NCBI RefSeq assembly: GCF_014196625.1
Contig: NZ_JACIDZ010000002.1
Span: forward strand, 372,001 to 436,000
DNA from: Martelella radicis
Lineage (GTDB): Bacteria > Pseudomonadota > Alphaproteobacteria > Rhizobiales > Rhizobiaceae
DNA: 64,000 bases
Reading direction: 5' to 3'
The notes beneath the pieces are model-generated. The model was not told the DNA's origin and ran no database searches. It was given only the letters and a program-made list of their open reading frames with translations. Made by a program: the position numbers and the translations under genes. Shown one piece after another: positions 1-64,000 of this stretch. Within the stretch, counting starts at the first letter, position 1, and every line of letters starts with the position of its first letter.

Positions 1-1
1 C

Positions 2-157
2 AAGACATATCATGCGCCAAGCCCCCTCTGGCCCGCCATATCCCGCCACATCTTGCACTTTCTCGTGGTAGCCGAAGCGCTCGTCGCCGACAACATGACA
101 CCGCGGCAGGAGCGGACTTTTTCCGCTATGATCGGAAATTATCTGCATGCCGATTGA
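2..157 (+). CDS. C-terminal fragment of an unidentified protein (cut by window edge)
   Basis: An open frame runs in from the left edge and stops at TGA 155-157, giving about 51 C-terminal residues that end in IGNYLHAD. Codon choice is GC-rich at third positions in most codons, as in neighbouring genes, and no other frame is better here. The piece is too short for me to assign a family. It lies on the same strand as the catabolic cluster that follows, but the operator at 193-210 separates them, so it is probably the end of a different transcription unit. Coding status is likely, not certain. Confidence 0.4.
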   Translation, partial: KTYHAPSPLWPAISRHILHFLVVAEALVADNMTPRQERTFSAMIGNYLHAD

Positions 158-192
158 CGAATGGGAGATCATCCCCTAAACATCATCTCAGA

Positions 193-210
193 ATTTGGAA
201 CGTACCAAAT
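193..210. promoter_or_regulatory. LacI-type operator, copy 1
   Basis: ATTTGGAACGTACCAAAT is an 18-bp near-perfect palindrome with a central CG, the usual form of LacI-family operators. It lies 14 bp before the ATG of the Gfo/Idh/MocA gene. A 16/18 identical copy stands at 12366-12383 before the second GMC gene, and a LacI-family gene is encoded at 14288-15295. Binding is inferred. Confidence 0.65.
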
Positions 211-224
211 CGGGAGGAGACGGT

Positions 225-1226
225 ATGAAGTGGGGTCTTGTCGGGGCCAGCACGATCGCGTCCGAGCACATGATCGGGGCAATCAGGGCGCAGGCCGGCC
301 ACACGGTCGAGGCGGTTCTGTCATCGAGCGCGGAGCGCGGCCAGGCCTTTGCGACTCGCAACGGCATTCCGCACGCCTTCACCGATCTCGAGACGCTTCT
401 GGCGCGCCCCGAGATCGGCGCCGTCTACATCTCCACCACCAACGAGAAGCATTTCTCTCAAGCCATGGCCGCCTTTGCCGCCGGCAAGCATGTTCTGTGC
501 GAAAAACCGCTGGCGCTCAGCGTCGACGACGCGGCGCAAATGGTCGAAGCGGCCAGAAACGCCGGCCTCGTCTTCGCCACCAACCATCACCTGCGTTGCG
601 CCGGCGCGCATCTTGCCATTCGCCAGATCATCGCCGAGGGCCGGCTCGGCCACGTCCTGTCGGTGCGGGTATTCCATGCCGTCAGCCTGCCGGAGCATCT
701 GCGCGGCTGGCGCATCGACAACCGCGACGCCGGCGGCGGCGTGATCGCCGACATCACCGTCCATGACGCCGACACGGTGCGTTTTCATCTTGGCGAGGAT
801 CCGAAGACGGTTGTCGCGCAGGCCGTCTCCTCCGGGCTCGGCGAAGGCGTGGAAGACAGCGTCATGTCTGTCTGGACCATGCCGTCCGGCATCATGGTGC
901 AGAGCCATGAGAGCTTCACCCATCCCTATGCCGGTTCCGGCATCGAGGTTCACGGCACGGAGGGTTCGCTTTTTGCCCAGGGCGTCATGACCCAGAGACC
1001 GACCGGCACGATCACAATGACGGACAAGGATGGCACCGTACAACTCAACTATGACCGCCACGACCTCTACGGCTACGGGCTGAAGGCCTTCAACCGGGCG
1101 GTTGCCGGCCACGGCCGCCCCGCTGCGGACGGCGTCGACGGACTGAAATCGCTGGCGGTTGCGATGGCCGTTGCCCGGTCGGCGCGCGAAGGCCGGGCCG
1201 TCGATGTGGACTACAAAGGATATTGA
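225..1226 (+). CDS. Gfo/Idh/MocA family NAD(P)-dependent oxidoreductase
   Basis: Cytosolic dehydrogenase of 333 residues, the usual family length. The N-terminal Rossmann fold shows GLVGAST at residues 4-10, the cofactor/substrate motif EKP at 93-95, and the family signature GGG..D...H with Asp176 and His180 in the C-terminal sheet domain. ATG 225 is chosen over an upstream TTG because GGGAGGAG precedes it closely. It is the first gene of the cluster, sits directly behind LacI-type operator copy 1, and is followed after 3 bp by the CoA-transferase gene. Family members oxidise sugars, cyclitols or keto-glycosides; the substrate here cannot be read from sequence. Family assignment is sure, reaction unknown. 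Confidence 0.88.
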   Translation: MKWGLVGASTIASEHMIGAIRAQAGHTVEAVLSSSAERGQAFATRNGIPHAFTDLETLLARPEIGAVYISTTNEKHFSQAMAAFAAGKHVLCEKPLALSVDDAAQMVEAARNAGLVFATNHHLRCAGAHLAIRQIIAEGRLGHVLSVRVFHAVSLPEHLRGWRIDNRDAGGGVIADITVHDADTVRFHLGEDPKTVVAQAVSSGLGEGVEDSVMSVWTMPSGIMVQSHESFTHPYAGSGIEVHGTEGSLFAQGVMTQRPTGTITMTDKDGTVQLNYDRHDLYGYGLKAFNRAVAGHGRPAADGVDGLKSLAVAMAVARSAREGRAVDVDYKGY

Positions 1227-1229
1227 GAA

Positions 1230-2804
1230 ATGAAGAGCAAGGTCGTCAGCGCGGAAGCCGCCGTCAGCCGGATTGCAGACAATGCCGTGGTTTCGGTGTC
1301 GTCCTCTTCCGGTCTCGGCTGCCCGGACAAGGTGCTGGAAGCGCTCGGCGCGCGGTTTGAGGCCACCGGCCATCCCCGGCGGCTGACCACGCTGCATCCC
1401 ATTGCCGCCGGCGATATGTACGGCATCAAGGGCATTGACCATATCGCTCGCGACGGGCTCCTCGACCGGGTGATCGCCGGTTCCTATCCGAGCGGCGCCT
1501 CGTCGCTGCCCATGCCGGAAATCTGGAAGATGATCGTCGAAAATCGGATCGCGGCCTACAACGTGCCCTCCGGTATCATGTTCGACATGCACCGCGACGT
1601 GGCGGCCAAGCGCCCGGGCGTCCTCACCCAGGTCGGCATTGATACATTCGTCGACCCTGAACTTCAGGGCTGCGCCATGAACGACAAGGCCGCGGACGCG
1701 CCGATCGTCAAACGCGTCGACTTTGCCGGCGACACCTGGCTGCATTTCGACAATTTCGCCCCCGATGTGACGATCCTGCGCGCAACGACGGCCGATGAAC
1801 ACGGCAATCTCACCTATGAGCACGAGGGCGCCTATCTCGGCGGCCTCGACCAGGCGATTGCCGCGCGCAACAATCGCGGCCTCGTGATTGCCCAGGTCAA
1901 GCGGGTGACGGCGGCCGGTTCGCTGCGTCCGCACGATGTGCGCGTTCCCGGCCATCTGGTGGACTGCATCGTGGTCGATCCCGACCAGTACCAGACCACC
2001 GAAACGCTTTACGATCCGGCGATTTCCGGGGAGATCATCCACCCGCTGGCGGATTTCGAGCTCGCCGAATACGGCGTGGAAAAAGTGATCGCGCGGCGCG
2101 CGGCGATGGAGCTCGCATCCGGCCAGGCCGCCAATCTCGGCTTCGGCATCTGCGCGCTGGTGCCGCGCATCCTGCTGGAAGAGGGCCATGCCGGCGACGT
2201 CACATGGGCGATCGAGCAGGGCGCCGTCGGCGGCATGCCGCTGACCGGCTTTGCCTTCGGCTGCGCGTCGAACGCCGATGCCTTCATGCCCTCGCCCAAC
2301 CAGTTCACCTATTTTCAGGGCGGCGGCTTCGATGTCACCTTCCTCTCCTTCCTCGAGGTGGACCGCAAGGGCAATGTCAACGTCTCCAAGCTCGACAAGA
2401 AGCCTTATCTGACGGCCGGCTGCGGCGGTTTCGTCGACATTACGGCCAATGCCCGCAAGATCGTGTTTGCAGGGCTTTTCGAGGCGGCGGCCGGCCTCAA
2501 CCTGACGAGCGAGGGCCTGTTCGTCGAAAAGCCGGGCAAGTTCTCAAAGATGGTCGAGGCCGTCGAGCACGTCACCTTTTCAGGGAGCCGCGCCAGGGAG
2601 AATGGCCAGGACGTGCTCTATGTCACCGAACGCTGCGTTATGCGCATCGGCGACAACGGGCTTGTCGCCACCGAGATCATGCCGGGCATCGATCCCGAGC
2701 GCGACATCATCGCCGCGTCCGGCGGACGGGTCTCCGTCGCAGAAAACGCGACCAGCATGCCGCTGTCGCTGCTGTCCGAACGGAAGATGGGGCTCAAGAT
2801 ATGA
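1230..2804 (+). CDS. Acyl-CoA:acetate/3-ketoacid CoA-transferase (YdiF-like, alpha-beta fusion)
   Basis: A 524-residue family I CoA-transferase with both halves fused in one chain, as in E. coli YdiF. The first half carries SSSSGLGCPDKV near residue 30. The second half carries the catalytic glutamate motif IEQGAVGGMPL, with Glu329 the expected residue forming the gamma-glutamyl-CoA thioester. It moves CoA from an acyl-CoA donor to a free carboxylic acid. The gene starts 3 bp after the oxidoreductase stop, so the two are co-transcribed and probably coupled. Together with the downstream crotonase and aldehyde dehydrogenase it suggests that an acid made by oxidation is activated to a CoA thioester. 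Acid substrate unknown. Confidence 0.88.
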   Translation: MKSKVVSAEAAVSRIADNAVVSVSSSSGLGCPDKVLEALGARFEATGHPRRLTTLHPIAAGDMYGIKGIDHIARDGLLDRVIAGSYPSGASSLPMPEIWKMIVENRIAAYNVPSGIMFDMHRDVAAKRPGVLTQVGIDTFVDPELQGCAMNDKAADAPIVKRVDFAGDTWLHFDNFAPDVTILRATTADEHGNLTYEHEGAYLGGLDQAIAARNNRGLVIAQVKRVTAAGSLRPHDVRVPGHLVDCIVVDPDQYQTTETLYDPAISGEIIHPLADFELAEYGVEKVIARRAAMELASGQAANLGFGICALVPRILLEEGHAGDVTWAIEQGAVGGMPLTGFAFGCASNADAFMPSPNQFTYFQGGGFDVTFLSFLEVDRKGNVNVSKLDKKPYLTAGCGGFVDITANARKIVFAGLFEAAAGLNLTSEGLFVEKPGKFSKMVEAVEHVTFSGSRARENGQDVLYVTERCVMRIGDNGLVATEIMPGIDPERDIIAASGGRVSVAENATSMPLSLLSERKMGLKI

Positions 2805-2848
2805 TTGCCGGCCACGCCGCATATTCTGCCGTCACGGCGAACCCAACA

Positions 2849-2983
2849 ATCTCCCCCCTTGAGGGGGAGATGCCCCGACAGGGGCAGAGGGGGGTGAACT
2901 CCCTCCGTCCTTTCGGAGCAAGCGGTTCTGCCCCATACCCCTCTCTGTCGCTTTCGCGACATCTCCCCCTCAAGGGAGGAGAT
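2849..2983. repeat. Palindromic multi-hairpin intergenic repeat, copy 1
   Basis: 135-bp element. Ends are the self-complementary blocks CTCCCCCCTTGAGGGGGAG and its counterpart; inside are hairpins TGCCCCgacaGGGGCA and GTCGCTTTCGCGAC flanked by GAGGGGGGT and ACCCCTCTC. It fills the gap between the CoA-transferase and crotonase genes. Six copies occur in the window. Confidence 0.9.
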
Positions 2984-3048
2984 CGGCGGAAGGACTTCGC
3001 AAGGCTCGTAGCCAAGACTCTGTCTTCAAGGACAATGGAGCCCGTGCA

Positions 3049-3816
3049 ATGAGCGCCATTCATCTGATCCCGCACGGCCCCATCGCCGAGCTGCACCTCG
3101 ACAATCCGGCCAAGCTCAATGCCTTCACGCCGGAGATGCTCGACAGCCTGGAGGCTCATCTTGCCGCAATCGAGGCCGATCCCGCCATCCGTTTCGTCAT
3201 TCTGACGGCCGAGGGCGACCGGGCCTTTTGCGCCGGCGCTGACATCAATGCCTGGGGCGATCTGTCGCCCGGCGATTTCGCCCGTTTCTGGGTGCGCGAC
3301 GGTCATCGCCGCTTCGACCGGCTGGCGCGGCTTTCCAAGCCGACGATCGCGGCCCTTTCTGCGCATACGTTCGGCGGCGGGCTCGAGCTTGCGATTGCCT
3401 GCGATATCCGGGTGATGGCGCCGAAGGCGACGATCGCGCTTCCCGAGCCCAAGGTGGGCATCGTGCCCGGCTGGTCCGGCACGCAGCGCATGACGCGGCT
3501 TCTGCCGGAGCCCGTGGTCAAGGAAATGGCGCTCTTCGGCAGGCGCATCGGGGCGGAACGGGCAACCGCGCTCGGCTTTGCCGCGGAGATTGCGGAAGAC
3601 TGCCGCGCCCGCGCCTTCGAGATCGCCGAAGCCGGACTGGAGACCTCCGCCTATTCCACCGAAATCGTCAAATACATGATCCACGCGGGCGTGGGCGAAG
3701 ACCGCTCCGCCATGGTCGAAACGCTGGGCAGCGGCATGATCGCCGCCTCCTTCGACAAGGCCGAGGGCGTTTCGGCCTTTCGCGAAAAACGCAAACCGTC
3801 ATTCAAGGGCTGTTAG
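3049..3816 (+). CDS. Enoyl-CoA hydratase/isomerase (crotonase) family protein
   Basis: A 255-residue crotonase-fold enzyme. The oxyanion-hole segment CAGADIN is at residues 61-67. Both glutamates typical of true hydratases are present: Glu113 in GGGLELA and Glu133 in LPEPKVG. That favours syn-addition of water to an enoyl-CoA rather than isomerase-only chemistry. It is separated from the CoA-transferase gene by repeat copy 1 and ends 2 bp before the aldehyde dehydrogenase gene. In this cluster it is likely to act on the CoA thioester made by the transferase. Exact substrate unknown; a dehalogenase or decarboxylase role within the same fold cannot be excluded. Confidence 0.87.
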   Translation: MSAIHLIPHGPIAELHLDNPAKLNAFTPEMLDSLEAHLAAIEADPAIRFVILTAEGDRAFCAGADINAWGDLSPGDFARFWVRDGHRRFDRLARLSKPTIAALSAHTFGGGLELAIACDIRVMAPKATIALPEPKVGIVPGWSGTQRMTRLLPEPVVKEMALFGRRIGAERATALGFAAEIAEDCRARAFEIAEAGLETSAYSTEIVKYMIHAGVGEDRSAMVETLGSGMIAASFDKAEGVSAFREKRKPSFKGC

Positions 3817-3818
3817 AC

Positions 3819-5336
3819 ATGACCGACCTCACCATCATCCCCGCTGTCAATCACACGCCGGAACCGGTTTTCGTCGCCCGCCACCTGATCAACGGCGTGT
3901 GGCAGGCGTCCGTGAACGGCGAAACCTTTGAGCGCGCATCGCCCGCTCACGGTCAGACGGTGACGGAGGCCGCCCTTGGCGGCGTCGCAGAGACGGAAGC
4001 GGCAATCGCTGCCGCCCGGACCGCCTTTGATGACGGGCGCTGGTCGCGCATCTCCGGCAAGGAGCGCGCCGAGATCCTGCTGAAGGTTGCCGCTTTCATC
4101 GAACGCGACCTTGATCGCATCGCCATGCGCGACACGCTGGAGAGCGGCAAGCCGATTGCGCAGGCCCGTGACGAGATCGCGGGGGCGGTCGACATCTGGC
4201 GCTTTGCCGCCTCGCTTGCCCGCACGGTTTCCGGCGACAGCCACAATTCGCTCGGCGACGACATGCTCGGCCTGGTGCTGAAGGAGCCGGTCGGTGTCGC
4301 GGCCCTGATCGCGCCATGGAATTTCCCTTTCCTGATCGTCTCGCAGAAACTGCCCTTTGCCCTCGCCGCCGGCTGCACCGCCGTCGTCAAGCCATCGGAA
4401 CTGACCCCGTCCTCGGCCGTCATCCTCGGCGAATTGCTGATGGAGGCGGGCATTCCCGACGGCGTCGTCAACATCGTGCTCGGCTATGGCGATCCGGTGG
4501 GCACGACCATGTGCCAGAGCGAAAGCGTCGACATGGTGTCGTTCACGGGCTCGACCGCCGTCGGCAAGGCGATCGTGCGAGCGAGCGCCGGAACGCTGAA
4601 GAAGGTTTCGCTGGAACTCGGCGGCAAGAACCCGCAGGTGGTCTTCCCCGATTGCGATCTCGACGAGGCGGCCGATGCCATCGTCTTCGGCGTCTATTTC
4701 AACGCCGGCGAGTGCTGCAATTCCGGCTCGCGCATCATCGTGCATGAAGACATCGCCGAGGCGCTGACCGAAAAGGTGGTGGCGCTGTCGAAAAAGGTAC
4801 CCTTCGGCGATCCGCTCGATCCGCGCACCAAGGTCGGGGCGATCATTTCGGATGCGCATTTCGACAAGATCGATGGCTATGTTTCCGGCGCCAGAAGCGA
4901 CGGCGCGGCCATACCCCTTGGCGGCGGAGCGCTTGCCGTGCCGGGGTTGTCAGGCCGGTTCTACACGCCTACAGTCGTGACAAATGTCAATTCCACCATG
5001 GCTGTCGCACGGGAGGAGGTCTTCGGACCGGTGCTATCGGTCTTGACGTTTAAAACGATTGAGGAGGCAATCGAGCTCGCCAACGGCGCCGCCTACGGGC
5101 TGTCTGCAGGGGTCTGGAGCAACGATGTCAGCACCTGCCTTGCCTTTGCCCGCCGCGTTCAGGCCGGCACCGTGTGGACCAATACCTGGATGGATGGATT
5201 TTCCGAACTGCCTTTCGGCGGCGTCAAGCAATCGGGCCTCGGCCGCGAGCTTGGCCGCTACGGGCTGGAAGAATACCTGGAGGTGAAGACCGTGACGATG
5301 CGCATCGGGCGCACGCGCGCATCCTGGGTCGACTGA
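3819..5336 (+). CDS. NAD(P)-dependent aldehyde dehydrogenase
   Basis: A 505-residue enzyme of the classical ALDH superfamily, oxidising an aldehyde to its acid in the cytosol. Visible are the cofactor-pocket motif APWNFP at residues 165-170, FTGSTAVG near 242-249, the general base Glu266 in LELGGKNP, and the catalytic cysteine Cys300 in FNAGECCNSGSR. It starts 2 bp after the crotonase stop, so the genes are tightly coupled. It may supply the acid that the CoA-transferase activates, after oxidation of an alcohol by a GMC enzyme of the cluster. Betaine- or gamma-aminobutyraldehyde dehydrogenases look similar; the substrate is not decidable here. Confidence 0.9.
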   Translation: MTDLTIIPAVNHTPEPVFVARHLINGVWQASVNGETFERASPAHGQTVTEAALGGVAETEAAIAAARTAFDDGRWSRISGKERAEILLKVAAFIERDLDRIAMRDTLESGKPIAQARDEIAGAVDIWRFAASLARTVSGDSHNSLGDDMLGLVLKEPVGVAALIAPWNFPFLIVSQKLPFALAAGCTAVVKPSELTPSSAVILGELLMEAGIPDGVVNIVLGYGDPVGTTMCQSESVDMVSFTGSTAVGKAIVRASAGTLKKVSLELGGKNPQVVFPDCDLDEAADAIVFGVYFNAGECCNSGSRIIVHEDIAEALTEKVVALSKKVPFGDPLDPRTKVGAIISDAHFDKIDGYVSGARSDGAAIPLGGGALAVPGLSGRFYTPTVVTNVNSTMAVAREEVFGPVLSVLTFKTIEEAIELANGAAYGLSAGVWSNDVSTCLAFARRVQAGTVWTNTWMDGFSELPFGGVKQSGLGRELGRYGLEEYLEVKTVTMRIGRTRASWVD

Positions 5337-5432
5337 GATCGCCGGCCGCGCCGATTGCGGCCTGCGGGAGAGGAAATGACCATCATGGCCGAAACCGGCC
5401 ATGGGGTTTCAAAACGCAAAGAGGAGGAGACT

Positions 5433-6689
5433 ATGCGTTTGAATTTTGCAAGAAGTGCAGCAATGCTCGCCATCGTGGCGGCTTCCGCGTCCGCGACATC
5501 GGTCAAGGCCGAGGATGTCGAGGTCCTGCACTGGTGGACGGCGGGCGGTGAAGCCGCGGCGCTGAACGTCCTGAAGGAGAACCTGCAGGATCAGGGCATC
5601 GGCTGGCAGGACATGCCGGTTGCAGGCGGCGGCGGCGAACAGGCCATGACCGTGCTGCGCGCCCGCGTCACCGGCGGCAACCCTCCGGCGGCCGTGCAGA
5701 TGCTCGGCTTCGACATCACCGACTGGGCCAAGGAAGGCGCGCTCGCCAATCTGAACGACATCGCCGCCGAGGAAGGCTGGGACGAGGTTGTTCCGTCGGC
5801 ACTGCAGAAATTCTCTAAATATGACGGAGAATGGGTCGCGGCCCCGGTGAACGTGCATTCCACCAACTGGGTCTGGGCCAACAAGTCGATCCTCGACGAA
5901 CTCGGCATCGAGCAGCCCGAGACCTGGGACGAACTCGTTGCCGCGATGGACAAGGTCAAGGCCTCCGGCAAGACCGCCGTCGCCCATGGCGGCCAGGCCT
6001 GGCAGGACGCCACGATCTTTGACGCCGTGGTGATGGCAACCGGCGGCCCGGAATTCTACCAGGCCTCGATGGTCGACCTTGATCCGGAAGCGCTCGGCTC
6101 CGACACGATGAAGGAAGTCTTCGACCGCATGACCGTGATCCGCGGCTATGTGGACGACAACTTCTCCGGCCGCGACTGGAACCTGGCTTCCGCCATGGTC
6201 ATCAATGACGAGGCCGCCTTCCAGTTCATGGGCGACTGGGCCAAGGGCGAATTCCTCAAGGCCGGCCTGACGCCGGGCGAGGACTTCCTGTGCTTCCGCT
6301 TCCCCGGCACGCAGGACCAGGTGACCTTCAACTCCGACCAGTTCGCCTTCTTCCAGCAGGGCGACGAGCCGACGCCGGAACAGGCGGCGCTGGCCAAGGC
6401 GATCATGTCGCCGGAATTCCAGTCGGCCTTCAACGTCGTCAAGGGGTCCGTGCCGGCGCGCACCGACGTCTCGGACGAGGCGTTTGACGCCTGCGGCAAG
6501 AAGGGCATGGCCGATCTGGCCGCAGCCTCGGAAAGCGGCAACCTGTTCGGATCCATGGCGCACGGTCACGCCAACCCGGCCTCCGTCAAGAACGCCATGT
6601 ATGACGTGATCACCGCTCAGTTCAACGGTGAGTACGACAGCGAAACCGCGACCGAGGAACTGGTCACGGCGGTACAGATCGCGCAGTAA
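5433..6689 (+). CDS. Sugar ABC transporter substrate-binding protein (GtsA-like, CUT1)
   Basis: Periplasmic binding protein of 418 residues with a Sec signal peptide (basic MRLNFAR, hydrophobic core, cleavage after VKA at about residue 26). The stretch [11 protein letters not shown] followed by MGDWAKGEF is characteristic of the glucose/mannose-binding GtsA group of Pseudomonas-type CUT1 transporters, so an aldohexose or related sugar is a fair guess. ATG 5433 is chosen because GAGGAGGAG lies just upstream and the signal peptide starts there. Permeases and ATPase follow on the same strand after a 313-bp gap with a hairpin and repeat copy 2. Confidence 0.87.
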
Positions 6690-7002
6690 ACACGCCGCAC
6701 TTCGGAGAGGGTCAAGGCCCTCTCCGCTCGCAGACCATGAGGCGGGTTTGAAGGGCACTTCGCTCCAATACCGGCTTGGCTTGCCAGCTGAACTTGCCGC
6801 TTGTCGATCTCCCCCCTTGAGGGGGAGATGCCCGGCAGGGCAGAGGGGGGTGAACCGCCCGCAGCACGTTCGGTGCTTGAGGCAAGCCCCATACCCCCCT
6901 CTGTCGCTTTCGCGACATCTCCCCCTCAAGGGGGGAGATTGATTGGCGGTAATCCGCTTCAGAATAACACCGGCGGCAGGGCCGCCAACCCGGAGGATAG
7001 GA
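6690..7002 (+). other. 313-bp intercistronic gap with hairpin and repeat
   Basis: The gap between the binding-protein gene and the first permease holds a 9-bp perfect hairpin (CGGAGAGGG/CCCTCTCCG, 6703-6726) without a T-run and repeat copy 2 (6807-6939). No gene is seen. Hairpins after a binding-protein cistron commonly stabilise its mRNA or reduce read-through into the permeases; that role is inferred here. Confidence 0.6.
6807..6939. repeat. Palindromic multi-hairpin intergenic repeat, copy 2
   Basis: 133-bp copy with the same layout as copy 1, ending 63 bp before the permease ATG. It lies between the binding-protein and permease genes of the GtsABC-like transporter, so it is transcribed within that operon. 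Confidence 0.9.
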
Positions 7003-7905
7003 ATGGCTTCGTCTGCAGCAAGACGAGGGAGCGCGGGAGATTTCCTGCGTGACGCCCTGCCGAAAATCGTGCTCAGTCCATCGCTGGCGATGGTTCTGAT
7101 CTTCGTCTACGGCTTCATCGCCTTTACCGTCTATCTGTCGTTTACCGACAGCCGCATCCTGCCGAGCTATGATCTCGTCGGCTGGAAGAACTACATGAAC
7201 CTCTTCCGGCTGAGAGCCTGGACGATCGCGGTCAAGAACGTCGTCATCTTCGGCGGGCTCTATATCACCTTCTGCTGCGCGATCGGGCTGATGCTGGCGA
7301 TCTTTCTCGACCAGAAGATCCGCGCCGAGGGCTTCATCCGGTCCATCTACCTCTATCCGATGGCGCTGTCCTTCATCGTCACCGGCACGGCTTGGAAATG
7401 GTTTCTCGATCCCGGCATCGGCCTTGAGGCGGTGATGCATTCCTGGGGCTGGACGAGCTTCCAGTTCAACTGGATCAAGTCGAACCAGATGGCGATCTAC
7501 ACCATCGTGATCGCCGCCGTCTGGCAGACCTCCGGCTTCGTCATGGCGATGTTCCTCGCAGGCCTTCGCGGCATCGACAATGAGGTGCTGAAGGCCGCCC
7601 AGATCGACGGCGCCTCCAATTTCGCGCTCTACCGGCGCATCGTCATTCCGCAGCTTCGCCCCGCCTTCATGTCGGCGATCGTGGTGCTCGCCCATATGGC
7701 GATCAAATCCTATGACCTCGTCATCGCCCTGACCGGCGGCGGGCCGGGCCGTTCCACCGAGTTGCCCGCGACCTTCATGTATTCCTACACATTCACCCGC
7801 AACCAGATGGGCATCGGCGCCGCATCCGCCGTGATCATGCTGATGTCGATCGCCGCGATCATGGTGCCATATCTCTGGTCGGAACTGAGGGAGAAGCACC
7901 AATGA
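7003..7905 (+). CDS. Sugar ABC transporter permease, first subunit (GtsB-like)
   Basis: Inner-membrane permease of 300 residues with about six transmembrane helices (first near residues 27-47). The cytoplasmic EAA-type coupling loop is visible as EVLKAAQIDGASNFALYRR and contacts the ATPase. ATG 7003 follows CCGGAGGATAGG, a strong ribosome-binding site; an in-frame upstream start at 6943 would begin right at the end of repeat copy 2 and lacks one. The stop overlaps the start of the second permease by 4 bp (ATGA), so the two permeases are translationally coupled and form a heterodimeric channel. Confidence 0.9.
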   Translation: MASSAARRGSAGDFLRDALPKIVLSPSLAMVLIFVYGFIAFTVYLSFTDSRILPSYDLVGWKNYMNLFRLRAWTIAVKNVVIFGGLYITFCCAIGLMLAIFLDQKIRAEGFIRSIYLYPMALSFIVTGTAWKWFLDPGIGLEAVMHSWGWTSFQFNWIKSNQMAIYTIVIAAVWQTSGFVMAMFLAGLRGIDNEVLKAAQIDGASNFALYRRIVIPQLRPAFMSAIVVLAHMAIKSYDLVIALTGGGPGRSTELPATFMYSYTFTRNQMGIGAASAVIMLMSIAAIMVPYLWSELREKHQ

Positions 7906-8783
7906 GTTCGAATGCTTCCACCCAGGTCGTCTCGACGGGCCGCGGCGCGCGCTTCGTCATCTACACGATCCTCCTGATCTTCTGCCTCTATTACCTTCTG
8001 CCGCTTTACGTGATGGTGGTGAACTCGCTCAAGCCGCTTCGCGAGATTCAGGCGGGCGGGATGATGAACCTGCCGGATGCCTGGACGCTCGAACCGTGGA
8101 AAAGCGCCTGGTCGACGGCGCAGATCGGCGTGCAGGCGACCGGCCTCAAGCCCTATTTCATGAACTCGATCCAGATGGTGGTGCCGGCTGTCGCGATCTC
8201 CACCGTGCTCGGCGCCCTCAACGGCTATGTGCTGACCAAATGGCAGTTCCGCGGCCACAAGATCATCTTCGGCCTTTTGCTGTTTGCCTGCTTCATCCCC
8301 TTCCAGATCGTGCTGATCCCGATGGCGCGCATTCTGGGCATCATGGGCATTGCCGGTTCCGTGCCGGGGCTGATCTTCGTGCATCTGGTCTACGGCATCG
8401 GTTTCTCGACGCTTTATTTCCGCAATTACTACGCCCAGTTCCCCGATGAACTGGTGCGCGCGGCGCAGATCGACGGGGCGGGATTCTTTACGATCTTCCG
8501 CCGCATCATGCTGCCCTCATCCGGGCCGATCGCGGTGGTCTGCATCATCTGGCAGTTCACCAATATCTGGAACGACTTCCTGTTCGGTGCGTCGTTTTCC
8601 GATTTCAACAGCCAGCCGATGACGGTGGCGCTCAACAATCTCGTCCAGTCCTCCACCGGCGTGAAGGAATACAATGTCCACTTCGCCGGCGCGATCATGG
8701 CGGCACTGCCGACGCTGCTCGTCTACATCGTCGCCGGACGCTACTTCGTGCGCGGCCTGATGGCCGGCAGCGTGAAAGGGTAA
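7902..8783 (+). CDS. Sugar ABC transporter permease, second subunit (GtsC-like)
   Basis: Inner-membrane permease of 293 residues and partner of the preceding gene. It has about six hydrophobic helices, the typical MVVNSLKPLREI segment after helix 1, and an EAA loop DELVRAAQIDGAGFFTIFRR. Late in the chain QFTNIWNDFLFG matches the CUT1 MalG-type family. Start overlaps the upstream stop by 4 bp, and the ATPase gene follows after 4 bp, so the permease pair and the ATPase are one unit. Substrate follows that of the binding protein, probably an aldose. Confidence 0.9.
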   Translation: MSSNASTQVVSTGRGARFVIYTILLIFCLYYLLPLYVMVVNSLKPLREIQAGGMMNLPDAWTLEPWKSAWSTAQIGVQATGLKPYFMNSIQMVVPAVAISTVLGALNGYVLTKWQFRGHKIIFGLLLFACFIPFQIVLIPMARILGIMGIAGSVPGLIFVHLVYGIGFSTLYFRNYYAQFPDELVRAAQIDGAGFFTIFRRIMLPSSGPIAVVCIIWQFTNIWNDFLFGASFSDFNSQPMTVALNNLVQSSTGVKEYNVHFAGAIMAALPTLLVYIVAGRYFVRGLMAGSVKG

Positions 8784-8787
8784 AAGC

Positions 8788-9897
8788 ATGGGTTTTCTCA
8801 AGATCGATCATGTCACCAAGAGCTTCGGCGCGCTGACGGTGCTGCATGAGACGGATATCGCCGTCGAAGAAGGCGAGTTCCTGGTGCTTGTCGGCCCGTC
8901 CGGCTGCGGCAAGTCGACCCTTCTCAACATGATTGCCGGCCTCGAGCCGACCTCCAGCGGCGACATTTCCATCAATGGCCGGTCGATGAACGGCGTCAGG
9001 CCTGCGGACCGCAACATCGCCATGGTGTTCCAGTCCTATGCGCTCTATCCGAACATGAATGTCGGCGAGAACATCTCCTTCGGTCTGGAAATGCACGGCG
9101 TGCCGAAGGCCGAACGCGACAAGGCGATCGACCAGGTGGCCGATCTGCTGCAGATCAGGCATCTTTTGAAGCGCAAGCCCGGCCAGCTTTCCGGCGGCCA
9201 GCGCCAGCGCGTCGCCATGGGCCGGGCGCTGGTGCGCGACCCGGATGTGTTTCTGTTCGACGAGCCGCTTTCCAACCTTGATGCCAAGCTCCGCGTCGAC
9301 ATGCGCACGGAGATCAAGAAGCTGCATCAGAAGCTCGGCACCACAATCGTCTATGTTACCCATGACCAGATCGAGGCGCTGACGCTCTCGACCCGCATCG
9401 CGGTGATGTTCGGCGGCCATGTGCAACAGCTCGGCACGCCGAAGGAGATCTACGACAATCCGGCCAACATGTTCGTCGCCGGCTTCATGGGCTCGCCCTC
9501 GATGAACCTGTTTCCGGCGAAGATCGTCGACAGGGACGGCAAGGCGGCGGCGGAATTCGCGCTCGCCGATGGCGGCACGGCGCATCTGCCCTTCCCCGGC
9601 GACGCCATGGCCGCGCATGAGGGCCGCGACATCATTCTGGGCGTGCGTCCGGAAGCGGTCACCGATGAGCTCGGCGCCGACCGTTCGTCCAATGCCGTCC
9701 ACACGATCAACGCCAAGGTCGAAGTGATCGAGCCCGCCGGGTCCGACCTTTTCGTCGTTACCCAGCTTGGCGGCAAGGAGGTGACGGCTCGTTTCCGCGC
9801 CGATGTCGAGGTGAAGCCCGGTGACAGCTTCCCCTTCGCCGTCAACATGGAAAAGGCGGTCGCCTTCGATCCCGAAACAGAACAGCGCATCGGGTAA
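8788..9897 (+). CDS. Sugar ABC transporter ATP-binding protein (MalK/UgpC/GtsD-like)
   Basis: Cytoplasmic ATPase of 369 residues. Walker [10 protein letters not shown] starts at residue 37, Q-loop FQSYALYP near 81, signature LSGGQRQR at 134-141, Walker B FLFDEP at 155-160, and a switch histidine in YVTHDQIEA. The C-terminal third is a TOBE/OB regulatory domain, as in MalK. It energises the two permeases just upstream. The GMC oxidoreductase gene starts 4 bp after its stop, so transport and catabolism are on one message. Confidence 0.92.
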   Translation: MGFLKIDHVTKSFGALTVLHETDIAVEEGEFLVLVGPSGCGKSTLLNMIAGLEPTSSGDISINGRSMNGVRPADRNIAMVFQSYALYPNMNVGENISFGLEMHGVPKAERDKAIDQVADLLQIRHLLKRKPGQLSGGQRQRVAMGRALVRDPDVFLFDEPLSNLDAKLRVDMRTEIKKLHQKLGTTIVYVTHDQIEALTLSTRIAVMFGGHVQQLGTPKEIYDNPANMFVAGFMGSPSMNLFPAKIVDRDGKAAAEFALADGGTAHLPFPGDAMAAHEGRDIILGVRPEAVTDELGADRSSNAVHTINAKVEVIEPAGSDLFVVTQLGGKEVTARFRADVEVKPGDSFPFAVNMEKAVAFDPETEQRIG

Positions 9898-9900
9898 GCC

Positions 9901-11385
9901 ATGAACCGGTCACCCGACGTGGTCATCATCGGCTCCGGTATGGGGGGCGCGACGCTTGCCGCCGCGCTTGCCCCGACCGGGGCCGAGATCGTCATCCTGG
10001 AACGCGGCGAACAGATCCCTGACGATGCGCCGGTGCGCGATCCCGACCGCATCTATAAGAACAGCGCTTTCCGCTCCGACGAGACCTGGCTGGATGCGGA
10101 GGGAAAGCGGTTTTCGCCCGGCAATTACTACAATGTCGGCGGCAACTCGAAATTCTACGGCGCGGTGCTGCTGCGCTATCGCAGCGAAGATTTCCAGGCG
10201 ATGGAGCATGAGGGCGGCATCTCGCCCGCATGGCCGTTTCCCTACGAGACGCTGGCGCCTTACTACGAAGCAGCGGAAAAGCTCTACCGTGTGCGCGGCG
10301 ATGTGACGAGCGACGCCACCGAGCCCGCCCATGACGGCCCCTACCCCTTTCCCCCGGTTCCCGATGAACCGGCGGTCGCCGCCGTGCGAAAAAGGCTGGA
10401 GAAAACGGGTGTCCATCCCTTCACCCTGCCCCTCGGCGTCGATATCGACACCTGGCTTTCCCATGGGGCCGATGGCTGGGATGGCTATCCCGATATCCGC
10501 TCGGGCAAGATGGACGCGGAGACCTGCGGGCTTGCGGCGGCATTGTCTCATGACAATGTGACGCTCGTCACCGGCGCGCGCGCCACCGGGCTCGAAGCCG
10601 AACCCGGCGGGCGTCGCATTGTCCGCGTCAGCTACGACAAGGGCGGCGAAACCGTGACGCTCACCCCGCGCTTCGTTGCCCTTGCCGCCGGCGCGGTGCA
10701 GAGCGCGGCCCTGCTGCTGAAGAACGGGCTCGCCAGTTCCTCCGATCAGGTCGGCCGCAACTTCATGAACCACAATGCCTCGGCGCTGATCGCCTATGAT
10801 CCGCGCTTTGTGAATGACAGCACCTACCAGAAGACCTTCGGCATCAATGACTGGTACTTGAGCGACGGGCATAACGGGCCGCCGCTCGGCAATGTCCAGC
10901 TCCTGGGCCGGGTGGTGCCAAAGATCCTGAAGGCCAGCGTGCCGTCCCTGCCGATGGCGGCCTGCCGCCATATCTCGCGCCATGCCGTCGATCTCTATGC
11001 CATATCGGAGGATCTGCCGGACCCGGAAAGCCGGATTGTCGTCAAGGGCGATGACATCCAGCTTATCTGGCGTCGTTCCAATATGGCCGCGCACCACAAG
11101 CTTGTCGAAAAGACGAAGAAGACGCTGAAGGCCGCCGGCTTCCCGATTGTGCTGTCGCGGCTTTTCGATGGCCGCGTGCCCTCGCATCAATGCGGCACGG
11201 CGCGCATCGGCAGCGATGCGAAAACGGCGGTGCTCGACCCCGATTGCCGCAGCTTCGACCATGATAATCTGTTCGTCACCGATGCCTCGGCCCTGCCGAC
11301 CTCTGCCGCCGTCAATCCGGCGCTGACGGTCGCGGCGCTTTCGATGAAGGCGGCGGACGCGATGAAGAAGGAGTTCGGCGCATGA
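9901..11385 (+). CDS. GMC family FAD-dependent oxidoreductase (first copy)
   Basis: A 494-residue glucose-methanol-choline type flavoenzyme that oxidises an alcohol or sugar hydroxyl. The FAD dinucleotide-binding motif GSGMGG is at residues 11-16. The C-terminal domain has HQCGTARIG and NPALTVAALSM, carrying the family's active-site His and Asn. No signal peptide is seen. It is in the same run as the ABC transporter (4 bp from the ATPase gene) and overlaps the SDR gene by 4 bp, so it probably acts on the imported sugar or polyol. It is quite divergent from the second GMC enzyme of the cluster, so the two probably take different substrates. Confidence 0.88.
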   Translation: MNRSPDVVIIGSGMGGATLAAALAPTGAEIVILERGEQIPDDAPVRDPDRIYKNSAFRSDETWLDAEGKRFSPGNYYNVGGNSKFYGAVLLRYRSEDFQAMEHEGGISPAWPFPYETLAPYYEAAEKLYRVRGDVTSDATEPAHDGPYPFPPVPDEPAVAAVRKRLEKTGVHPFTLPLGVDIDTWLSHGADGWDGYPDIRSGKMDAETCGLAAALSHDNVTLVTGARATGLEAEPGGRRIVRVSYDKGGETVTLTPRFVALAAGAVQSAALLLKNGLASSSDQVGRNFMNHNASALIAYDPRFVNDSTYQKTFGINDWYLSDGHNGPPLGNVQLLGRVVPKILKASVPSLPMAACRHISRHAVDLYAISEDLPDPESRIVVKGDDIQLIWRRSNMAAHHKLVEKTKKTLKAAGFPIVLSRLFDGRVPSHQCGTARIGSDAKTAVLDPDCRSFDHDNLFVTDASALPTSAAVNPALTVAALSMKAADAMKKEFGA

Positions 11386-12143
11386 GCGGCAGTCTGGCAC
11401 TGATCACCGGCGGCCAGCAGGGAATCGGGCTTGGCATCGCATCGGCTCTGGCTGAAGCGGGGTTCGATATCGCGATCGCCGCCGAGGCGGCGCCGGATGC
11501 GCCGGCCGTGACGGCGGCGCTGGAAAAGCTCGGCGGCAAGGCCCGCTATTTTTGCCATGACATGCGTGATCTCGATCGCATCCCGGCGCTTCTTGATGAC
11601 GTCGAGGCGAGGATGGGGCCGGTGACGACGCTTGTCTCCAACGCCGGCGTCGGCGCGCCGGTCAGGGGCGACATGCTCGACCTCAAGCCGGAAAACTTCG
11701 ATTTCGTCATGTCGGTCAATCTGCGCGGCGCCTTCTTTCTGGCGCAGGAGGCGGCCCGTCGCATGGTGGCGCGGGAGGCGGAAACGCCCCGGTCGATCAT
11801 CTTCATCACCTCCGTGAGCGCCGACATGGTGTCGGTGGAACGCGCCGAATATTGCATCTCCAAGGCGGGTGCGGCGATGATGGCGCAGCTTTTCGCCGCG
11901 CGTCTGGCGGCAGACGGCATTTCCGTCTTCGACGTCCGCCCCGGCATCATCGAGACCGGCATGACGGCAGGCGTGAAGGACAAATACACCGCCCGCATCA
12001 AGGACGGCCTTGTGCCCGCCGCCCGCTGGGGCACGCCGGAGGATATCGGCAGGGCCGTGCTGCCGCTCGCCGAAGGCCGCTTCACCTTCGCCACCGGCAC
12101 GGTGATTGCCGCCGACGGTGGATTGTCGATTGCGCGGCTTTGA
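11382..12143 (+). CDS. Short-chain dehydrogenase/reductase, FabG-like
   Basis: A 253-residue classical SDR. Cofactor motif TGGQQGIG begins at residue 9, NAG is at 87-89, and the catalytic Ser144, Tyr157 and Lys161 are in place. The end (GTVIAADGGLSI) is the usual SDR C-terminus. It starts inside the GMC gene's stop (ATGA). In a cluster with CoA-transferase and crotonase it could oxidise a 3-hydroxyacyl-CoA, or it could interconvert a sugar and a ketose; the sequence does not choose between these. Confidence 0.88.
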   Translation: MSGSLALITGGQQGIGLGIASALAEAGFDIAIAAEAAPDAPAVTAALEKLGGKARYFCHDMRDLDRIPALLDDVEARMGPVTTLVSNAGVGAPVRGDMLDLKPENFDFVMSVNLRGAFFLAQEAARRMVAREAETPRSIIFITSVSADMVSVERAEYCISKAGAAMMAQLFAARLAADGISVFDVRPGIIETGMTAGVKDKYTARIKDGLVPAARWGTPEDIGRAVLPLAEGRFTFATGTVIAADGGLSIARL

Positions 12144-12163
12144 GGGAGGCTCAGCGACCACCG

Positions 12164-12299
12164 ATCTCCCCCCTTGAGGGGGAGATGCCCCGACAGGGGC
12201 AGAGGGGGGTGAACCTTTTCCCGGAGCACGGCGCCCGCGGCTCATGCCCATTACCCCTCTCTGTCGCTTTCGCGACATCTCCCCCTCAAGGGGGGAGAT
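12164..12299. repeat. Palindromic multi-hairpin intergenic repeat, copy 3
   Basis: 136-bp copy, same orientation as copies 1 and 2, filling half of the gap between the SDR and the second GMC gene and ending 67 bp before the LacI-type operator. Confidence 0.9.
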
Positions 12300-12365
12300 T
12301 GTTTGGGGGCTTCGGTGGCCTACCGTTCAGCCGGGGAGACAATACGGGTTGCGCGACAAAATTCT

Positions 12366-12383
12366 ATTTGGAACGTTCCTAAT
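12366..12383. promoter_or_regulatory. LacI-type operator, copy 2
   Basis: ATTTGGAACGTTCCTAAT, an 18-bp palindrome with one mismatched pair, identical in 16 of 18 positions to the site at 193-210. It lies 32 bp before the ATG of the second GMC gene and suggests a separate promoter there under the same repressor. Confidence 0.65.
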
Positions 12384-12415
12384 CTCATGCTAGAAGGCCC
12401 TCGGGAGGAAAGTGC

Positions 12416-13996
12416 ATGGCCTATGATTTCATCATTGTCGGCGGCGGTTCGGCCGGTTGCGTTCTGGCAGCAAGGCTGTCGGAAAACCCTGAGGTCAACG
12501 TTCTGCTGCTGGAAGCCGGCTCGCGCGACAGCCACCCGTTCTATACGCTGCCCGCTGGCTTTGCGAAGATGACCAAGGGTATCGGTAGCTGGGGCTGGCA
12601 CACCGTGCCGCAAAAACACATGGACGGCATGTCGATCCGCTTCACCCAGGCCAAGGTGATCGGCGGCGGTTCCTCGATCAATGCGCAGATCTACACGCGC
12701 GGCAACCGCCTCGATTACGACGAATGGCGGCAGATGGGCTGCACCGGCTGGGGTTATGACGATGTCCTGCCCTTCTTTAAAAAAGCCGAGGACAACGACA
12801 CCTACGACAATGAATACCATGGCAAGGGCGGCCCGCTCGGCGTTTCCAAACCGGCGGCCCCGCTGCCGATCTGCGAGGCCTATTTCAAGGCGGCCGGCGA
12901 TCTTGGCATTCCCTTCAACGCGGACATGACCGGCGAGAAACAGGAGGGCGTCGGTTATTACCAGTTGACCCAGAAGCACGCCCGCCGCTCCTCCACGTCC
13001 AAGGCCTATCTGGCGGAGGCTCGCACCCGCAAGAACCTCACCATTCGCACCGGCGTCGAAACGCGGCGCCTGCGTGTTGAGAACGGAAGGGTCACCGGCG
13101 TGGAAACGGCGAGTGGCGACGTGATCACGGCCGCGCGCGAGGTGCTGCTGTCCTCCGGCGCCATCGGCTCTCCGCGCCTGCTGATGCTCTCCGGCATCGG
13201 CCCGAAGGCGCATCTCGGCGATGTCGGCATCGAGGCGGTGTTCGATCATCCGGGCGTCGGCGCCAACCTGCAGGATCATCTCGACCTCTTCACCATTCTC
13301 GAATGCGCCGGCGACTTCACCTATGACAAATATGCCGAGCCCTTGTGGTCGGCGGTCGCAGGCCTGCAATATCTCCTGACGCGCAAGGGACCGGTGGCCT
13401 CCAGCCTGTTTGAGACCGGCGGCTTCTGGTATGCTGAAGAGGGCGCCCGCTCGCCCGATATCCAGTTTCATCTCGGCCTCGGCTCCGGCATCGAGGCGGG
13501 CGTGGACAAGATGAAGAACCCCGGCGTGACGCTGAATTCGGCCTATCTCCGACCGCGCTCGCGCGGCAGCGTCCGGCTGAAATCGGCCAATCCTTCCGAT
13601 GCGCCGCTGATCGACCCCAATTACTGGGCCGACCCGCATGACCGCGAAATGTCGATCCGCGGGCTGAAGCTTGCGCAGGAGATCATGCATCAGAAGGCGC
13701 TTGCCCCCTTCATCAAGCGCGAGATGATCCCCGGCCCTAAGGTGAAAACGGACCAGGACTATTTCAACTATGCCTGCCGCCATGCCAAGACCGACCATCA
13801 CCCCGCCGGCACCTGCCGCATGGGCAATGACGATCGCGCTGTTGTCGACCCGGAGCTGAAATTCAACGGTCTTGACGGCCTGCGCGTGGTCGATGCCTCG
13901 ATCATGCCGACGCTGATTTCGTCGAACACCAATGCGGCGGCGATCATGATCGGGGAAAAGGCCGCCGACATGATTGCCCGCGAATACGGGTTTTGA
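12416..13996 (+). CDS. GMC family FAD-dependent oxidoreductase (second copy; choline/alcohol dehydrogenase-like)
   Basis: A 526-residue GMC flavoenzyme close to choline dehydrogenase and medium-chain alcohol dehydrogenases in layout. FAD motif GGGSAG is at residues 9-14, the GMC signature GGGSSINAQIYTRGN lies near residue 85, the active-site His is in HHPAGTCRMG, and SNTNAAAIMIGEKA is at the end. It has its own LacI-type operator 32 bp upstream and GGGAGGAAA as ribosome-binding site. It would convert an alcohol to an aldehyde for the cluster's aldehyde dehydrogenase. Substrate unknown; choline is unlikely because no other bet genes are present. Confidence 0.88.
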   Translation: MAYDFIIVGGGSAGCVLAARLSENPEVNVLLLEAGSRDSHPFYTLPAGFAKMTKGIGSWGWHTVPQKHMDGMSIRFTQAKVIGGGSSINAQIYTRGNRLDYDEWRQMGCTGWGYDDVLPFFKKAEDNDTYDNEYHGKGGPLGVSKPAAPLPICEAYFKAAGDLGIPFNADMTGEKQEGVGYYQLTQKHARRSSTSKAYLAEARTRKNLTIRTGVETRRLRVENGRVTGVETASGDVITAAREVLLSSGAIGSPRLLMLSGIGPKAHLGDVGIEAVFDHPGVGANLQDHLDLFTILECAGDFTYDKYAEPLWSAVAGLQYLLTRKGPVASSLFETGGFWYAEEGARSPDIQFHLGLGSGIEAGVDKMKNPGVTLNSAYLRPRSRGSVRLKSANPSDAPLIDPNYWADPHDREMSIRGLKLAQEIMHQKALAPFIKREMIPGPKVKTDQDYFNYACRHAKTDHHPAGTCRMGNDDRAVVDPELKFNGLDGLRVVDASIMPTLISSNTNAAAIMIGEKAADMIAREYGF

Positions 13997-14104
13997 GGAC
14001 TTGCGGAGCATGAGCGGAGGAGGCAAGAACGATCCAGCAGGAAATTATATGGGCTTGCCGTTTGGCATGGAAGCGTTTCTGTTCCGGGAGGCTTGCCACC
14101 CACA

Positions 14105-14240
14105 ATCTCCCCCCTTGAGGGGGAGATGTCGCGAACGCGACAGAGGGGGGTATCGGGCATGAGCCGCAGACGCCGCGCTCTCGGAAACGGTTCACCCCTC
14201 TCTGCCCCTTTCGGGGCATCTCTCCCTCAAGGGGAGAGAT
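14105..14240. repeat. Palindromic multi-hairpin intergenic repeat, copy 4 (inverted)
   Basis: 136-bp copy in the opposite orientation to the other plus-strand copies: the GTCGCGAACGCGAC hairpin comes first and TGCCCCtttcGGGGCA last. It lies between the second GMC gene and the LacI gene. Confidence 0.9.
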
Positions 14241-14287
14241 CGTCGGGTGCCTGGGGCGGAAGCCGAACACAACAAAGGGAATAGTAA

Positions 14288-15295
14288 GTGGCGAAACGAC
14301 CGACGATCATTGATGTGGCCCGCCATGCGGGGCTTTCCAAGTCGACGGTTTCGCTCGTCCTGCAGAATTCGCCGCTGGTCAAGCAGGAGACCCGCAAGCG
14401 CGTCGAGCAATCGATGCAGGCGCTGAACTATGTCTACAATCGCGCGGCGGCAAACCTGCGCGGGGCCGAGGCCGGGCTGATCGGACTTGTGATCAACGAT
14501 CTCAGAAACCCCTTCTTCGCCGAATTCGCGGCGAGCGCCCAGATGACCTTCGCCGAACACGGCTTCGCCACCGTGATTGCCAATACCGACGAGGACATCG
14601 CCATCCAGGATCAGGTGATCGCCTCGATGGTCGAGCATGGCGTTTCGGCGCTGATCATGTCGCCCGCCTATGGCGATGACGGCGCGGTGTTCGAGCGGAT
14701 CGCGCGCGCCGGCATTCCCGCGCTGCAGGTGCTGCGCATGGCCAATGCCGATACGGCCCGTTTTCCCTTCGCCTCGCTTGACTACGAGGCCGGCAGCATC
14801 GCCGCCGCCCGTCACCTGGTTGAGATCGGCGCGAAGGATATCGCCTTCGTCGGCGGCCTGCCGGACAGGGCGGTCACCCATGAGCGCATGGCCGGCTACC
14901 GGGCCGTGATCGCCGAGACCGGCGCCGAGCCCTTTACCCTGCTCGGCCGGCCGACGCGAGCCTTCGGACGCGATGCCGCGCTGAAGCTTTCCCGAGATCA
15001 TCGAAAGCTTGATGCGGTGCTCTGTTTCAACGATCTGGTGGCTCTCGGCATGCTTTCGGGCTTTGCCGAAACGGGCGTCGCCGTCGGCCGCGATATCGCG
15101 CTGATCGGCTTCGATGATATCGAGGAATGCGCGCTGGCCTTTCCCAAGCTTTCCTCCGTCCATTGCGATATCGGCGCCTTCGGCCGCAATGCGGCGGCCA
15201 CCATGCTGGCATGGCTCGAGACGGGCGCGCGGCCGCCGGAAAAGGCCTATTCCCCCGTCACGCTCACCGTCCGCGACACCAGTGGCGCAGGCTAG
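14288..15295 (+). CDS. LacI family transcriptional regulator
   Basis: A 335-residue repressor-type regulator starting at GTG 14288. The N-terminal helix-turn-helix and hinge (TIIDVARHAGLSKSTVSLVL, then NRAAANLRG) are typical of LacI, and the rest is a periplasmic-binding-protein-like sugar sensor domain. It is the last gene of the cluster. Two near-identical 18-bp CG-centred palindromes before the cluster's first gene and before the second GMC gene are its most likely targets. No copy of the site is seen before this gene itself or before the downstream polyol operon. Confidence 0.92.
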   Translation: MAKRPTIIDVARHAGLSKSTVSLVLQNSPLVKQETRKRVEQSMQALNYVYNRAAANLRGAEAGLIGLVINDLRNPFFAEFAASAQMTFAEHGFATVIANTDEDIAIQDQVIASMVEHGVSALIMSPAYGDDGAVFERIARAGIPALQVLRMANADTARFPFASLDYEAGSIAAARHLVEIGAKDIAFVGGLPDRAVTHERMAGYRAVIAETGAEPFTLLGRPTRAFGRDAALKLSRDHRKLDAVLCFNDLVALGMLSGFAETGVAVGRDIALIGFDDIEECALAFPKLSSVHCDIGAFGRNAAATMLAWLETGARPPEKAYSPVTLTVRDTSGAG

Positions 15296-15708
15296 AGCGC
15301 CGTGCGTCCATCCGGACGCACTAACTAACCTATTGAAACTATGCATCGTGCGACTGACCGGTATCGCCGGACGCGTCGGGCTCTTCCTTCGTGCGCATCG
15401 AAGGACCAAAACCGGCCTGCGCAACGTCGCAAAAGGCGGAGCCGCCCCAGGTCTTCCCCTCTCGACAGCTCCCTCACATTCGCCCGGCCTGTGCCACAGA
15501 TCGCGATGTCGCGATTTCGGCGACATCGTTATGAGCGCCGGCACGCGGTCCTGCGGCACGGAAGAGGCCCTCAGAATTTGCTCTTTTAGAACAATGGATT
15601 GCATCATTCGCCCAAAGTATGAGCATTCGCCCACTTGACACTTTGCAGCAAATAATGGGTAATTGCCCACATCGTAAGCTATTGCTCAATTCTGAGGGAG
15701 GAACGAGT
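15296..15708 (+). other. 413-bp control region of the polyol operon
   Basis: After the LacI stop there is an 8-bp perfect hairpin GTGCGTCC/GGACGCAC (15302-15321) without a T-run, a possible terminator. The middle part has no convincing gene; short frames there lack ribosome-binding sites. The last 105 bp hold the promoter and repeated operator-like motifs described separately. Confidence 0.6.
15605..15669 (+). promoter_or_regulatory. Candidate promoter and operators of the polyol operon
   Basis: TTGACA (15635-15640) and GGTAAT (15658-15663) are spaced by 17 bp. The sequence ATTCGCCCA occurs at 15606-15614 and 15625-15633, and AATTGCCCA at 15661-15669. Two of these lie in imperfect 14-bp palindromes, TGAGCATTCGCCCA (15620-15633) and TGGGTAATTGCCCA (15656-15669), one just before the -35 and one over the -10. 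This is a repressor-like layout. The half-sites differ from the LacI-type operators, so another regulator is expected. Confidence 0.5.
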
Positions 15709-17022
<1,314 letters not shown>

Positions 17023-17035
17023 GACTTCCTCCTGA

Positions 17036-17074
17036 GGGCGGTCGGAACCCGTTGTCCGACCGCCCGCCTTTTTT
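17036..17074 (+). terminator. Strong hairpin with T-run after smoE
   Basis: Perfect 11-bp stem GGGCGGTCGGA/TCCGACCGCCC (17036-17065) with an 8-nt loop, followed by GCC and six Ts. It is a classic intrinsic terminator, yet the transporter genes continue downstream, so it is more likely a partial terminator within the operon. Confidence 0.8.
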
Positions 17075-17095
17075 CTTCTTGCTGAACTGATTTTG

Positions 17096-17132
17096 AAGAG
17101 CCGCCGCGCGATTTGCCGACGGCGGCTCTTTT
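17096..17132 (+). terminator. Second hairpin in the smoE-smoF gap
   Basis: Perfect 11-bp stem AAGAGCCGCCG/CGGCGGCTCTT (17096-17130) followed by TT. A third, 7-bp stem (GTGCCGG/CCGGCAC, 17141-17161) comes right after. Three successive hairpins fill the 202-bp gap before the permease gene. Confidence 0.65.
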
Positions 17133-17224
17133 GATTTCCTGTGCCGGCCAAAGACCGGCACGGAACCTTGAAGATGTGACGCGGCCGCCAATCCGGCCTG
17201 CCTCACCGAGCGGGGAACACCGAA

Positions 17225-18097
17225 ATGGCGACGACCCATACCCAAAACGCGGCGCGGCTGATGATGGCGCCCTCGGTCATTCTGCTTCTGTTATGGATGA
17301 TCGTTCCGCTGTCGATGACAGTCTACTTCTCCTTCCTCAGGTACAATCTCCTGATGCCGGGAACGGAGAGTTTCGCCGGCTTCATGAACTACCGCTTCTT
17401 CCTGACAGATCCCGCCTTCTTTCAGGCGATCGGCAATACGCTGATCCTGGTCGGCGGCGTGCTGTTTGCCACCGTTGTCGGCGGCATCGCGCTGGCGCTT
17501 TTGCTTGACCAGCCGATCTTCGGCCAGGGCATTGTCCGCATTCTGGTGATCGCCCCCTTCTTCGTCATGCCGACGGTTTCGGCGCTTGTCTGGAAGAACA
17601 TGCTGATGAACCCGGTCAACGGGTTGTTTGCCTCTCTCGCGCGCTTCATCGGCATACAGCCGATCGACTTTCTGTCGTCGATCCCGCTTACCTCGATCAG
17701 CCTGATCGTCGCCTGGCAATGGCTGCCTTTCGCCACGCTCATTCTGCTGACCGCGCTTCAGTCTCTGTCGGAAGAGCAGAAGGAAGCCGCCGAAATGGAC
17801 GGCGCGAACGCCTGGAACCGGCTGGTCTACATCATCCTGCCGCATATGGCCCGCGCCATCACCGTCGTGGTGCTGATCGAGACGATCTTCCTGCTTTCGG
17901 TTTTTGCCGAAATCCTGGTCACCACCAATGGCGGCCCCGGAACGGAAAGCACCAACCTGACCTATCTCGTCTACATGCAGGCGCTTCTGCAGTTCGCCGT
18001 GGGCGGCGCTTCGGCCGGCGGCATCATCGCCGTCATTCTCGCCAATATCGTTGCGATCTTCCTGGTGCGGATGATCGGCAAGAACCTGGAGGACTGA
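17225..18097 (+). CDS. smoF: Polyol ABC transporter permease, first subunit
   Basis: Inner-membrane permease of 290 residues with about six helices; the first hydrophobic segment begins near residue 15 (MAPSVILLLLWMIVPLS). The EAA coupling loop is EEQKEAAEMDGANAWNRLVYI. It lies between smoE and the second permease, whose ATG begins 3 bp after its stop. The usual SmoF length is about 290 residues. It forms the channel together with the next gene product. Confidence 0.87.
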   Translation: MATTHTQNAARLMMAPSVILLLLWMIVPLSMTVYFSFLRYNLLMPGTESFAGFMNYRFFLTDPAFFQAIGNTLILVGGVLFATVVGGIALALLLDQPIFGQGIVRILVIAPFFVMPTVSALVWKNMLMNPVNGLFASLARFIGIQPIDFLSSIPLTSISLIVAWQWLPFATLILLTALQSLSEEQKEAAEMDGANAWNRLVYIILPHMARAITVVVLIETIFLLSVFAEILVTTNGGPGTESTNLTYLVYMQALLQFAVGGASAGGIIAVILANIVAIFLVRMIGKNLED

Positions 18098-18099
18098 CA

Positions 18100-18930
18100 A
18101 TGGCACGCCAGGTCACGACACAGAAAAAGCTGGCCTTCACGCTTCTCGCGTGGGTCGTCGCGCTGCTCATCTTCTTCCCGATCCTGTGGACGGTGCTGAC
18201 GAGCTTCAAGACGGAAAGCGAGGCCGTTTCCTCGCCGCCCTCCTTCCTGTTCTTCCAGTGGACGCTGGAAAACTATGTGGAGGTTCAAGCGCGCTCAAAT
18301 TACTTCCATCACTTCTGGAATTCGGTGGCGATCTCGCTCGGCTCCACGGTGATCGGCCTGTTGATCTCCGTGCCGGCCGCCTGGGCGATGGCGTTCTCGC
18401 CGACGAAACGCACCAAGGATGTGCTCCTGTGGATGCTCTCCACCAAGATGCTGCCCGCCGTCGGCGTGCTGGTGCCGATCTACATCATCTTCCGCGATCT
18501 CGGCCTCCTCGACACCCGCATCGGCCTGATCGTGGTGATGATGCTGATCAACCTGCCGATCATGGTGTGGATGCTCTACACCTACTTCAAGGAAATCCCC
18601 GGCGAGATCCTCGAGGCCGCCCGCATGGACGGCGCGACGCTCGGCAAGGAGCTGATCTACGTGCTCACCCCGATGGCTGTGCCGGGCATCGCTTCGACCC
18701 TTCTTCTCAACATCATCCTTGCCTGGAACGAAGCCTTCTGGACGCTCAATCTGACGGCCTCCAAGGCAGCACCCCTGACAGCCTTCATCGCCTCCTATTC
18801 GAGCCCGGAAGGTCTGTTCTACGCGAAACTCTCCGCCGCCTCGACCATGGCCATCGCGCCGATCGTCATCCTCGGCTGGTTTTCGCAGAAGCAGCTCGTA
18901 CGCGGGCTCACCTTCGGCGCGGTTAAATAA
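18100..18930 (+). CDS. smoG: Polyol ABC transporter permease, second subunit
   Basis: Inner-membrane permease of 276 residues, MalG-like. The first helix is near residues 11-28, followed by the [17 protein letters not shown] segment typical of second CUT1 permeases, and the EAA loop is [23 protein letters not shown] 18100 lies 2 bp after the smoF stop, with CTGGAGGACTG before it as ribosome-binding site; a longer frame reading in from 17719 overlaps smoF and is rejected. It is followed after 11 bp by the ATPase gene. Confidence 0.87.
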
Positions 18931-18941
18931 GGACAAGACCA

Positions 18942-19943
18942 ATGGGCAGCATCAGACTCGAAAACGTCTCCAAGCATTTTGGCGAACATGCGGTCATCCC
19001 GTCGATCGACCTTGAAATCAATGACGGCGAGTTCGTCGTCTTTGTCGGTCCCTCGGGTTGCGGAAAATCCACGCTTCTGCGCCTGATCGCAGGATTGGAG
19101 GATGTCTCCGGCGGCCGCATCCTGATCGATGGCGACGACGCCACCGCCAAACCGCCGGCAAAGCGGGGACTGGCCATGGTGTTCCAGTCATACGCGCTTT
19201 ATCCGCATATGAGCGTTCGCTCCAATATCGGATTCCCGCTGAAGATGGCGAATATGGACAAGGCCGAGATCGACCGCAAGGTCAACGAGGCGGCGAAGAT
19301 CCTCAACCTCACCGACTATCTGGAGCGCAAGCCCCGCGCGCTTTCCGGCGGCCAGCGCCAGCGCGTCGCCATCGGCCGGGCGATCGTCCGCTCGCCGGAA
19401 TGCTTCCTCTTCGACGAGCCGCTCTCGAACCTCGATGCGGCGCTTCGCGTCAATATGCGGTTGGAAATTTCCGAACTGCATCAGCAGCTTGGCGCAACCT
19501 CCATCTATGTGACCCACGATCAGGTGGAAGCAATGACCATGGCCGACAAGATCGTGGTCCTGCGCGCCGGCAACATCGAACAGGTCGGCTCGCCGCTTGA
19601 ACTCTACCGCAGCCCCGCCAACCTGTTTGTTGCAGGCTTCATCGGCTCGCCAAAGATGAATTTCATCGACGGCAAGACGGCCGAGGAATTCGGCGCCCAC
19701 ACGATCGGCATCCGCCCGGAACATGTCGCCCTTTCCACCGAAAGCGGCAGGTGGAAGGGCAAGGTCGCGGTCTCCGAACATCTGGGCTCCGACACCTTCC
19801 TGCATGTCGATGTGCCGGAACTCGGCCATATCACCACCCGTACCGATGGCGAGTTTCCGGTCCGTCACGGCGATACGGTCTTCATCTCGCCGGATCCGGA
19901 GCGGCTTTACCGTTTCGACGCAAACGGCCTGGCGGCCCAGTAG
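18942..19943 (+). CDS. smoK: Polyol ABC transporter ATP-binding protein
   Basis: ATPase of 333 residues. Walker [10 protein letters not shown] is near residue 32, LSGGQRQR follows near 131, Walker B is [12 protein letters not shown], the switch histidine is in [10 protein letters not shown], and a TOBE domain forms the C-terminus. It is shorter than the MalK-like ATPase of the first cluster (369 residues), mainly in the regulatory domain. It energises SmoF/SmoG. Its gene is followed after 55 bp by the polyol dehydrogenase gene. Confidence 0.9.
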
Positions 19944-19998
19944 ATCCTCGTGTCGCCTTCAACGGAATACCGACAATGCCAAAAGCGGAACACAGAAA

Positions 19999-21480
19999 AT
20001 GACCAAGCCTCTTAACCTCGCAAGCCTTGAGCAGCACGCGGACAAGGCAGCTATTCCGGCCTATGACCGCGACAGCCTTTCCGCCGGCATCCTCCATTTC
20101 GGCGTCGGCAATTTCCACCGGGCGCATCAGGCGGTCTATCTGCATCAGCTCTTCAACAAGGGCCGCGATCTCGACTGGGCGATCGTCGGCGCCGGCGTCA
20201 TGCCCTCTGATGCGAAAATGCGCGAGGTGCTCGCAGCGCAGGATTTCCTGACGACGGTGGTGGACCAGGAGGCGGACGCCAGCGAGGCAACGATCACCGG
20301 GGCAATGATCGACATGATCGCGCCGCCCGACTATGCGGCGATGATCGAAAAGCTCGCCGACCCGGCAATCCGCATTGTTTCGCTGACGGTGACCGAAGGC
20401 GGCTATTTCATCGATCCGGCGACCGGCAAATTTGACCCGACCCACCCGGCAATCGTTGCCGACGGCGAAAATCCGGACACGCCGAAGACGGCCTTCGGCC
20501 TGATCATCGCCGGCCTTCGAAAGCGCCGGGCGGACGGCGTTCCGCCCTTTACCGTGATGTGCTGCGACAACATCCCCCATAACGGCGCGGTGACGAAAGC
20601 CACGGTCTCGGGCCTTGCCGAACTCTCCGACCCCGATTTCGCTAGCTGGATTCGCGAGAACGTCGCCTTCCCCAATGCCATGGTTGACCGGATCACGCCG
20701 GCCACCGGCAAGCGCGAACGCGACATCACGCGCGAGGAATACGGCATCGAGGACAACTGGCCTGTCTTCTGCGAAGGCTTCAAGCAATGGGTGCTGGAGG
20801 ATGACTTTCCGCTCGGCCGCCCAGCGCTGGAAGAGGTCGGCGTCACCTTTGTCGAAGATGTCAGCCCCTATGAGCTGATGAAGCTCCGGATCCTGAACGG
20901 CGGCCATGCTGCGATCGCCTATCCGGGCGAACTGCTCGACATTCATTTCGTCCATGAGGCGATGGAAAACGAACTGATCGCCGCCTTCCTCGAAAAGCTT
21001 GAGAACGACGAAATCATTCCGATCGTTCCGCCCGTGCCCAATACAGATCTCACCGGTTATTACGAGCTGATCGCCCGCCGTTTCGCCAATCCGAAGATCG
21101 GCGACACGATCGAGCGGCTGGCGCTGGACGGCTCAAACCGTCAACCGAAATTCATCCTGCCCTCCACCGCCGCCCGCCTTGAGAAGGGCCTCGATGTCGT
21201 CGGCCTCGCCCTGGTTTCGGCGCTCTGGTGCCGTTACTTCGAAGGCACCTCCGACAGTGGCCGCGAAATCCGCTTCAACGACGAAAGCGCGGACCGCCTG
21301 CACAAGGCGGCGCTTGAAAGCAGGCAGGACCCGATGATCTTCCTTCAGGAACGCGCCATCTTTGGTTCGATCGCCGACAATGAGGTCTTCCGCGGGCGCT
21401 TTTCGGCGGCGCTTGAAAGCCTGAGGACCGCCGGAACCGCTGAAACGCTGAAACGCTATATCGCCGGCGACCTGGCATAG
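19999..21480 (+). CDS. mtlK: Mannitol 2-dehydrogenase family polyol dehydrogenase
   Basis: A 493-residue long-chain polyol dehydrogenase that oxidises a sugar alcohol to the ketose with NAD. The N-terminal Rossmann region begins GILHFGVGNFHRAHQ. The family's catalytic signature K-x4-N-x2-H is present as Lys295, Asn300 and His303, the same numbers as in the Pseudomonas fluorescens enzyme. ATG 19999 is chosen because the usual family N-terminus starts there; a longer frame from 19723 overlaps the ATPase gene. D-Arabitol dehydrogenases belong to the same family, so mannitol to fructose and D-arabitol to xylulose are both possible; the FGGY kinase downstream leans toward a pentulose. Confidence 0.88.
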   Translation: MTKPLNLASLEQHADKAAIPAYDRDSLSAGILHFGVGNFHRAHQAVYLHQLFNKGRDLDWAIVGAGVMPSDAKMREVLAAQDFLTTVVDQEADASEATITGAMIDMIAPPDYAAMIEKLADPAIRIVSLTVTEGGYFIDPATGKFDPTHPAIVADGENPDTPKTAFGLIIAGLRKRRADGVPPFTVMCCDNIPHNGAVTKATVSGLAELSDPDFASWIRENVAFPNAMVDRITPATGKRERDITREEYGIEDNWPVFCEGFKQWVLEDDFPLGRPALEEVGVTFVEDVSPYELMKLRILNGGHAAIAYPGELLDIHFVHEAMENELIAAFLEKLENDEIIPIVPPVPNTDLTGYYELIARRFANPKIGDTIERLALDGSNRQPKFILPSTAARLEKGLDVVGLALVSALWCRYFEGTSDSGREIRFNDESADRLHKAALESRQDPMIFLQERAIFGSIADNEVFRGRFSAALESLRTAGTAETLKRYIAGDLA

Positions 21481-21644
21481 GCCATCCGGCTGAAACAGAT
21501 ACGCGCCTGAAGCGCCCGGCACCTCTCCTTCTCCTCACGCGCGCGGCTTCGCGGGGCGCGGCCCTGCGCTGCCGGAAGGTTTGACGAAACGAATAATCTC
21601 GTCCACTTTGTGCGAAAATACTGACAGGTGGGGGAGCGTGCAGG

Positions 21645-23228
21645 ATGCGCGATCATGTGATTGCGGTCGATGTCGGCACGGCAAGCGTCAGGGCAGGCGT
21701 TTTCGATAAATCCGGGATCATGCTCGCCCGCAAAGTGGAGCCGCTCAGGCTGCGCCGCCCGGGCGCGCGGCGCGGAGAGTATGTTTCCGAAGACATCTGG
21801 CAGACGACGGCAACAGCCGTGCGGGCCGCGCGACTTGCGGCCGGTCTCGGGCCCGAGCAGGTCGCGGGACTGGCCTTCGGCGCGACCTGTTCGCTGGTGC
21901 TGCTTGACGAATCCGGTCGGCCGCTGCCGCTCTTTGAGGACGAGGCCGGAACCTACGACACGCTCGCCTGGTTCGATCACCGCGCCGAGGCCGAAGCGGA
22001 AGAGCTGAGCGCCACCGATGATCCGGCGGTGCGGCATTCGGGCGGATCGATCTCGCCGGAAATGCAGGTCCCGAAGCTCTTGTGGCTGAAGCGCAATCGC
22101 CCCGATCTCTGGCAGAGGGCGGGCGGCTTCTTCGACCTCGCCGACTATCTGGGCTATCGCGCCACCGGCAATCCGGCGCGCTCGGTCTCCACGCTTGTGA
22201 CAAAATGGTTCTACAGGGCCGGCAGTGACGCGCCGTGGCCGCGCGCGCTTCTCGGAACTTTCGGCCTTGATGACCTTCCCGAAAAGGCGGGCGCCGCCCA
22301 TGCGCCCTGCCCGCCTGGCGCCTCCGTCGGCAGACTGACGAGCCAGGCGGCCGAGGCTCTGGGGCTTGATCGCGATGTCGCGGTTGCGGCCGGCATGGTC
22401 GATGCCTATGCCGGAGCCCTTGGCGCGCTCCCTGTGCATGGGGCCAAGGCCGCCGGCGAATTCGCGCTGATTGGCGGGACCTCGAGCTGTCTTATCGGCG
22501 AGAGCTGCGACCCGGTCTTCGCGAAAAGCCTCTGGGGGCCTTATTTCTCGGCAATTCATGAGGACCAATGGGCGTTCGAGGCCGGCCAGTCTGCAACCGG
22601 CGGTCTGCTGAACCATCTGCTCGAGATCCATGCAGAGGGAGGGCCGGCAACGGAAAGCCGCCATCAACAGGTGATCGCCCGGATCACCGACATGCTTGCC
22701 GAGAACGGACCCGGCTTTGCCGACGGACTGGACATCCTGCCGGATTTTCACGGCAGCCGCTCACCCTTTGCCGATCCGACCATGACCGGGATGATCGCCG
22801 GCCTGACCCTCGACAAATCCTTCGACGGGCTCTGTAAGCTCTACTGGCGCGCCTCGATCGCCATTGCCCTTTCGCTGAGACAGATCCTCGAACATCTGGA
22901 CGAAAACGGCATTCCCGCCACCCGGCTTCATCTGGCCGGCGGGCATCGGAGAAACCCACTTCTTTCAAGGCTATACGCCGACGTGACCGGTCTTCCCGTA
23001 CATATCTCGCCAACCGAGGATGTCGTGCTCCTGGGCTCCGCCATCAACGCCGCCGCCGCTTCGGGTCTTTATCCGGGCCTTGGCCAGACGGCGGCACAGA
23101 TGCAGGCCGCCGCCAGTATCCTCGAACCCGATCCGGCCTTTGGTGATTACTACCAACACCAATATGCCCGCCTCAAAATCCTGCAGGCCTGCCGGGATCA
23201 ACTCGCTCGGCATAACGTGTTCCCGTGA
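21645..23228 (+). CDS. FGGY family carbohydrate kinase (pentulose-type)
   Basis: A 527-residue kinase of the FGGY family, probably phosphorylating a ketopentose (D-ribulose or D-xylulose type). The N-terminal ATPase motif is VIAVDVGTASVRAGVFD at residues 5-21, and the second-domain motifs LIGGTSSCLIGES and LAGGHRRNPLLSRLYADV are clear. It lies 164 bp behind mtlK on the same strand with GGGGGAGCG as ribosome-binding site, so it completes a polyol to ketose to ketose-phosphate route. The sequence looks nearest the ribulokinase-like FGGY branch; classical XylB is less like it. Not FruK/PfkB-type, which would be expected for fructose. Confidence 0.83.
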   Translation: MRDHVIAVDVGTASVRAGVFDKSGIMLARKVEPLRLRRPGARRGEYVSEDIWQTTATAVRAARLAAGLGPEQVAGLAFGATCSLVLLDESGRPLPLFEDEAGTYDTLAWFDHRAEAEAEELSATDDPAVRHSGGSISPEMQVPKLLWLKRNRPDLWQRAGGFFDLADYLGYRATGNPARSVSTLVTKWFYRAGSDAPWPRALLGTFGLDDLPEKAGAAHAPCPPGASVGRLTSQAAEALGLDRDVAVAAGMVDAYAGALGALPVHGAKAAGEFALIGGTSSCLIGESCDPVFAKSLWGPYFSAIHEDQWAFEAGQSATGGLLNHLLEIHAEGGPATESRHQQVIARITDMLAENGPGFADGLDILPDFHGSRSPFADPTMTGMIAGLTLDKSFDGLCKLYWRASIAIALSLRQILEHLDENGIPATRLHLAGGHRRNPLLSRLYADVTGLPVHISPTEDVVLLGSAINAAAASGLYPGLGQTAAQMQAAASILEPDPAFGDYYQHQYARLKILQACRDQLARHNVFP

Positions 23229-23367
23229 GCAACCCTATCCGTCGCTGCCCGCCCTTGCCTTTCGTCAGGCTCAAGTCACATTCTTGCCACTTTTCGCTTG
23301 ACCGCACGCGCTGTGGTTGCGACACATGGTTTACGGGTAGTTAACAGTTACCGTGGGGGCCGGAGAC

Positions 23368-24360
23368 ATGACGAAAACCTATCTCAAGCTGGTGAGTGCG
23401 GTGGCGCTGACAGCGCTTGTAGGCTGCAGCGGAGGCGGCAGCAGTGGCGGGGGCATCGACATGGGGCCGGTTGGCGGCGGTGATATCCCGACCGGGCCCA
23501 GCGGCCCTGCACACAATGCGATTGGGTACTCTGCAGTCGTCGATGAAAGTGGCGAGACTATCGGCTGGCAGTCGGGTGACGCCAGTGCCATGGTCACGCC
23601 TAACGACGACGGGACGGTGACGGTACGAATTACCGAAGGAGCCTATGCCGGCGAAGAGCGAACTTTTACACCCAGCAGCGATAGTGGCGGGGCAGGCGGT
23701 CAGGCAACCGCCTATATGACCACCTACGATTTTGACGGTGATCCGATCTCCGCATTCATTGCCGCTCGCACTGACGCTGATGACAAGTTCGCATTCTATG
23801 CTTTCCGTTCGACAGAGGGTCTTACCCGCAACATGCCGACGAGCGGCAAGGCACAATACCAAGGGGAGCACACCGGTCTCGCTACTAACTCCGACGGCAC
23901 TTCCGCTGCAATTAATGACCTCTTTGTCGCCAGTGTCGATTTCTCCGATGCGACACTTACGGGCGACATCTATCCAGCGTATCCGTCTGGACCGAATCGT
24001 GAACATGTATATAAAGTGGTATCTTTCGATGGCACAATCAACGGCGCCGAATTCCAGTCTGACAGAGGTACGATTGCGTTCAGCGAATTCGTCACGACAC
24101 CAGGGAGTCCCACAAAGAACATTTACGGTCGGGACACAAGTGTGATCGATCAAAATACGTCTGCTGTGGAAGGCGCCTTTTATGGTGATGCGGCAGCGGC
24201 CATGGGGGGAACCTTCGTCATCGATGGTCAGGGTGCGCTGGAAGGAAACCACCTTATCGGCGCCTTCAAAGCCGAGCGTGGTGAGATTAGTCAACCATAC
24301 TCCCCACCTTCACTGCCGCCACTACCGGAAATTCCGCCGACCTTTCCTACGGGAGGTTAA
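23368..24360 (+). CDS. TbpB-like surface lipoprotein
   Basis: A 330-residue predicted lipoprotein. The signal peptide ends in lipobox LVGC with Cys20, followed by a Gly/Ser-rich linker. Near the C-terminus, GAFYGDAAAAMGGTFVI and then IGAFKAER match the beta-barrel domain signature of transferrin-binding-protein-B-like solute-binding proteins (FYG..A.E.GG.F, GAF..KR). A proline-rich tail (SPPSLPPLPEIPP) closes it. Base and codon use are visibly more AT-rich than in neighbours, suggesting transfer or different selection. No TonB receptor or Slam gene is next to it. The ligand is unknown; iron or haem binding is only a family expectation. Confidence 0.72.
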   Translation: MTKTYLKLVSAVALTALVGCSGGGSSGGGIDMGPVGGGDIPTGPSGPAHNAIGYSAVVDESGETIGWQSGDASAMVTPNDDGTVTVRITEGAYAGEERTFTPSSDSGGAGGQATAYMTTYDFDGDPISAFIAARTDADDKFAFYAFRSTEGLTRNMPTSGKAQYQGEHTGLATNSDGTSAAINDLFVASVDFSDATLTGDIYPAYPSGPNREHVYKVVSFDGTINGAEFQSDRGTIAFSEFVTTPGSPTKNIYGRDTSVIDQNTSAVEGAFYGDAAAAMGGTFVIDGQGALEGNHLIGAFKAERGEISQPYSPPSLPPLPEIPPTFPTGG

Positions 24361-24377
24361 TAGACATGCAGATACAG

Positions 24378-24407
24378 AAAGACATAAAGATTTCTTTATG
24401 TCTTTCT
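24378..24407 (+). terminator. Intrinsic terminator after the TbpB-like gene
   Basis: Perfect 12-bp stem AAAGACATAAAG/CTTTATGTCTTT (24378-24405) with a 4-nt loop, starting 18 bp after the stop codon. The T-run is short (TTTCTT). The stem is AT-rich like the gene before it. Confidence 0.7.
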
Positions 24408-24435
24408 TGTCAGTTTCCTCCCAGGCTGATACTAA

Positions 24436-24483
24436 CGGTGCAAACCGTGCGTTGCCCGCATGACCGGGCGTGACGCCGCACCG
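24436..24483 (+). promoter_or_regulatory. Structured leader of ahcY (candidate cis-regulatory RNA)
   Basis: Three nested perfect stems can form: CGGTGC/GCACCG (24436-24441 with 24478-24483), GCGT/ACGC (24449-24452 with 24473-24476) and GCCCG/CGGGC (24454-24458 with 24465-24469). TCCTTTT follows, then the ribosome-binding site CGGGAG and the ahcY ATG at 24507. The layout resembles an attenuator or leader switch. It does not match the SAH or SAM-II riboswitch consensus as I know them. Confidence 0.4.
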
Positions 24484-24506
24484 TCCTTTTGCCTCGGGAG
24501 TTATCA

Positions 24507-25907
24507 ATGAGCGCCACAGAAGATTTCATCGTTGCCGATATCGCGCTGGCCGATTACGGCCGCAAGGAACTGGATATCGCGGAAACCGAAATGCCGGGCC
24601 TGATGGCCGCGCGCGAGGAGTTTGGCGAAAGCCAGCCGCTGAAAGGCGCGCGCATTTCCGGTTCGCTGCACATGACAATCCAGACCGGCGTGCTGATCGA
24701 GACGCTGAAGGCGCTCGGCGCCGATGTGCGCTGGGCGTCGTGCAACATCTTCTCCACCCAGGACCATGCCGCCGCCGCGATCGCCGCCACCGGCACGCCG
24801 GTCTTCGCCGTCAAGGGCGAGAGCCTTGAGGAATACTGGTCCTACACTGACAGGATTTTCCAATGGACAGACGGCGGCCAGTCGAACCTGATCCTCGATG
24901 ATGGCGGCGATGCCACCATGTATATCCTGATCGGCGCGCGCGCCGAAGCCGGCGAGGACGTGCTCTCCAAGCCGGGTTCGGAAGAAGAAGAAGTGCTGTT
25001 CGCCCAGATCAAGAAGCGCATGGCAGAAACGCCCGGCTTCTTCACCAAACAGCGCACCGCACTTCTGGGCGTAACCGAGGAAACGACGACGGGCGTCAAC
25101 CGACTTTACCAGCTTGCGCGCGCCGGCCAGCTCCCCTTCCCGGCGATCAATGTCAACGACTCGGTCACCAAGTCGAAATTCGACAACAAATATGGCTGCA
25201 AGGAATCCCTCGTCGATGGTATCCGCCGCGCCACCGACGTGATGATGGCGGGCAAGGTCGCCGTCGTCTGCGGCTATGGCGATGTCGGCAAGGGCTCTGC
25301 CGCCTCGCTCTCGGGCGCGGGCGCTCGGGTCAAGGTGACGGAAGCCGATCCGATCTGTGCCCTTCAGGCCGCGATGGACGGTTTCGAGGTCGTGCTTCTG
25401 GAAGATGTCCTTTCCACGGCCGACATCTTTGTTACCACCACCGGCAACAAGGATATCATCCGCCTCGAGCATATGCGCGAGATGAAGGACATGGCGATCG
25501 TCGGCAATATCGGCCATTTCGATAACGAAATTCAGGTTAACTCGCTGCGCAATTACAAGTGGACCAACATCAAGCCGCAGGTCGACATGATTGCCTTCCC
25601 TGACGGCAAGCGGCTGATCCTTCTCTCCGAAGGACGCCTCCTGAACCTTGGCAATGCCACCGGGCACCCCTCCTTCGTTATGTCGGCATCGTTTACCAAC
25701 CAGGTTCTGGCGCAGATGGAAATCTTCCAGAACCGCGACAAGTACGAGAATACCGTCCACGTCCTGCCGAAACATCTCGATGAAAAGGTCGCGCGCCTTC
25801 ATCTCGACAAGCTCGGCGCGAAGCTCACCGTGCTCTCCGAGGAACAGGCCGCCTATATCGGCGTGACGCCGGAAGGCCCGTTCAAGCCGGACCATTACCG
25901 CTACTGA
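24507..25907 (+). CDS. ahcY: Adenosylhomocysteinase (S-adenosyl-L-homocysteine hydrolase)
   Basis: Cytosolic NAD-dependent enzyme of 466 residues, the usual proteobacterial length. It splits S-adenosylhomocysteine into adenosine and homocysteine and so relieves inhibition of methyltransferases. Visible landmarks are [19 protein letters not shown] near the N-terminus, [13 protein letters not shown] in the catalytic domain, the NAD motif [11 protein letters not shown], and the C-terminal PFKPDHYRY typical of the family. ATG 24507 is chosen with CGGGAG upstream. A structured leader precedes it. A convergent terminator separates it from folC. Confidence 0.96.
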
Positions 25908-25926
25908 TCAGCGATACGATGAAAGA

Positions 25927-25964
25927 AGGCCGCGGCGGACCAGAACGGTCGCCGCGGCCTCTTT
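25927..25964. terminator. Bidirectional terminator between ahcY and folC
   Basis: GC-rich stem AGGCCGCGGCGGACC/GGTCGCCGCGGCCT (25927-25960, one bulge) with CTTT on the plus side and TTCTTTC on the minus side, placed between two convergent genes. Confidence 0.8.
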
Positions 25965-25992
25965 AATGCGCGAAATCCAGTGGACTGTCGCG

Positions 25993-27336
25993 TTAAAGCG
26001 GCGGCGTGCCGTTTTCGAAAAGGGCATTGCCGGCGAAATAGAGCGAGCCGCCGATCAGGATCCGGGGCGGCGGCTGATCGGAGCGCGCGCGCAGGCAGAT
26101 CGCGGCCAGCGCCTCGCCGATCGAGGAAACCGGCTCAGCCGACAGTCCGGCATCGGCCGCGGAAGACGCCAGCGCAACCGGATCAATGAAGGCTTCAGTT
26201 CCTCTGATCGGAGCGCAATAGACGTAGTTGGCAAGCCCGGCAAAATGCTCGAAAAAGCCAAACGGATCCTTTGTGTTGATCATGCCGATAATCAGGAAAA
26301 GCGGACGCGGGTCGCGTTCCTCGAACCCGGCAAGCGCCTCGGCGATTACCTCGCCGGCGCCGGGATTATGCCCGCCGTCCAGCCAGATCTCGCTGCCTTC
26401 GGGCGCTGCCGTCACCAGGTCGCCTTCGTGGAGGCGCTGCAGGCGCGCGGGCCAGAAGACGTTGCGCATGGCCTTTTCGGCGGCCTGTTCGTCAATGGAA
26501 AAGCCGGCCGCCTTCACCGCCGAGATCGCGGCCGCCGCATTGGCATATTGGTGGCGGCCGGGCAGAGCCGGCAAGGGCAGGTCCATCAGCCCGTCGCCAT
26601 CCTGGTAGACGAGGCGACCGTGCTCCTCATGCGCATTGTAGTCCTGGCCATAGAGATGCAGCGGACAACCGAGCCTGTCGGCCGTGGCGATCAACACTTC
26701 CTCGGCAGCTTCGTATTCCTGCTGGCCGATCACGACGGGCACGCCCGGCTTCATGATCCCGGCCTTTTCGGCGGCAATCAGTTCGACACGGTCGCCGAGA
26801 TAGGCCTGATGGTCTAGCGAGATCGGCATGATCACGCTGACGGCCGGCTTGTCGATGATGTTGGTGGCGTCGAACCGGCCGCCAAGGCCGACCTCAAGAA
26901 TAACGACATCGGCGGGAATTTCGGCAAACAGCACGAAAGTCGTCGCCGTCAGCAGTTCAAACACCGTGGCCGTCGCGCCGGCATTGGCCGCTTCCACGCG
27001 TTTCAGCGTTTCGGCGAGCAACTGGTCGTCAACATAACCGCTGGCCCCGCCTGGTCCCCCGATGCGGAAGCGCTCGTGCCAGCGCACCAGATGCGGCGAG
27101 GAATGGACGTGGACGGAAAGGCCGCTAGCCTCCAGCAGCGCGCGACAGAACGCGCTCGCAGAGCCCTTGCCGTTGGTACCGGCAATGTGGATCACCGGCG
27201 GTAGCGCAAGATGCGGATTGCCGAGTTTTTCAAGAAGGATCCGGATCCTGTCGAGCGACAGATCGAAACCCTTGGGATGCAATTGCATCAGGTGATCGAT
27301 CACACGCTCGGCCGCGCCGAAGGAATGGTTGTCCAT
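25993..27336 (-). CDS. folC: Bifunctional folylpolyglutamate synthase/dihydrofolate synthase
   Basis: A 447-residue Mur-ligase-family enzyme. It adds glutamate to dihydropteroate and to reduced folates. The ATP loop is HIAGTNGKGS near residue 50, the central domain has EVGLGGRFDATN, and WLDGGHNPG marks the C-terminal ligase domain. ATG 27336 is chosen because MDNHSFGAAERVIDHLM is the normal start region; upstream extension is low-complexity Arg-rich. It is the last gene of trpF-trpB-(small ORF)-trpA-accD-folC, an order common in Rhizobiales. Confidence 0.95.
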   Translation of the reverse strand: MDNHSFGAAERVIDHLMQLHPKGFDLSLDRIRILLEKLGNPHLALPPVIHIAGTNGKGSASAFCRALLEASGLSVHVHSSPHLVRWHERFRIGGPGGASGYVDDQLLAETLKRVEAANAGATATVFELLTATTFVLFAEIPADVVILEVGLGGRFDATNIIDKPAVSVIMPISLDHQAYLGDRVELIAAEKAGIMKPGVPVVIGQQEYEAAEEVLIATADRLGCPLHLYGQDYNAHEEHGRLVYQDGDGLMDLPLPALPGRHQYANAAAAISAVKAAGFSIDEQAAEKAMRNVFWPARLQRLHEGDLVTAAPEGSEIWLDGGHNPGAGEVIAEALAGFEERDPRPLFLIIGMINTKDPFGFFEHFAGLANYVYCAPIRGTEAFIDPVALASSAADAGLSAEPVSSIGEALAAICLRARSDQPPPRILIGGSLYFAGNALFENGTPPL

Positions 27337-27501
27337 GATTGGTCCGATTTCCGCAATGGGGGCCGCTCGCCGACGGCCGCTCCCTGCTATAGTTCTGTTT
27401 CGGCGGAGCGGACCGTTCCCCGGCATTGGGCCGGGACGGATCTGCCGCCGCGCTGCCATGCCCGCCAGGCCGGCATGGCCACCTCCTCCGTCTGCGCCGC
27501 C

Positions 27502-28461
27502 TCAGTTTTGCGGCGTCGGCGCCTGATCTCTTTCGAGCTTTTCATGCGGCGTCTCATCCGCAATCGCTTCCTGATGTTTCGGCGCTTCCAGCATGGCCGT
27601 CGACGTCGGCGGCGCGCCTGTCATGATCTTCAGCACGCGCGCCAGCGTCTCGGGAATATCGTGGCGCTTGACCACCATATCCACCATGCCGTGGTCCAGC
27701 AGATATTCCGCCGTCTGGAAACCGTCGGGCAACTGCTCGCGGATGGTCTGTTCGATCACGCGGCGGCCGGCAAAGCCGATTTCCGCGCCCGGTTCCGCAA
27801 TGTGCAGGTCGCCCAGCATGGCGTAGGAGGCGGAAACGCCGCCGGTCGTCGGGTTGGTGAGCACGACGACATAGGGAAGCCCCGCCTCGCGCATCAGTTC
27901 CACCATCACGGTGACGCGCGGCATCTGCATCAGCGAAAGCACGCCTTCCTGCATGCGCGCGCCGCCGGAAGCCGGGAAGATCACCAGCGGGCAATGTTCC
28001 TTCAGCGCCCGGTCGAAGGCCTGGATGATCGCCTCGCCTGCGGCCATGCCGAGCGAGCCGCCAAGGAACTTGAACTCGTGCACGACGGCGACGAGCTTCA
28101 GGCCCTCAAGCGTGCCGACGCCGGCGATGATCGTGTCTTCCTGGCCGGTCTTGGTGCGGTTTTCCTTCAGCCGGTCGGCATATTTCTTGGAATCGCGAAA
28201 CTTCAGCGGGTCCTGCGCCACCTTCGGCTGCGGCAGGTCCTCGTACTGGCCGTTGTCGAACAGGTCGGCAAGCCGTGCGCGGGCCGGCATCTTCATGTGA
28301 AAACCGGAAGACGGGATCACCCACTTGTTTTCTTCAAGATCGGTGTGAAACACCATGGCCCCGGTTTCAGGACACTTGATCCACAAATTCTCGGGAACCT
28401 CGCGCCTGCCGAACATGGAGTTGATCCGCGGCCGCACATAATTGGTTATCCAGTTCACCAA
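27502..28461 (-). CDS. accD: Acetyl-CoA carboxylase carboxyltransferase subunit beta
   Basis: A 319-residue subunit of the carboxyltransferase of acetyl-CoA carboxylase, first step of fatty-acid synthesis; AccA is not in the window. The crotonase-like core is clear ([37 protein letters not shown]). The N-terminal zinc ribbon, four cysteines in E. coli, is degenerate: only the Cys of KCPETGAM remains and the second knuckle reads VIPSSGFHM. As I recall other rhizobial AccDs share this. The C-terminus is a charged tail. trpA ends 39 bp upstream on the same strand. Confidence 0.95.
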
Positions 28462-28500
28462 ATGAACCTCCTGAATAGAATTGCCTGCGGTTTGCCAGAT

Positions 28501-29340
28501 TTACTCCGCCGCCGCAAGCCGGGCGTCGCGCACGCCGCTTGAAAGCCCGCGCACGAAGGTGGCAACGGCGTCCACCGTGTCCTTGCCGCCCTTGCCATTG
28601 GCATCGAGCGTGCCGGCGATCTGGTTGACGACCGCCGTGCCGACCACCACGCCGTCGGCGGCCGCGCCGATCAGACGGGCATGTTCGGCCGTCTTCACGC
28701 CGAAGCCGACGCAGACGGGAAGATCGGTATGCGCCTTGATGCGCGAAACGGCAGCGCCAACCTTTGACGGGTCCGGCAGCGCCGAACCGGTAATGCCATT
28801 CATCGAGACGTAATAGACGAAGCCGGAGGTGTTGTTCAAAACCGTCGGCAGGCGCTTCTCGTCGGTCGTCGGCGTGGCGAGGCGAATGAAGTTGAGCCCC
28901 TTTGCAAGCGCCGGGAGGCAGAGCTCCTTGTCCATTTCCGGCGGCAGGTCAACGATGATCAGCCCGTCGATCCCGGCCTCAAGGGCAGTGTCCACGAAGC
29001 GCTCGACGCCGTAGACATAGATCGGGTTGTAATAACCCATCATCACGATCGGCGTGTCGGCGTCACCCTTGCGGAATTGCCGGGCAAGCTCCAGCGTCTT
29101 TTCCAGCGTCTGTCCGCCCTGCAGCGCGCGCAAGCCCGCCATCTGGATCGCGGGGCCATCGGCCATCGGGTCGGAAAAGGGCATGCCAAGCTCGATCACG
29201 TCGGCACCGGCCTTCGGCAACGCCTTCATGATCTCAAGCGAGGTATCGAAATCGGGATCGCCACCCATGAAATAGGTGATCAGCGCCGGCCGGCCCTCGG
29301 CCTTCAGGGCTGCAAAGCGTTTTTCCATGCGTTCGGTCAT
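28501..29340 (-). CDS. trpA: Tryptophan synthase subunit alpha
   Basis: A 279-residue TIM-barrel subunit that cleaves indole-3-glycerol phosphate to indole and glyceraldehyde-3-phosphate. The catalytic pair is visible: Glu50 in [11 protein letters not shown] and Asp61 in MADGP, matching Glu49/Asp60 of Salmonella. The phosphate-binding [10 protein letters not shown] is near the end. It works in complex with TrpB, encoded upstream and separated by a 94-residue ORF. The accD gene follows. Confidence 0.96.
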
Positions 29341-29384
29341 AGTCTAGCTCCGTGGCATCCTCGATGCGATAGTGTCGGCAGGCG

Positions 29385-29669
29385 TCAGTCGGCGTCGTTC
29401 CAGGCCGAGATCGCCTTGATCAGCGATTTGTGCACCGCCTTCATGTTCAAGACGAGACTGTCCAGTTCGGCTTCGGGCCTGCGGCCTTCAGAAAGCGCCG
29501 AAAGCGCCGCCGCCATCTCGATATTATAGAGGTTCTGGTGCGCAAGCGCTTCCACCACCGCCCGGCGCAGATCCGGCACGTCCGCATTCTCCTCCTCGAT
29601 GATGTCGAACAGAGCTTCCGCCAGTTCCGACATCTCCTCAATGGTTTCGATGCGTGAACCCGTCGTCAT
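29385..29669 (-). CDS. Small acidic helical protein encoded between trpB and trpA
   Basis: A 94-residue hypothetical protein beginning MTTGSRIETIEEMSELAEAL. It is acidic, without cysteine, signal peptide or membrane segment, and looks mostly alpha-helical. It starts 5 bp after the trpB stop and ends 44 bp before trpA, so it is co-transcribed with both. Codon use is like that of its neighbours, which supports real coding. I do not recognise a domain. A role connected with tryptophan synthase is suggested only by position. Confidence 0.75.
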   Translation of the reverse strand: MTTGSRIETIEEMSELAEALFDIIEEENADVPDLRRAVVEALAHQNLYNIEMAAALSALSEGRRPEAELDSLVLNMKAVHKSLIKAISAWNDAD

Positions 29670-29674
29670 GGACC

Positions 29675-30906
<1,232 letters not shown>

Positions 30907-30907
<1 letters not shown>

Positions 30908-31569
30908 CAGGCCGTTTGGCGCATCCGCGCCTCGTCAACGGCATCAAAAAAGGCATCGATCCGGGCCGGATCCTTTATGCCCGGCGCGCTTTCCACGCCG
31001 GATGATACGTCAAGGCCCGGCGCATGGATATCGGTGAGCGCCGTGCCCACATTCTCCGCGTTCAGTCCCCCGGACAGAAACCAAGGGATAGTCGCCCGAT
31101 AGCCCTCAAGCAAGCGCCAATCAAAGGCAACGCCGTTTCCCCCGGGAAGGGCAGCATTTTCAGGCGGCTTGGCGTCGAAGAGGATACGGTCGGCGACATC
31201 TTCGTAGTCGCGCGCAAAGGTAAGGTCTTGCGGCGTGCGGACCGAGAAGGCCTTGATCACCGGCAGCCCGTAAAGCGCCTTGACGGTCACCACCCGGTCG
31301 ACGCTCTCCTTGCCGTGCAGCTGGAGCATGTCGGGTCGCGCGCCGAAGACGATCTCCTCGAGCAGTTCGTTGTCGGCATTCACGCTCACAGCAACCGTCT
31401 TCGCCCGGCCGCGCACATGCTCGATCAGGCCGGCGGCCACGTCGATTTCCACGTGGCGCGGGCTCTTCTCGAAGAAGATGAAGCCCACATGGCTGGCGCC
31501 GCGGGCAATCACGTGGTCGAGCGTTTCCCTGGTCCTGATGCCACAGATCTTGATATCCGGTCTTTTCAT
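30907..31569 (-). CDS. trpF: Phosphoribosylanthranilate isomerase
   Basis: A 220-residue TIM-barrel enzyme performing the Amadori rearrangement of phosphoribosylanthranilate in tryptophan synthesis. The family start is clear: [15 protein letters not shown], with the catalytic Cys in [16 protein letters not shown] near the C-terminus is the phosphate site, and [15 protein letters not shown] is the usual C-terminal signature. It is the first gene of the minus-strand trpFBA-accD-folC run. Confidence 0.95.
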
Positions 31570-31612
31570 GAGGCTTTTCTATCACAAGAACAGGCGCGCT
31601 GCGAAGGCTTGA

Positions 31613-32362
31613 TCAGGCAAAGGGCGCATCGAAACGCACGGCGTGCAGGAAGGAGCCTTCGTGCTTCAGCCATTGGCGGGCTTCCGGCGTGCGCGGGCAG
31701 AGCCTTTCGCACAGCGCCCAGAAGCGCGGCCCGTGGTTCATTTCCGACAGGTGCGCCACTTCATGGGCGGCGAGATAGTCGACCACGAACATGGGCGCCA
31801 TGGCGATGCGCCAGGAGAAGTTGAGATTGCCGACGGACGAGCAGGAGCCCCAGCGCGAGCGGGTGTCCTTGAAGGAAATCGCCGCATAGGACTTTCCGCT
31901 GGCAGCCGCATGCACCTTCACGCACTCGGTGATCTCGCGCCGCGCTTCCTTCTTCAGATAATCGGCGACGCGGCGGCCGATGCTCTCGGCCGGGCCTGAA
32001 ACGAGCAGCACCTTGCCGCCACTCCCGTTGCCGATCGTGGTCAGCCCGCGCAGATTGCCGCTGTGGCGAATGATATGGGGAACGCCGAAGATTTTCACCG
32101 TTCCGCCATCGGCAATATGGCTCTCATGGCCTTCAAACCGCGCCATCCGTTCGAGCAGCCAGTCATGGTGGCGGCGCAAAAAGCCGTCGACTTCGTGACG
32201 GGCAAGGCCGGGTGGAACGGTAAGGCTAATGGCATGGCCGCCGGGCTCGATCTTCAGCGTCATCCGCCGCGCGCGCGCATTAGTCTTCACGTTGAGCGGA
32301 ATGAGGCTCCCGCCGAGATCGATCGTCGTGGTTTTCGCGCGCTTGTCCACGTCAGGACCCAT
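31613..32362 (-). CDS. YgjP-like zinc metallopeptidase-domain protein (SprT/M48-like)
   Basis: A 249-residue predicted zinc metalloprotease of the DUF45/YgjP type. The zinc motif is HEVAHLSEMNH in the C-terminal third, preceded by RWGSCSSVGNLNFSWRI, which is the family signature. No signal peptide or membrane segment, so cytosolic. It ends 43 bp before trpF, on the same strand, and may share the message. Function in the family is poorly known. Confidence 0.87.
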   Translation of the reverse strand: MGPDVDKRAKTTTIDLGGSLIPLNVKTNARARRMTLKIEPGGHAISLTVPPGLARHEVDGFLRRHHDWLLERMARFEGHESHIADGGTVKIFGVPHIIRHSGNLRGLTTIGNGSGGKVLLVSGPAESIGRRVADYLKKEARREITECVKVHAAASGKSYAAISFKDTRSRWGSCSSVGNLNFSWRIAMAPMFVVDYLAAHEVAHLSEMNHGPRFWALCERLCPRTPEARQWLKHEGSFLHAVRFDAPFA

Positions 32363-32423
32363 TATTGAAGACTACCGGCCGTGAGGTAGCGTGTTTCCCC
32401 GCCACGCACCAGAAGCCGGCCAC

Positions 32424-32461
32424 AAAAAAACGGCACCGCCCTGGGGGAAAGGGCAATGCCG
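32424..32461 (-). terminator. Intrinsic terminator of the DUF2852-like gene
   Basis: Read on the minus strand: stem CGGCA..GCCCT with AGGGC..TGCCG (32431-32461) closed by a purine/pyrimidine-rich loop and followed by seven Ts (32430-32424). It stands 24 bp after the stop of the gene at 32486-32917. Confidence 0.9.
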
Positions 32462-32485
32462 CAAAGTTTCGGAGGTCATTTTCTC

Positions 32486-32917
32486 TTATGCTTCGGGCGC
32501 AGGGTTCGACCCGGAAGCATTGAAGTTTCCACCGCGCTCGCGCATGAACCGGTCGAATTCCTCCCGGTCGCGCGCCCTGCGCAGTTCATCGGTATAGCGG
32601 TCGAATTCGGCGCGCATCTCATCAAGCTTGCGGCGCTCGGCCTCGATCCGCTCCATCTCGCTGCGGCGCCACTCATCGAAGGCAGCGTTGCCGGTCGAAT
32701 GCATGGTGTAGTCCGCATTGCGCATATTGCGCTTGCAGGAGCCGAAAGCCCGCTCGGCAGAGCGTTTCCAATCGCCCTTGCGCATGTTCAGCCGGTCGCC
32801 CCAGATGATGTAGGCAAGCATGACCAGGCCCAGCGGCCAGAAGACGACAAAGCCGATTACCATCAGGGCAATCGTAAGTGGCGTCCACGCCGGACGCAGC
32901 AATGCGGTCTCGTTCAT
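32486..32917 (-). CDS. DUF2852-like membrane protein
   Basis: A 143-residue protein with one or two N-terminal membrane helices (WTPLTIALMVIGFVVFWPLG and the following LVMLAYIIW) and a long charged, probably coiled-coil C-terminal half rich in Glu and Arg (SEMERIEAERRKLDEMRAEF). ATG 32917 follows GAGGAAAA. This layout matches the DUF2852 family found in rhizobia, function unknown. It stands alone between the YgjP-like gene and nrdG and has its own terminator. Confidence 0.8.
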   Translation of the reverse strand: MNETALLRPAWTPLTIALMVIGFVVFWPLGLVMLAYIIWGDRLNMRKGDWKRSAERAFGSCKRNMRNADYTMHSTGNAAFDEWRRSEMERIEAERRKLDEMRAEFDRYTDELRRARDREEFDRFMRERGGNFNASGSNPAPEA

Positions 32918-33086
32918 CTCAAGTTTTCCTCGCTTTGTTACGGCATAAAATCTGCCGACAGAAGCTATATGGAAATGCTCTTTATAGCGTTCAAGACTTG
33001 TTCTTCCGATTCTCAGTATTGTTGGCAATCAAGGCCAAAATGAGCCGATGAAGGTTTCCGCGCCAGGGAAGGAGGTTCTGGTCCGC

Positions 33087-33929
33087 TCAGGCGCGACGCT
33101 TTTCAAGCGCGCCGGCGAGCCTGTCCGGGTCGACGCCCTCCATGCGGAAGGTCTGGATCTTGTGTTCGTCAATGCCATTATGGGAGAGATCGGCCTCAAG
33201 CTCCGCGATCTCGGCCGCGTTCAGAAGTTCGGGATGCACGGTGGTGCGGACTTCGTAATCGATACCGCTCGCCATCACATGCTTGAGGCTTGCGAATGCG
33301 CGCTCGCCGCTTTTCGGCGTATCGGTCATGCGATCGTAGTCGCGGCGCGAAGCCTTGATATCAAGGCCGATCCAATCGACGTGGCAAAGCGCATCCTTCA
33401 GCCTTTCAGGGTATGCGCCGCCGGAGTGAAGGCCGATGGCGAAGCCCATTGCGCGCACGGTCTTCATCGCAGGCACGAGCGCCTTTTGCAGCGTCGGCTC
33501 GCCGCCGGAAAAGACGACGCCATCCAGTAGTCCGCGCCGGCTTTCGAGAAAATCGAGAATGCCGGCAAATGTGTAGCCCGTCTCGGCCGAGGCATCGATC
33601 AGTCCGGGATTGTGGCAATAGGGGCAGCGCCATGGGCACCCCTGCAGAAACAGCGTTGCCACGATCTTGCCCGGCCAATCGCAAAGGGAAAACGGCTCGA
33701 AGCCGCCGATGCGCAGGTCATGTGCCGTGGCGCCGCCGCCCGCCTCTTTTTGATCTCCCCCCTTGAGGGGGAGATGCCCCGAACGGGGCAGAGGGGGGTG
33801 AGCCATTTCGGCACATTCAGCGTCAGCGGATGGGCTGGGTACCCCCCTCTGTCGCTGCCGCGACATCTCCCCCTCAAGGGCGGAGGTTGAACGGTGCCTC
33901 TCCGCTTGCGCCTCGTTACGCCCGCTCAC
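33087..33929 (-). CDS. nrdG: Anaerobic ribonucleotide reductase activating protein with in-frame repeat insert
   Basis: Radical-SAM activase that installs the glycyl radical on NrdD. The SAM cluster motif is CPWRCPYC (C-x3-C-x2-C), just after RIGGFEPFSLCDWPGKI, the usual NrdG start region. GTG 33929 is taken as start because it overlaps the stop of the glycyl-radical ORF by 14 bp and has AGGGA upstream. With this start, residues 15-59 are the translation of repeat copy 5, inserted in frame without a stop. The only in-frame ATG starts between that GTG and the conserved domain lie inside the repeat. 280 residues, longer than usual. Whether the insert is translated is inferred. Confidence 0.85.
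   Translation of the reverse strand: MSGRNEAQAERHRSTSALEGEMSRQRQRGVPSPSADAECAEMAHPPLPRSGHLPLKGGDQKEAGGGATAHDLRIGGFEPFSLCDWPGKIVATLFLQGCPWRCPYCHNPGLIDASAETGYTFAGILDFLESRRGLLDGVVFSGGEPTLQKALVPAMKTVRAMGFAIGLHSGGAYPERLKDALCHVDWIGLDIKASRRDYDRMTDTPKSGERAFASLKHVMASGIDYEVRTTVHPELLNAAEIAELEADLSHNGIDEHKIQTFRMEGVDPDRLAGALEKRRA
33753..33887. repeat. Palindromic multi-hairpin repeat, copy 5 (inside nrdG)
   Basis: 135-bp copy, exactly 45 codons, lying within the 5-prime part of nrdG. Same plus-strand orientation as copies 1-3. One end is slightly degenerate (GGCGGAGGT instead of GGGGGAGAT). Confidence 0.9.
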
Positions 33930-34104
33930 CGCGCTGTTCCCTGAAATAGCGGCGCTCGGCGAATTCGCCTTTCTTGCCGCGGTTGAAGGAGGAAACCGGG
34001 CGGTGATAGCCCATCACCCGCGTCCAGATTTCGCAGGGCTGGCGCTCTTCGTCTGAAAGCGTGATCTCGGTTTCGGCGACAATGTCTTTTTCAATCACAG
34101 ACAT
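33916..34104 (-). CDS. Stand-alone glycyl-radical tail of class III ribonucleotide reductase
   Basis: A 62-residue protein starting ATG 34104, 11 bp after the stop of the large nrdD gene and with AAAGGAAG as its own ribosome-binding site. It contains TRVMGYHRPVSSFNRGKKGEF, which is the C-terminal glycyl-radical segment of NrdD (RV.GY.RPV..WN.GK..EF); Gly32 would carry the radical. In many NrdD proteins this segment is fused to the end of the catalytic chain. Here the large chain ends after its zinc site. I believe short ORFs of this kind are annotated next to nrdD in some proteobacteria. It must pair with the large subunit and NrdG. Confidence 0.85.
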   Translation of the reverse strand: MSVIEKDIVAETEITLSDEERQPCEIWTRVMGYHRPVSSFNRGKKGEFAERRYFREQRGERA

Positions 34105-34115
34105 GGTTCTTCCTT

Positions 34116-36173
34116 TCATTCGGCAGCCACCAGCATGGCGCGCTTTTTCGATAGACGTTCGGCATCGCATTTCGGGCAGAACTGGTGCTCGCCCTCCAGA
34201 TAGCCATGGGTCGGGCAGATGGAGAAGGTCGGCGTGACGGTGATGTAGGGCAGGCGGAAATTGCTGAGCGCGCGCTTCACCAGCGCCTTGCAGGCCTCGC
34301 CGGAGGAGATGCGGCTGCCCATGTAGAGGTGCAGCACCGTGCCGCCGGTATATTTCTTCTGCAGCACTTCCTGGCGCGTCAGCGCCTCGAAGGGATCTTC
34401 GGTGAAGCCGACCGGCAACTGGCTGGAATTGGTGTAATAGGCGTTTTCCGGCGTGCCGGCCTGGATGATGCCGGCAAAGCGCTTGGCATCCTCGCGGGCA
34501 AAGCGGTGGGCCGTGCCTTCCGCCGGGGTTGCCTCCAGATTGTAGAGATGGCCGGTCTCCTCCTGGAAGGAGACGATCTTCTCGCGCACATGATCGAGGA
34601 ATCTCTGCGCGAAATCATAGCCCCATTCGGTGGTGATATCCTCGCGATCGTCGGTGAAATTGCGGATCATCTCGTTGACGCCGTTGACGCCGAGCGTGGA
34701 GAAATGATTGCGCAGCGTGCCGAGATAGCGCTTGGTATAAGGGAACAGCCCCTCGTCGATCAGCCGCTGGATCACCTTGCGCTTGATTTCAAGGCTGTCG
34801 CGGCCAAGCTCGAGCAACTCGTCGAGGCGGGCCAGCAGACCGGCCTCGTCGCCCTTGTGGGTGAAGCCGAGGCGGGCGCAGTTGATGGTGACGACGCCGA
34901 GCGAGCCGGTCTGTTCGGCCGAGCCGAAAAGCCCATTGCCGCGCTTCAGAAGCTCCGTCAGGTCGAGCTGCAGCCGGCAGCACATGGAGCGCACCATGTT
35001 TGGCGACAGGTCGGAATTTAAAAAATTCTGGAAATAGGGCAGGCCGTATTTGGCGGTCATCTCGAAAAGCCGCGTGGCGTTCTCGCTTTCCCAGGGAAAA
35101 TCGGGGGTGATGTTGTAGGTCGGGATCGGGAAGGTGAACACCCGACCCTTGGCATCGCCCTTGGTCATGATCTCCATATAGGCGCGGTTGATCATGTCCA
35201 TCTCGACCTGCAGCTCGCCATAGGCGAACGGCATTTCCTCACCGCCGATGATCGGGTGCTGTTCCTTCAGATCGTCCGGGCAGACCCAGTCGAAGGTGAG
35301 GTTGGTAAAGGGCGTCTGCGTGCCCCAGCGCGAGGGGACGTTCAGATTGTAGATCAGTTCCTGGATCGACTGCAGGACATCCTGATAGGAAAGACCGTCC
35401 TTGCGGATGAAGGGCGCCATATAGGTGTCGAAGGAGGAAAACGCCTGGGCGCCGGCCCATTCATTCTGCAGTGTGCCGAGGAAATTGACGATCTGGCCGA
35501 CGGCGGACGACATGTGCTTCGGCGGATCGGCCTCGACCTTGCCGGGCACGCCGTTCAGCCCCTCGGTGATCAGCGTGCGAAGCGACCAGCCGGCGCAATA
35601 GCCCGACAGCATGTCGAGATCGTGGATATGCAGATCGCCGGCGCGGTGGGCCTCGCCAATCTGCGGATCATAGACATGGGAGAGCCAGTAATTGGCAACG
35701 ACCTTGCCGGAGACATTGAGGATCAGCCCGCCCAGCGAATAGCCCTGATTGGCATTGGCATTGACGCGCCAGTCGGAGCGGTCGAGATATTCATCGATCG
35801 ACGAAATGACGTCGACGGCGACCTTGCCGCTTTCGCGCAGCTTGGCATGTTTTTCGCGGTAGACGATATAGGCGCGGGCGGTCTCGAAGAAATTTGCCGA
35901 AATCAGCACCTGTTCGACGATATCCTGGATGCGCTCGATCTCGATGGCATCGTCAAGCGCGCTGTGGCTGATCACCTTGACCACCTGATCGCAAAGCCTG
36001 TGCGCCTCACCGGGGCCGAATGCTCCAGTCGCCTCGCCCGCCTTCAAGATAGCGCGATCGATCTTCTCCGCGGAAAACGGTTTGCGCGTTCCGTTTCGTT
36101 TGACAACGAAGGACGGCAGTCTTTCGTCCGTTGCGGCAGACAGTTTTTCCATCGCGGCAGGCGCTTCCGGCAT
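34116..36173 (-). CDS. nrdD: Anaerobic (class III) ribonucleoside-triphosphate reductase, large part
   Basis: A 685-residue reductase making deoxyribonucleotides without oxygen. An N-terminal ATP-cone (VVKRNGTRKPFSAEKIDRAI) is followed by the ten-stranded barrel with NSSQLPVGFTEDP. The C-terminal zinc site is ICPTHGYLEGEHQFCPKC. The chain then stops, without the glycyl-radical motif, which is encoded in the next ORF. ATG 36173 is chosen because GAGGGGAACC precedes it and the ATP-cone follows at normal distance. Candidate NrdR boxes lie 32-78 bp upstream of the ATG. Confidence 0.92.
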   Translation of the reverse strand: MPEAPAAMEKLSAATDERLPSFVVKRNGTRKPFSAEKIDRAILKAGEATGAFGPGEAHRLCDQVVKVISHSALDDAIEIERIQDIVEQVLISANFFETARAYIVYREKHAKLRESGKVAVDVISSIDEYLDRSDWRVNANANQGYSLGGLILNVSGKVVANYWLSHVYDPQIGEAHRAGDLHIHDLDMLSGYCAGWSLRTLITEGLNGVPGKVEADPPKHMSSAVGQIVNFLGTLQNEWAGAQAFSSFDTYMAPFIRKDGLSYQDVLQSIQELIYNLNVPSRWGTQTPFTNLTFDWVCPDDLKEQHPIIGGEEMPFAYGELQVEMDMINRAYMEIMTKGDAKGRVFTFPIPTYNITPDFPWESENATRLFEMTAKYGLPYFQNFLNSDLSPNMVRSMCCRLQLDLTELLKRGNGLFGSAEQTGSLGVVTINCARLGFTHKGDEAGLLARLDELLELGRDSLEIKRKVIQRLIDEGLFPYTKRYLGTLRNHFSTLGVNGVNEMIRNFTDDREDITTEWGYDFAQRFLDHVREKIVSFQEETGHLYNLEATPAEGTAHRFAREDAKRFAGIIQAGTPENAYYTNSSQLPVGFTEDPFEALTRQEVLQKKYTGGTVLHLYMGSRISSGEACKALVKRALSNFRLPYITVTPTFSICPTHGYLEGEHQFCPKCDAERLSKKRAMLVAAE

Positions 36174-36204
36174 GATCGGTTCCCCTCGGTTTGAGATCAC
36201 GGCC

Positions 36205-36251
36205 GCACCGCATTTGGTATGTCTTTTCGACACCACATCAATATATGGTGG
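36205..36251. promoter_or_regulatory. Candidate tandem NrdR boxes before nrdD
   Basis: CATCAATATATGGTGG (36236-36251) matches the core of the NrdR consensus ACACWATATATWGTGT in 11 of 12 positions. A weaker site, GCACCGCATTTGGTAT (36205-36220, 10 of 16), lies 31 bp away, the spacing expected for paired NrdR boxes. Regulation is inferred; nrdR is not in the window. Confidence 0.42.
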
Positions 36252-36400
36252 TTTCGGCCACAAACATCGATGAACCGATTCGCGCCTTCATGCCTTGCAC
36301 ATCGTCAGGTGAGGGTGTTTTTTGATGGGGAAATTCCCTGGATCCATTTCCTGTGCCGAAGGCAGAAAGAACGCGCCGTGAAGGGCGCCGAGCCGAGCCT

Positions 36401-37354
36401 CTACTCGTCCAAGAGAAACCGCGCTGCGTCCTCGTCCGTGATCAGCGCATTGATCAGGCCGCCCTTCAAAGCCGCACGGATGGCGCGGTGCTTGGGTTTG
36501 CCGCGGGCCATGCCGAAGATGATCGTGTCTTCGGCGGACGGCAGGGGGATGCTGGCGACGCGCTGGTTAATCGGGTGATCGAGAAGCTTTCCGTCATCAT
36601 TGAAAAGCCAGCCGCAAATCTCGCCGGCCGCGCCGGCGGCCACCAGTTCCTCCATCTCGTCCGCTGTGAGAAAACCGTCCAGCAGCAGCGGACCCCTCTG
36701 GCCAAGCTCGCCGATGCCGACAAAGGTGACGTCGGCCTTGCCGCCGAGCTCCAGCGTCGGCTTCACCAGCGGCTGGGCGTGGAAGAGGGCGCGCTCCTCC
36801 GGCGTCGACACCAGAACCGGCAGCGGCATGGGAAAGTGCCGCGCCTGGATGGCATCGGCCATCAGGAAGATGACGTTGTAATAGGCCGCCGAACCGTCGG
36901 GACTGATATTGCCGGTGAGCGAGACGATGCGGTGTTGCGGACAGGCCATCGGCGGCAATTGCTCCACCGCCGATCGCAGCGTGCGACCCGTGCCCATGGC
37001 AAGCACGGTCGGCTCGCTCCGCTTCAGCCAGCGTTCGATCTCGGCCGCGCCCTCCTCGGCAATGCCGGTCGGCGCCGTATCGGTATTCGGATCGCTCGGC
37101 ACGACCTGCACCTGCTTCAACCGATAGCGCTCCTCAAGTGCCGCCGACAGCGCCATGCATTCGGCGATCGGGTGATCGAGACGCACCTTGATCAGCCGTT
37201 CGGACATGGCAAGCGAAACAAGGCGCTGCGCGCTTTGGCGGGAAATACCCATGGCGGCGGCAATCTCGTCCTGGGTGCGGCCGGCGACATAATAGAGCCA
37301 GCCGGCCCTCGCCGCCTCGTCAAGCCGTGACGTGCTGCCGGATTTTCTCGCCAT
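36401..37354 (-). CDS. SorC-type sugar-binding transcriptional regulator
   Basis: A 317-residue regulator. N-terminal helix-turn-helix: AGRTQDEIAAAMGISRQSAQ with RLVSLAMSERLIKV. The rest is the sugar-phosphate-binding SorC/DeoR-type effector domain, with LAMGTGRTLRSAVEQLPP and the C-terminal GGLINALITDEDAARFLL typical of the family. ATG 37354 is chosen as the first residue of the usual N-terminus. It is divergent from the epimerase gene, and the 174-bp space between has two perfect palindromes, so it probably controls that gene and itself. Confidence 0.88.
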   Translation of the reverse strand: MARKSGSTSRLDEAARAGWLYYVAGRTQDEIAAAMGISRQSAQRLVSLAMSERLIKVRLDHPIAECMALSAALEERYRLKQVQVVPSDPNTDTAPTGIAEEGAAEIERWLKRSEPTVLAMGTGRTLRSAVEQLPPMACPQHRIVSLTGNISPDGSAAYYNVIFLMADAIQARHFPMPLPVLVSTPEERALFHAQPLVKPTLELGGKADVTFVGIGELGQRGPLLLDGFLTADEMEELVAAGAAGEICGWLFNDDGKLLDHPINQRVASIPLPSAEDTIIFGMARGKPKHRAIRAALKGGLINALITDEDAARFLLDE

Positions 37355-37374
37355 GGTCTCGTTCACCCCGCTTG

Positions 37375-37491
37375 ATTGACCCCTCGTCAATATCGTGGGC
37401 CAGAATAGCCATGTCATTGCGGCCCTGCCAAGCCGGTCCTGCAAAAGCCGGTAAAATCGATTTGACGCCCCCGCCCGATCGTTGCACGATC
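37375..37491. promoter_or_regulatory. Divergent control region with two palindromes
   Basis: Between the SorC-type regulator and the epimerase gene lie ATTGACCCCTCGTCAAT (37375-37391, perfect 6-bp arms, 5-bp spacer) and GATCGTTGCACGATC (37477-37491, perfect 6-bp arms, 3-bp spacer). They are candidates for the regulator's binding sites. No promoter hexamers stand out clearly. Confidence 0.4.
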
Positions 37492-37528
37492 CCGCCCGTT
37501 CGAGGAGCATGCCAATAGCGAGGAAGAA

Positions 37529-38419
37529 ATGACAAAACGCATCGTTTTCACCGGCGGCAGCGGCAAGGCCGGCCGCGACGTGATCCCCTATCTTTTCGAC
37601 AGGGGCCACGACGTTCTCAATCTCGATCTGGTCGCGCTCGATCATCCGGAGGTCAACACGCTGATCACCGACCTGACCGACAGCGGCCAGGTGTTCAACG
37701 CCATGTCCATGCATTTCGGCATGGACCGCTATGACGCCGGCAAGCTGCCCGAAGCGCCCGATGCCGTCGTGCATTTTGCCGCCATTCCGCGCGTGATGAT
37801 CACGCCTGACAACGTCACCTACCAGACCAATGTGATCTCGACCTACAACGTCATCGAGGCGGCGATGAAGCTCGGCGTCCGCAAGGTCATCATTGCCTCG
37901 AGCGAGACCACCTATGGCGTCTGTTTCGCCGAGGGCGACCGGGATTTCCACGCCTTTCCGCTCGAAGAGGATTATGACGTCGATCCGCTCGACAGCTACG
38001 GGCTTTCCAAGGTCTGCAACGAGAAGACGGCGCGCGCCTTCGCGCTGCGCTTCGGCGCCGATATCTACGCGCTTCGGATCGGCAATGTCATCTCGCCGGA
38101 CGACTATGCCAAGTTCCCGGCCTTCCTCGCCGATCCGCCCTCGCGCAAGCGCAATGCCTGGAGCTATATCGATGCGCGCGACCTCGGCCAGATCGTCGAT
38201 CTGTGTCTAAAGAAGGACGGGCTCGGCTTCGAGGTGTTCAACGCCACCAACGACACGATCACGGCCAACGAGAAGACGGTCGATTTCCTGAAGAAGTACG
38301 CGCCCAACACGCCGATCACCCGGGAGATGGGCGATTACGAAGCGCCGCTTTCCAACCGCAAGATCCGCGAGGTTCTGGGGTTTGAGGAACAGCACGACTG
38401 GCGGAAATATGTGAAGTGA
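37529..38419 (+). CDS. NAD-dependent sugar epimerase/dehydratase (extended SDR)
   Basis: A 296-residue extended short-chain dehydrogenase. The NAD motif TGGSGKAGRDV begins at residue 8. IIASSETTYG supplies the Ser/Thr, and the Tyr-x3-Lys pair is in DSYGLSKVCNEK. C-terminal part ends VLGFEEQHDWRKYVK. It is divergent from the SorC-type regulator and ends the local unit; repeat copy 6 follows. It could be a sugar or sugar-acid epimerase or a uronate dehydrogenase-like oxidoreductase. The substrate is presumably the effector sugar of the regulator. Confidence 0.87.
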   Translation: MTKRIVFTGGSGKAGRDVIPYLFDRGHDVLNLDLVALDHPEVNTLITDLTDSGQVFNAMSMHFGMDRYDAGKLPEAPDAVVHFAAIPRVMITPDNVTYQTNVISTYNVIEAAMKLGVRKVIIASSETTYGVCFAEGDRDFHAFPLEEDYDVDPLDSYGLSKVCNEKTARAFALRFGADIYALRIGNVISPDDYAKFPAFLADPPSRKRNAWSYIDARDLGQIVDLCLKKDGLGFEVFNATNDTITANEKTVDFLKKYAPNTPITREMGDYEAPLSNRKIREVLGFEEQHDWRKYVK

Positions 38420-38761
38420 GGGCAGGGCGCTTGCCCCAAAAATCTCTCCCCTTGAGGGAGAGATGCCCCGAAAGGGGCAGAGAGGGGTGAACCCTCTCGG
38501 GAAATTCGGAGTATGCGGCTCATGCCCTTTACCCCCCTCTGTCGCTTTCGCGACATCTCCCCCTCAAAGGGGGAGATCGGTGGGCGGAAGATCGGCCAGC
38601 ACCTGATTTTGGCAATTACCCCTTCATTAAGAAGAAGTCGAAGCCGAACCGGTGCATATGGGCCGTTTCGTCTTGTTCACGCGTAACAAGACCGATGCGA
38701 TTTTCGCGAAGGCGGCCAGAGCTGCGCTTCTTCACACCCAAAGATCAATCAGGACAAAACA
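38420..38761 (+). other. 342-bp gap holding repeat copy 6
   Basis: Apart from the repeat (38442-38577) the remaining 184 bp contain no convincing gene. Frames here lack ribosome-binding sites. The composition is more AT-rich toward the small ORF that follows. Confidence 0.6.
38442..38577. repeat. Palindromic multi-hairpin intergenic repeat, copy 6
   Basis: 136-bp copy, 22 bp after the epimerase stop, same orientation as copies 1-3 and 5. It is the last copy before the origin region. Confidence 0.9.
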
Positions 38762-38887
38762 ATGGATACACACTTAGAGAAACTAGAATTTTCCACGGCC
38801 GGCATGAAGCTGCAGGCAAACGGGAAGTTTGCAATAATAGCAGGGGTAGCCTTGGTACTAATTCTGGCTCTCGGCACGATAGGCTAG
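38762..38887 (+). CDS. Small single-span membrane protein, 41 residues
   Basis: ATG 38762 to TAG 38887 encodes 41 residues: a charged N-terminal half (MDTHLEKLEFSTAGMKLQ) and a hydrophobic C-terminal span (FAIIAGVALVLILALGTIG). AGGACAAAACA precedes the ATG as a possible ribosome-binding site. Codons such as TTA, CTA and ATA are unlike the GC-rich neighbours. It lies between the epimerase gene and the convergent dnaQ gene, where synteny with other rhizobia appears broken. Small membrane proteins of this shape include toxins of type I systems and stress proteins; nothing here proves either. Confidence 0.5.
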   Translation: MDTHLEKLEFSTAGMKLQANGKFAIIAGVALVLILALGTIG

Positions 38888-38905
38888 CACGGTCCGGAAA
38901 ACGCC

Positions 38906-39619
38906 TCACGTCCCCGAGACGCTGTGCCACAACGCCTTGTCGCCGATCTCGGCGAGCATTTTCGCGTGCGCCTCGGCCTCTTCCGCGTGAACGCGCGAGG
39001 GGAGCGGGCGGGGGCGGACGAGGGGCGGCAGCTTGCGCAGATTGCCGTCGCTGTCATATTCATCCGCCGAGCCGGCATTGACGAGGCGGAAGGCCGCCTG
39101 ACGCCCGCCGGACATCTCGATATAGACCTCCGCCAGCAATTCCGCGTCGAGCAGCGCGCCGTGCTTGGTGCGGTGGGCATTGTCGATCGAATAGCGCTTG
39201 CAGAGCGCGTCGAGGCTGTTGGGGCCCATCGGGTGCTTGCGCCGCGCCAGCGCCAACGTGTCGACCACCATCTCCTGGTCGATCGGCGGCTTGCCGAGCC
39301 GGCCGAGTTCGGCATTGATGAAGCCCATGTCGAAGGCGGCGTTGTGGGCGATCCAGCGGGCACCGTCGAAAAAGGCCAGGAGATCGTCGACCACATCGGC
39401 AAAGACCGGCTTATCCTTGAGGAACTCGTCTGAAATGCCATGCACCTGAAGGGCTTCCGGATGCACGGTCTTGCCGTCCGGATTGACATAGACATGGAAG
39501 GTCTTTCCGGTCGGGAAATGGTCGATCAACTCGACGCCGCCGATCTCGATCAGCCGGTCGTCATTCTTGTCCATGCCCGTTGTTTCGGTATCGAAAATGA
39601 TATCGCGCGTGACCTTCAT
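38906..39619 (-). CDS. dnaQ: DNA polymerase III epsilon subunit (3-5 proofreading exonuclease)
   Basis: A 237-residue DEDDh exonuclease. Exo I motif FDTETTGMD with the two catalytic acids, Exo II in NAAFDMGFINAE, Exo III HGALLDAELLAEVY with the general-base histidine. It proofreads in the replicative polymerase core. ATG 39619 is chosen over the adjoining GTG because AAGGAG lies 5 bp upstream. It is the last gene of ppsR-maf-aroE-coaE-dnaQ, all pointing away from the origin on the minus strand. Confidence 0.95.
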   Translation of the reverse strand: MKVTRDIIFDTETTGMDKNDDRLIEIGGVELIDHFPTGKTFHVYVNPDGKTVHPEALQVHGISDEFLKDKPVFADVVDDLLAFFDGARWIAHNAAFDMGFINAELGRLGKPPIDQEMVVDTLALARRKHPMGPNSLDALCKRYSIDNAHRTKHGALLDAELLAEVYIEMSGGRQAAFRLVNAGSADEYDSDGNLRKLPPLVRPRPLPSRVHAEEAEAHAKMLAEIGDKALWHSVSGT

Positions 39620-39628
39620 CACCGCTCC

Positions 39629-40240
39629 TTAATCTTTTTGCGCCGCGCCGTCCGCCGCCTTGTCCTTCAGTTCGGCAATGATCTGACCAACCGCCGTCCG
39701 CGCCTCGTCAATGCCGTGTCCCGTGTCGACAATATAGTCGGCTCGCGCGCGTTTTTCGCCATCGGCAAGCTGACGTTTGAGCACGGTTTCGAACTTTTCC
39801 ACTGTCATATCCGGTCGCGCCAGCACGCGTTCGCGCTGGATCTCGGGAACGCAGGTGACGACCAGCACATAATCGACGGCGCGATCGGCGCCGGTCTCGA
39901 ACAGGAGGGGGATGTCGAGCACGGCGATCGGCGCTTCGTCGGCGCGCGCCTTCTCCAGGAAGCGGTCGCGTTCCTCACGCACCAGCGGATGGACAATCGC
40001 CTCCAGTTTCTCGAAGTTCTCGGGCTTGCCGGCAAGCGCCTTGCTGAGGCGCGCGCGATTGATCACGCCATCTTCGGCAACGCCCGGAAAGGCAGCCTCG
40101 ACCGGGGCCACGGCCCTGCCGCGATAAAGCGCGTGCACCACCTCATCGGCATTTTGCACCGGTATGCCGGCTTCGGTAAAAAAGCCCGCCGTGGTGGACT
40201 TTCCCATGCCGATCGAGCCGGTGAGGCCGAGAATGATCAT
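39629..40240 (-). CDS. coaE: Dephospho-CoA kinase
   Basis: A 203-residue P-loop kinase for the last step of coenzyme A synthesis. The ATP loop is [12 protein letters not shown] at residues 5-16, and [20 protein letters not shown] is the usual CoaE mid-section. Its ATG overlaps the aroE stop by 4 bp, and dnaQ starts 9 bp after its own stop, so the three are one translational run. Confidence 0.96.
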
Positions 40241-41097
40241 CCGTTCGCCTCCAGATCGGCGATGATCTCGTCCCTCAGCGCGGCATCGACCTCGGGCTTC
40301 CTACCGAACCATTTCTCAAAACCCGGCACGGCCTGGTGCAGCAGCATGCCGAGCCCGTCCGCCGTCTTCAGCCCGTGCGCCTTCGCCTGTTTCAGGATCG
40401 GCGTTTCGAGCGGCACATAGACGATATCGGCAACAATGGCGTTTTCGGACAGCAGGCCGAAGTCAAAGTCCGGTACGGCGCCGCCCTTCATGCCAAGCGA
40501 GGTCGTGTTGACGAAAAGGCCTGCGCCCTTCATCACCTCGGCAAGCCGGTCCATGTCATGCGCGTCGACCCGGTCGCCAAGCCGCGCGGCTAGTTCGGAG
40601 GCCCGCGCCAGCGTGCGGTTGACGATGTGGATGTGGGAAATGCCGCGCTGTTTGAGCGCCATGACGATCGAGCGCGCGCCGCCGCCGGCCCCCAGCACTA
40701 CGGCCTTCTCCGCATAATCCCAGCCGGGATGGGTCGCATCAAGATTGCCGGTGAAGCCGAGGCCGTCAGTATTGGTCGCATGAACGCGTCCGTTTTCGAC
40801 CCAGAGCGTGTTTGCAGCGCCCAGAAGCGTGGCATTTTCATCGGCTTCATCGGCAAGCTCGAACGCGGCCATCTTGTGAGGGATGGTGACATTGCAGCCA
40901 ACGAGACCGGCTTCGCCGGAGCGCAGACGATCGATGAAGCCCGCGATTTCGCCCGGGGCCACGTCCTCGCGCACATAGTCCCCGGAAATTCCGTATTTCT
41001 TCAGCCAGTAGCCATGAACCAGCGGCGAGCGGGACTGGGAAACGGGATGGCCGATGACGCAGGCCCGCCGCAGATTGGTTTCACGTGAATCAGTCAT
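40237..41097 (-). CDS. aroE: Shikimate dehydrogenase
   Basis: A 286-residue NADP-dependent enzyme of the shikimate pathway. The substrate region is [17 protein letters not shown] near residue 16, GCNVTIPHK supplies the catalytic Lys, and the cofactor loop is [13 protein letters not shown] 41097 is used; an in-frame extension to 41346 runs through maf and is not credible. The start overlaps maf by 8 bp, and the overlap falls in a degenerate parS motif (41077-41092). Confidence 0.95.
41077..41092. other. Degenerate parS-like site
   Basis: GGTTTCACGTGAATCA matches the parS consensus TGTTTCACGTGAAACA in 14 of 16 positions. It lies at the maf stop / aroE start junction, about 1.7 kb left of the presumed origin. 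Base choice is partly fixed by the two overlapping genes, so it may be a weak site or chance. Confidence 0.5.
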
Positions 41098-41695
41098 GCA
41101 GTGCTCCGAGTTTGCGCAGGGCCGCCAGCAGCTCAAGCATCGGCATGCCCAATATCGTGAAGAAATCGCCGTCGATCCGCTCGAACAGTCGCACGCCCAG
41201 GCCTTCCAGCTGGTAAACGCCCGAGGAAAACAGCGCCTCGTCGGAAAGGCGCTCCAGATAGCGATCGATCTCAGCCTCGTCGAGCCGGCGCATGTGCAAG
41301 GCGGCCGTCTCGCAGGCCTCGAACAGGATCTCGCCATCGCGGGCAATCGCGAAGGCGCTCATCAGGTAATGCGTCTTGCCGGAAAGGCGCATCAGATGCT
41401 CGCGCGCTTCCTTGCGGTTTTCCGGCTTCGAATAGGAGCCCCCCTCGAAAGCCATCACCTGATCACCGCCGATGACGAAGGCCCCCGGCGCGCGGCCCGC
41501 GACATCGAGCGCCTTTGCCCGCGACAAAAGACCGGCAAGAAAATCAGGCGTCGCGCCGGTCTTCAGGAAAGGCGCTTCCGTCGCCCGTTCATCCACATGC
41601 GGGCGCATGCTGGAAAAGGCGATCCCCGCATTGGCGAGCAGCGCCCGCCTCGACGGACTGGTGGAGGCCAGGATGATCGCTTCGTTGTTCGGCAT
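41090..41695 (-). CDS. maf: Maf/YceF-like nucleoside triphosphate pyrophosphatase
   Basis: A 201-residue Maf-family protein that hydrolyses non-canonical or modified nucleoside triphosphates. The family start is [19 protein letters not shown], the middle has [15 protein letters not shown], and [20 protein letters not shown] is near the end. It is the second gene left of the origin, 30 bp after ppsR on the minus strand, and overlaps aroE by 8 bp. Confidence 0.94.
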
Positions 41696-41725
41696 CGGCG
41701 CTTTCCTCTCGCAGCTCCAGCGTTG

Positions 41726-42547
41726 CTATTTCAGCTCGTATTTCAGGGCAAGAATGGCCGCCGCCGTCTCCTCGATCGACCGGCGGGAGACATCGATGAT
41801 CGGCCAGTTGTTCTGGGCGGCAAGGCTGCGGGCATATTTCAGCTCTTCGGCAATCACCGCGCGATCGGTATATTCGCTCTTGCCCTCATCCGCGCCGCTG
41901 CCGAATTCGCGGAATTCGCGGACCTGCGAAATCCGTCCCGGCGAGGCGATCAGGCAGACGATCAGCGGCCGCTTCGCCCGATACAGGCTTTCGGGCAGTT
42001 TCATTCCCGGCACGATCGGAATATTGGCGGCCTTCACGCCACGATTGGCGAGATAGACGCTTGTCGGCGTCTTCGATGTGCGGGAAATGCCGAGGATGAC
42101 GACATCCGCCTCGTCATAGGTTTCCGGCATCTGCCCGTCATCGTGATCCATGGCGTAGTTCAGTGCCTCGATGCGGGCAAAATAGTCCTCGTCCAGGCTG
42201 TGCTGTGCGCCCGAGCGCCGGCGCGAGGCCGTGCCCAGATAGGACTGGAACACCCTGGCGACCGGATCGAGAACATTGACGCAGGGCACATTCATGTCCC
42301 GGCACATTTCTTCCAGAAGCGCGCCCAGTTCCTCATTGACCACCGTATAGAGAACAATGCCCGGCGCCTCGTCGATCGCCCTGAGCACGGCGAGCACCTG
42401 CTTGCGGCTGCGCACCAGCGGATAAACATGTTCGATCGGCTCATAACCGCCGAACTGGGCGGAAACCGCGCGGCCGGTGGAGATCAGCGTTTCGCCCGTC
42501 GAATCGGAGATCAGATGGAGGTGAAAGAAGTTTTTGCGGTTTTCCAC
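41726..42547 (-). CDS. ppsR: PEP synthase regulatory protein (bifunctional kinase/pyrophosphorylase, DUF299)
   Basis: A 273-residue protein of the DUF299 family, which phosphorylates and dephosphorylates PEP synthase or pyruvate phosphate dikinase. The start is GTG 42547 (protein [19 protein letters not shown]), with GAAGGACATC upstream; the long frame beyond it runs into the origin region and is not credible. [20 protein letters not shown] contains the family's P-loop. A homologue flanks the Caulobacter origin opposite hemE, as here. Confidence 0.93.
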
Positions 42548-42957
42548 GATGTCCTTCGCCTCCTGTTCATAACGCTGGACAAAACGGGACGAATGCGAAG
42601 CGCCGATTTTGGCCTGTGGGTTGTCTTGCGATTTATCCACATATCCCCTTTTGTCGAGAAGGTTCAAACGCCTCTGTTGAAAACGGGGAAAAGAATGGTT
42701 TTTGCGGCAAAATTCCAACGGTTTTGCACAGGCCGACGAGAGCCTGCGCGACACGCCAAGGATTTGAATCCATGAATTATTCCATCCTCTTCCCCACAAT
42801 TGCCATGAAGGCGGATTTTTGGGCCCACCCAAGACGGCCAAATGCGTGGAAAAGACTCATAGTCGCGGAAAACCCTTTAATCCTTGATCCTCACAGACTC
42901 TAAGAAATAAAAGGAATCCAAACATAAACAGATTCATTATTTGCAAGGGCTGGGGAT
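42548..42957. other. Presumed chromosomal replication origin (oriC)
   Basis: The 410-bp ppsR-hemE gap contains a perfect DnaA box TTATCCACA (42633-42641) and two 7/9 matches, TTTTGCACA (42722-42730) and TTCCCCACA (42790-42798). Five GANTC sites, the target of the CcrM methylase, lie at 42766, 42854, 42896, 42914 and 42931, about seven times the chance density. The last 60 bp before hemE are AT-rich and could unwind. Genes diverge from this gap on both sides. Caulobacter Cori lies between the same two gene families. Confidence 0.8.
42633..42641 (+). promoter_or_regulatory. DnaA box
   Basis: TTATCCACA, identical to the strong DnaA-binding consensus, inside the ppsR-hemE gap. Confidence 0.8.
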
Positions 42958-43983
42958 ATGGCAGAACGGACGCTGGAACGCGTGCTTGAGGGTGAGACCG
43001 TCAACCCGCCGCCGATCTGGCTGATGCGGCAGGCAGGCCGTTATTTGCCCGAATACCGGGCCTTGAGGGAAAAGGCGGGCGGCTTCCTCAACCTTTGCTA
43101 CAATCCCGATTTTGCAACGGAAGTGACCCTGCAGCCAATCAGGCGTTACGGCTTTGACGCCGCCATCCTGTTTTCCGACATTCTCGTGATCCCGGATGCA
43201 TTGAAATGCGGGGTTCGCTTTGAAAAGGGTGAGGGACCGCGTCTTGATCCGATCGAGGCCGACGACATTGGACGTTTGGAAGCCCGCTATGCGGCTGACA
43301 CGCTTGATCCGGTAATCGAGGCAGTAGGGCGCATCCGCGAGAGCCTGCCAAGCCAGACGAGCCTTCTCGGCTTTTGCGGCGCACCCTGGACCGTGGCAAC
43401 CTACATGATTGCAGGGAAGGGGACGAGCGACCAGGCGCCCGCACGGCTCTTCGCCTATCGTCACAGGACGGAGTTCCTGAAGCTTCTTGATCTGATCGCC
43501 GATCTCTCCGCCGACTATCTGATCCGGCAATTGAAGGCCGGCGCCGATGCGGTGCAAATTTTCGACAGTTGGGCAGGCGTGCTCGGCGAAGAGGGTTTTG
43601 TCGATTTTGCCGCTGCCCCCGTTGCCCGTATCGTCAAGACGGTGCGTCAGGCCGTGCCGGGCGCGAAGATCATTGCCTTTGCCAAGGGCGCAGGCCCCAA
43701 TCTTTCGACCTACCGGCAGAAAACCGATGCCAATGCGATCGGCCTCGACTGGACCGTGCCGCTCGCCATTGCCAAGGAGCTGCAGAAGGACGGGCCCGTG
43801 CAGGGCAATCTCGATCCGCTGTCACTGGTTGCGGGCGGTGATCTGATGAAAGCGCGTGCGAGGGCTATTGTTGAAGCCTTGTCGGACGGTCCGATGATCT
43901 TCAATCTCGGTCACGGGATCACGCCGGAAGTGGATCCCGAAACCGTCTTAACCCTCGTCAAGCTGGTGCGCGGCGAAGAATAA
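42958..43983 (+). CDS. hemE: Uroporphyrinogen decarboxylase
   Basis: A 341-residue enzyme decarboxylating uroporphyrinogen III to coproporphyrinogen III in haem synthesis. The N-terminal signature [20 protein letters not shown] and the later [14 protein letters not shown] are both intact. ATG 42958 follows GGGCTGGGGAT. It is the first plus-strand gene right of the presumed origin and is followed by hemJ, so two haem genes sit together. Confidence 0.96.
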
Positions 43984-44015
43984 TATATATAAATCAAATA
44001 GATGTGGAGGAAATG

Positions 44016-44558
44016 ATGACGGACCAGGGCGAAACCGGAAAGGTTGCGGGCAAGAAATCGGCAAGCCGGGCGATGACGGCGCTGCTTCTGTTCCTGTTCG
44101 TCTGTCTGGGACTATTCATCTTCCAGCGCGACAGTTTCTATCTCTGGGCGACGGCCATTCACGTGATCGCGGTGATTTCCTGGATGGCCGGCATGTTCTA
44201 CATGCCGCGGCTCTTCGTCTATCACGCCGACAGCGCGCCGGGTTCGGAGAAATCGGAGACCTTCAAGGTGATGGAATACCGTCTGATGAAGGTGATCATG
44301 AACCCGGCCATGATCCTGACCTGGATCTTCGGCCTCTATCTCGCCTGGGACGGCGGCTGGCTGACCGATGGCTGGCTGCATGTGAAGCTTCTCGCCGTTT
44401 TCCTGATGTCCGGCGTCCATGGCTATTACAGCAAGGCGATCAAGGATTTTGCCGCCGATAAGCGCTCGACCAGCGCACGGCACTGGCGGATTGTCAACGA
44501 AGCGCCGACCGTGCTGATGATCATTGCCGTGATAATGGTGATCGTTAAACCCTTTTAA
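44016..44558 (+). CDS. hemJ: Protoporphyrinogen IX oxidase HemJ
   Basis: A 180-residue membrane protein with four or five helices. The conserved His and Lys of HemJ are in WATAIHVIAVISWMAGMFYM and YRLMKVIMNPAMILTW. It oxidises protoporphyrinogen to protoporphyrin, the penultimate haem step, in place of HemG/HemY. ATG 44016 is chosen because GGAGG ends 5 bp before it; GTG 44004 and ATG 44013 are alternatives. It lies 32 bp after hemE. Confidence 0.9.
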   Translation: MTDQGETGKVAGKKSASRAMTALLLFLFVCLGLFIFQRDSFYLWATAIHVIAVISWMAGMFYMPRLFVYHADSAPGSEKSETFKVMEYRLMKVIMNPAMILTWIFGLYLAWDGGWLTDGWLHVKLLAVFLMSGVHGYYSKAIKDFAADKRSTSARHWRIVNEAPTVLMIIAVIMVIVKPF

Positions 44559-44682
44559 TCGTTTGATAAATGGTTTGGCGCGTTTTCCGGGACAAAAACG
44601 CGTATTTGCTCTTGTAACGACACGGGCAAATCAGTATCTTCCAGCCAACCCATCCAAAAAGGCTGTGCAAGACTACCCCTGC

Positions 44683-44714
44683 GCCAATCCAAATTGGCAC
44701 TGCTCCACCAGTGC
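44683..44714 (+). promoter_or_regulatory. Overlapping hairpins in the rho leader
   Basis: GCCAAT/ATTGGC (44683-44698) and GCACTG/CAGTGC (44697-44714) are perfect 6-bp stems sharing two bases, so only one can form fully. They lie 42 bp before the rho ATG, where autoregulatory read-through control of rho is known in enteric bacteria. Confidence 0.3.
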
Positions 44715-44755
44715 AACCGGCCTTTCGATCATCACAACAATTCACGGTTTACTTC

Positions 44756-46021
44756 ATGTCTCAAATGAAGCTTCAGGAACTGAAGAGCAAGACACCAACC
44801 GACCTCCTGGCCTTTGCCGAATCACTTGAGGTCGAAGGCGCCAGCACGATGCGCAAGCAGGAGCTGATGTTCGCCATTCTGAAGGTGCTGGCCACGCAGG
44901 ATGTCGAGATCATCGGCGAAGGCGTTGTCGAGGTTCTTCAGGACGGTTTCGGCTTCCTGCGTTCGGCCAACGCCAATTATCTGCCGGGCCCGGACGACAT
45001 CTATATTTCGCCCTCCCAGATCCGCCGCTTCGCGCTGAAGACCGGCGATACGGTCGAGGGACCGATCCGCGGGCCGAAGGAAGGCGAGCGGTATTTCGCC
45101 CTTTTGAAGGTCAACACGATCAATTCCGATGATCCGGAGAAGATCCGCCACAAGGTCCATTTCGACAATCTGACACCGCTTTATCCCGATGAGCGGTTCA
45201 ACATGGAACTTGAAAACCCGACGTCGAAGGACCTTTCGCCGCGCGTCATCGATCTGGTGGCGCCGCTCGGCAAGGGCCAGCGCGGCCTGATTGTCGCGCC
45301 GCCGCGCACGGGTAAGACGGTTCTTTTGCAGAACATCGCCCATTCCATCACGGCCAATCATCCCGAATGCTTCCTGATCGTGCTTCTGATCGACGAGCGT
45401 CCGGAAGAAGTGACCGACATGCAGCGCTCGGTGAAGGGCGAGGTCGTGTCTTCGACTTTCGATGAACCGGCGGTGCGCCACGTTCAGGTTGCTGAAATGG
45501 TGATCGAGAAGGCGAAGCGCCTGGTCGAGCATGGCCGCGACGTCGTCATCCTGCTCGATTCCATCACCCGTCTCGGCCGCGCCTACAACACCGTCGTGCC
45601 GTCTTCCGGCAAGGTGCTGACCGGCGGCGTTGACGCCAATGCGCTGCAGCGGCCGAAGCGTTTCTTTGGCGCGGCGCGCAATATCGAAGAGGGCGGCTCG
45701 CTGACGATCATTGCGACCGCGCTGATCGATACCGGCAGCCGCATGGACGAAGTGATCTTCGAAGAGTTCAAAGGCACCGGCAACTCGGAAATCGTGCTGG
45801 ATCGTAAGGTCGCCGACAAGCGAATCTTCCCGGCGATCGATATTCTCAAGTCTGGCACCCGCAAGGAGGACCTGCTAGTTCCGCGTCAGGATCTGCAGAA
45901 GGTCTTCGTCCTGCGCCGTATCCTTGCCCCGATGGGCACGACCGACGGCATCGAGTTCCTCATCGACAAGCTGAAGCAGACGAAGAGCAATGCCGAGTTC
46001 TTCGAATCGATGAACACCTGA
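44756..46021 (+). CDS. rho: Transcription termination factor Rho
   Basis: A 421-residue RNA-dependent helicase-ATPase that terminates transcription. The N-terminal helix bundle ([20 protein letters not shown]) is followed by the cold-shock-like RNA-binding domain ([16 protein letters not shown]). Walker A is APPRTGKT, Walker [11 protein letters not shown], and the Q/R-loop segments follow. ATG 44756 is the normal family start, although no strong ribosome-binding site is seen. Its 197-bp leader holds overlapping hairpins. Confidence 0.97.
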
Positions 46022-46032
46022 CGCCGCTGACA

Positions 46033-46066
46033 GGAAAGAAGCCCCTGTCCGAGAGGGCCTTTTCTT
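46033..46066 (+). terminator. Terminator-like hairpin after rho
   Basis: GAAAGAAGCCCCT pairs imperfectly with AGAGGGCCTTTTCTTC 12 bp after the rho stop, giving a stem followed by a T-rich tract. Moderate support. Confidence 0.55.
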
Positions 46067-46215
46067 CTTGCGGAGGAACGACCGTTTCGATCTGAGTGGT
46101 TGAACCATCCCAGAATTTGGTTTTTGTCGTCCGGTGTTACGGAAACGGGAAAGCAGGGCTGGTAGCCATATAAGATATTGAAATACATATCGAATTTTCA
46201 TTGGCCCAGGCGCGA

Positions 46216-47529
46216 ATGATGCGATCGACCGACACCATATTTGCACTTTCGAGTGGCGCGCTTCCCTCTGGCGTCGCAGTGATACGATTGTCGGGAGGAG
46301 CGGCATTCAATATCTGCGCGTCGGTCGCAGGCCGCGTCCCCGCCCTCCGCAAGGCGCAGTTGATGACATTGCGGGATGCCGGCGGAAGCCCGATCGATCA
46401 GGCTCTGGTCCTTGCCTTTCAGGCTCCTTCTTCCTTTACCGGCGAAGATTGCGTCGAGTTTCATCTTCATGGCGGCCGTGCGGTGGTGCGAGCCATGCTG
46501 GATTGCTTGTCCGGCTTCGGTGAAGCGCGTCATGCCGAAGCGGGCGAGTTTACCCGGCGGGCGTTCGAGAATGGCAAGCTGGATCTGGTCGAGGCAGAGG
46601 GTCTTTCCGATATCATCGTTGCCGAGACGGAAATGCAGCGCCGGCTTGCGATGGAACAGGCAAGCGGTAATCTTTCCGGTCTCTATCAGGGCTGGGCCGA
46701 TGCGCTGACCCATTCCCGCGCGATGATCGAGGCTGAGCTCGACTTCTCCGACGAGGATGATATTCCCGGTTCGGTTTCCGAAACGATCTGGCATAGCGTG
46801 GAAGAAGTGGCCGAAGCGATCCGTATTCACCTTGCTGGCAGCCGCACCGGAGAAATCATTCGCGACGGCTATCAGGTGGTGATCGCCGGTCCGCCAAATG
46901 CCGGAAAATCCAGCCTGCTGAATGTGCTGGCGAAACGGGATATCGCCATCGTCACCGATGTTGCCGGAACCACGCGGGACATTCTCGAGGTTCATCTCGA
47001 TATCGGCGGTTATGCGGTTCGGCTTTATGACACGGCCGGGCTGCGCGAGACGGAAGACATGGTAGAGGCCGAGGGTGTGCGTCGCGCCCGGGCTGTGCTT
47101 GAAACAGCGGATCTGGTTCTCTCACTTGCCGACATTACTTCCGGTACAGCGCCCGAAACGTTCTCCGATCGTGATTGCCTTCTTGTGGGTACCAAGGCCG
47201 ATCTCGGCGGGGAGGTCGACGGTTTCGATCTGCTTCTGTCGTCTCGCACTGGGGTGGGAATTGACCGGCTCATAGAAGCGATCTCCGGTTGCCTTGCGGA
47301 TCGCGTGGCGGGGTCCTCCTTTAGTCTGCCGGTTCGGTCGCGACAGACTGATCAATTGCGACAGGCACTAGTCTCTCTGGATGAAGCCCAGGCGGCACGG
47401 ACGCTTTCGCCGGAGCTTCCCTCTGAATCGCTTCGTCTGGCGGCGGAAGCGCTGGGACGGATTACTGGGAGGGTTGACGTTGAAGACCTGCTTGACGTGA
47501 TCTTTTCATCCTTTTGCGTCGGCAAATAG
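46216..47529 (+). CDS. mnmE: tRNA uridine-5-carboxymethylaminomethyl(34) synthesis GTPase MnmE
   Basis: A 437-residue GTPase that with MnmG modifies the wobble uridine of tRNAs. The N-terminal formyl-THF-binding domain is followed by G-domain motifs GPPNAGKSS, DVAGTTRD and DTAGLRE, and the chain ends in the expected FCVGK with its catalytic Cys. ATG 46216 is preferred to TTG 46201 and near ATG 46219; the ribosome-binding site is weak for all. mnmG follows after a parS site. Confidence 0.95.
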   Translation: MMRSTDTIFALSSGALPSGVAVIRLSGGAAFNICASVAGRVPALRKAQLMTLRDAGGSPIDQALVLAFQAPSSFTGEDCVEFHLHGGRAVVRAMLDCLSGFGEARHAEAGEFTRRAFENGKLDLVEAEGLSDIIVAETEMQRRLAMEQASGNLSGLYQGWADALTHSRAMIEAELDFSDEDDIPGSVSETIWHSVEEVAEAIRIHLAGSRTGEIIRDGYQVVIAGPPNAGKSSLLNVLAKRDIAIVTDVAGTTRDILEVHLDIGGYAVRLYDTAGLRETEDMVEAEGVRRARAVLETADLVLSLADITSGTAPETFSDRDCLLVGTKADLGGEVDGFDLLLSSRTGVGIDRLIEAISGCLADRVAGSSFSLPVRSRQTDQLRQALVSLDEAQAARTLSPELPSESLRLAAEALGRITGRVDVEDLLDVIFSSFCVGK

Positions 47530-47534
47530 GCCAA

Positions 47535-47550
47535 TGTTTCACGTGAAACA
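47535..47550. other. parS site 1
   Basis: TGTTTCACGTGAAACA, a perfect 16-bp match to the universal parS consensus bound by ParB, in the mnmE-mnmG gap, 2.6 kb from parA and about 4.8 kb from the presumed origin. Confidence 0.95.
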
Positions 47551-47643
47551 ATCTTGACTCGTTCGTAGCGAGACGGCACAACCAACGCCAACAAATGAAA
47601 GGTTCCGGCGCGATGCCGTTGAGCCTCGAATGGAGCAATTCTC

Positions 47644-49506
47644 ATGACCGATCATTACGATGTCATCGTCATCGGCGGTGGTCACGCTGGATGCGAGGCT
47701 GCATCAGCGGCTGCACGTGCGGGTGCGAAAACGGCTCTTATCACCCATAAGCGCGAGACCATCGGCATCATGTCGTGCAATCCGGCTATTGGCGGGCTGG
47801 GGAAGGGCCATTTGGTTCGCGAGATTGACGCGTTGGATGGTCTTATGGGCCGCGTGGCCGATGCAGCGGCGATCCAGTATCGCATGTTGAACCGGCGCAA
47901 GGGGCCCGCTGTTCGCGGCCCGCGCAGCCAGGCCGACCGCAAGCTCTATCGTCGCGCGATGCAGGATGCTCTTTCCGACATTAATTATCTGGATATCGTC
48001 GAAGGCGACGTGTTTGATGTCGAAACGTTGAACGGACGGGTCGAGGCGGTGACGACCGACGATGGCCGGCGTTTTGCCTGCGGCGCTGCGGTATTGACGA
48101 CCGGCACGTTTTTGCGCGGCTTGATCCATATCGGCATGCGCAAGATTCCGGCCGGTCGCGTTGGGGAGGCGCCTTCACTCGGGCTTTCCCAGACGCTCGG
48201 CCGGCTTGGGCTTTCGCTTGGCCGTTTGAAAACCGGCACGCCAGCGCGGCTTGACGGACGGACGATCGACTGGACATCGCTTGACCGGCAGAAGGCCGAT
48301 AGCGATGCAGTGCCATTTTCCTTCATGAGCGATGGTGTTAAGAACCCGCAGATCGATTGTGGCATTACCCGCACAACGCCGGACGTGCATGCGATTATCC
48401 GCGATAATATCGGCCTGTCCGCGATGTATTCGGGTCAGATCGAAGGCGTGGGCCCGCGCTATTGCCCATCGATTGAAGACAAGATCATGCGCTTTGGTGA
48501 TCGTGATGGCCATCAGATCTTCCTGGAACCGGAAGGCCTGGATGATGATACGATCTATCCAAATGGCATTTCCACCTCATTGCCGGAGGAGGTGCAGCAC
48601 GCCTTTATTCGCGCCATACCTGGTTTGGAGCGGGTCGATATTCTGCAGCCCGGCTATGCGATCGAGTACGATCATGTCGATCCCCGGGAGCTCAAGCCTT
48701 CACTGGAATTGAAGAAGATGCCAGGCCTGTTTCTGGCGGGGCAGATCAACGGTACGACAGGCTATGAAGAGGCGGGTGCGCAGGGACTTGTAGCCGGCCT
48801 GAACGCGGCCCGGCTTGCGGGTGGTGGCGAGGCGGTGGTTTTCTCGCGGACTGATTCCTATATCGGCGTGATGGTTGATGATCTGACCACACGTGGGGTG
48901 ACCGAACCCTACCGCATGTTTACCTCACGCGCAGAGTATCGGCTGACATTGCGAGCCGATAATGCCGATGAGAGACTAACGCCGCTGGCGATGGCGCTTG
49001 GCATTGTCTCTTCCTCGCGACGGGCGCGGTTTGAAAATTATGCCGCGGCATTGCAGCGTGCGCGTGATGCGTTGAAAACAAGAACGTTGACACCGAACGA
49101 GGCCGCCCTTCATGGTCTGAAGCTTAACCAGGATGGGCAGCGTCGCACTGGCTATGATCTGCTGGCCTATCCGGAACAGGATTTTGCCAGTGTCGTGGCT
49201 ATCTGGCCCGAACTTGGCGAGATTCCGATATCGGTCCGCAATGCGATAGAGATCGAGGCGGCCTATGCGGTTTATCTCGACCGTCAGGCTTCTGATATTG
49301 CTCAGGTGCGGAAGGACGAGGGCAGGGCGATACCAGACGATTTCGATTATTCGGCCTTGCCAGGACTGTCGAATGAGTTGAAAGGCAAGCTTTCGAAGGC
49401 GCGACCGTCGACGATTGCACAAGCGAGCCGGATTGATGGAATGACGCCAGCGGCGCTTTCGCTGCTGTTGGTTAGGCTGAAGAGCTTGCGGCCGGTTGCA
49501 GCATGA
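47644..49506 (+). CDS. mnmG: tRNA uridine-5-carboxymethylaminomethyl(34) synthesis enzyme MnmG
   Basis: A 620-residue FAD protein, partner of MnmE. The FAD motif [10 protein letters not shown] begins at residue 11, and the signatures [16 protein letters not shown] and [20 protein letters not shown] are intact. Length is typical. Its stop overlaps an in-frame ATG upstream of rsmG by 3 bases, so the two genes are closely linked, as in most bacteria with gidA-gidB near the origin. Confidence 0.96.
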
Positions 49507-49514
49507 GAGGGTCC

Positions 49515-50138
49515 ATGAAGCTCAATGGACAGAGTGTTTCACGTGAAACACAGGAAAGGCTTGAGCGCTTCGCAGGCCACTTCGAAAAATGGGCGAAGTC
49601 GATCAATCTCGTGGCGCCTTCGACGCGACAGCAATTCTGGGACCGGCATGTTGCAGACAGCGCACAAATACATCAGCTGTCACCTACTCCGAAAGCGTGG
49701 ATCGACATCGGCAGCGGCGGCGGCTTTCCCGGGTTGATCACTGCAATTCTCCTGGCCGAGCGGGGCGACGGCTGGGTCCACCTAGTTGAAAGCAACAACA
49801 AGAAAGCGTCTTTCCTGCGCACTGCAATCCGGGAGACAGGCGCTCGGGCGAGCGTTCATGCCATCCGTGCTGAAACGGCGCCGGCGGATATCGAGAGCGC
49901 TGTGGCGATGTCTGCGCGGGCGCTTGCGGATCTTTCTCTGCTGTTCGAATATGCCGCGCCCTGGTTTCGGAGAGAGCCGCAATTCCGGGCGTTTTTCCAC
50001 AAAGGACGGGATTATCAGCGCGAGATCGACAAAGCGCGTGACCATTGGGACTTCGATCTGGTAAAACATGACAGCAAGGTTGAGCCCGGCTCCGTGATCC
50101 TGGAAATTTCCCGCCTTGCGTCGTCCTCGGCTTCTTGA
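49515..50138 (+). CDS. rsmG: 16S rRNA (guanine(527)-N(7))-methyltransferase RsmG
   Basis: A 207-residue SAM methyltransferase that makes m7G527 in 16S rRNA. The SAM loop is [11 protein letters not shown] and the next strand [18 protein letters not shown] 49515 is chosen because GAGAGGG precedes it; ATG 49503, overlapping the mnmG stop, is an alternative. Codons 7-12 contain a complete parS site, read as VSRET, so the first residues are under both protein and ParB-binding selection. Confidence 0.93.
49535..49550. other. parS site 2, inside rsmG
   Basis: TGTTTCACGTGAAACA, perfect consensus, within the 5-prime coding part of rsmG, 607 bp before parA. Confidence 0.95.
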
Positions 50139-50156
50139 AAACTGGCGGAATGGTTA

Positions 50157-50948
50157 ATGAATCGTAAAACGCGTGTCATCACGGTCGCCAACCAGAAGGG
50201 TGGCGTCGGAAAAACCACCACGGCCATCAATCTGGCTACAGCACTTGCGGCCATCGGCGAAAAGGTTCTGGTGCTGGACCTTGATCCTCAGGGCAATGCC
50301 AGCACGGGTCTCGGCATCGAGCGCGATCAGCGCGAGTTCTCTGCTTATGACGTATTGATCGGCGACAAGACCATCGTCGAGGCAGCGATTCCGACTGCGG
50401 TTCCTAACCTCGATCTTGTACCATCCACGTTGGATCTTCTGGGTTTCGAGCTCGAAATCGCCTCCGATCCCCGTCGGGTGTTCAAGCTTCGCGATGCGCT
50501 GGCGCAGTCGGATGTCAGCCAGTATCGCTACGTGTTTTGCGACTGCCCTCCCTCTTTCAATCTCCTGACGATGAATGCCATGGGCGCCGCTCAGGCCATC
50601 CTCGTGCCGCTGCAGTGCGAGTTTTTCGCGCTTGAGGGGCTAAGCCAGCTTCTGGATACCGTTTCGGAAGTGCGCAATACGATCAATCCTGGTCTGGAAA
50701 TTCAGGGCGTTGTCCTGACCATGTTTGACTCGCGCAACAATCTCGCCCAGCAGGTTGTCTCCGATGTGCGCGAATATATGGGCGACAAGGTCTACAAGAC
50801 GCTGATACCGCGCAATGTCAGGGTTTCGGAGGCGCCGTCCTTCGGCAAGCCGGTCATACTGTATGACCTGAAATGCCAGGGGAGCCAGGCCTATATCCAG
50901 CTTGCCTCGGAGATCATTCAGCGTGAGCGGGCCTTGGCGGCCGCCTGA
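50157..50948 (+). CDS. parA: Chromosome partitioning ATPase ParA
   Basis: A 263-residue deviant-Walker ATPase that moves ParB-parS complexes. The deviant Walker A KGGVGKTT is at residues 14-21, VLDLDPQGNASTGL follows, and CDCPPSFNLLTMNA is the Walker B region. No N-terminal DNA-binding extension, as usual for chromosomal ParA/Soj. parB starts 25 bp after its stop. Confidence 0.97.
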   Translation: MNRKTRVITVANQKGGVGKTTTAINLATALAAIGEKVLVLDLDPQGNASTGLGIERDQREFSAYDVLIGDKTIVEAAIPTAVPNLDLVPSTLDLLGFELEIASDPRRVFKLRDALAQSDVSQYRYVFCDCPPSFNLLTMNAMGAAQAILVPLQCEFFALEGLSQLLDTVSEVRNTINPGLEIQGVVLTMFDSRNNLAQQVVSDVREYMGDKVYKTLIPRNVRVSEAPSFGKPVILYDLKCQGSQAYIQLASEIIQRERALAAA

Positions 50949-50973
50949 CTTCTAGCATTGTAAGGTGATGAGC

Positions 50974-51855
50974 ATGAGCGAAGACAATTCCAAAAGGCGG
51001 CTTGGACGCGGGCTTGCGGCGTTGATCGGGGATATCGAAAAGGCCGAGCCGAGCGAGCCGACGACTGCCGCGGTGACTGCGGACCGGCGGATTCCCATCG
51101 AATTCATATCCAGAAATCCGCGCAACCCCCGTCGTCATTTCGAGGAAGAAGACCTGCGTGATCTCGCTGCCTCGGTTCGCCAGCACGGGATTGTGCAGCC
51201 TGTCGTCGTGCGGACTATCGGCGAGCAACGCTTCGAGATTATTGCTGGCGAGCGTCGCTGGCGCGCGGCTCAGCTTGCCGGCCTCTCGGAAGTCCCGGCG
51301 CTCATACGCGACGTGGATGACCGTACCGCTCTCGAAATCGCCATTGTCGAGAACGTGCAGCGCGCCGATCTCAACCCGCTGGAAGAAGCCAATGGTTACG
51401 AGTTGTTGATGGCCGAGCACGGCTACACGCAGAACGATCTCGGTGAAATCATCGGCAAGAGCCGCAGCCATGTGGCCAACAGCCTGCGTCTTCTCAAACT
51501 GCCGGAAGGCGTGAGAACAATGCTCGCGGAGGGATCACTTTCTGCTGGTCACGCCCGCGCGCTGATTTCGACTCCGGATCCGGACGCCCTGGCGCGGATG
51601 GTCGTGGACAAGGGCCTTTCGGTTCGTGAGGCGGAAAAGCTCGCGCAGAAAGCGATTGAAGGTGGCGGACTCCGCGCTTCTCGGCCGCAGAAGCAAAAGG
51701 ATGCCGATACTCTGGCCCTTGAGCGTTCCCTTTCGGATCGGTTGGGGTTGGCGATCACGATCGACCACAAGAGTGACGGCGGCCAGATCAAGATCGCCTA
51801 CGCTTCGCTCGATCAACTCGATGATATTTGCCGCCGGCTTGAACGGAATCCTTGA
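50974..51855 (+). CDS. parB: Chromosome partitioning protein ParB
   Basis: A 293-residue parS-binding CTPase clamp. The N-terminal ParA-interaction peptide (KRRLGRGLAALIGD) comes first, the CTP-binding GERRWRAA box is at residues 92-99, and YTQNDLGEIIGKSRSHVANS is the helix-turn-helix. ATG 50974 is chosen with AAGGTGA 6 bp upstream; GTG 50965 and ATG 50968 overlap that site. Two perfect and two degenerate parS motifs lie within 10 kb. Confidence 0.97.
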   Translation: MSEDNSKRRLGRGLAALIGDIEKAEPSEPTTAAVTADRRIPIEFISRNPRNPRRHFEEEDLRDLAASVRQHGIVQPVVVRTIGEQRFEIIAGERRWRAAQLAGLSEVPALIRDVDDRTALEIAIVENVQRADLNPLEEANGYELLMAEHGYTQNDLGEIIGKSRSHVANSLRLLKLPEGVRTMLAEGSLSAGHARALISTPDPDALARMVVDKGLSVREAEKLAQKAIEGGGLRASRPQKQKDADTLALERSLSDRLGLAITIDHKSDGGQIKIAYASLDQLDDICRRLERNP

Positions 51856-51856
51856 T

Positions 51857-51890
51857 AATTGTATCATCTCAAATTGACATGATACAATTT
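51857..51890 (+). terminator. Terminator-like inverted repeat after parB
   Basis: Perfect 10-bp arms AATTGTATCA/TGATACAATT (51857-51866 and 51880-51889) directly after the parB stop. AT-rich stem with a 13-nt loop and only a short T-run. Confidence 0.55.
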
Positions 51891-52187
51891 AATCTTTGTC
51901 CAACAAGTACTTGATCTTTTTTGCGCAGAGGCGAGACGACCGTAGAAAAACCGGAACTATTGGTTTGCCGAAACATTTCATCGAGCAAGCGGTGGTGTCC
52001 TTGAACCTCGAGCCATGTAAGGCTCGTGACAGGGGGCAAGCTCCAGAAATAGGAGGTTGTCCGGATCCGGTCCGCGCGAAAAAGTCTTGAGATAGGGACG
52101 CAAACGTCACGAACGCGAACCGGGCTTGTCGGCCCGTGGCAAGCTCACCCTCATGAGTTTCCGGCTTTCCTCAAGACGTTGCGGCGG
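51891..52187. other. 297-bp gap after parAB, no convincing gene
   Basis: Short frames exist on both strands (TTG-started at 51896-52090 on plus, 51889-52110 on minus), but neither has a ribosome-binding site or recognisable protein. A 6-bp hairpin CGAGCC/GGCTCG occurs near 52009-52026. I see no tRNA or known RNA. Confidence 0.5.
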
Positions 52188-53228
52188 CTATCCGGCGCGA
52201 CGGTTCGAACGAAGGGTGAGCGCCAGAAGGGTCTGCATGGCGATGCTTTCCTCAAGAGCGGGATAGCGTCGTGTGTTCAAAACGGCATCCGACAGCATTT
52301 TAAGCGCGCGCCGGGTGGAATTGCCGTTCCAGGCCGAAAGCGCCTTTTCGAAGATTGGCTTACGGCGGAAGAATATCTGTCGGCCGTGGCTCTGCATCAC
52401 CTGGCTCGCAGGCGTTCTTTTGCTCTCCATCTCGGCGCGCATCTGGTCCAGCAGATGGAATTGGCGGATACAGCCGTTGAGGATCAGGAAAATCGGCGTC
52501 TTGGACTGTGAAATCTTGGTCATGGCGTGGCGCAAAGCTGAAACGTCGCCCGAAAGAACGGCATCCACGGCATCATCGGCTGAGATCGCGCTGGCGTCGC
52601 CGATCACGGCCGCCACGTCTTCTTCGTTGATCATGTCGAGGCCGCGGCCGTAAAGCGCAAGCTTTTCGATTTCGTTGCGTGTCGCAAGCCGGTCGCCGCC
52701 GATCATCGAGACGAGGAGTTGCCGGGCCTGCGGGGTGATCCGCAGTTCGGCCTCGCCAAGCGTCTGGTCGATGAGCGCATTGAGGGCCCGTGCGTCGTCC
52801 GCATAGCAGGGAATGGCCGCAATCCGGCGCGAGGTCTCGGCGGCCTTGCGCATGGCCGTGCCCTTGCGCAGTTCTCCGGCCTCGATGATCAGATAGGCGC
52901 TTTCGGGCGGGTTTTCGGAAAGCGTATTGAGCGCACTGGTCAGCGCCTTGTCATTGCCGCCGGCCCGGACCCACACAAGCCGTGAGCCGCCGAAGAGCCC
53001 GATCGCGTTCACCTCGTCGACGATGCGCCCGGCATCGCCTTCAACATCGCCGATATCGAGCTTCATGACGGAGAAAGGGTCGTCAAGAGGCACGCCCGAC
53101 GCCTTGGCGATCAGGCCGGCGCGTTCGCTGACAAGGCCGCGATCGGGGCCGTAGACCAGGAAAAGACGGTAGTGCGAAGCATCCTGTCGAAGGAATTCAT
53201 CAAATTTGTAAGACTTGATTTCCGTCAT
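52188..53228 (-). CDS. holA: DNA polymerase III delta subunit
   Basis: A 346-residue clamp-loader subunit, close to the E. coli length of 343. Sequence landmarks of the family are FLVYGPDRGLVSERAGLIA at the N-terminus and GGDRLATRNEIEKLALY in the middle. It is the last gene of the minus-strand unit leuS-lptE-holA, an order widespread in alphaproteobacteria. Gap to lptE is 100 bp. Confidence 0.93.
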   Translation of the reverse strand: MTEIKSYKFDEFLRQDASHYRLFLVYGPDRGLVSERAGLIAKASGVPLDDPFSVMKLDIGDVEGDAGRIVDEVNAIGLFGGSRLVWVRAGGNDKALTSALNTLSENPPESAYLIIEAGELRKGTAMRKAAETSRRIAAIPCYADDARALNALIDQTLGEAELRITPQARQLLVSMIGGDRLATRNEIEKLALYGRGLDMINEEDVAAVIGDASAISADDAVDAVLSGDVSALRHAMTKISQSKTPIFLILNGCIRQFHLLDQMRAEMESKRTPASQVMQSHGRQIFFRRKPIFEKALSAWNGNSTRRALKMLSDAVLNTRRYPALEESIAMQTLLALTLRSNRRAG

Positions 53229-53328
53229 CGTTCAGGCTGTTCCGATCGAATCTGCAAATGTTTTCAAGCTATTGCAACACAAAAGTCAAACTCTGCCGAT
53301 TCGCCGCCCGCCAGATCGGCCTTTGATC

Positions 53329-53880
53329 CTATTCGGTCGGCGCTTCGGGCAGGTCGAGCGGCGGCTCCTTGTTGAGGGCGATCGCGAGATCGGCATTGAT
53401 GATCTCTGCAACTTCCTTGGAGGCGCGCTGCTCGGCGTCGCGAATGGCCCTCAGCTTGGCAAATTCCTGCGAGGGAAAATCGAGCAGCGCGGTTGCCTGC
53501 CGGCGACCGCTCGCAATAAGCTTGCTGTCTTCGCGCCTCCGCAGGGCAAAATCTGCTGTCACGATCGTGCGTCCGGCGCTAGCGGTATCGGAACTGTCGT
53601 CCTGCAGGAGTTCGGAGGTCACGGCGAAGGCTGAGAGGTCGACGTCATATTTCGCATTGATGCTCTCGCCCGCGCCGCCGCTCGTCAGGAAGATCAGCTC
53701 GTTGCGGACGTATTGGGCCACAGGCGTCGTCGGCACGGAAAAGGCAAGCTCGTGCATTTTCGCGTTCAGGGCGGTGCCCTCCGCGCCGCCATAAAGCGGG
53801 CGCACCTGGCACGAGGCAAGCGTGGCGACAGCGGTGAGCGAAAGGGCAAGCGCTCTCAAGCGTGATTTAGACAACAACAT
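53329..53880 (-). CDS. lptE: LPS assembly lipoprotein LptE
   Basis: A 183-residue outer-membrane lipoprotein that plugs LptD for lipopolysaccharide insertion. The signal peptide ends in lipobox LASC with Cys24, followed by QVRPLYGG, the usual LptE start of the mature part. Its ATG lies 14 bp inside the leuS stop, so translation is coupled. Sequence conservation in the family is low, but position between leuS and holA makes the assignment firm. Confidence 0.92.
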
Positions 53881-56497
53881 TCACGATCCTCTGCGGCACG
53901 ACGATGATCTTGCGCGGCTCCTTGCCGTCCAGCGCACGGACAATGGCTTCAAGCTCGAGCACCGCTGCCTTAATGCTCTCCTGATCGGCATCGCGCGCAA
54001 CCGTCAATTCGGCGCGCTTCTTGCCATTGACCTGGACCGGCAGCATCACCTCATTATCGGCGGTCAGGGCCTCGTCATGCTTCGGCCAGGCCGCCATGGC
54101 GATCATACCCTTGGCGCCGAGCGCCTGCCAGCATTCTTCGGCCAGATGCGGCATCATCGGTGCAAAACAATGGGTGAGGAACAGGCTTGCCTGTTTCAGC
54201 GCGCCCTTCAATTCACCATCGGCCTTGTCGACCTCCGAGAGCGGCTGCGCCAGAACGTTCACAAGCTCGTAGATGCGGGCAATCGCCTTGTTGAAGGCGA
54301 GACCGTCGAGGTCGGCGGCAACGGCCTTCAGCGTCTTGTGCGCGGCGCGCGAGATTTCCAGCGCCTTGCCGTCGCTGCCGGCCTTTGCCTCAATCCCGGC
54401 AAGGGCAGGGGCCGCCTCGGAAATGAGCCGCCAGATACGCTGCACGAAGCGGAACGTGCCTTGGACCCCCGCCTCGGTCCAGACCACGTCGCGGTCGGGC
54501 GGACTATCGGACAACACGAAAAAGCGAGCCGTATCAGCGCCATAGGTCGCCAGAATATCATCGGGGTCGATGACGTTCTTCTTCGACTTCGACATCTTCT
54601 CGATCGCGCCGATCGCAACCTCTTCGCCGGTCTCGGTCAGGACCGCCTTGCGGGCGCCGTCCGTTTCCTCGATCGTCACGTCGCTCGGCGAAACCCAGCG
54701 GCCGGATGTGCCGCTGCCGCCGAGGCGGTAGGTCTCGTGCACCACCATGCCCTGGGTGAACAGGCCCTTGAACGGCTCGTCATGGTTCACATGGCCGGTG
54801 GCCTTCATGGCGCGCGTGAAGAAGCGCGAATAGAGCAGGTGCAGGATCGCGTGCTCGATACCGCCGATATACTGGTCGACCGGCAGCCAGCGGTCGGCAA
54901 TCGCCGGGTCCGTCGGCGCGTCTTCGTGAGGTGCGGTAAAGCGGGTGTAATACCAGCTCGAATCGACGAATGTGTCCATCGTGTCCGTCTCGCGCCGCGC
55001 ATCCTTGCCGCATTGCGGACAGGCGACATGGCGCCAGGTGGCGTGACGGTCGAGCGGATTGCCGGGCTTTTCGAAATCGATGTCGTCGGGCAGTTTCACA
55101 GGCAGGTCGGATTTCGGAACCGGCACAACGCCGCAATCATCGCAATGGATGACCGGGATCGGGCAGCCCCAGTAGCGCTGACGGGAAATGCCCCAGTCGC
55201 GCAGGCGGAAATTGACCTTGCGTTCGCCGCGCGGGGTTCCGCGCACGACATCGGCTTCAAGCTTCAGCGCGATCGCCTCGAAGGCCTCGTCCGTGCTCAT
55301 GCCGTCGAGGAAGCGCGAATTGATCATCACGCCGTCATCGGTGTAAGCCTCGTCGCCGATCTCGAAAGTGGCGGCATCGCCATCCTTCGGCATCACCACG
55401 GCGGTCACCGGCAGTCCGTATTTGCGGGCAAAGTCCAGGTCGCGCTGGTCGCCGGAGGGGCAGCCGAAGATCGCGCCCGTGCCGTAATCCATCAGCACGA
55501 AATTGGCGACGTAGACGGGCAGTTCCCAATTCTCGTCAAAGGGATGGCGCACGCGGATGCCGGTGTCGACGCCCTTCTTTTCCGCCGTCTCCAGCGCTGC
55601 CAGAGAGGTGCCGGCCCGGCGCGTTTCCTCGCAGAAGGCGGCGACCTTGTCATCGTGCTTGGCGGCTTCCTTCGCCAGCGGATGGTCGGCGGAAATCGCC
55701 ATGAAGGACGCGCCGAAGATCGTGTCCGGGCGGGTGGTGTAGACCGTCAGTTCCTCGTGGTTGCCGGCCTTCTCCGCGCCGTCGGAGATGTCCCAGCGCA
55801 CCATCATGCCTTCGGAACGGCCGATCCAGTTCTTCTGCATCAGCCGCACTTTTTCGGGCCAGCCGTCCAGCGTGTCGAGCGCGTCGAGCAGGTCCTGGGC
55901 AAAATCGGTGATCTTGAAGAACCACTGGGTGAGCTCGCGCTGTTCCACAAGCGCGCCGGAACGCCAGCCGCGCCCCTCGATCACCTGTTCATTGGCCAGA
56001 ACGGTCATGTCGACCGGGTCCCAGTTCACCTTCGATTGCTTGCGGTAGACAAGGCCCTTTTCCAGCATGTCGATGAAGAGATGCTGCTGGCGCTGGTAGT
56101 ATTCGACATCGCAGGTGGCGAATTCACGGGTCCAGTCGAGCGACAGGCCCATGGATTTCAGCTGGTTGCGCATCGTGGCAATGTTCTCATAGGTCCAGTC
56201 CTTGGGGTGGACCTTGTTCTGCATTGCCGCATTTTCCGCCGGCATGCCGAAAGCGTCCCAGCCCATGGGATGGAGAACATTGTAGCCGCGCGCGCGCTTG
56301 TAGCGGGCCACCACGTCGCCCATTGCGTAGTTGCGGACATGGCCGATGTGAATGCGTCCCGAGGGATAGGGAAACATTTCAAGCACGTAGTAGGTCTCGC
56401 GCGGGTCGGCATTGTCGGTGACGAAGACATTGTCCTCGTTCCACTTCTTCTGCCAGTTCGGTTCGACTTTGCGCGGGTTGTAACGTTCAGAGGCCAT
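53867..56497 (-). CDS. leuS: Leucyl-tRNA synthetase
   Basis: A 876-residue class Ia synthetase. The HIGH motif is in [14 protein letters not shown] near residue 45 and KMSKSKKNV lies in the second half. Between them is the editing domain, with the TTRPDTIFG threonine-rich region. The C-terminal tRNA-binding part ends [13 protein letters not shown] large opposite-strand frame covers the gene and is a shadow. It heads the leuS-lptE-holA unit. Confidence 0.97.
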
Positions 56498-56671
56498 ATC
56501 GGTGCTACTCGGTCATTTTCTTGGTGATTTTGGCGGTGAGCTTCATCATGAAAGCGCCCCAGCGTCAAGTTAAACGGGCCGATTTGGCGGTATGGGAAAG
56601 CGGCATGGACCCGTTGCGGCGGCCCTTGCATTTGCCATAAGGTGCGGCGGCGGAAAAAGGAGTTGAAACCG

Positions 56672-57343
56672 ATGGGTGTTGCCGAAAATCTCAAGGACGT
56701 GCGCGCAAGGATCCTCGCCGCCGAGCACGAGGCCGAACGGCCCGAAAACGCGGTGACGCTGGTGGCCGTTTCCAAGACCCACGAGGCCGATATGATCCGC
56801 GAGGCGATTGCGGCGGGGCAGCGTGTTTTCGGCGAAAACCGCGTTCAGGAAGCGCAGAAAAAGTTTCCGGCGCTGAAGGAAGAGACGCCGGATCTCGAAC
56901 TGCGCCTCATCGGGCCGCTGCAGTCCAACAAGGCGGAAGACGCCGTGACGCTCTTCGATGTGATCGAAAGCGTCGATCGCGAGAAGATCGCACGCGCGCT
57001 TGCCAAGGAAATCAGGAAGCAGGGCAGGGCGCCAAGACTTTACGTGCAGGTCAATACCGGTAACGAACCGCAGAAGACTGGCATCGATCCGCGTGAGACG
57101 GAAAGCTTTCTCGATCTTTGCCGCGACGAGCTTGGGCTTGAGATCGAAGGGCTGATGTGCATCCCGCCGGCGGGCGAGAATCCGGGCCCGCATTTCGCTC
57201 TGCTTGCCGATCTCGCCAAGGAGAACAACGTGCCGAAGCTCTCCATGGGCATGTCCGGCGATTACGAGATCGCGGTCGCCTTCGGCGCCACCAGCGTACG
57301 CGTCGGCTCCGCGATCTTCGGCGAACGGGATTATCCGGCCTGA
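56672..57343 (+). CDS. yggS: PLP homeostasis protein (YggS/PLPBP family)
   Basis: A 223-residue TIM-barrel PLP-binding protein. The PLP lysine is in LVAVSKTHEADMI, and VFGENRVQEAQKK and LSMGMSGDYEIAVAFGAT are family signatures. ATG 56672 is chosen as the usual family start; upstream in-frame codons are Lys/Arg-rich. It is divergent from leuS, as in many rhizobia. Confidence 0.93.
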   Translation: MGVAENLKDVRARILAAEHEAERPENAVTLVAVSKTHEADMIREAIAAGQRVFGENRVQEAQKKFPALKEETPDLELRLIGPLQSNKAEDAVTLFDVIESVDREKIARALAKEIRKQGRAPRLYVQVNTGNEPQKTGIDPRETESFLDLCRDELGLEIEGLMCIPPAGENPGPHFALLADLAKENNVPKLSMGMSGDYEIAVAFGATSVRVGSAIFGERDYPA

Positions 57344-57393
57344 GGCAAAGCGAAAACACCGGTCGCCAACAGGTGATGACGACCGGGCTAAGT

Positions 57394-58287
57394 TCAGCTT
57401 TCGAAGTAATAGCGTTCCGAAAGGTCCTCGAGCAGGGTCTTGTGAGCCGGTTCCCAGCCAAGCTTCCTTCTTGTCCACTCGCTCGAGGCGCGACTCTCCA
57501 ACCTGGCGAAGTGGGAAAACCAGCCGTAATAGGCTTGCGCCTCATCGGGCGCGATCGCCCTCACCGGAAGGCCAAGACCCCTGCCGATCGCCGCGGCAAT
57601 GTCCTGCATGGCGATCCCTTCCTCGGCGGCGGCATGGAAACGGTCGCCGGCTGCGCCTTTCTCAAGCGCCAGGCGAAAGACGCGGGCCGCGTCGAAGCGA
57701 TGCACTGCCGGCCAGATGGCGGCAACGCCTTCCACATAGGCCGCAAACCCCTGTTCACGGGCGATGTTGATCAGGATCGGCATGAAGCCCTTGTCGCCCT
57801 TGCCGTGGGTGGTCGGCGGCAGGCGCACGATCATGGCGCGCACGTCCATGTCGAGCGTCGAGAATGCTGCCTGTTCCGATGCGCGGGGATAGCGCTCGGA
57901 AACGGCGGGGGCGGCGAACTGCTCTGTCAGCAATCCGTCCGTGGTCGGGATGGCCGCACCGGCGGTGACGACAAGCGGCTTGCCGCTGCCGGCAAGCGCC
58001 TTGCCCATGGCCTCGATGGCGCGGGCATCCTGGGCGCAGTTCTCCGCAAACCGGCTGAAGTCATGGTTGAAAGCGGTGTGAATAGTGCCGTCTGCCGACG
58101 CCGCCTCCGCTTTGAGAAGATCGAGATCGTCGAGGCTGCCGAGGACTGCCCTTGCGCCGGCAGCCTCCACGGCGGCGGCGGACTCTTCGGAACGGGCAAG
58201 GCCCGCGACCGTGTGGCCGGCGTCCACCAGTTCCTTTACCGTCACGCTGCCCACCCAGCCGGATGCGCCGGTTACGAAAACACGCAT
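57394..58287 (-). CDS. NAD(P)-dependent SDR-family oxidoreductase (atypical/extended)
   Basis: A 297-residue protein with N-terminal TGASGWVGSVTVKEL nucleotide-binding motif, followed by an epimerase-like fold. The substrate domain (WPAVHRFDAARVFRLALEKG) is typical of the NAD-dependent epimerase-like reductases found next to AraC regulators. Divergent from the AraC gene, 107 bp apart, so probably its target. The family includes quinone or aldehyde reductases; substrate not known. Confidence 0.83.
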   Translation of the reverse strand: MRVFVTGASGWVGSVTVKELVDAGHTVAGLARSEESAAAVEAAGARAVLGSLDDLDLLKAEAASADGTIHTAFNHDFSRFAENCAQDARAIEAMGKALAGSGKPLVVTAGAAIPTTDGLLTEQFAAPAVSERYPRASEQAAFSTLDMDVRAMIVRLPPTTHGKGDKGFMPILINIAREQGFAAYVEGVAAIWPAVHRFDAARVFRLALEKGAAGDRFHAAAEEGIAMQDIAAAIGRGLGLPVRAIAPDEAQAYYGWFSHFARLESRASSEWTRRKLGWEPAHKTLLEDLSERYYFES

Positions 58288-58394
58288 GATGCAAACTCCC
58301 ATTGTCTGTTGATCTCGGGGGAAGCTAGACGCGACTTTCCGGACAATCTATGTTGGAAAATCTGAAAATCCTGTCCAATCGTCCGGAAGATGCC

Positions 58395-59312
58395 ATGGAT
58401 CCGCTCACAGATGTGCTTTCCTTGATGCGCCCGCAGAACCACATGTCCGCAGGCTTCAGGGCCGGTGGGCCCTGGGCGATCGCCTTTCCGGCCGTTTCCG
58501 GCACGATCAAATGCGGCGCGGTGGTGTGTGGCGGATGCTGGCTTTCAGTGGAGGACGGCGGGCGTCCGGTTTGCCTGGGGGCAGGCGAGGGCTTCGTCCT
58601 GCCGCAGGGGCGGCCCTTCCGGCTGGCAAGCGATCTCGATCTCGATCCGGTTCCAGCCGCTGCGGTGTTTCCGACGGCGCGGCGCGGCGGGATTGCTGAG
58701 CATGGACAAGGCGAGGACTGTTTTCTGGTTTCCAGTCGTTTCGTTCTGGAAGGGCCGAACGCCGATTTCCTGCTCTCCCTGCTGCCTCCGCTCATTCATA
58801 TCGGCAATGGAGCGGAATGGCAGTCCCTGCGCTGGTCGGTGGAGCGCATGATGGCGGAACTCGGCGACGAACGTCCGGGCAGCGAACTGATCATCCGGCA
58901 GCTCGCGCACATGATATTGGTTCAGGCCTTAAGGGCATATCTCGAGACGGAAAAAGGAAACGCCGGCGGCTGGCTGGCCGCGCTTTCCGACCGGCAGATC
59001 GGCGCGGCGATCCGCGCCATCCATGCCGATCCCGGTCGCCGTTTCACGATCGCCGATCTGGCCTCGGTCGCCGGCATGTCGCGTTCGACCTTCGCCCTGC
59101 GGTTCAAGGAGAAGGTCGGTCAGGCACCGATGGAATATCTGACTGCCTGGCGGATGATCCTTGCCGCGGAACGCATGCAGTCATCGAACGCCCCGCTTTC
59201 GGCCATTGCCGCCGATCTCGGCTACGAGTCGGAGAGCGCTTTTTCGAAGGCCTTCCGCCGGGTCATGGCCGTCCCGCCGCGCCAGTTTGTTCGCATGGCG
59301 GCAACGGTATAG
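58395..59312 (+). CDS. AraC family transcriptional regulator with cupin sensor
   Basis: A 305-residue regulator. An N-terminal cupin-type domain (MDPLTDVLSLMRPQ start, then a GEGFVLPQG-type beta strand) precedes a C-terminal double helix-turn-helix (RFTIADLASVAGMSRSTFALRF and ADLGYESESAFSKAFRR). ATG 58395 is preferred to 58350 because GGAAG lies 5 bp upstream and it is the common start in this subfamily. It is divergent from the SDR gene at 57394-58287, its likely target. Confidence 0.9.
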   Translation: MDPLTDVLSLMRPQNHMSAGFRAGGPWAIAFPAVSGTIKCGAVVCGGCWLSVEDGGRPVCLGAGEGFVLPQGRPFRLASDLDLDPVPAAAVFPTARRGGIAEHGQGEDCFLVSSRFVLEGPNADFLLSLLPPLIHIGNGAEWQSLRWSVERMMAELGDERPGSELIIRQLAHMILVQALRAYLETEKGNAGGWLAALSDRQIGAAIRAIHADPGRRFTIADLASVAGMSRSTFALRFKEKVGQAPMEYLTAWRMILAAERMQSSNAPLSAIAADLGYESESAFSKAFRRVMAVPPRQFVRMAATV

Positions 59313-59356
59313 GGGCAGGCCGGCCTCTCCGGCCCGCTCCTGGTCAAACGGGGCAG

Positions 59357-59372
59357 TGTTTCACGTGAAAAC
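59357..59372. other. Degenerate parS-like site
   Basis: TGTTTCACGTGAAAAC matches parS in 14 of 16 positions (one A inserted in the right arm). It lies in the 74-bp gap between two convergent genes, where no coding constraint applies, 9.2 kb right of parA. Confidence 0.6.
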
Positions 59373-59386
59373 AGGTCGTCTTGCCC

Positions 59387-60145
59387 TCACTTCGGCGTCA
59401 GCCGGTTTGCACCGTCGAGGCGGATCACCTCGCCGTTGAGATAGTCATTTTCGACCGCGAATATCGCCGCATGGGCGAACTCCGCCGGATCGCCGAGGCG
59501 GGCGGGGAAGGGGATCGTCGCGGCGATCGATGTCTGCGCTTCCTCCGGCAGGTTATAGAGCAGCGGGGTCAGGAACACGCCGGGCGCCAGCGTGTTGACC
59601 CGAACGCCGAAACGGGCGAATTCGCGCGCCAGCGGCAGGGTCATCGAGACGATGCCGCCCTTGGAGGCTGCATAGGCCGCCTGGCCGATCTGCCCTTCGA
59701 AAGCGGCGATCGAGGCGGTGTTGACGATCACGCCGCGGCTCTCGCCAAGCTTTTCTGCAAGCGACATGCGGTGGGCCGAAAGCCTGACCACATTGAACGT
59801 GCCCATCAGGTTGACCCTGATCGTGCGCTCGAAATCGGCGAGCGGCAGCGGCCCGTCGCGGCCGACCGCGCGTCCCGCCGTGCCGATGCCGGCGCAGCTC
59901 ACCGCGATCCTGACCGTGCCATGGGCCGCCTCGGCCGCATCAAGCGCCGCCGTGACGTCATCTTCACTGGACACATCGCCGACGGCCGCAAGCCCACCGA
60001 TCTCGGCGGCGACCTTCTCGGCCGCATCGCCGTTCATGTCCAGCACCGTTACCCTGGCGCCTTTTTCCGCAAGCGCGCGCGCGGTTGCCGCGCCGAGCCC
60101 CGAACCCGCACCGGTCACCAGTGCGGCCATGCCTTCTATCTTCAT
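59387..60145 (-). CDS. SDR-family 3-hydroxyacyl-CoA dehydrogenase-like protein
   Basis: A 252-residue classical SDR. Cofactor motif TGAGSGLGAATA, CAGIG, and the Ser...Tyr-x3-Lys set in NTASIAAFEGQIGQAAYAAS with KGG following. The end (NDYLNGEVIRLDGANRLTPK) resembles type II 3-hydroxyacyl-CoA dehydrogenases. It starts 3 bp after feruloyl-CoA synthase stops, on the same strand, so it is in the hydroxycinnamate unit. It could oxidise a 3-hydroxyacyl-CoA made by the crotonase. Confidence 0.87.
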   Translation of the reverse strand: MKIEGMAALVTGAGSGLGAATARALAEKGARVTVLDMNGDAAEKVAAEIGGLAAVGDVSSEDDVTAALDAAEAAHGTVRIAVSCAGIGTAGRAVGRDGPLPLADFERTIRVNLMGTFNVVRLSAHRMSLAEKLGESRGVIVNTASIAAFEGQIGQAAYAASKGGIVSMTLPLAREFARFGVRVNTLAPGVFLTPLLYNLPEEAQTSIAATIPFPARLGDPAEFAHAAIFAVENDYLNGEVIRLDGANRLTPK

Positions 60146-60147
60146 TG

Positions 60148-62013
60148 TCAGCCCGCCTTTCTGCCGTGCGGCTTGCCCGCGATGATCACCTCGGGTCCGC
60201 CCGCATAAAGGGCCTCGACCAGGTCCACCCGGTTGGTGAGCACCGCCCGCTGGTTGACCGAGCCCTTGTCGGTCACCTCGCCCTTGTCCATGCGAAGCGG
60301 CGCGGTCAGAAGCATGGCGCGGGCGATCCGGTTAGAGGAACCGGTGGCGTGTCCGGCAAACTCCGTCAGAAGATCGCCCAGCCGGGCAAGCACGGCTGGA
60401 TGCGCATAGAGCGTTGCATCATCCATCTCGCTTCCGCCCTCGACCAACCGCTCGATTGCCGGGCGGAAGGGCACCAGAAGGGCGCCGAGTTCGAACTGGT
60501 CCTCTCCGGCGATCACGGCGTCGCGCACGAGGCCACCCATGGCGTCGATGAGCTTTGCCCGCATGGCTCCGACAGCGACCCAGGTGCCGGTCTGGAGCTT
60601 GAAGTTTTCCGCCGTACGCCCGTCGAACAGATAGCCGCGCGCCGGATCGCCGGGAACGGCGGGGCGCAGCGCGTCACCCATATTGTAGAAGCCTTCCTCA
60701 TCGAAGGCCTTTGCCGTCAGGTCCGGTCGGCGCCAGTAGCCGGGGGTGACGTTCGGACCCTTGAAGCGCACCTCCATCTTGCCGCCGACAGGCACCAGTT
60801 TCATGGTCACCTCGCGCGCCGGAACGCCGCAATTGCCGGGCTCCTCCTGCGGTTCGGTGCAGAACATGGCAAACGGGCCGGTTTCGGTGGAGCCGAGGCC
60901 CGAGCCCATCAGCGTCTGCGCGCCGGTGGAGCGTTCGGAAAGCGCATTGAGGTGATGCCAGGTGTGGCTCGCCATGCCCGCGCCGGCATACATGATCATC
61001 TTCAGATTGCGGAAGAAGCTGTCGCGCAGGACCTCGTCCGTTTCCATCGCCTCGCACAGCACCTCGTAGCCTGCCGGCACGTTGAAATACCAGGTCGGTG
61101 AAATCTCGCGCAGATTGCGGATCGTCTCGGCCATGCCCTTCGGCGTCGGCTTGCCGGCATCGATGTAATAGGTGCCGCCATTATAGAGCGCGATGTTGAA
61201 GACCTTGTTGCCGCTGGCGACATGGTTCCACGGCGCCCAGTCGACCAGGACGGGCGGCTCGTCGCCGAGGAAACGGTAGCAATCGAGCACCTGCGCCATG
61301 TTGGCGCACATCATCCGCTGCGTCTGGATCACGGCTTTCGGCGTGCCGGTGGTGCCGGAGGTAAACAGGAATTTCGCGATCGTATCCGGCCCTGTTGCGG
61401 CAAAGGCCTCGTCAGCCGCCGATGAAGGCTCGGTCGCGATCACGTCATCCCAGGCGAAATGATCACGGTCGGGAACACCGCCGCCCGCCAGAATGAGCGG
61501 CACGGCGGGATCGATGACTTCGGTGATCGCGGCGGCGAAGCGGTCCGCTTCTTTCGCGAAGATCGCGCCGGGCGTCACCTCGCCGGCAATATCCTTCAGT
61601 TTTGCGCGTCCCTCGGGGATCAACGAATAGGCCGGCGCCACGGCGGCCGAGGGCACGCCGACATATTGGGCGGAAAGCGCGATGACGGCATGTTCGAGCG
61701 AATTTTCCGACAGGATCATCAACGGGCGCTCGGGCGAGAGGTCATGGGCAAGCAGGAAGGTGCCGACGCTCCGCATCAACGCGCGCAGCCGGCCAAAGGT
61801 GATCGTCCGCCATGCGCCGTTGTCGTCCCGCTCGGCCATCCACACGCGCTCCGGCGCGGTTTCGGCCCAGTGCAGGATGCGGTCGCCGAGGCGGGCGGGA
61901 TAGGGATCCAGCTTGTCCTCCTGCCAGATGATCTGGCTGCCGTCCGCGCGCTCCTCCACCCGGATGCGCGGCTCCCATACCCGCACCGGACGTATCTTCT
62001 CCATGCCTGTCAT
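60148..62013 (-). CDS. fcs: Feruloyl-CoA synthase (hydroxycinnamate:CoA ligase)
   Basis: A 621-residue ANL-family adenylating enzyme. The AMP motif FLFTSGTTGTPKAVIQTQ is in the middle, and the chain has the extra length and C-terminal layout typical of feruloyl-CoA synthases. It activates ferulate, coumarate or caffeate with ATP and CoA. ATG 62013 follows a perfect AGGAGGTTCC. It is divergent from the crotonase-MarR genes, with a palindrome in the shared control region. Confidence 0.9.
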   Translation of the reverse strand: MTGMEKIRPVRVWEPRIRVEERADGSQIIWQEDKLDPYPARLGDRILHWAETAPERVWMAERDDNGAWRTITFGRLRALMRSVGTFLLAHDLSPERPLMILSENSLEHAVIALSAQYVGVPSAAVAPAYSLIPEGRAKLKDIAGEVTPGAIFAKEADRFAAAITEVIDPAVPLILAGGGVPDRDHFAWDDVIATEPSSAADEAFAATGPDTIAKFLFTSGTTGTPKAVIQTQRMMCANMAQVLDCYRFLGDEPPVLVDWAPWNHVASGNKVFNIALYNGGTYYIDAGKPTPKGMAETIRNLREISPTWYFNVPAGYEVLCEAMETDEVLRDSFFRNLKMIMYAGAGMASHTWHHLNALSERSTGAQTLMGSGLGSTETGPFAMFCTEPQEEPGNCGVPAREVTMKLVPVGGKMEVRFKGPNVTPGYWRRPDLTAKAFDEEGFYNMGDALRPAVPGDPARGYLFDGRTAENFKLQTGTWVAVGAMRAKLIDAMGGLVRDAVIAGEDQFELGALLVPFRPAIERLVEGGSEMDDATLYAHPAVLARLGDLLTEFAGHATGSSNRIARAMLLTAPLRMDKGEVTDKGSVNQRAVLTNRVDLVEALYAGGPEVIIAGKPHGRKAG

Positions 62014-62116
62014 GGAACCTCCTCCAATTCTCCGCTTTCCCGGCACGGCCGGGCGTGCGAAATCCCTCTGTCTTCGTCGGCGTTCGTCCTCGGTCGTCCT
62101 CCGCGACGATTTCACC

Positions 62117-62137
62117 ATATACTGTTTGTGTGTATAT
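62117..62137. promoter_or_regulatory. Candidate MarR operator in the fcs/crotonase divergent region
   Basis: ATATAC(9)GTATAT palindrome in an AT-rich stretch between fcs and the crotonase gene. The MarR regulator encoded 0.9 kb downstream is the likely binder; such regulators (FerC/CouR type) respond to hydroxycinnamoyl-CoA. Confidence 0.5.
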
Positions 62138-62139
62138 TG

Positions 62140-62168
62140 TTTACAAGGAAATTATTTTCTCGTATAGA
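62140..62168 (+). promoter_or_regulatory. Promoter of the crotonase-MarR unit
   Basis: TTTACA (62140-62145) and TATAGA (62163-62168), spaced by exactly 17 bp. Transcription would start near 62175, only about 4 bases before ATG 62179, which supports GTG 62200 as the real start of the crotonase gene. Confidence 0.6.
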
Positions 62169-62199
62169 GAAAACTGGAATGTTCGAAAGGAAGCATGCT

Positions 62200-62994
62200 G
62201 TGAACGAGGCAGAAGAGGCGGCGCTGATAACCTACGAGATGCGGGGCGATGTCGCGCTTGTCGGGCTTAATCGTCCGGAAAAACGCAATGCGATCAGCGA
62301 CCGTTTCGTCGAAGCCCTGGCCGACGCGGTAGAGCGGGCGCGCCGCGAGGCAAAAGCCGGCGTGATCTTCGGCAATGGCAAACACTTCTGCGCCGGGCTG
62401 GATCTTTCCGAACATGTCAAGAAATCGGCCTTTGAGGGCGTCGAGGGGTCGCGGCGCTGGCATGAAGTCTTCGGCCGGATCGAATTCGGCCCCATTCCCT
62501 GGTTCTGCGCGCTGCACGGCGCCGTCGTCGGCGGCGGCCTGGAGCTTGCCTCCGCCGCTCAGGTGCGGGTTGCCGACGAGACCACCTTCTTCGCCCTGCC
62601 GGAGGGCCAGCGCGGCATCTTCGTCGGCGGCGGCGGCTCGGTGCGCACCGCGCGGCTGATGGGCGTGGCGCGGATGACGGACATGATGCTGACGGGCCGC
62701 TCGATCGATGCCGATACCGGCGAGCGCTGGAACCTCGCGCAATATGTGGTTCCCGCCGGAAAATCGGTCGAGAAGGCGCTGGAGCTTGCCGCCCGGGCGG
62801 CGACCAATGCCGACCTTTCCAACTACGCCGTCATCAACGTCCTGCCGCGCATGCCCGAGATGAGCCGCGACGATGGTCTTCTGATGGAAAGCTTCATCTC
62901 GTCCTTCACCGCCACCTCGCCCGAGGCCGAGGAACGGCTGATCGCCTTCCTCGAAAAGCGCGCCGCCAAGGTGGCAGCGCCCGGTGGGCGCTGA
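62200..62994 (+). CDS. Hydroxycinnamoyl-CoA hydratase or hydratase/lyase (crotonase family)
   Basis: A 264-residue crotonase. Oxyanion segment CAGLDLS at 64-70; Glu115 in GGGLELA and Glu135 in LPEGQRGIFVGGGG are the likely catalytic acids. Start GTG 62200 has AAAGGAAG 6-7 bp before it; ATG 62179 is an alternative without one. In ferulate and coumarate gene sets this enzyme hydrates the acyl-CoA and, in lyase types, releases vanillin or a hydroxybenzaldehyde with acetyl-CoA. Divergent from fcs and co-transcribed with the MarR gene. Confidence 0.85.
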   Translation: MNEAEEAALITYEMRGDVALVGLNRPEKRNAISDRFVEALADAVERARREAKAGVIFGNGKHFCAGLDLSEHVKKSAFEGVEGSRRWHEVFGRIEFGPIPWFCALHGAVVGGGLELASAAQVRVADETTFFALPEGQRGIFVGGGGSVRTARLMGVARMTDMMLTGRSIDADTGERWNLAQYVVPAGKSVEKALELAARAATNADLSNYAVINVLPRMPEMSRDDGLLMESFISSFTATSPEAEERLIAFLEKRAAKVAAPGGR

Positions 62995-62995
62995 T

Positions 62996-63478
62996 ATGGG
63001 TCAGGAACCGCGTCTTTCCCCGCAATTGACCGAGGATGTCGATCTTGGCGAGCTCAACAATTCGCTCGGCTTTCTGCTGCGCGTGGCGCAGGTGCGCGTC
63101 TACGACCAGTTCTATGAGCGTTTCGGCGCCGACGACCTGCGCCCGGGCGAGTTTTCCATGCTCTGGCTCATGCATCTCAACCCCGGCATCAAGCAGGGCA
63201 TCCTGGCGCAGACGCTGAGGATCAAGCCGGCACACATGACCAAGACGGTTCGCCGTTTCGAGGACCAGGGCCTGATCGAGCGGGAAATCCCCGATCACGA
63301 CCGCCGCTCCGTGCTGTTGAAGCTGACCGCAAAGGGCGAAGACTTTGTCGCCGCCAACAAGCGCAATTTCTTCGGAGAGAACGCCTATAACAGCCACGGG
63401 CTGAGCGCGGAGGAGGAGGCGATGCTTGCGCATCTGCTCAAGCGCTATGCCGGGCTGGAGGCGAAGGAGATCCCATGA
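62996..63478 (+). CDS. MarR family transcriptional regulator
   Basis: A 160-residue winged-helix regulator. The recognition helix region is LRIKPAHMTKTVRRFEDQG and the wing IPDHDRRSVLLKLTAKG. It starts 2 bp after the crotonase stop, and its stop overlaps the amidohydrolase ATG by 4 bp. Gene order fcs / crotonase-marR fits the FerC/CouR type of hydroxycinnamoyl-CoA-responsive repressor. Confidence 0.9.
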   Translation: MGQEPRLSPQLTEDVDLGELNNSLGFLLRVAQVRVYDQFYERFGADDLRPGEFSMLWLMHLNPGIKQGILAQTLRIKPAHMTKTVRRFEDQGLIEREIPDHDRRSVLLKLTAKGEDFVAANKRNFFGENAYNSHGLSAEEEAMLAHLLKRYAGLEAKEIP

Positions 63479-64000
63479 ATTTCGACGATCTGATCGCCTT
63501 TGACGTCCACGTCCATGCCGAGGAGCCCTGCTGCACCCATCGCGATGACGGCTATATGGAATTCCAGGCCGGCATGGTGAAGTATTTCAGGAATCCGGCT
63601 GGGCGCGACGGCATGCTGCCGACGGTGGAGGAGACCGCCGCCTATTTTCGCGAGCGCAAGATCGGCTGCATCATCTTTCCCGTCGATGCCGAGCGCGAGA
63701 CCGGCTTTCGCCGCTATTCCAACCATGAAGTGGCCGAGATCGCGGCGAGGAACAGCGACATCATGGTGCCGTTTGCCTCCATCGATCCGGCCAAGGGCAA
63801 GCTCGGCATCCGCGAGGCGCGAAACCTGATGCGCGACCACGGCGTGCGCGGCTTCAAGTTCCACCCGACCTATCAGGGCTTTTATCCCAATGACCGGTCG
63901 GCCTACGGGCTTTACGAGGTGATCGAGGAAGAAGGCGGCATCGCGCTGTTTCACACCGGCCAGACCGGCGTCGGCTCCGGCATGCATGGCGGCATGGGCA
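63475..64000 (+). CDS. Amidohydrolase family protein (cut by window edge)
   Basis: Open frame from ATG 63475 to the right edge, at least 175 residues. The metal-binding start DVHVH is at residues 10-14, and GFKFHPTYQGF and ALFHTGQTG follow as in amidohydrolase-2 (ACMSD-like) proteins. It overlaps marR by ATGA and so belongs to the hydroxycinnamate unit. Family members hydrolyse or decarboxylate aromatic ring-cleavage or acyl products; which one is not clear. The C-terminus is outside the window. Confidence 0.87.
   Translation, partial: MNFDDLIAFDVHVHAEEPCCTHRDDGYMEFQAGMVKYFRNPAGRDGMLPTVEETAAYFRERKIGCIIFPVDAERETGFRRYSNHEVAEIAARNSDIMVPFASIDPAKGKLGIREARNLMRDHGVRGFKFHPTYQGFYPNDRSAYGLYEVIEEEGGIALFHTGQTGVGSGMHGGMG

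Follow-up and report, generated by a model that had tools for sequence, protein, structure and literature searches.

Almost every food analysed is reported to contain 1,5-anhydroglucitol (AG), and AG 6-phosphate is held responsible for the neutropenia that accompanies two inherited diseases. The catabolism of 1,5-anhydrofructose (AF) in Sinorhizobium morelense S-30.7.5 was reportedly described by Kuhn et al. in 2006. Gluconobacter possesses a sorbose/sorbosone dehydrogenase pair, and in the carnitine system CaiB/CaiD, a CoA-transferase and a crotonase, a beta-hydroxyacyl-CoA is dehydrated and CoA is recycled.

According to excerpts of a 2025 review, gut bacteria degrade AG anaerobically by PTS phosphorylation and glycyl-radical ring opening, which is oxygen-sensitive; the excerpts state that an oxidative AG route is still undescribed and that a probiotic would require an enzyme able to function in air (PMC12441222). 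The same excerpts report that AF is metabolised via 1,5-anhydromannitol (AM) in aerobic Rhizobiaceae, with the next enzyme unidentified, and that in S. morelense AF is converted to AM and then to mannose via C1 hydroxylation, an account given there without the genes analysed here (PMC12441222).

We analysed a window of 64,000 nucleotides of Martelella radicis contig NZ_JACIDZ010000002.1, in which twelve open reading frames (ORFs), all on the + strand, occupy positions 225-15295. This cluster is probably a missing oxygen-using route for eating 1,5-anhydro sugars, with its chemistry predicted. Our reading of it as an operon under LacI control that imports 1,5-anhydrohexitols (AG, AF, AM) and degrades them aerobically is tentative, and we hold it at somewhat below even chances.

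A conserved twelve-gene unit

All genes listed in a preliminary description of the locus were found to be present by ORF, Pfam and NCBIfam analysis:

193..210, strand (.): LacI-type operator 1 (ATTTGGAACGTACCAAAT), before gene 1; differs from the palindrome by 1 mismatch
225..1226, +: 1,5-anhydro-D-fructose reductase (AFR) orthologue (Gfo/Idh/MocA), by solved-structure matches and conserved motifs
1230..2804, +: fused YdiF-type CoA-transferase (CoAT); Pfam CoA_trans, YdiF 2ahu 320 bits
3049..3816, +: crotonase-family enzyme (ECH), probable beta-hydroxyacyl-CoA dehydratase; Pfam ECH_1
3819..5336, +: aldehyde dehydrogenase (ALDH), sorbosone-dehydrogenase-like; Pfam Aldedh 553 bits
5433..6689, +: CUT1 sugar-binding protein; Pfam SBP_bac_1, 4r2b 616 bits
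7000..7905, +: CUT1 permease 1; Pfam BPD_transp_1
7902..8783, +: CUT1 permease 2, named by position and conservation; 4-base overlap with permease 1
8788..9897, +: CUT1 ATPase, MsmK/UgpC type; Pfam ABC_tran and OB_MalK, NF008653 above cut-off
9901..11385, +: GMC1, sugar dehydrogenase type; Pfam GMC domains, nearest solved sequences
11382..12143, +: short-chain dehydrogenase (SDR); Pfam adh_short_C2, NF009386 337 bits, above cut-off
12366..12383, strand (.): LacI-type operator 2 (ATTTGGAACGTTCCTAAT), upstream of GMC2
12416..13996, +: GMC2, choline-dehydrogenase-like; Pfam GMC domains, PDB search
14288..15295, +: LacI-family regulator; best score with the NCBIfam LacI-family models 183 bits, under the model cut-offs; linked operators

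Product families were confirmed by Pfam for all ten products scanned (10/12), the other two being the ORF in the permease-2 position and the LacI-type regulator. Six of the eleven gaps between the genes were 2-4 bases or overlaps, and the twelve genes form a putative operon in which GMC2 has its own operator. Four copies of a palindromic repeat of about 140 bp were located in the larger intergenic gaps.

Within the 64 kb the operator palindrome occurred twice, where 0.03 occurrences were expected, and matches in the whole genome were the gene 1 site, the GMC2 site, which ends 32 bases before the GMC2 start, and one site with 3 mismatches. The LacI-type operator was conserved in relatives. With 3 mismatches allowed, no more than 25 of 80 loci showed one, which counts against the anhydrohexitol reading. 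A second LacI gene was present in 21/59 loci, and a different motif was often seen there before the binding protein. Because of this motif, the transport part of such loci may answer to another signal, and the earlier proviso that the modules might be under different signals may hold for their importer.

The gene order of the cluster was kept in many soil and marine bacteria. CoAT, crotonase and ALDH occurred together in 57 of the 59 relatives with enough upstream sequence; among these 57 CoAT loci the importer was absent in 8, and all 49 importer-bearing loci were collinear. GMC2 was kept in 76/79 loci. When 297 genomes were drawn from the order Rhizobiales, CoAT and GMC1 co-occurred in 30 against 4.3 expected (relatedness uncorrected), and they lay within 12 kb of each other in 27 of these 30, or 27 of the 31 genomes with GMC1. 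AFR was at most 200 bp from CoAT in 25 of 30 AFR genomes and did not adjoin it in the other five. Where both flanks could be judged, AFR was missing before CoAT in 5/34 loci, which keep GMC1, GMC2, ALDH and CoAT. CoAT had neither AFR nor GMC1 nearby in 12/41 genomes (two of the 12 have GMC1 on another contig), so the CoA genes are used on other substrates too. These exceptions count against the anhydrohexitol reading.

Separation of the parts in some species (importer absent in 8/57, CoAT without AFR or GMC1 nearby in 12/41) would be expected if two unrelated modules had become neighbours here by accident. Such a coincidence is extremely improbable, being contradicted by the 49/49 collinear loci and by the co-occurrence (30 against 4.3 expected, relatedness uncorrected), and one operator type stands before both gene 1 and GMC2. 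It is established that the twelve-gene set is a real unit, beyond chance. The linkage supports the earlier proposal of one catabolic unit with a sugar-type importer and alcohol, aldehyde, acid and acyl-CoA chemistry, and the search for the gene set in relatives found the modules together in most loci, not always apart. The unit, its conservation, its operators and the family assignments rest on the analysis itself.

The reductase gene, the importer and the substrate class

Gene 1 matched the solved anhydrofructose reductases 2glx and 4koa at 381 and 372 bits, with the next best at 95. Its motifs EKP and VHD, whose Lys and His we take to be catalytic in AFR, were invariant in at least 97% of 46 rows. 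The two structures are presumably from S. morelense (2glx) and S. meliloti (4koa). The homologue in the same operon of an Ensifer relative (L068) scored 649 bits with 4koa and 617 bits with 2glx over 330-333 residues, which places the solved reductases in the family of this operon. Judged by sequence, gene 1 is an AFR orthologue, with NADPH-dependent conversion of AF to AM as its predicted activity. The family named in the preliminary description, Gfo/Idh/MocA, was correct, but its generic reading gives way to AFR specifically. The open-ended substrate given there, a "sugar or polyol derivative", was likewise incomplete, because gene 1 as AFR indicates 1,5-anhydro sugars, which are the likely substrate class.

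A binding protein, two permeases (permease 2 by position and conservation) and a MalK-type ATPase stand in a row, which identifies a CUT1 importer; permease 2 homologues, 58-99% identical, occupy the same place in relatives. After 4r2b, the binding protein matched ABC sugar-binding proteins, including a glucose-binding protein at 139 bits. In S. meliloti, the binding protein SMc04396 has been cited as dextrin-induced, dextrin being an alpha-glucan. Among solved sequences, GMC1 was nearest to FAD glucose dehydrogenase (196 bits) and fructose dehydrogenase (144 bits), and pyranose oxidase scored 54 bits. Its model (pLDDT 75.8) matched FAD glucose and fructose dehydrogenase first, then pyranose and C-glycoside oxidases.

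The glucose-binding protein at 139 bits among these relatives, the presence of glucose in 4r2b, and the nearness of GMC1 to FAD glucose dehydrogenase would also suit a route in which glucose is imported, GMC1 oxidises C2 or C3, AFR forms mannose from the 2-keto-aldose and a side product is left to the CoA genes; in a 2006 study AFR reportedly reduced 2-keto-aldoses as well. We regard this route as improbable, since it gives no role to ALDH, CoAT and ECH (57/59 loci) or to GMC2 (76/79). The C-glycoside oxidases among the model matches would fit 3-keto glycoside deglycosylation of the Agrobacterium GlycDH/OGE kind, with a plant glycoside oxidised at C3 by GMC1 and then cleaved by beta-elimination, as would a levoglucosan-dehydrogenase-like Gfo gene in R. 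leguminosarum-type loci (307 bits against a cut-off of 650) and an AP_endonuc_2 barrel near the CoA module of one relative (L152). However, the AP_endonuc_2 domain was absent from the ten window products, of twelve, scanned with Pfam, CoA is not obviously needed, and the best solved relatives of GMC1 are the glucose and fructose dehydrogenases, with pyranose oxidase at 54 bits. Deglycosylation is thus quite improbable.

The CoA genes and the predicted route

The Glu of E.G..GG in CoAT, presumably the active-site residue, was invariant in at least 97% of 86 rows, which include eight paralogues. Assignment of CoAT to staphylococcal FadX (NF052271) was rejected at 317 bits against the curated cut-off of 750. 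Both catalytic glutamates previously noted in the crotonase, Glu113 (GGGLE) and Glu133 (PE), belonged to the positions that were invariant in at least 97% of 79 rows. The family given earlier for this enzyme stands; as to the hydration assigned to it, dehydration appears at least as likely, because the nearest solved structure is 3-hydroxypropionyl-CoA dehydratase (5zai, 173 bits).

ALDH matched 3u4j, an unspecific NAD-dependent ALDH, at 539 bits and L-sorbosone dehydrogenase 7w5l at 486, with the next at 389. GMC2 was at least 97% invariant at 280 of 526 positions in 78 rows, and S. meliloti SMc04390, treated as its counterpart, is annotated as L-sorbose dehydrogenase. Carboxylate-type importers near CoAT-ECH-SDR in two relatives, TctC in L146 and DctP/DctM in L152, replace GMC2, ALDH and the sugar importer, and neither locus has GMC2-like genes; because of this substitution, an acid is probably what enters the CoA-transferase. 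L146 also has a FAH-family protein.

In the anhydrohexitol reading, a 1,5-anhydrohexitol would become an anhydrohexuronate and then a CoA ester, which would be dehydrated by the crotonase and ring-opened to D-2-keto-3-deoxygluconate (KDG), yielding pyruvate and a C3 unit. A pyranose-like anhydro sugar would be imported by the CUT1 importer (step 1). GMC1 would oxidise AG at C2 to AF, and the reductase would convert AF to AM, as known for the orthologous enzyme (PMC12441222) (step 2). GMC2 and ALDH would act on C6, giving first the aldehyde and then the acid, in the manner of sorbose and sorbosone dehydrogenases (step 3). CoAT would form the CoA thioester with a later intermediate as CoA donor, with carnitine CaiB/CaiD as a precedent (step 4). 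ECH would eliminate C4-OH and H5, which are cis in both gluco and manno as syn elimination needs, to give a cyclic enol ether (step 5). Hydration would open the ring to a 2-keto-3-deoxyhexonate (step 6); no obvious enol-ether hydrolase for this step was found among the window enzymes. A configuration check gave exactly KDG as the product for the manno configuration at C2, which would therefore explain the reduction of AF to AM. KDG would yield pyruvate and the C3 unit either by SDR oxidation and a hydrolytic or aldol cleavage together with glycerate 2-kinase, or by the Entner-Doudoroff route, and DUF993 or the FAH-family protein, both in relatives, are candidates for the cleavage (step 7). Every reaction, and the substrate in Martelella radicis, is predicted, and the full scheme, an undescribed aerobic AG pathway with C2 epimerisation via AF, C6 oxidation, CoA-driven crotonase ring dehydration and opening to KDG, is doubtful.

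A beta-oxidation-like use of these genes would be close to the route first described, and its natural substrate would not necessarily be an anhydrosugar: a pyranose or polyol derivative would be oxidised to an acid, activated by CoAT, hydrated by ECH as an enoyl-CoA, oxidised by SDR as a 3-hydroxyacyl-CoA and split by retro-aldol or retro-Claisen cleavage. SDR scored above the cut-off for a 3-ketoacyl-ACP reductase model, and an SDR homologue (43-57%) was found in 7 of 10 CoAT loci chosen for no AFR or GMC1 nearby. Another relative (L147) has genes for an acyl-CoA dehydrogenase and for ETF near CoAT-ECH-SDR-DUF993; they would fit the acyl-CoA route of the preliminary description, and they suit beta-oxidation-like chemistry better than anhydrohexitol catabolism, against which they count. 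We consider this alternative unlikely, since no acyl-CoA dehydrogenase or thiolase family matches were found among the window products scanned, the nearest solved relative of ECH is a dehydratase, and AFR adjoining CoAT in 25/30 genomes would be left unexplained.

DUF993, a cleavage candidate of the anhydrohexitol route, was within the locus in 8/80 relatives; in seven loci it was divergent, and a LacI-type operator was carried in 7/7. In a fold comparison set as a test beforehand, the DUF993 model, of moderate confidence (pLDDT 73.4), matched 4dnh of its own family first, then DHDPS, keto-deoxy-galactarate dehydratase and KDG aldolase. Lys236, invariant in 9 rows, was aligned to the Lys of DHDPS GVKDATG in a weak profile match (45.6% local, 64.7% global probability). 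The model suggests an aldolase-superfamily fold in which Lys236 is a candidate Schiff-base residue, with activity predicted. The single DUF993 gene of Martelella radicis is in another locus, where the whole-genome operator scan found no LacI-type operator, and the term "DUF993" was absent from the literature library searched. A glycerate-2-kinase-family gene was downstream in 17/79 loci (below curated NCBIfam cut-offs). The lack of a kinase or aldolase pointed out previously is less odd given these two families in relatives.

Significance and comparison with known systems

The locus provides concrete genes to test, in a conserved, regulated operon of culturable rhizobia. If the anhydrohexitol reading is true, the opening of a sugar ring through CoA thioesters and a crotonase would represent a novel entry to sugar-acid metabolism, acyl-CoA chemistry acting on the ring itself, and the role suggested for DUF993 would make it a new aldolase or hydrolase family.

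Like the Gluconobacter pair, the cluster has an FAD alcohol dehydrogenase and an NAD(P) ALDH, which would take a sugar primary alcohol to the acid; unlike that pair, it adds CoA activation afterwards. The proposed CoAT/ECH steps resemble CaiB/CaiD in joining a transferase to crotonase dehydration with CoA recycling, but CaiB is of a different CoA-transferase family and the carnitine-system substrate is not a sugar acid. The reductase of AF catabolism in S. morelense S-30.7.5 is of the type of gene 1, with a close copy in the Ensifer L068 operon; in the excerpted account a C1 hydroxylase yet to be identified turns AM into mannose, which counts against the proposed route, whereas the neighbours in the cluster suggest C6 oxidation and CoA chemistry (PMC12441222). 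The anaerobic AG pathway of gut bacteria, as excerpted, has the same proposed substrate class (PMC12441222), and neither its phosphorylation nor its radical ring opening was found among the window genes scanned. The Agrobacterium GlycDH/OGE operon, in the excerpts of its report, likewise holds a sugar-oxidising flavoenzyme and a Gfo oxidoreductase together; those excerpts name two sugar-phosphate-isomerase-type enzymes (eliminase and hydratase) and no CoA genes, whereas the window presents the reverse (PMC10628242).

Gene content and conservation of the cluster

The gene set named in the preliminary description was present in full on one strand, in the order below.

225-15295, + strand: Gfo/Idh/MocA oxidoreductase (an orthologue of 1,5-anhydro-D-fructose reductase, AFR), fused CoA-transferase (CoAT), crotonase (ECH), aldehyde dehydrogenase (ALDH), CUT1 importer, first GMC oxidoreductase (GMC1), short-chain dehydrogenase (SDR), second GMC oxidoreductase (GMC2), LacI-type regulator
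CUT1 importer parts: binding protein, two permeases (the second putative), MsmK-type ATPase
Larger gaps, each with one copy of a palindromic repeat of about 140 bp: CoAT-ECH, binding protein-permease, SDR-GMC2, GMC2-LacI

Six of the 11 intergenic gaps were 2-4 bases or overlaps, the ALDH-binding protein gap was 96 bases, and the repeat occupied the four larger gaps. Upstream, the probable neighbouring gene lies on the opposite strand and reads as a nucleotidyltransferase. Downstream on the same strand (15676-21480), ORF reading gave a second CUT1-type importer of the polyol type followed by an ORF reading as a mannitol-type dehydrogenase.

Loci carrying GMC1 were fetched and the best 80 of at least 565 confirmed matches were kept, so this set is biased to near relatives. 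CoAT, ECH and ALDH were present in 57 of the 59 loci with at least 9 kb upstream, the importer was also present in 49 of these, and gene order was collinear in all 49. GMC2 was found in 76 of the 79 loci with at least 5 kb downstream. Martelella was closest to the window among the matches listed, the M. lutilitoris cluster showing 91-99% identity gene by gene.

As a less biased check, 297 genomes were drawn evenly from the order, with relatedness uncorrected. Strong matches to CoAT, GMC1 and AFR were found in 41, 31 and 30 genomes, respectively. Of the 30 genomes with AFR, 25 had it no more than 200 bp from CoAT, and of the 31 with GMC1, 27 had CoAT within 12 kb of it. CoAT and GMC1 co-occurred in 30 genomes against 4.3 expected. 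In a phylum-level sample, 22 of 398 genomes had a CoAT at about 60% identity or higher, with ECH (22/22), ALDH (19/22) and AFR (15/22) within 1.5 kb; two of the three ALDH misses were one contig end and one locus without ALDH at that place. None of eight loci with CoAT of 40-44% identity had other cluster genes within 1.5 kb, which rules out linkage as a trait of any CoA-transferase homologue. Chance neighbourhood was ruled out by the collinear loci and by the excess of co-occurrence. The set that the preliminary description had proposed to follow across relatives was kept together in most loci examined, and we firmly concluded that the cluster is one conserved unit.

The two loci without CoAT (L028 and L075) also lacked the other cluster genes. 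Their GMC1 homologues (L028 9989-11509, L075 10001-11479; 59-60% identity) stood beside a GntR-like gene without the remaining cluster and are perhaps remnants of a lost cluster. ORF reading placed genes for a galactonate dehydratase and a CUT2 importer alongside the homologue in L075, and the full cluster of another locus, L085, was flanked by the same gene group. In a record titled Marinicella sp. W31, the cluster was 86-97% identical to the window proteins and several of its genes were matched only partly or split between ORFs, which suggests a mislabelled organism together with sequence errors or decay.

Operators and intergenic repeats

A LacI-type palindrome, ATTTGGAACGTTCCAAAT, occurred twice with one mismatch each, before gene 1 and before GMC2; the chance expectation in the window at up to three mismatches was 0.03.

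193-210: operator before gene 1
12366-12383: operator before GMC2

The whole-genome scan added one site, with three mismatches, on contig 1 among ORFs without recognised identity. Across the 80 loci (1.53 Mb), 40 sites were found at up to three mismatches, compared with an average of 0.15 over 20 half-site-permuted palindromes. Every one of the 40 could be placed with a cluster gene: LacI 16, binding protein 8, divergent DUF993 gene 7, GMC2 5, AFR 3 and GMC1 1. Each of the seven loci with a divergent DUF993 gene had one site before it. The eight binding-protein sites differed somewhat in sequence (ATTTGTAACGTTTTAAAT is one example) and came from loci that have a second LacI gene, and for these reasons they probably answer to that second regulator. 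Operators at this threshold were present in only 25 of the 80 loci, many of which have short upstream sequence. The regulator name AfrR was looked for in the literature and was not found among the matches listed.

In the window genome itself, the DUF993 gene lay on the contig of the cluster but at a distance of about 230 kb (contig 2, near 139 kb; L133 8349-14855), next to a Gfo-type oxidoreductase, an AP_endonuc_2 (xylose-isomerase-like) barrel and apparent tripartite-carboxylate-transporter genes. The operator search at this locus gave no match, and a distant locus of this kind was no help as direct support for the operon. It perhaps represents a second sugar-acid pathway using DUF993.

Copies of the repeat in the window were located as follows.

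2842-2990
6807-6939
12158-12299
14099-14247
33753-33885
38435-38583

Dozens of full or partial matches were found genome-wide, and the Rfam scan of the window gave no match, the repeat included. The window operon has four copies; matches occurred at two places in L010, the M. lutilitoris cluster, and at a single place in L011, so copies seem to have been recently gained or lost.

Enzymes and the probable link to 1,5-anhydro sugars

Gene 1 scored 381 and 372 bits against two solved 1,5-anhydro-D-fructose reductases, 2glx and 4koa, the next protein reaching 95. In an Ensifer locus where AFR lies ahead of CoAT in the corresponding operon, its product scored 649 and 617 bits against 4koa and 2glx over nearly the full length. 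We take 4koa to be S. meliloti SMc04400 and 2glx to be the S. morelense protein; SMc04400 is presumably an AFR. Published annotations describe SMc04390 as 'L-sorbose dehydrogenase', SMc04391 as an SDR and SMc04392 as a dehydrogenase, and the published tags from SMc04390 to SMc04396, with SMc04400 as the presumed AFR, fit the gene order of the cluster. PMC4960864 cites SMc04396, a sugar-transport gene, as induced by dextrin. In a PhaR study, SMc04390-04392 and SMc04132, a DUF993 protein identified through 4dnh, fell in one co-expression module, which was large and whose proteins were detected only in complex medium. According to a 2025 review (PMC12441222), Rhizobiaceae use 1,5-anhydrofructose (AF) via 1,5-anhydromannitol (AM), the subsequent C1 hydroxylase being unidentified, and an oxidative pathway for 1,5-anhydroglucitol (AG) is so far undescribed. 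The proposed link of the cluster to 1,5-anhydro sugars draws on three pieces of evidence: a single named enzyme, a phenotype from the literature and a cited report of induction.

The best solved matches of ALDH were an unspecific NAD-dependent ALDH (3u4j, 539 bits) and L-sorbosone dehydrogenase (486 bits), followed by one at 389. GMC1 is similar to FAD glucose dehydrogenase and fructose dehydrogenase both in sequence and in its structural model (pLDDT 75.8), GMC2 is choline-dehydrogenase-like, ECH is nearest to 3-hydroxypropionyl-CoA dehydratase, and CoAT is of the YdiF type; its assignment as FadX was rejected with a score below the cut-off. Catalytic motifs were conserved in the cluster enzymes, the CoAT rows including eight paralogues.

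The cluster breaks up in some loci. Eight of the 57 CoAT-bearing loci lacked the importer; six of these are titled Brucella, Ochrobactrum or Falsochrobactrum, and the other two are a Rhizobiales and a Rhizobium record. SDR was present in 51 of 79 loci and a levoglucosan-dehydrogenase-like Gfo or FAD_binding_2 gene in 24, never together, and four had neither. Ten loci with CoAT but without AFR and GMC1 nearby were also fetched, two of them second copies in full-cluster genomes. These carried CoAT (10), ECH (8), SDR (7), a GMC2-like gene (6), DUF993 (4), a closely ALDH-like gene (L151 and L155) and a CUT1 importer (L148 and L151). TctC-type and TRAP-type importers are mostly carboxylate carriers; L146 paired the former with CoAT and L152 had the latter, and no GMC-like gene was found in either within the 17.6-19.9 kb examined. 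The only ALDH of L146 was distant (35%). Taken simply, these loci suggest that the acid activated by CoAT would come from GMC2 and ALDH. A role of SDR as a 2,5-diketo acid reductase lost ground, because SDR homologues accompany CoAT in seven of these ten loci. L147 held acyl-CoA dehydrogenase and ETF genes within its CoAT module, a misfit to the favoured chemistry. A sulfatase gene near the CoAT-ECH-SDR module of L146 (4285-5823) is perhaps hinting at a sulfated substrate in that genome.

A hypothetical route and its relation to known pathways

As a hypothesis, AM would be oxidised at C6 to 1,5-anhydromannuronate. In its CoA thioester, H5 would be acidic and the C4 hydroxyl would be beta and cis to H5, so that a crotonase-type syn loss of water could give the 4,5-enol ether, whose hydration would open the ring to a 2-keto-3-deoxyhexonate. 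A configuration check gave the D-erythro product, D-2-keto-3-deoxygluconate (D-KDG), from AM and the L-threo isomer from AG; on these grounds the reduction of AF to AM would make sense. The route has two weak points: the enol ether lacks an assigned enzyme, and C1 hydroxylation is a published alternative.

For the later steps, DUF993 has a predicted DHDPS-superfamily fold with an invariant lysine, and in 17 of 79 loci GMC2 had a glycerate-2-kinase-family gene downstream. Alternatively, KDG could be phosphorylated and reach the Entner-Doudoroff pathway, because the genome has KDPG aldolase.

Among the matches listed, mostly titles and abstract openings with few subscription papers, and in PMC12542648, PMC13259140, PMC10628242, PMC4052901 and PMC4650693, no description of the proposed pathway was found. 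SDR and a diketo-acid hydrolase may give pyruvate and glycerate, as in the 2-keto-3-deoxyfuconate route, which includes a 4-dehydrogenase according to a published abstract. The bacterial sugar-catabolic operon as a kind is not categorically new.
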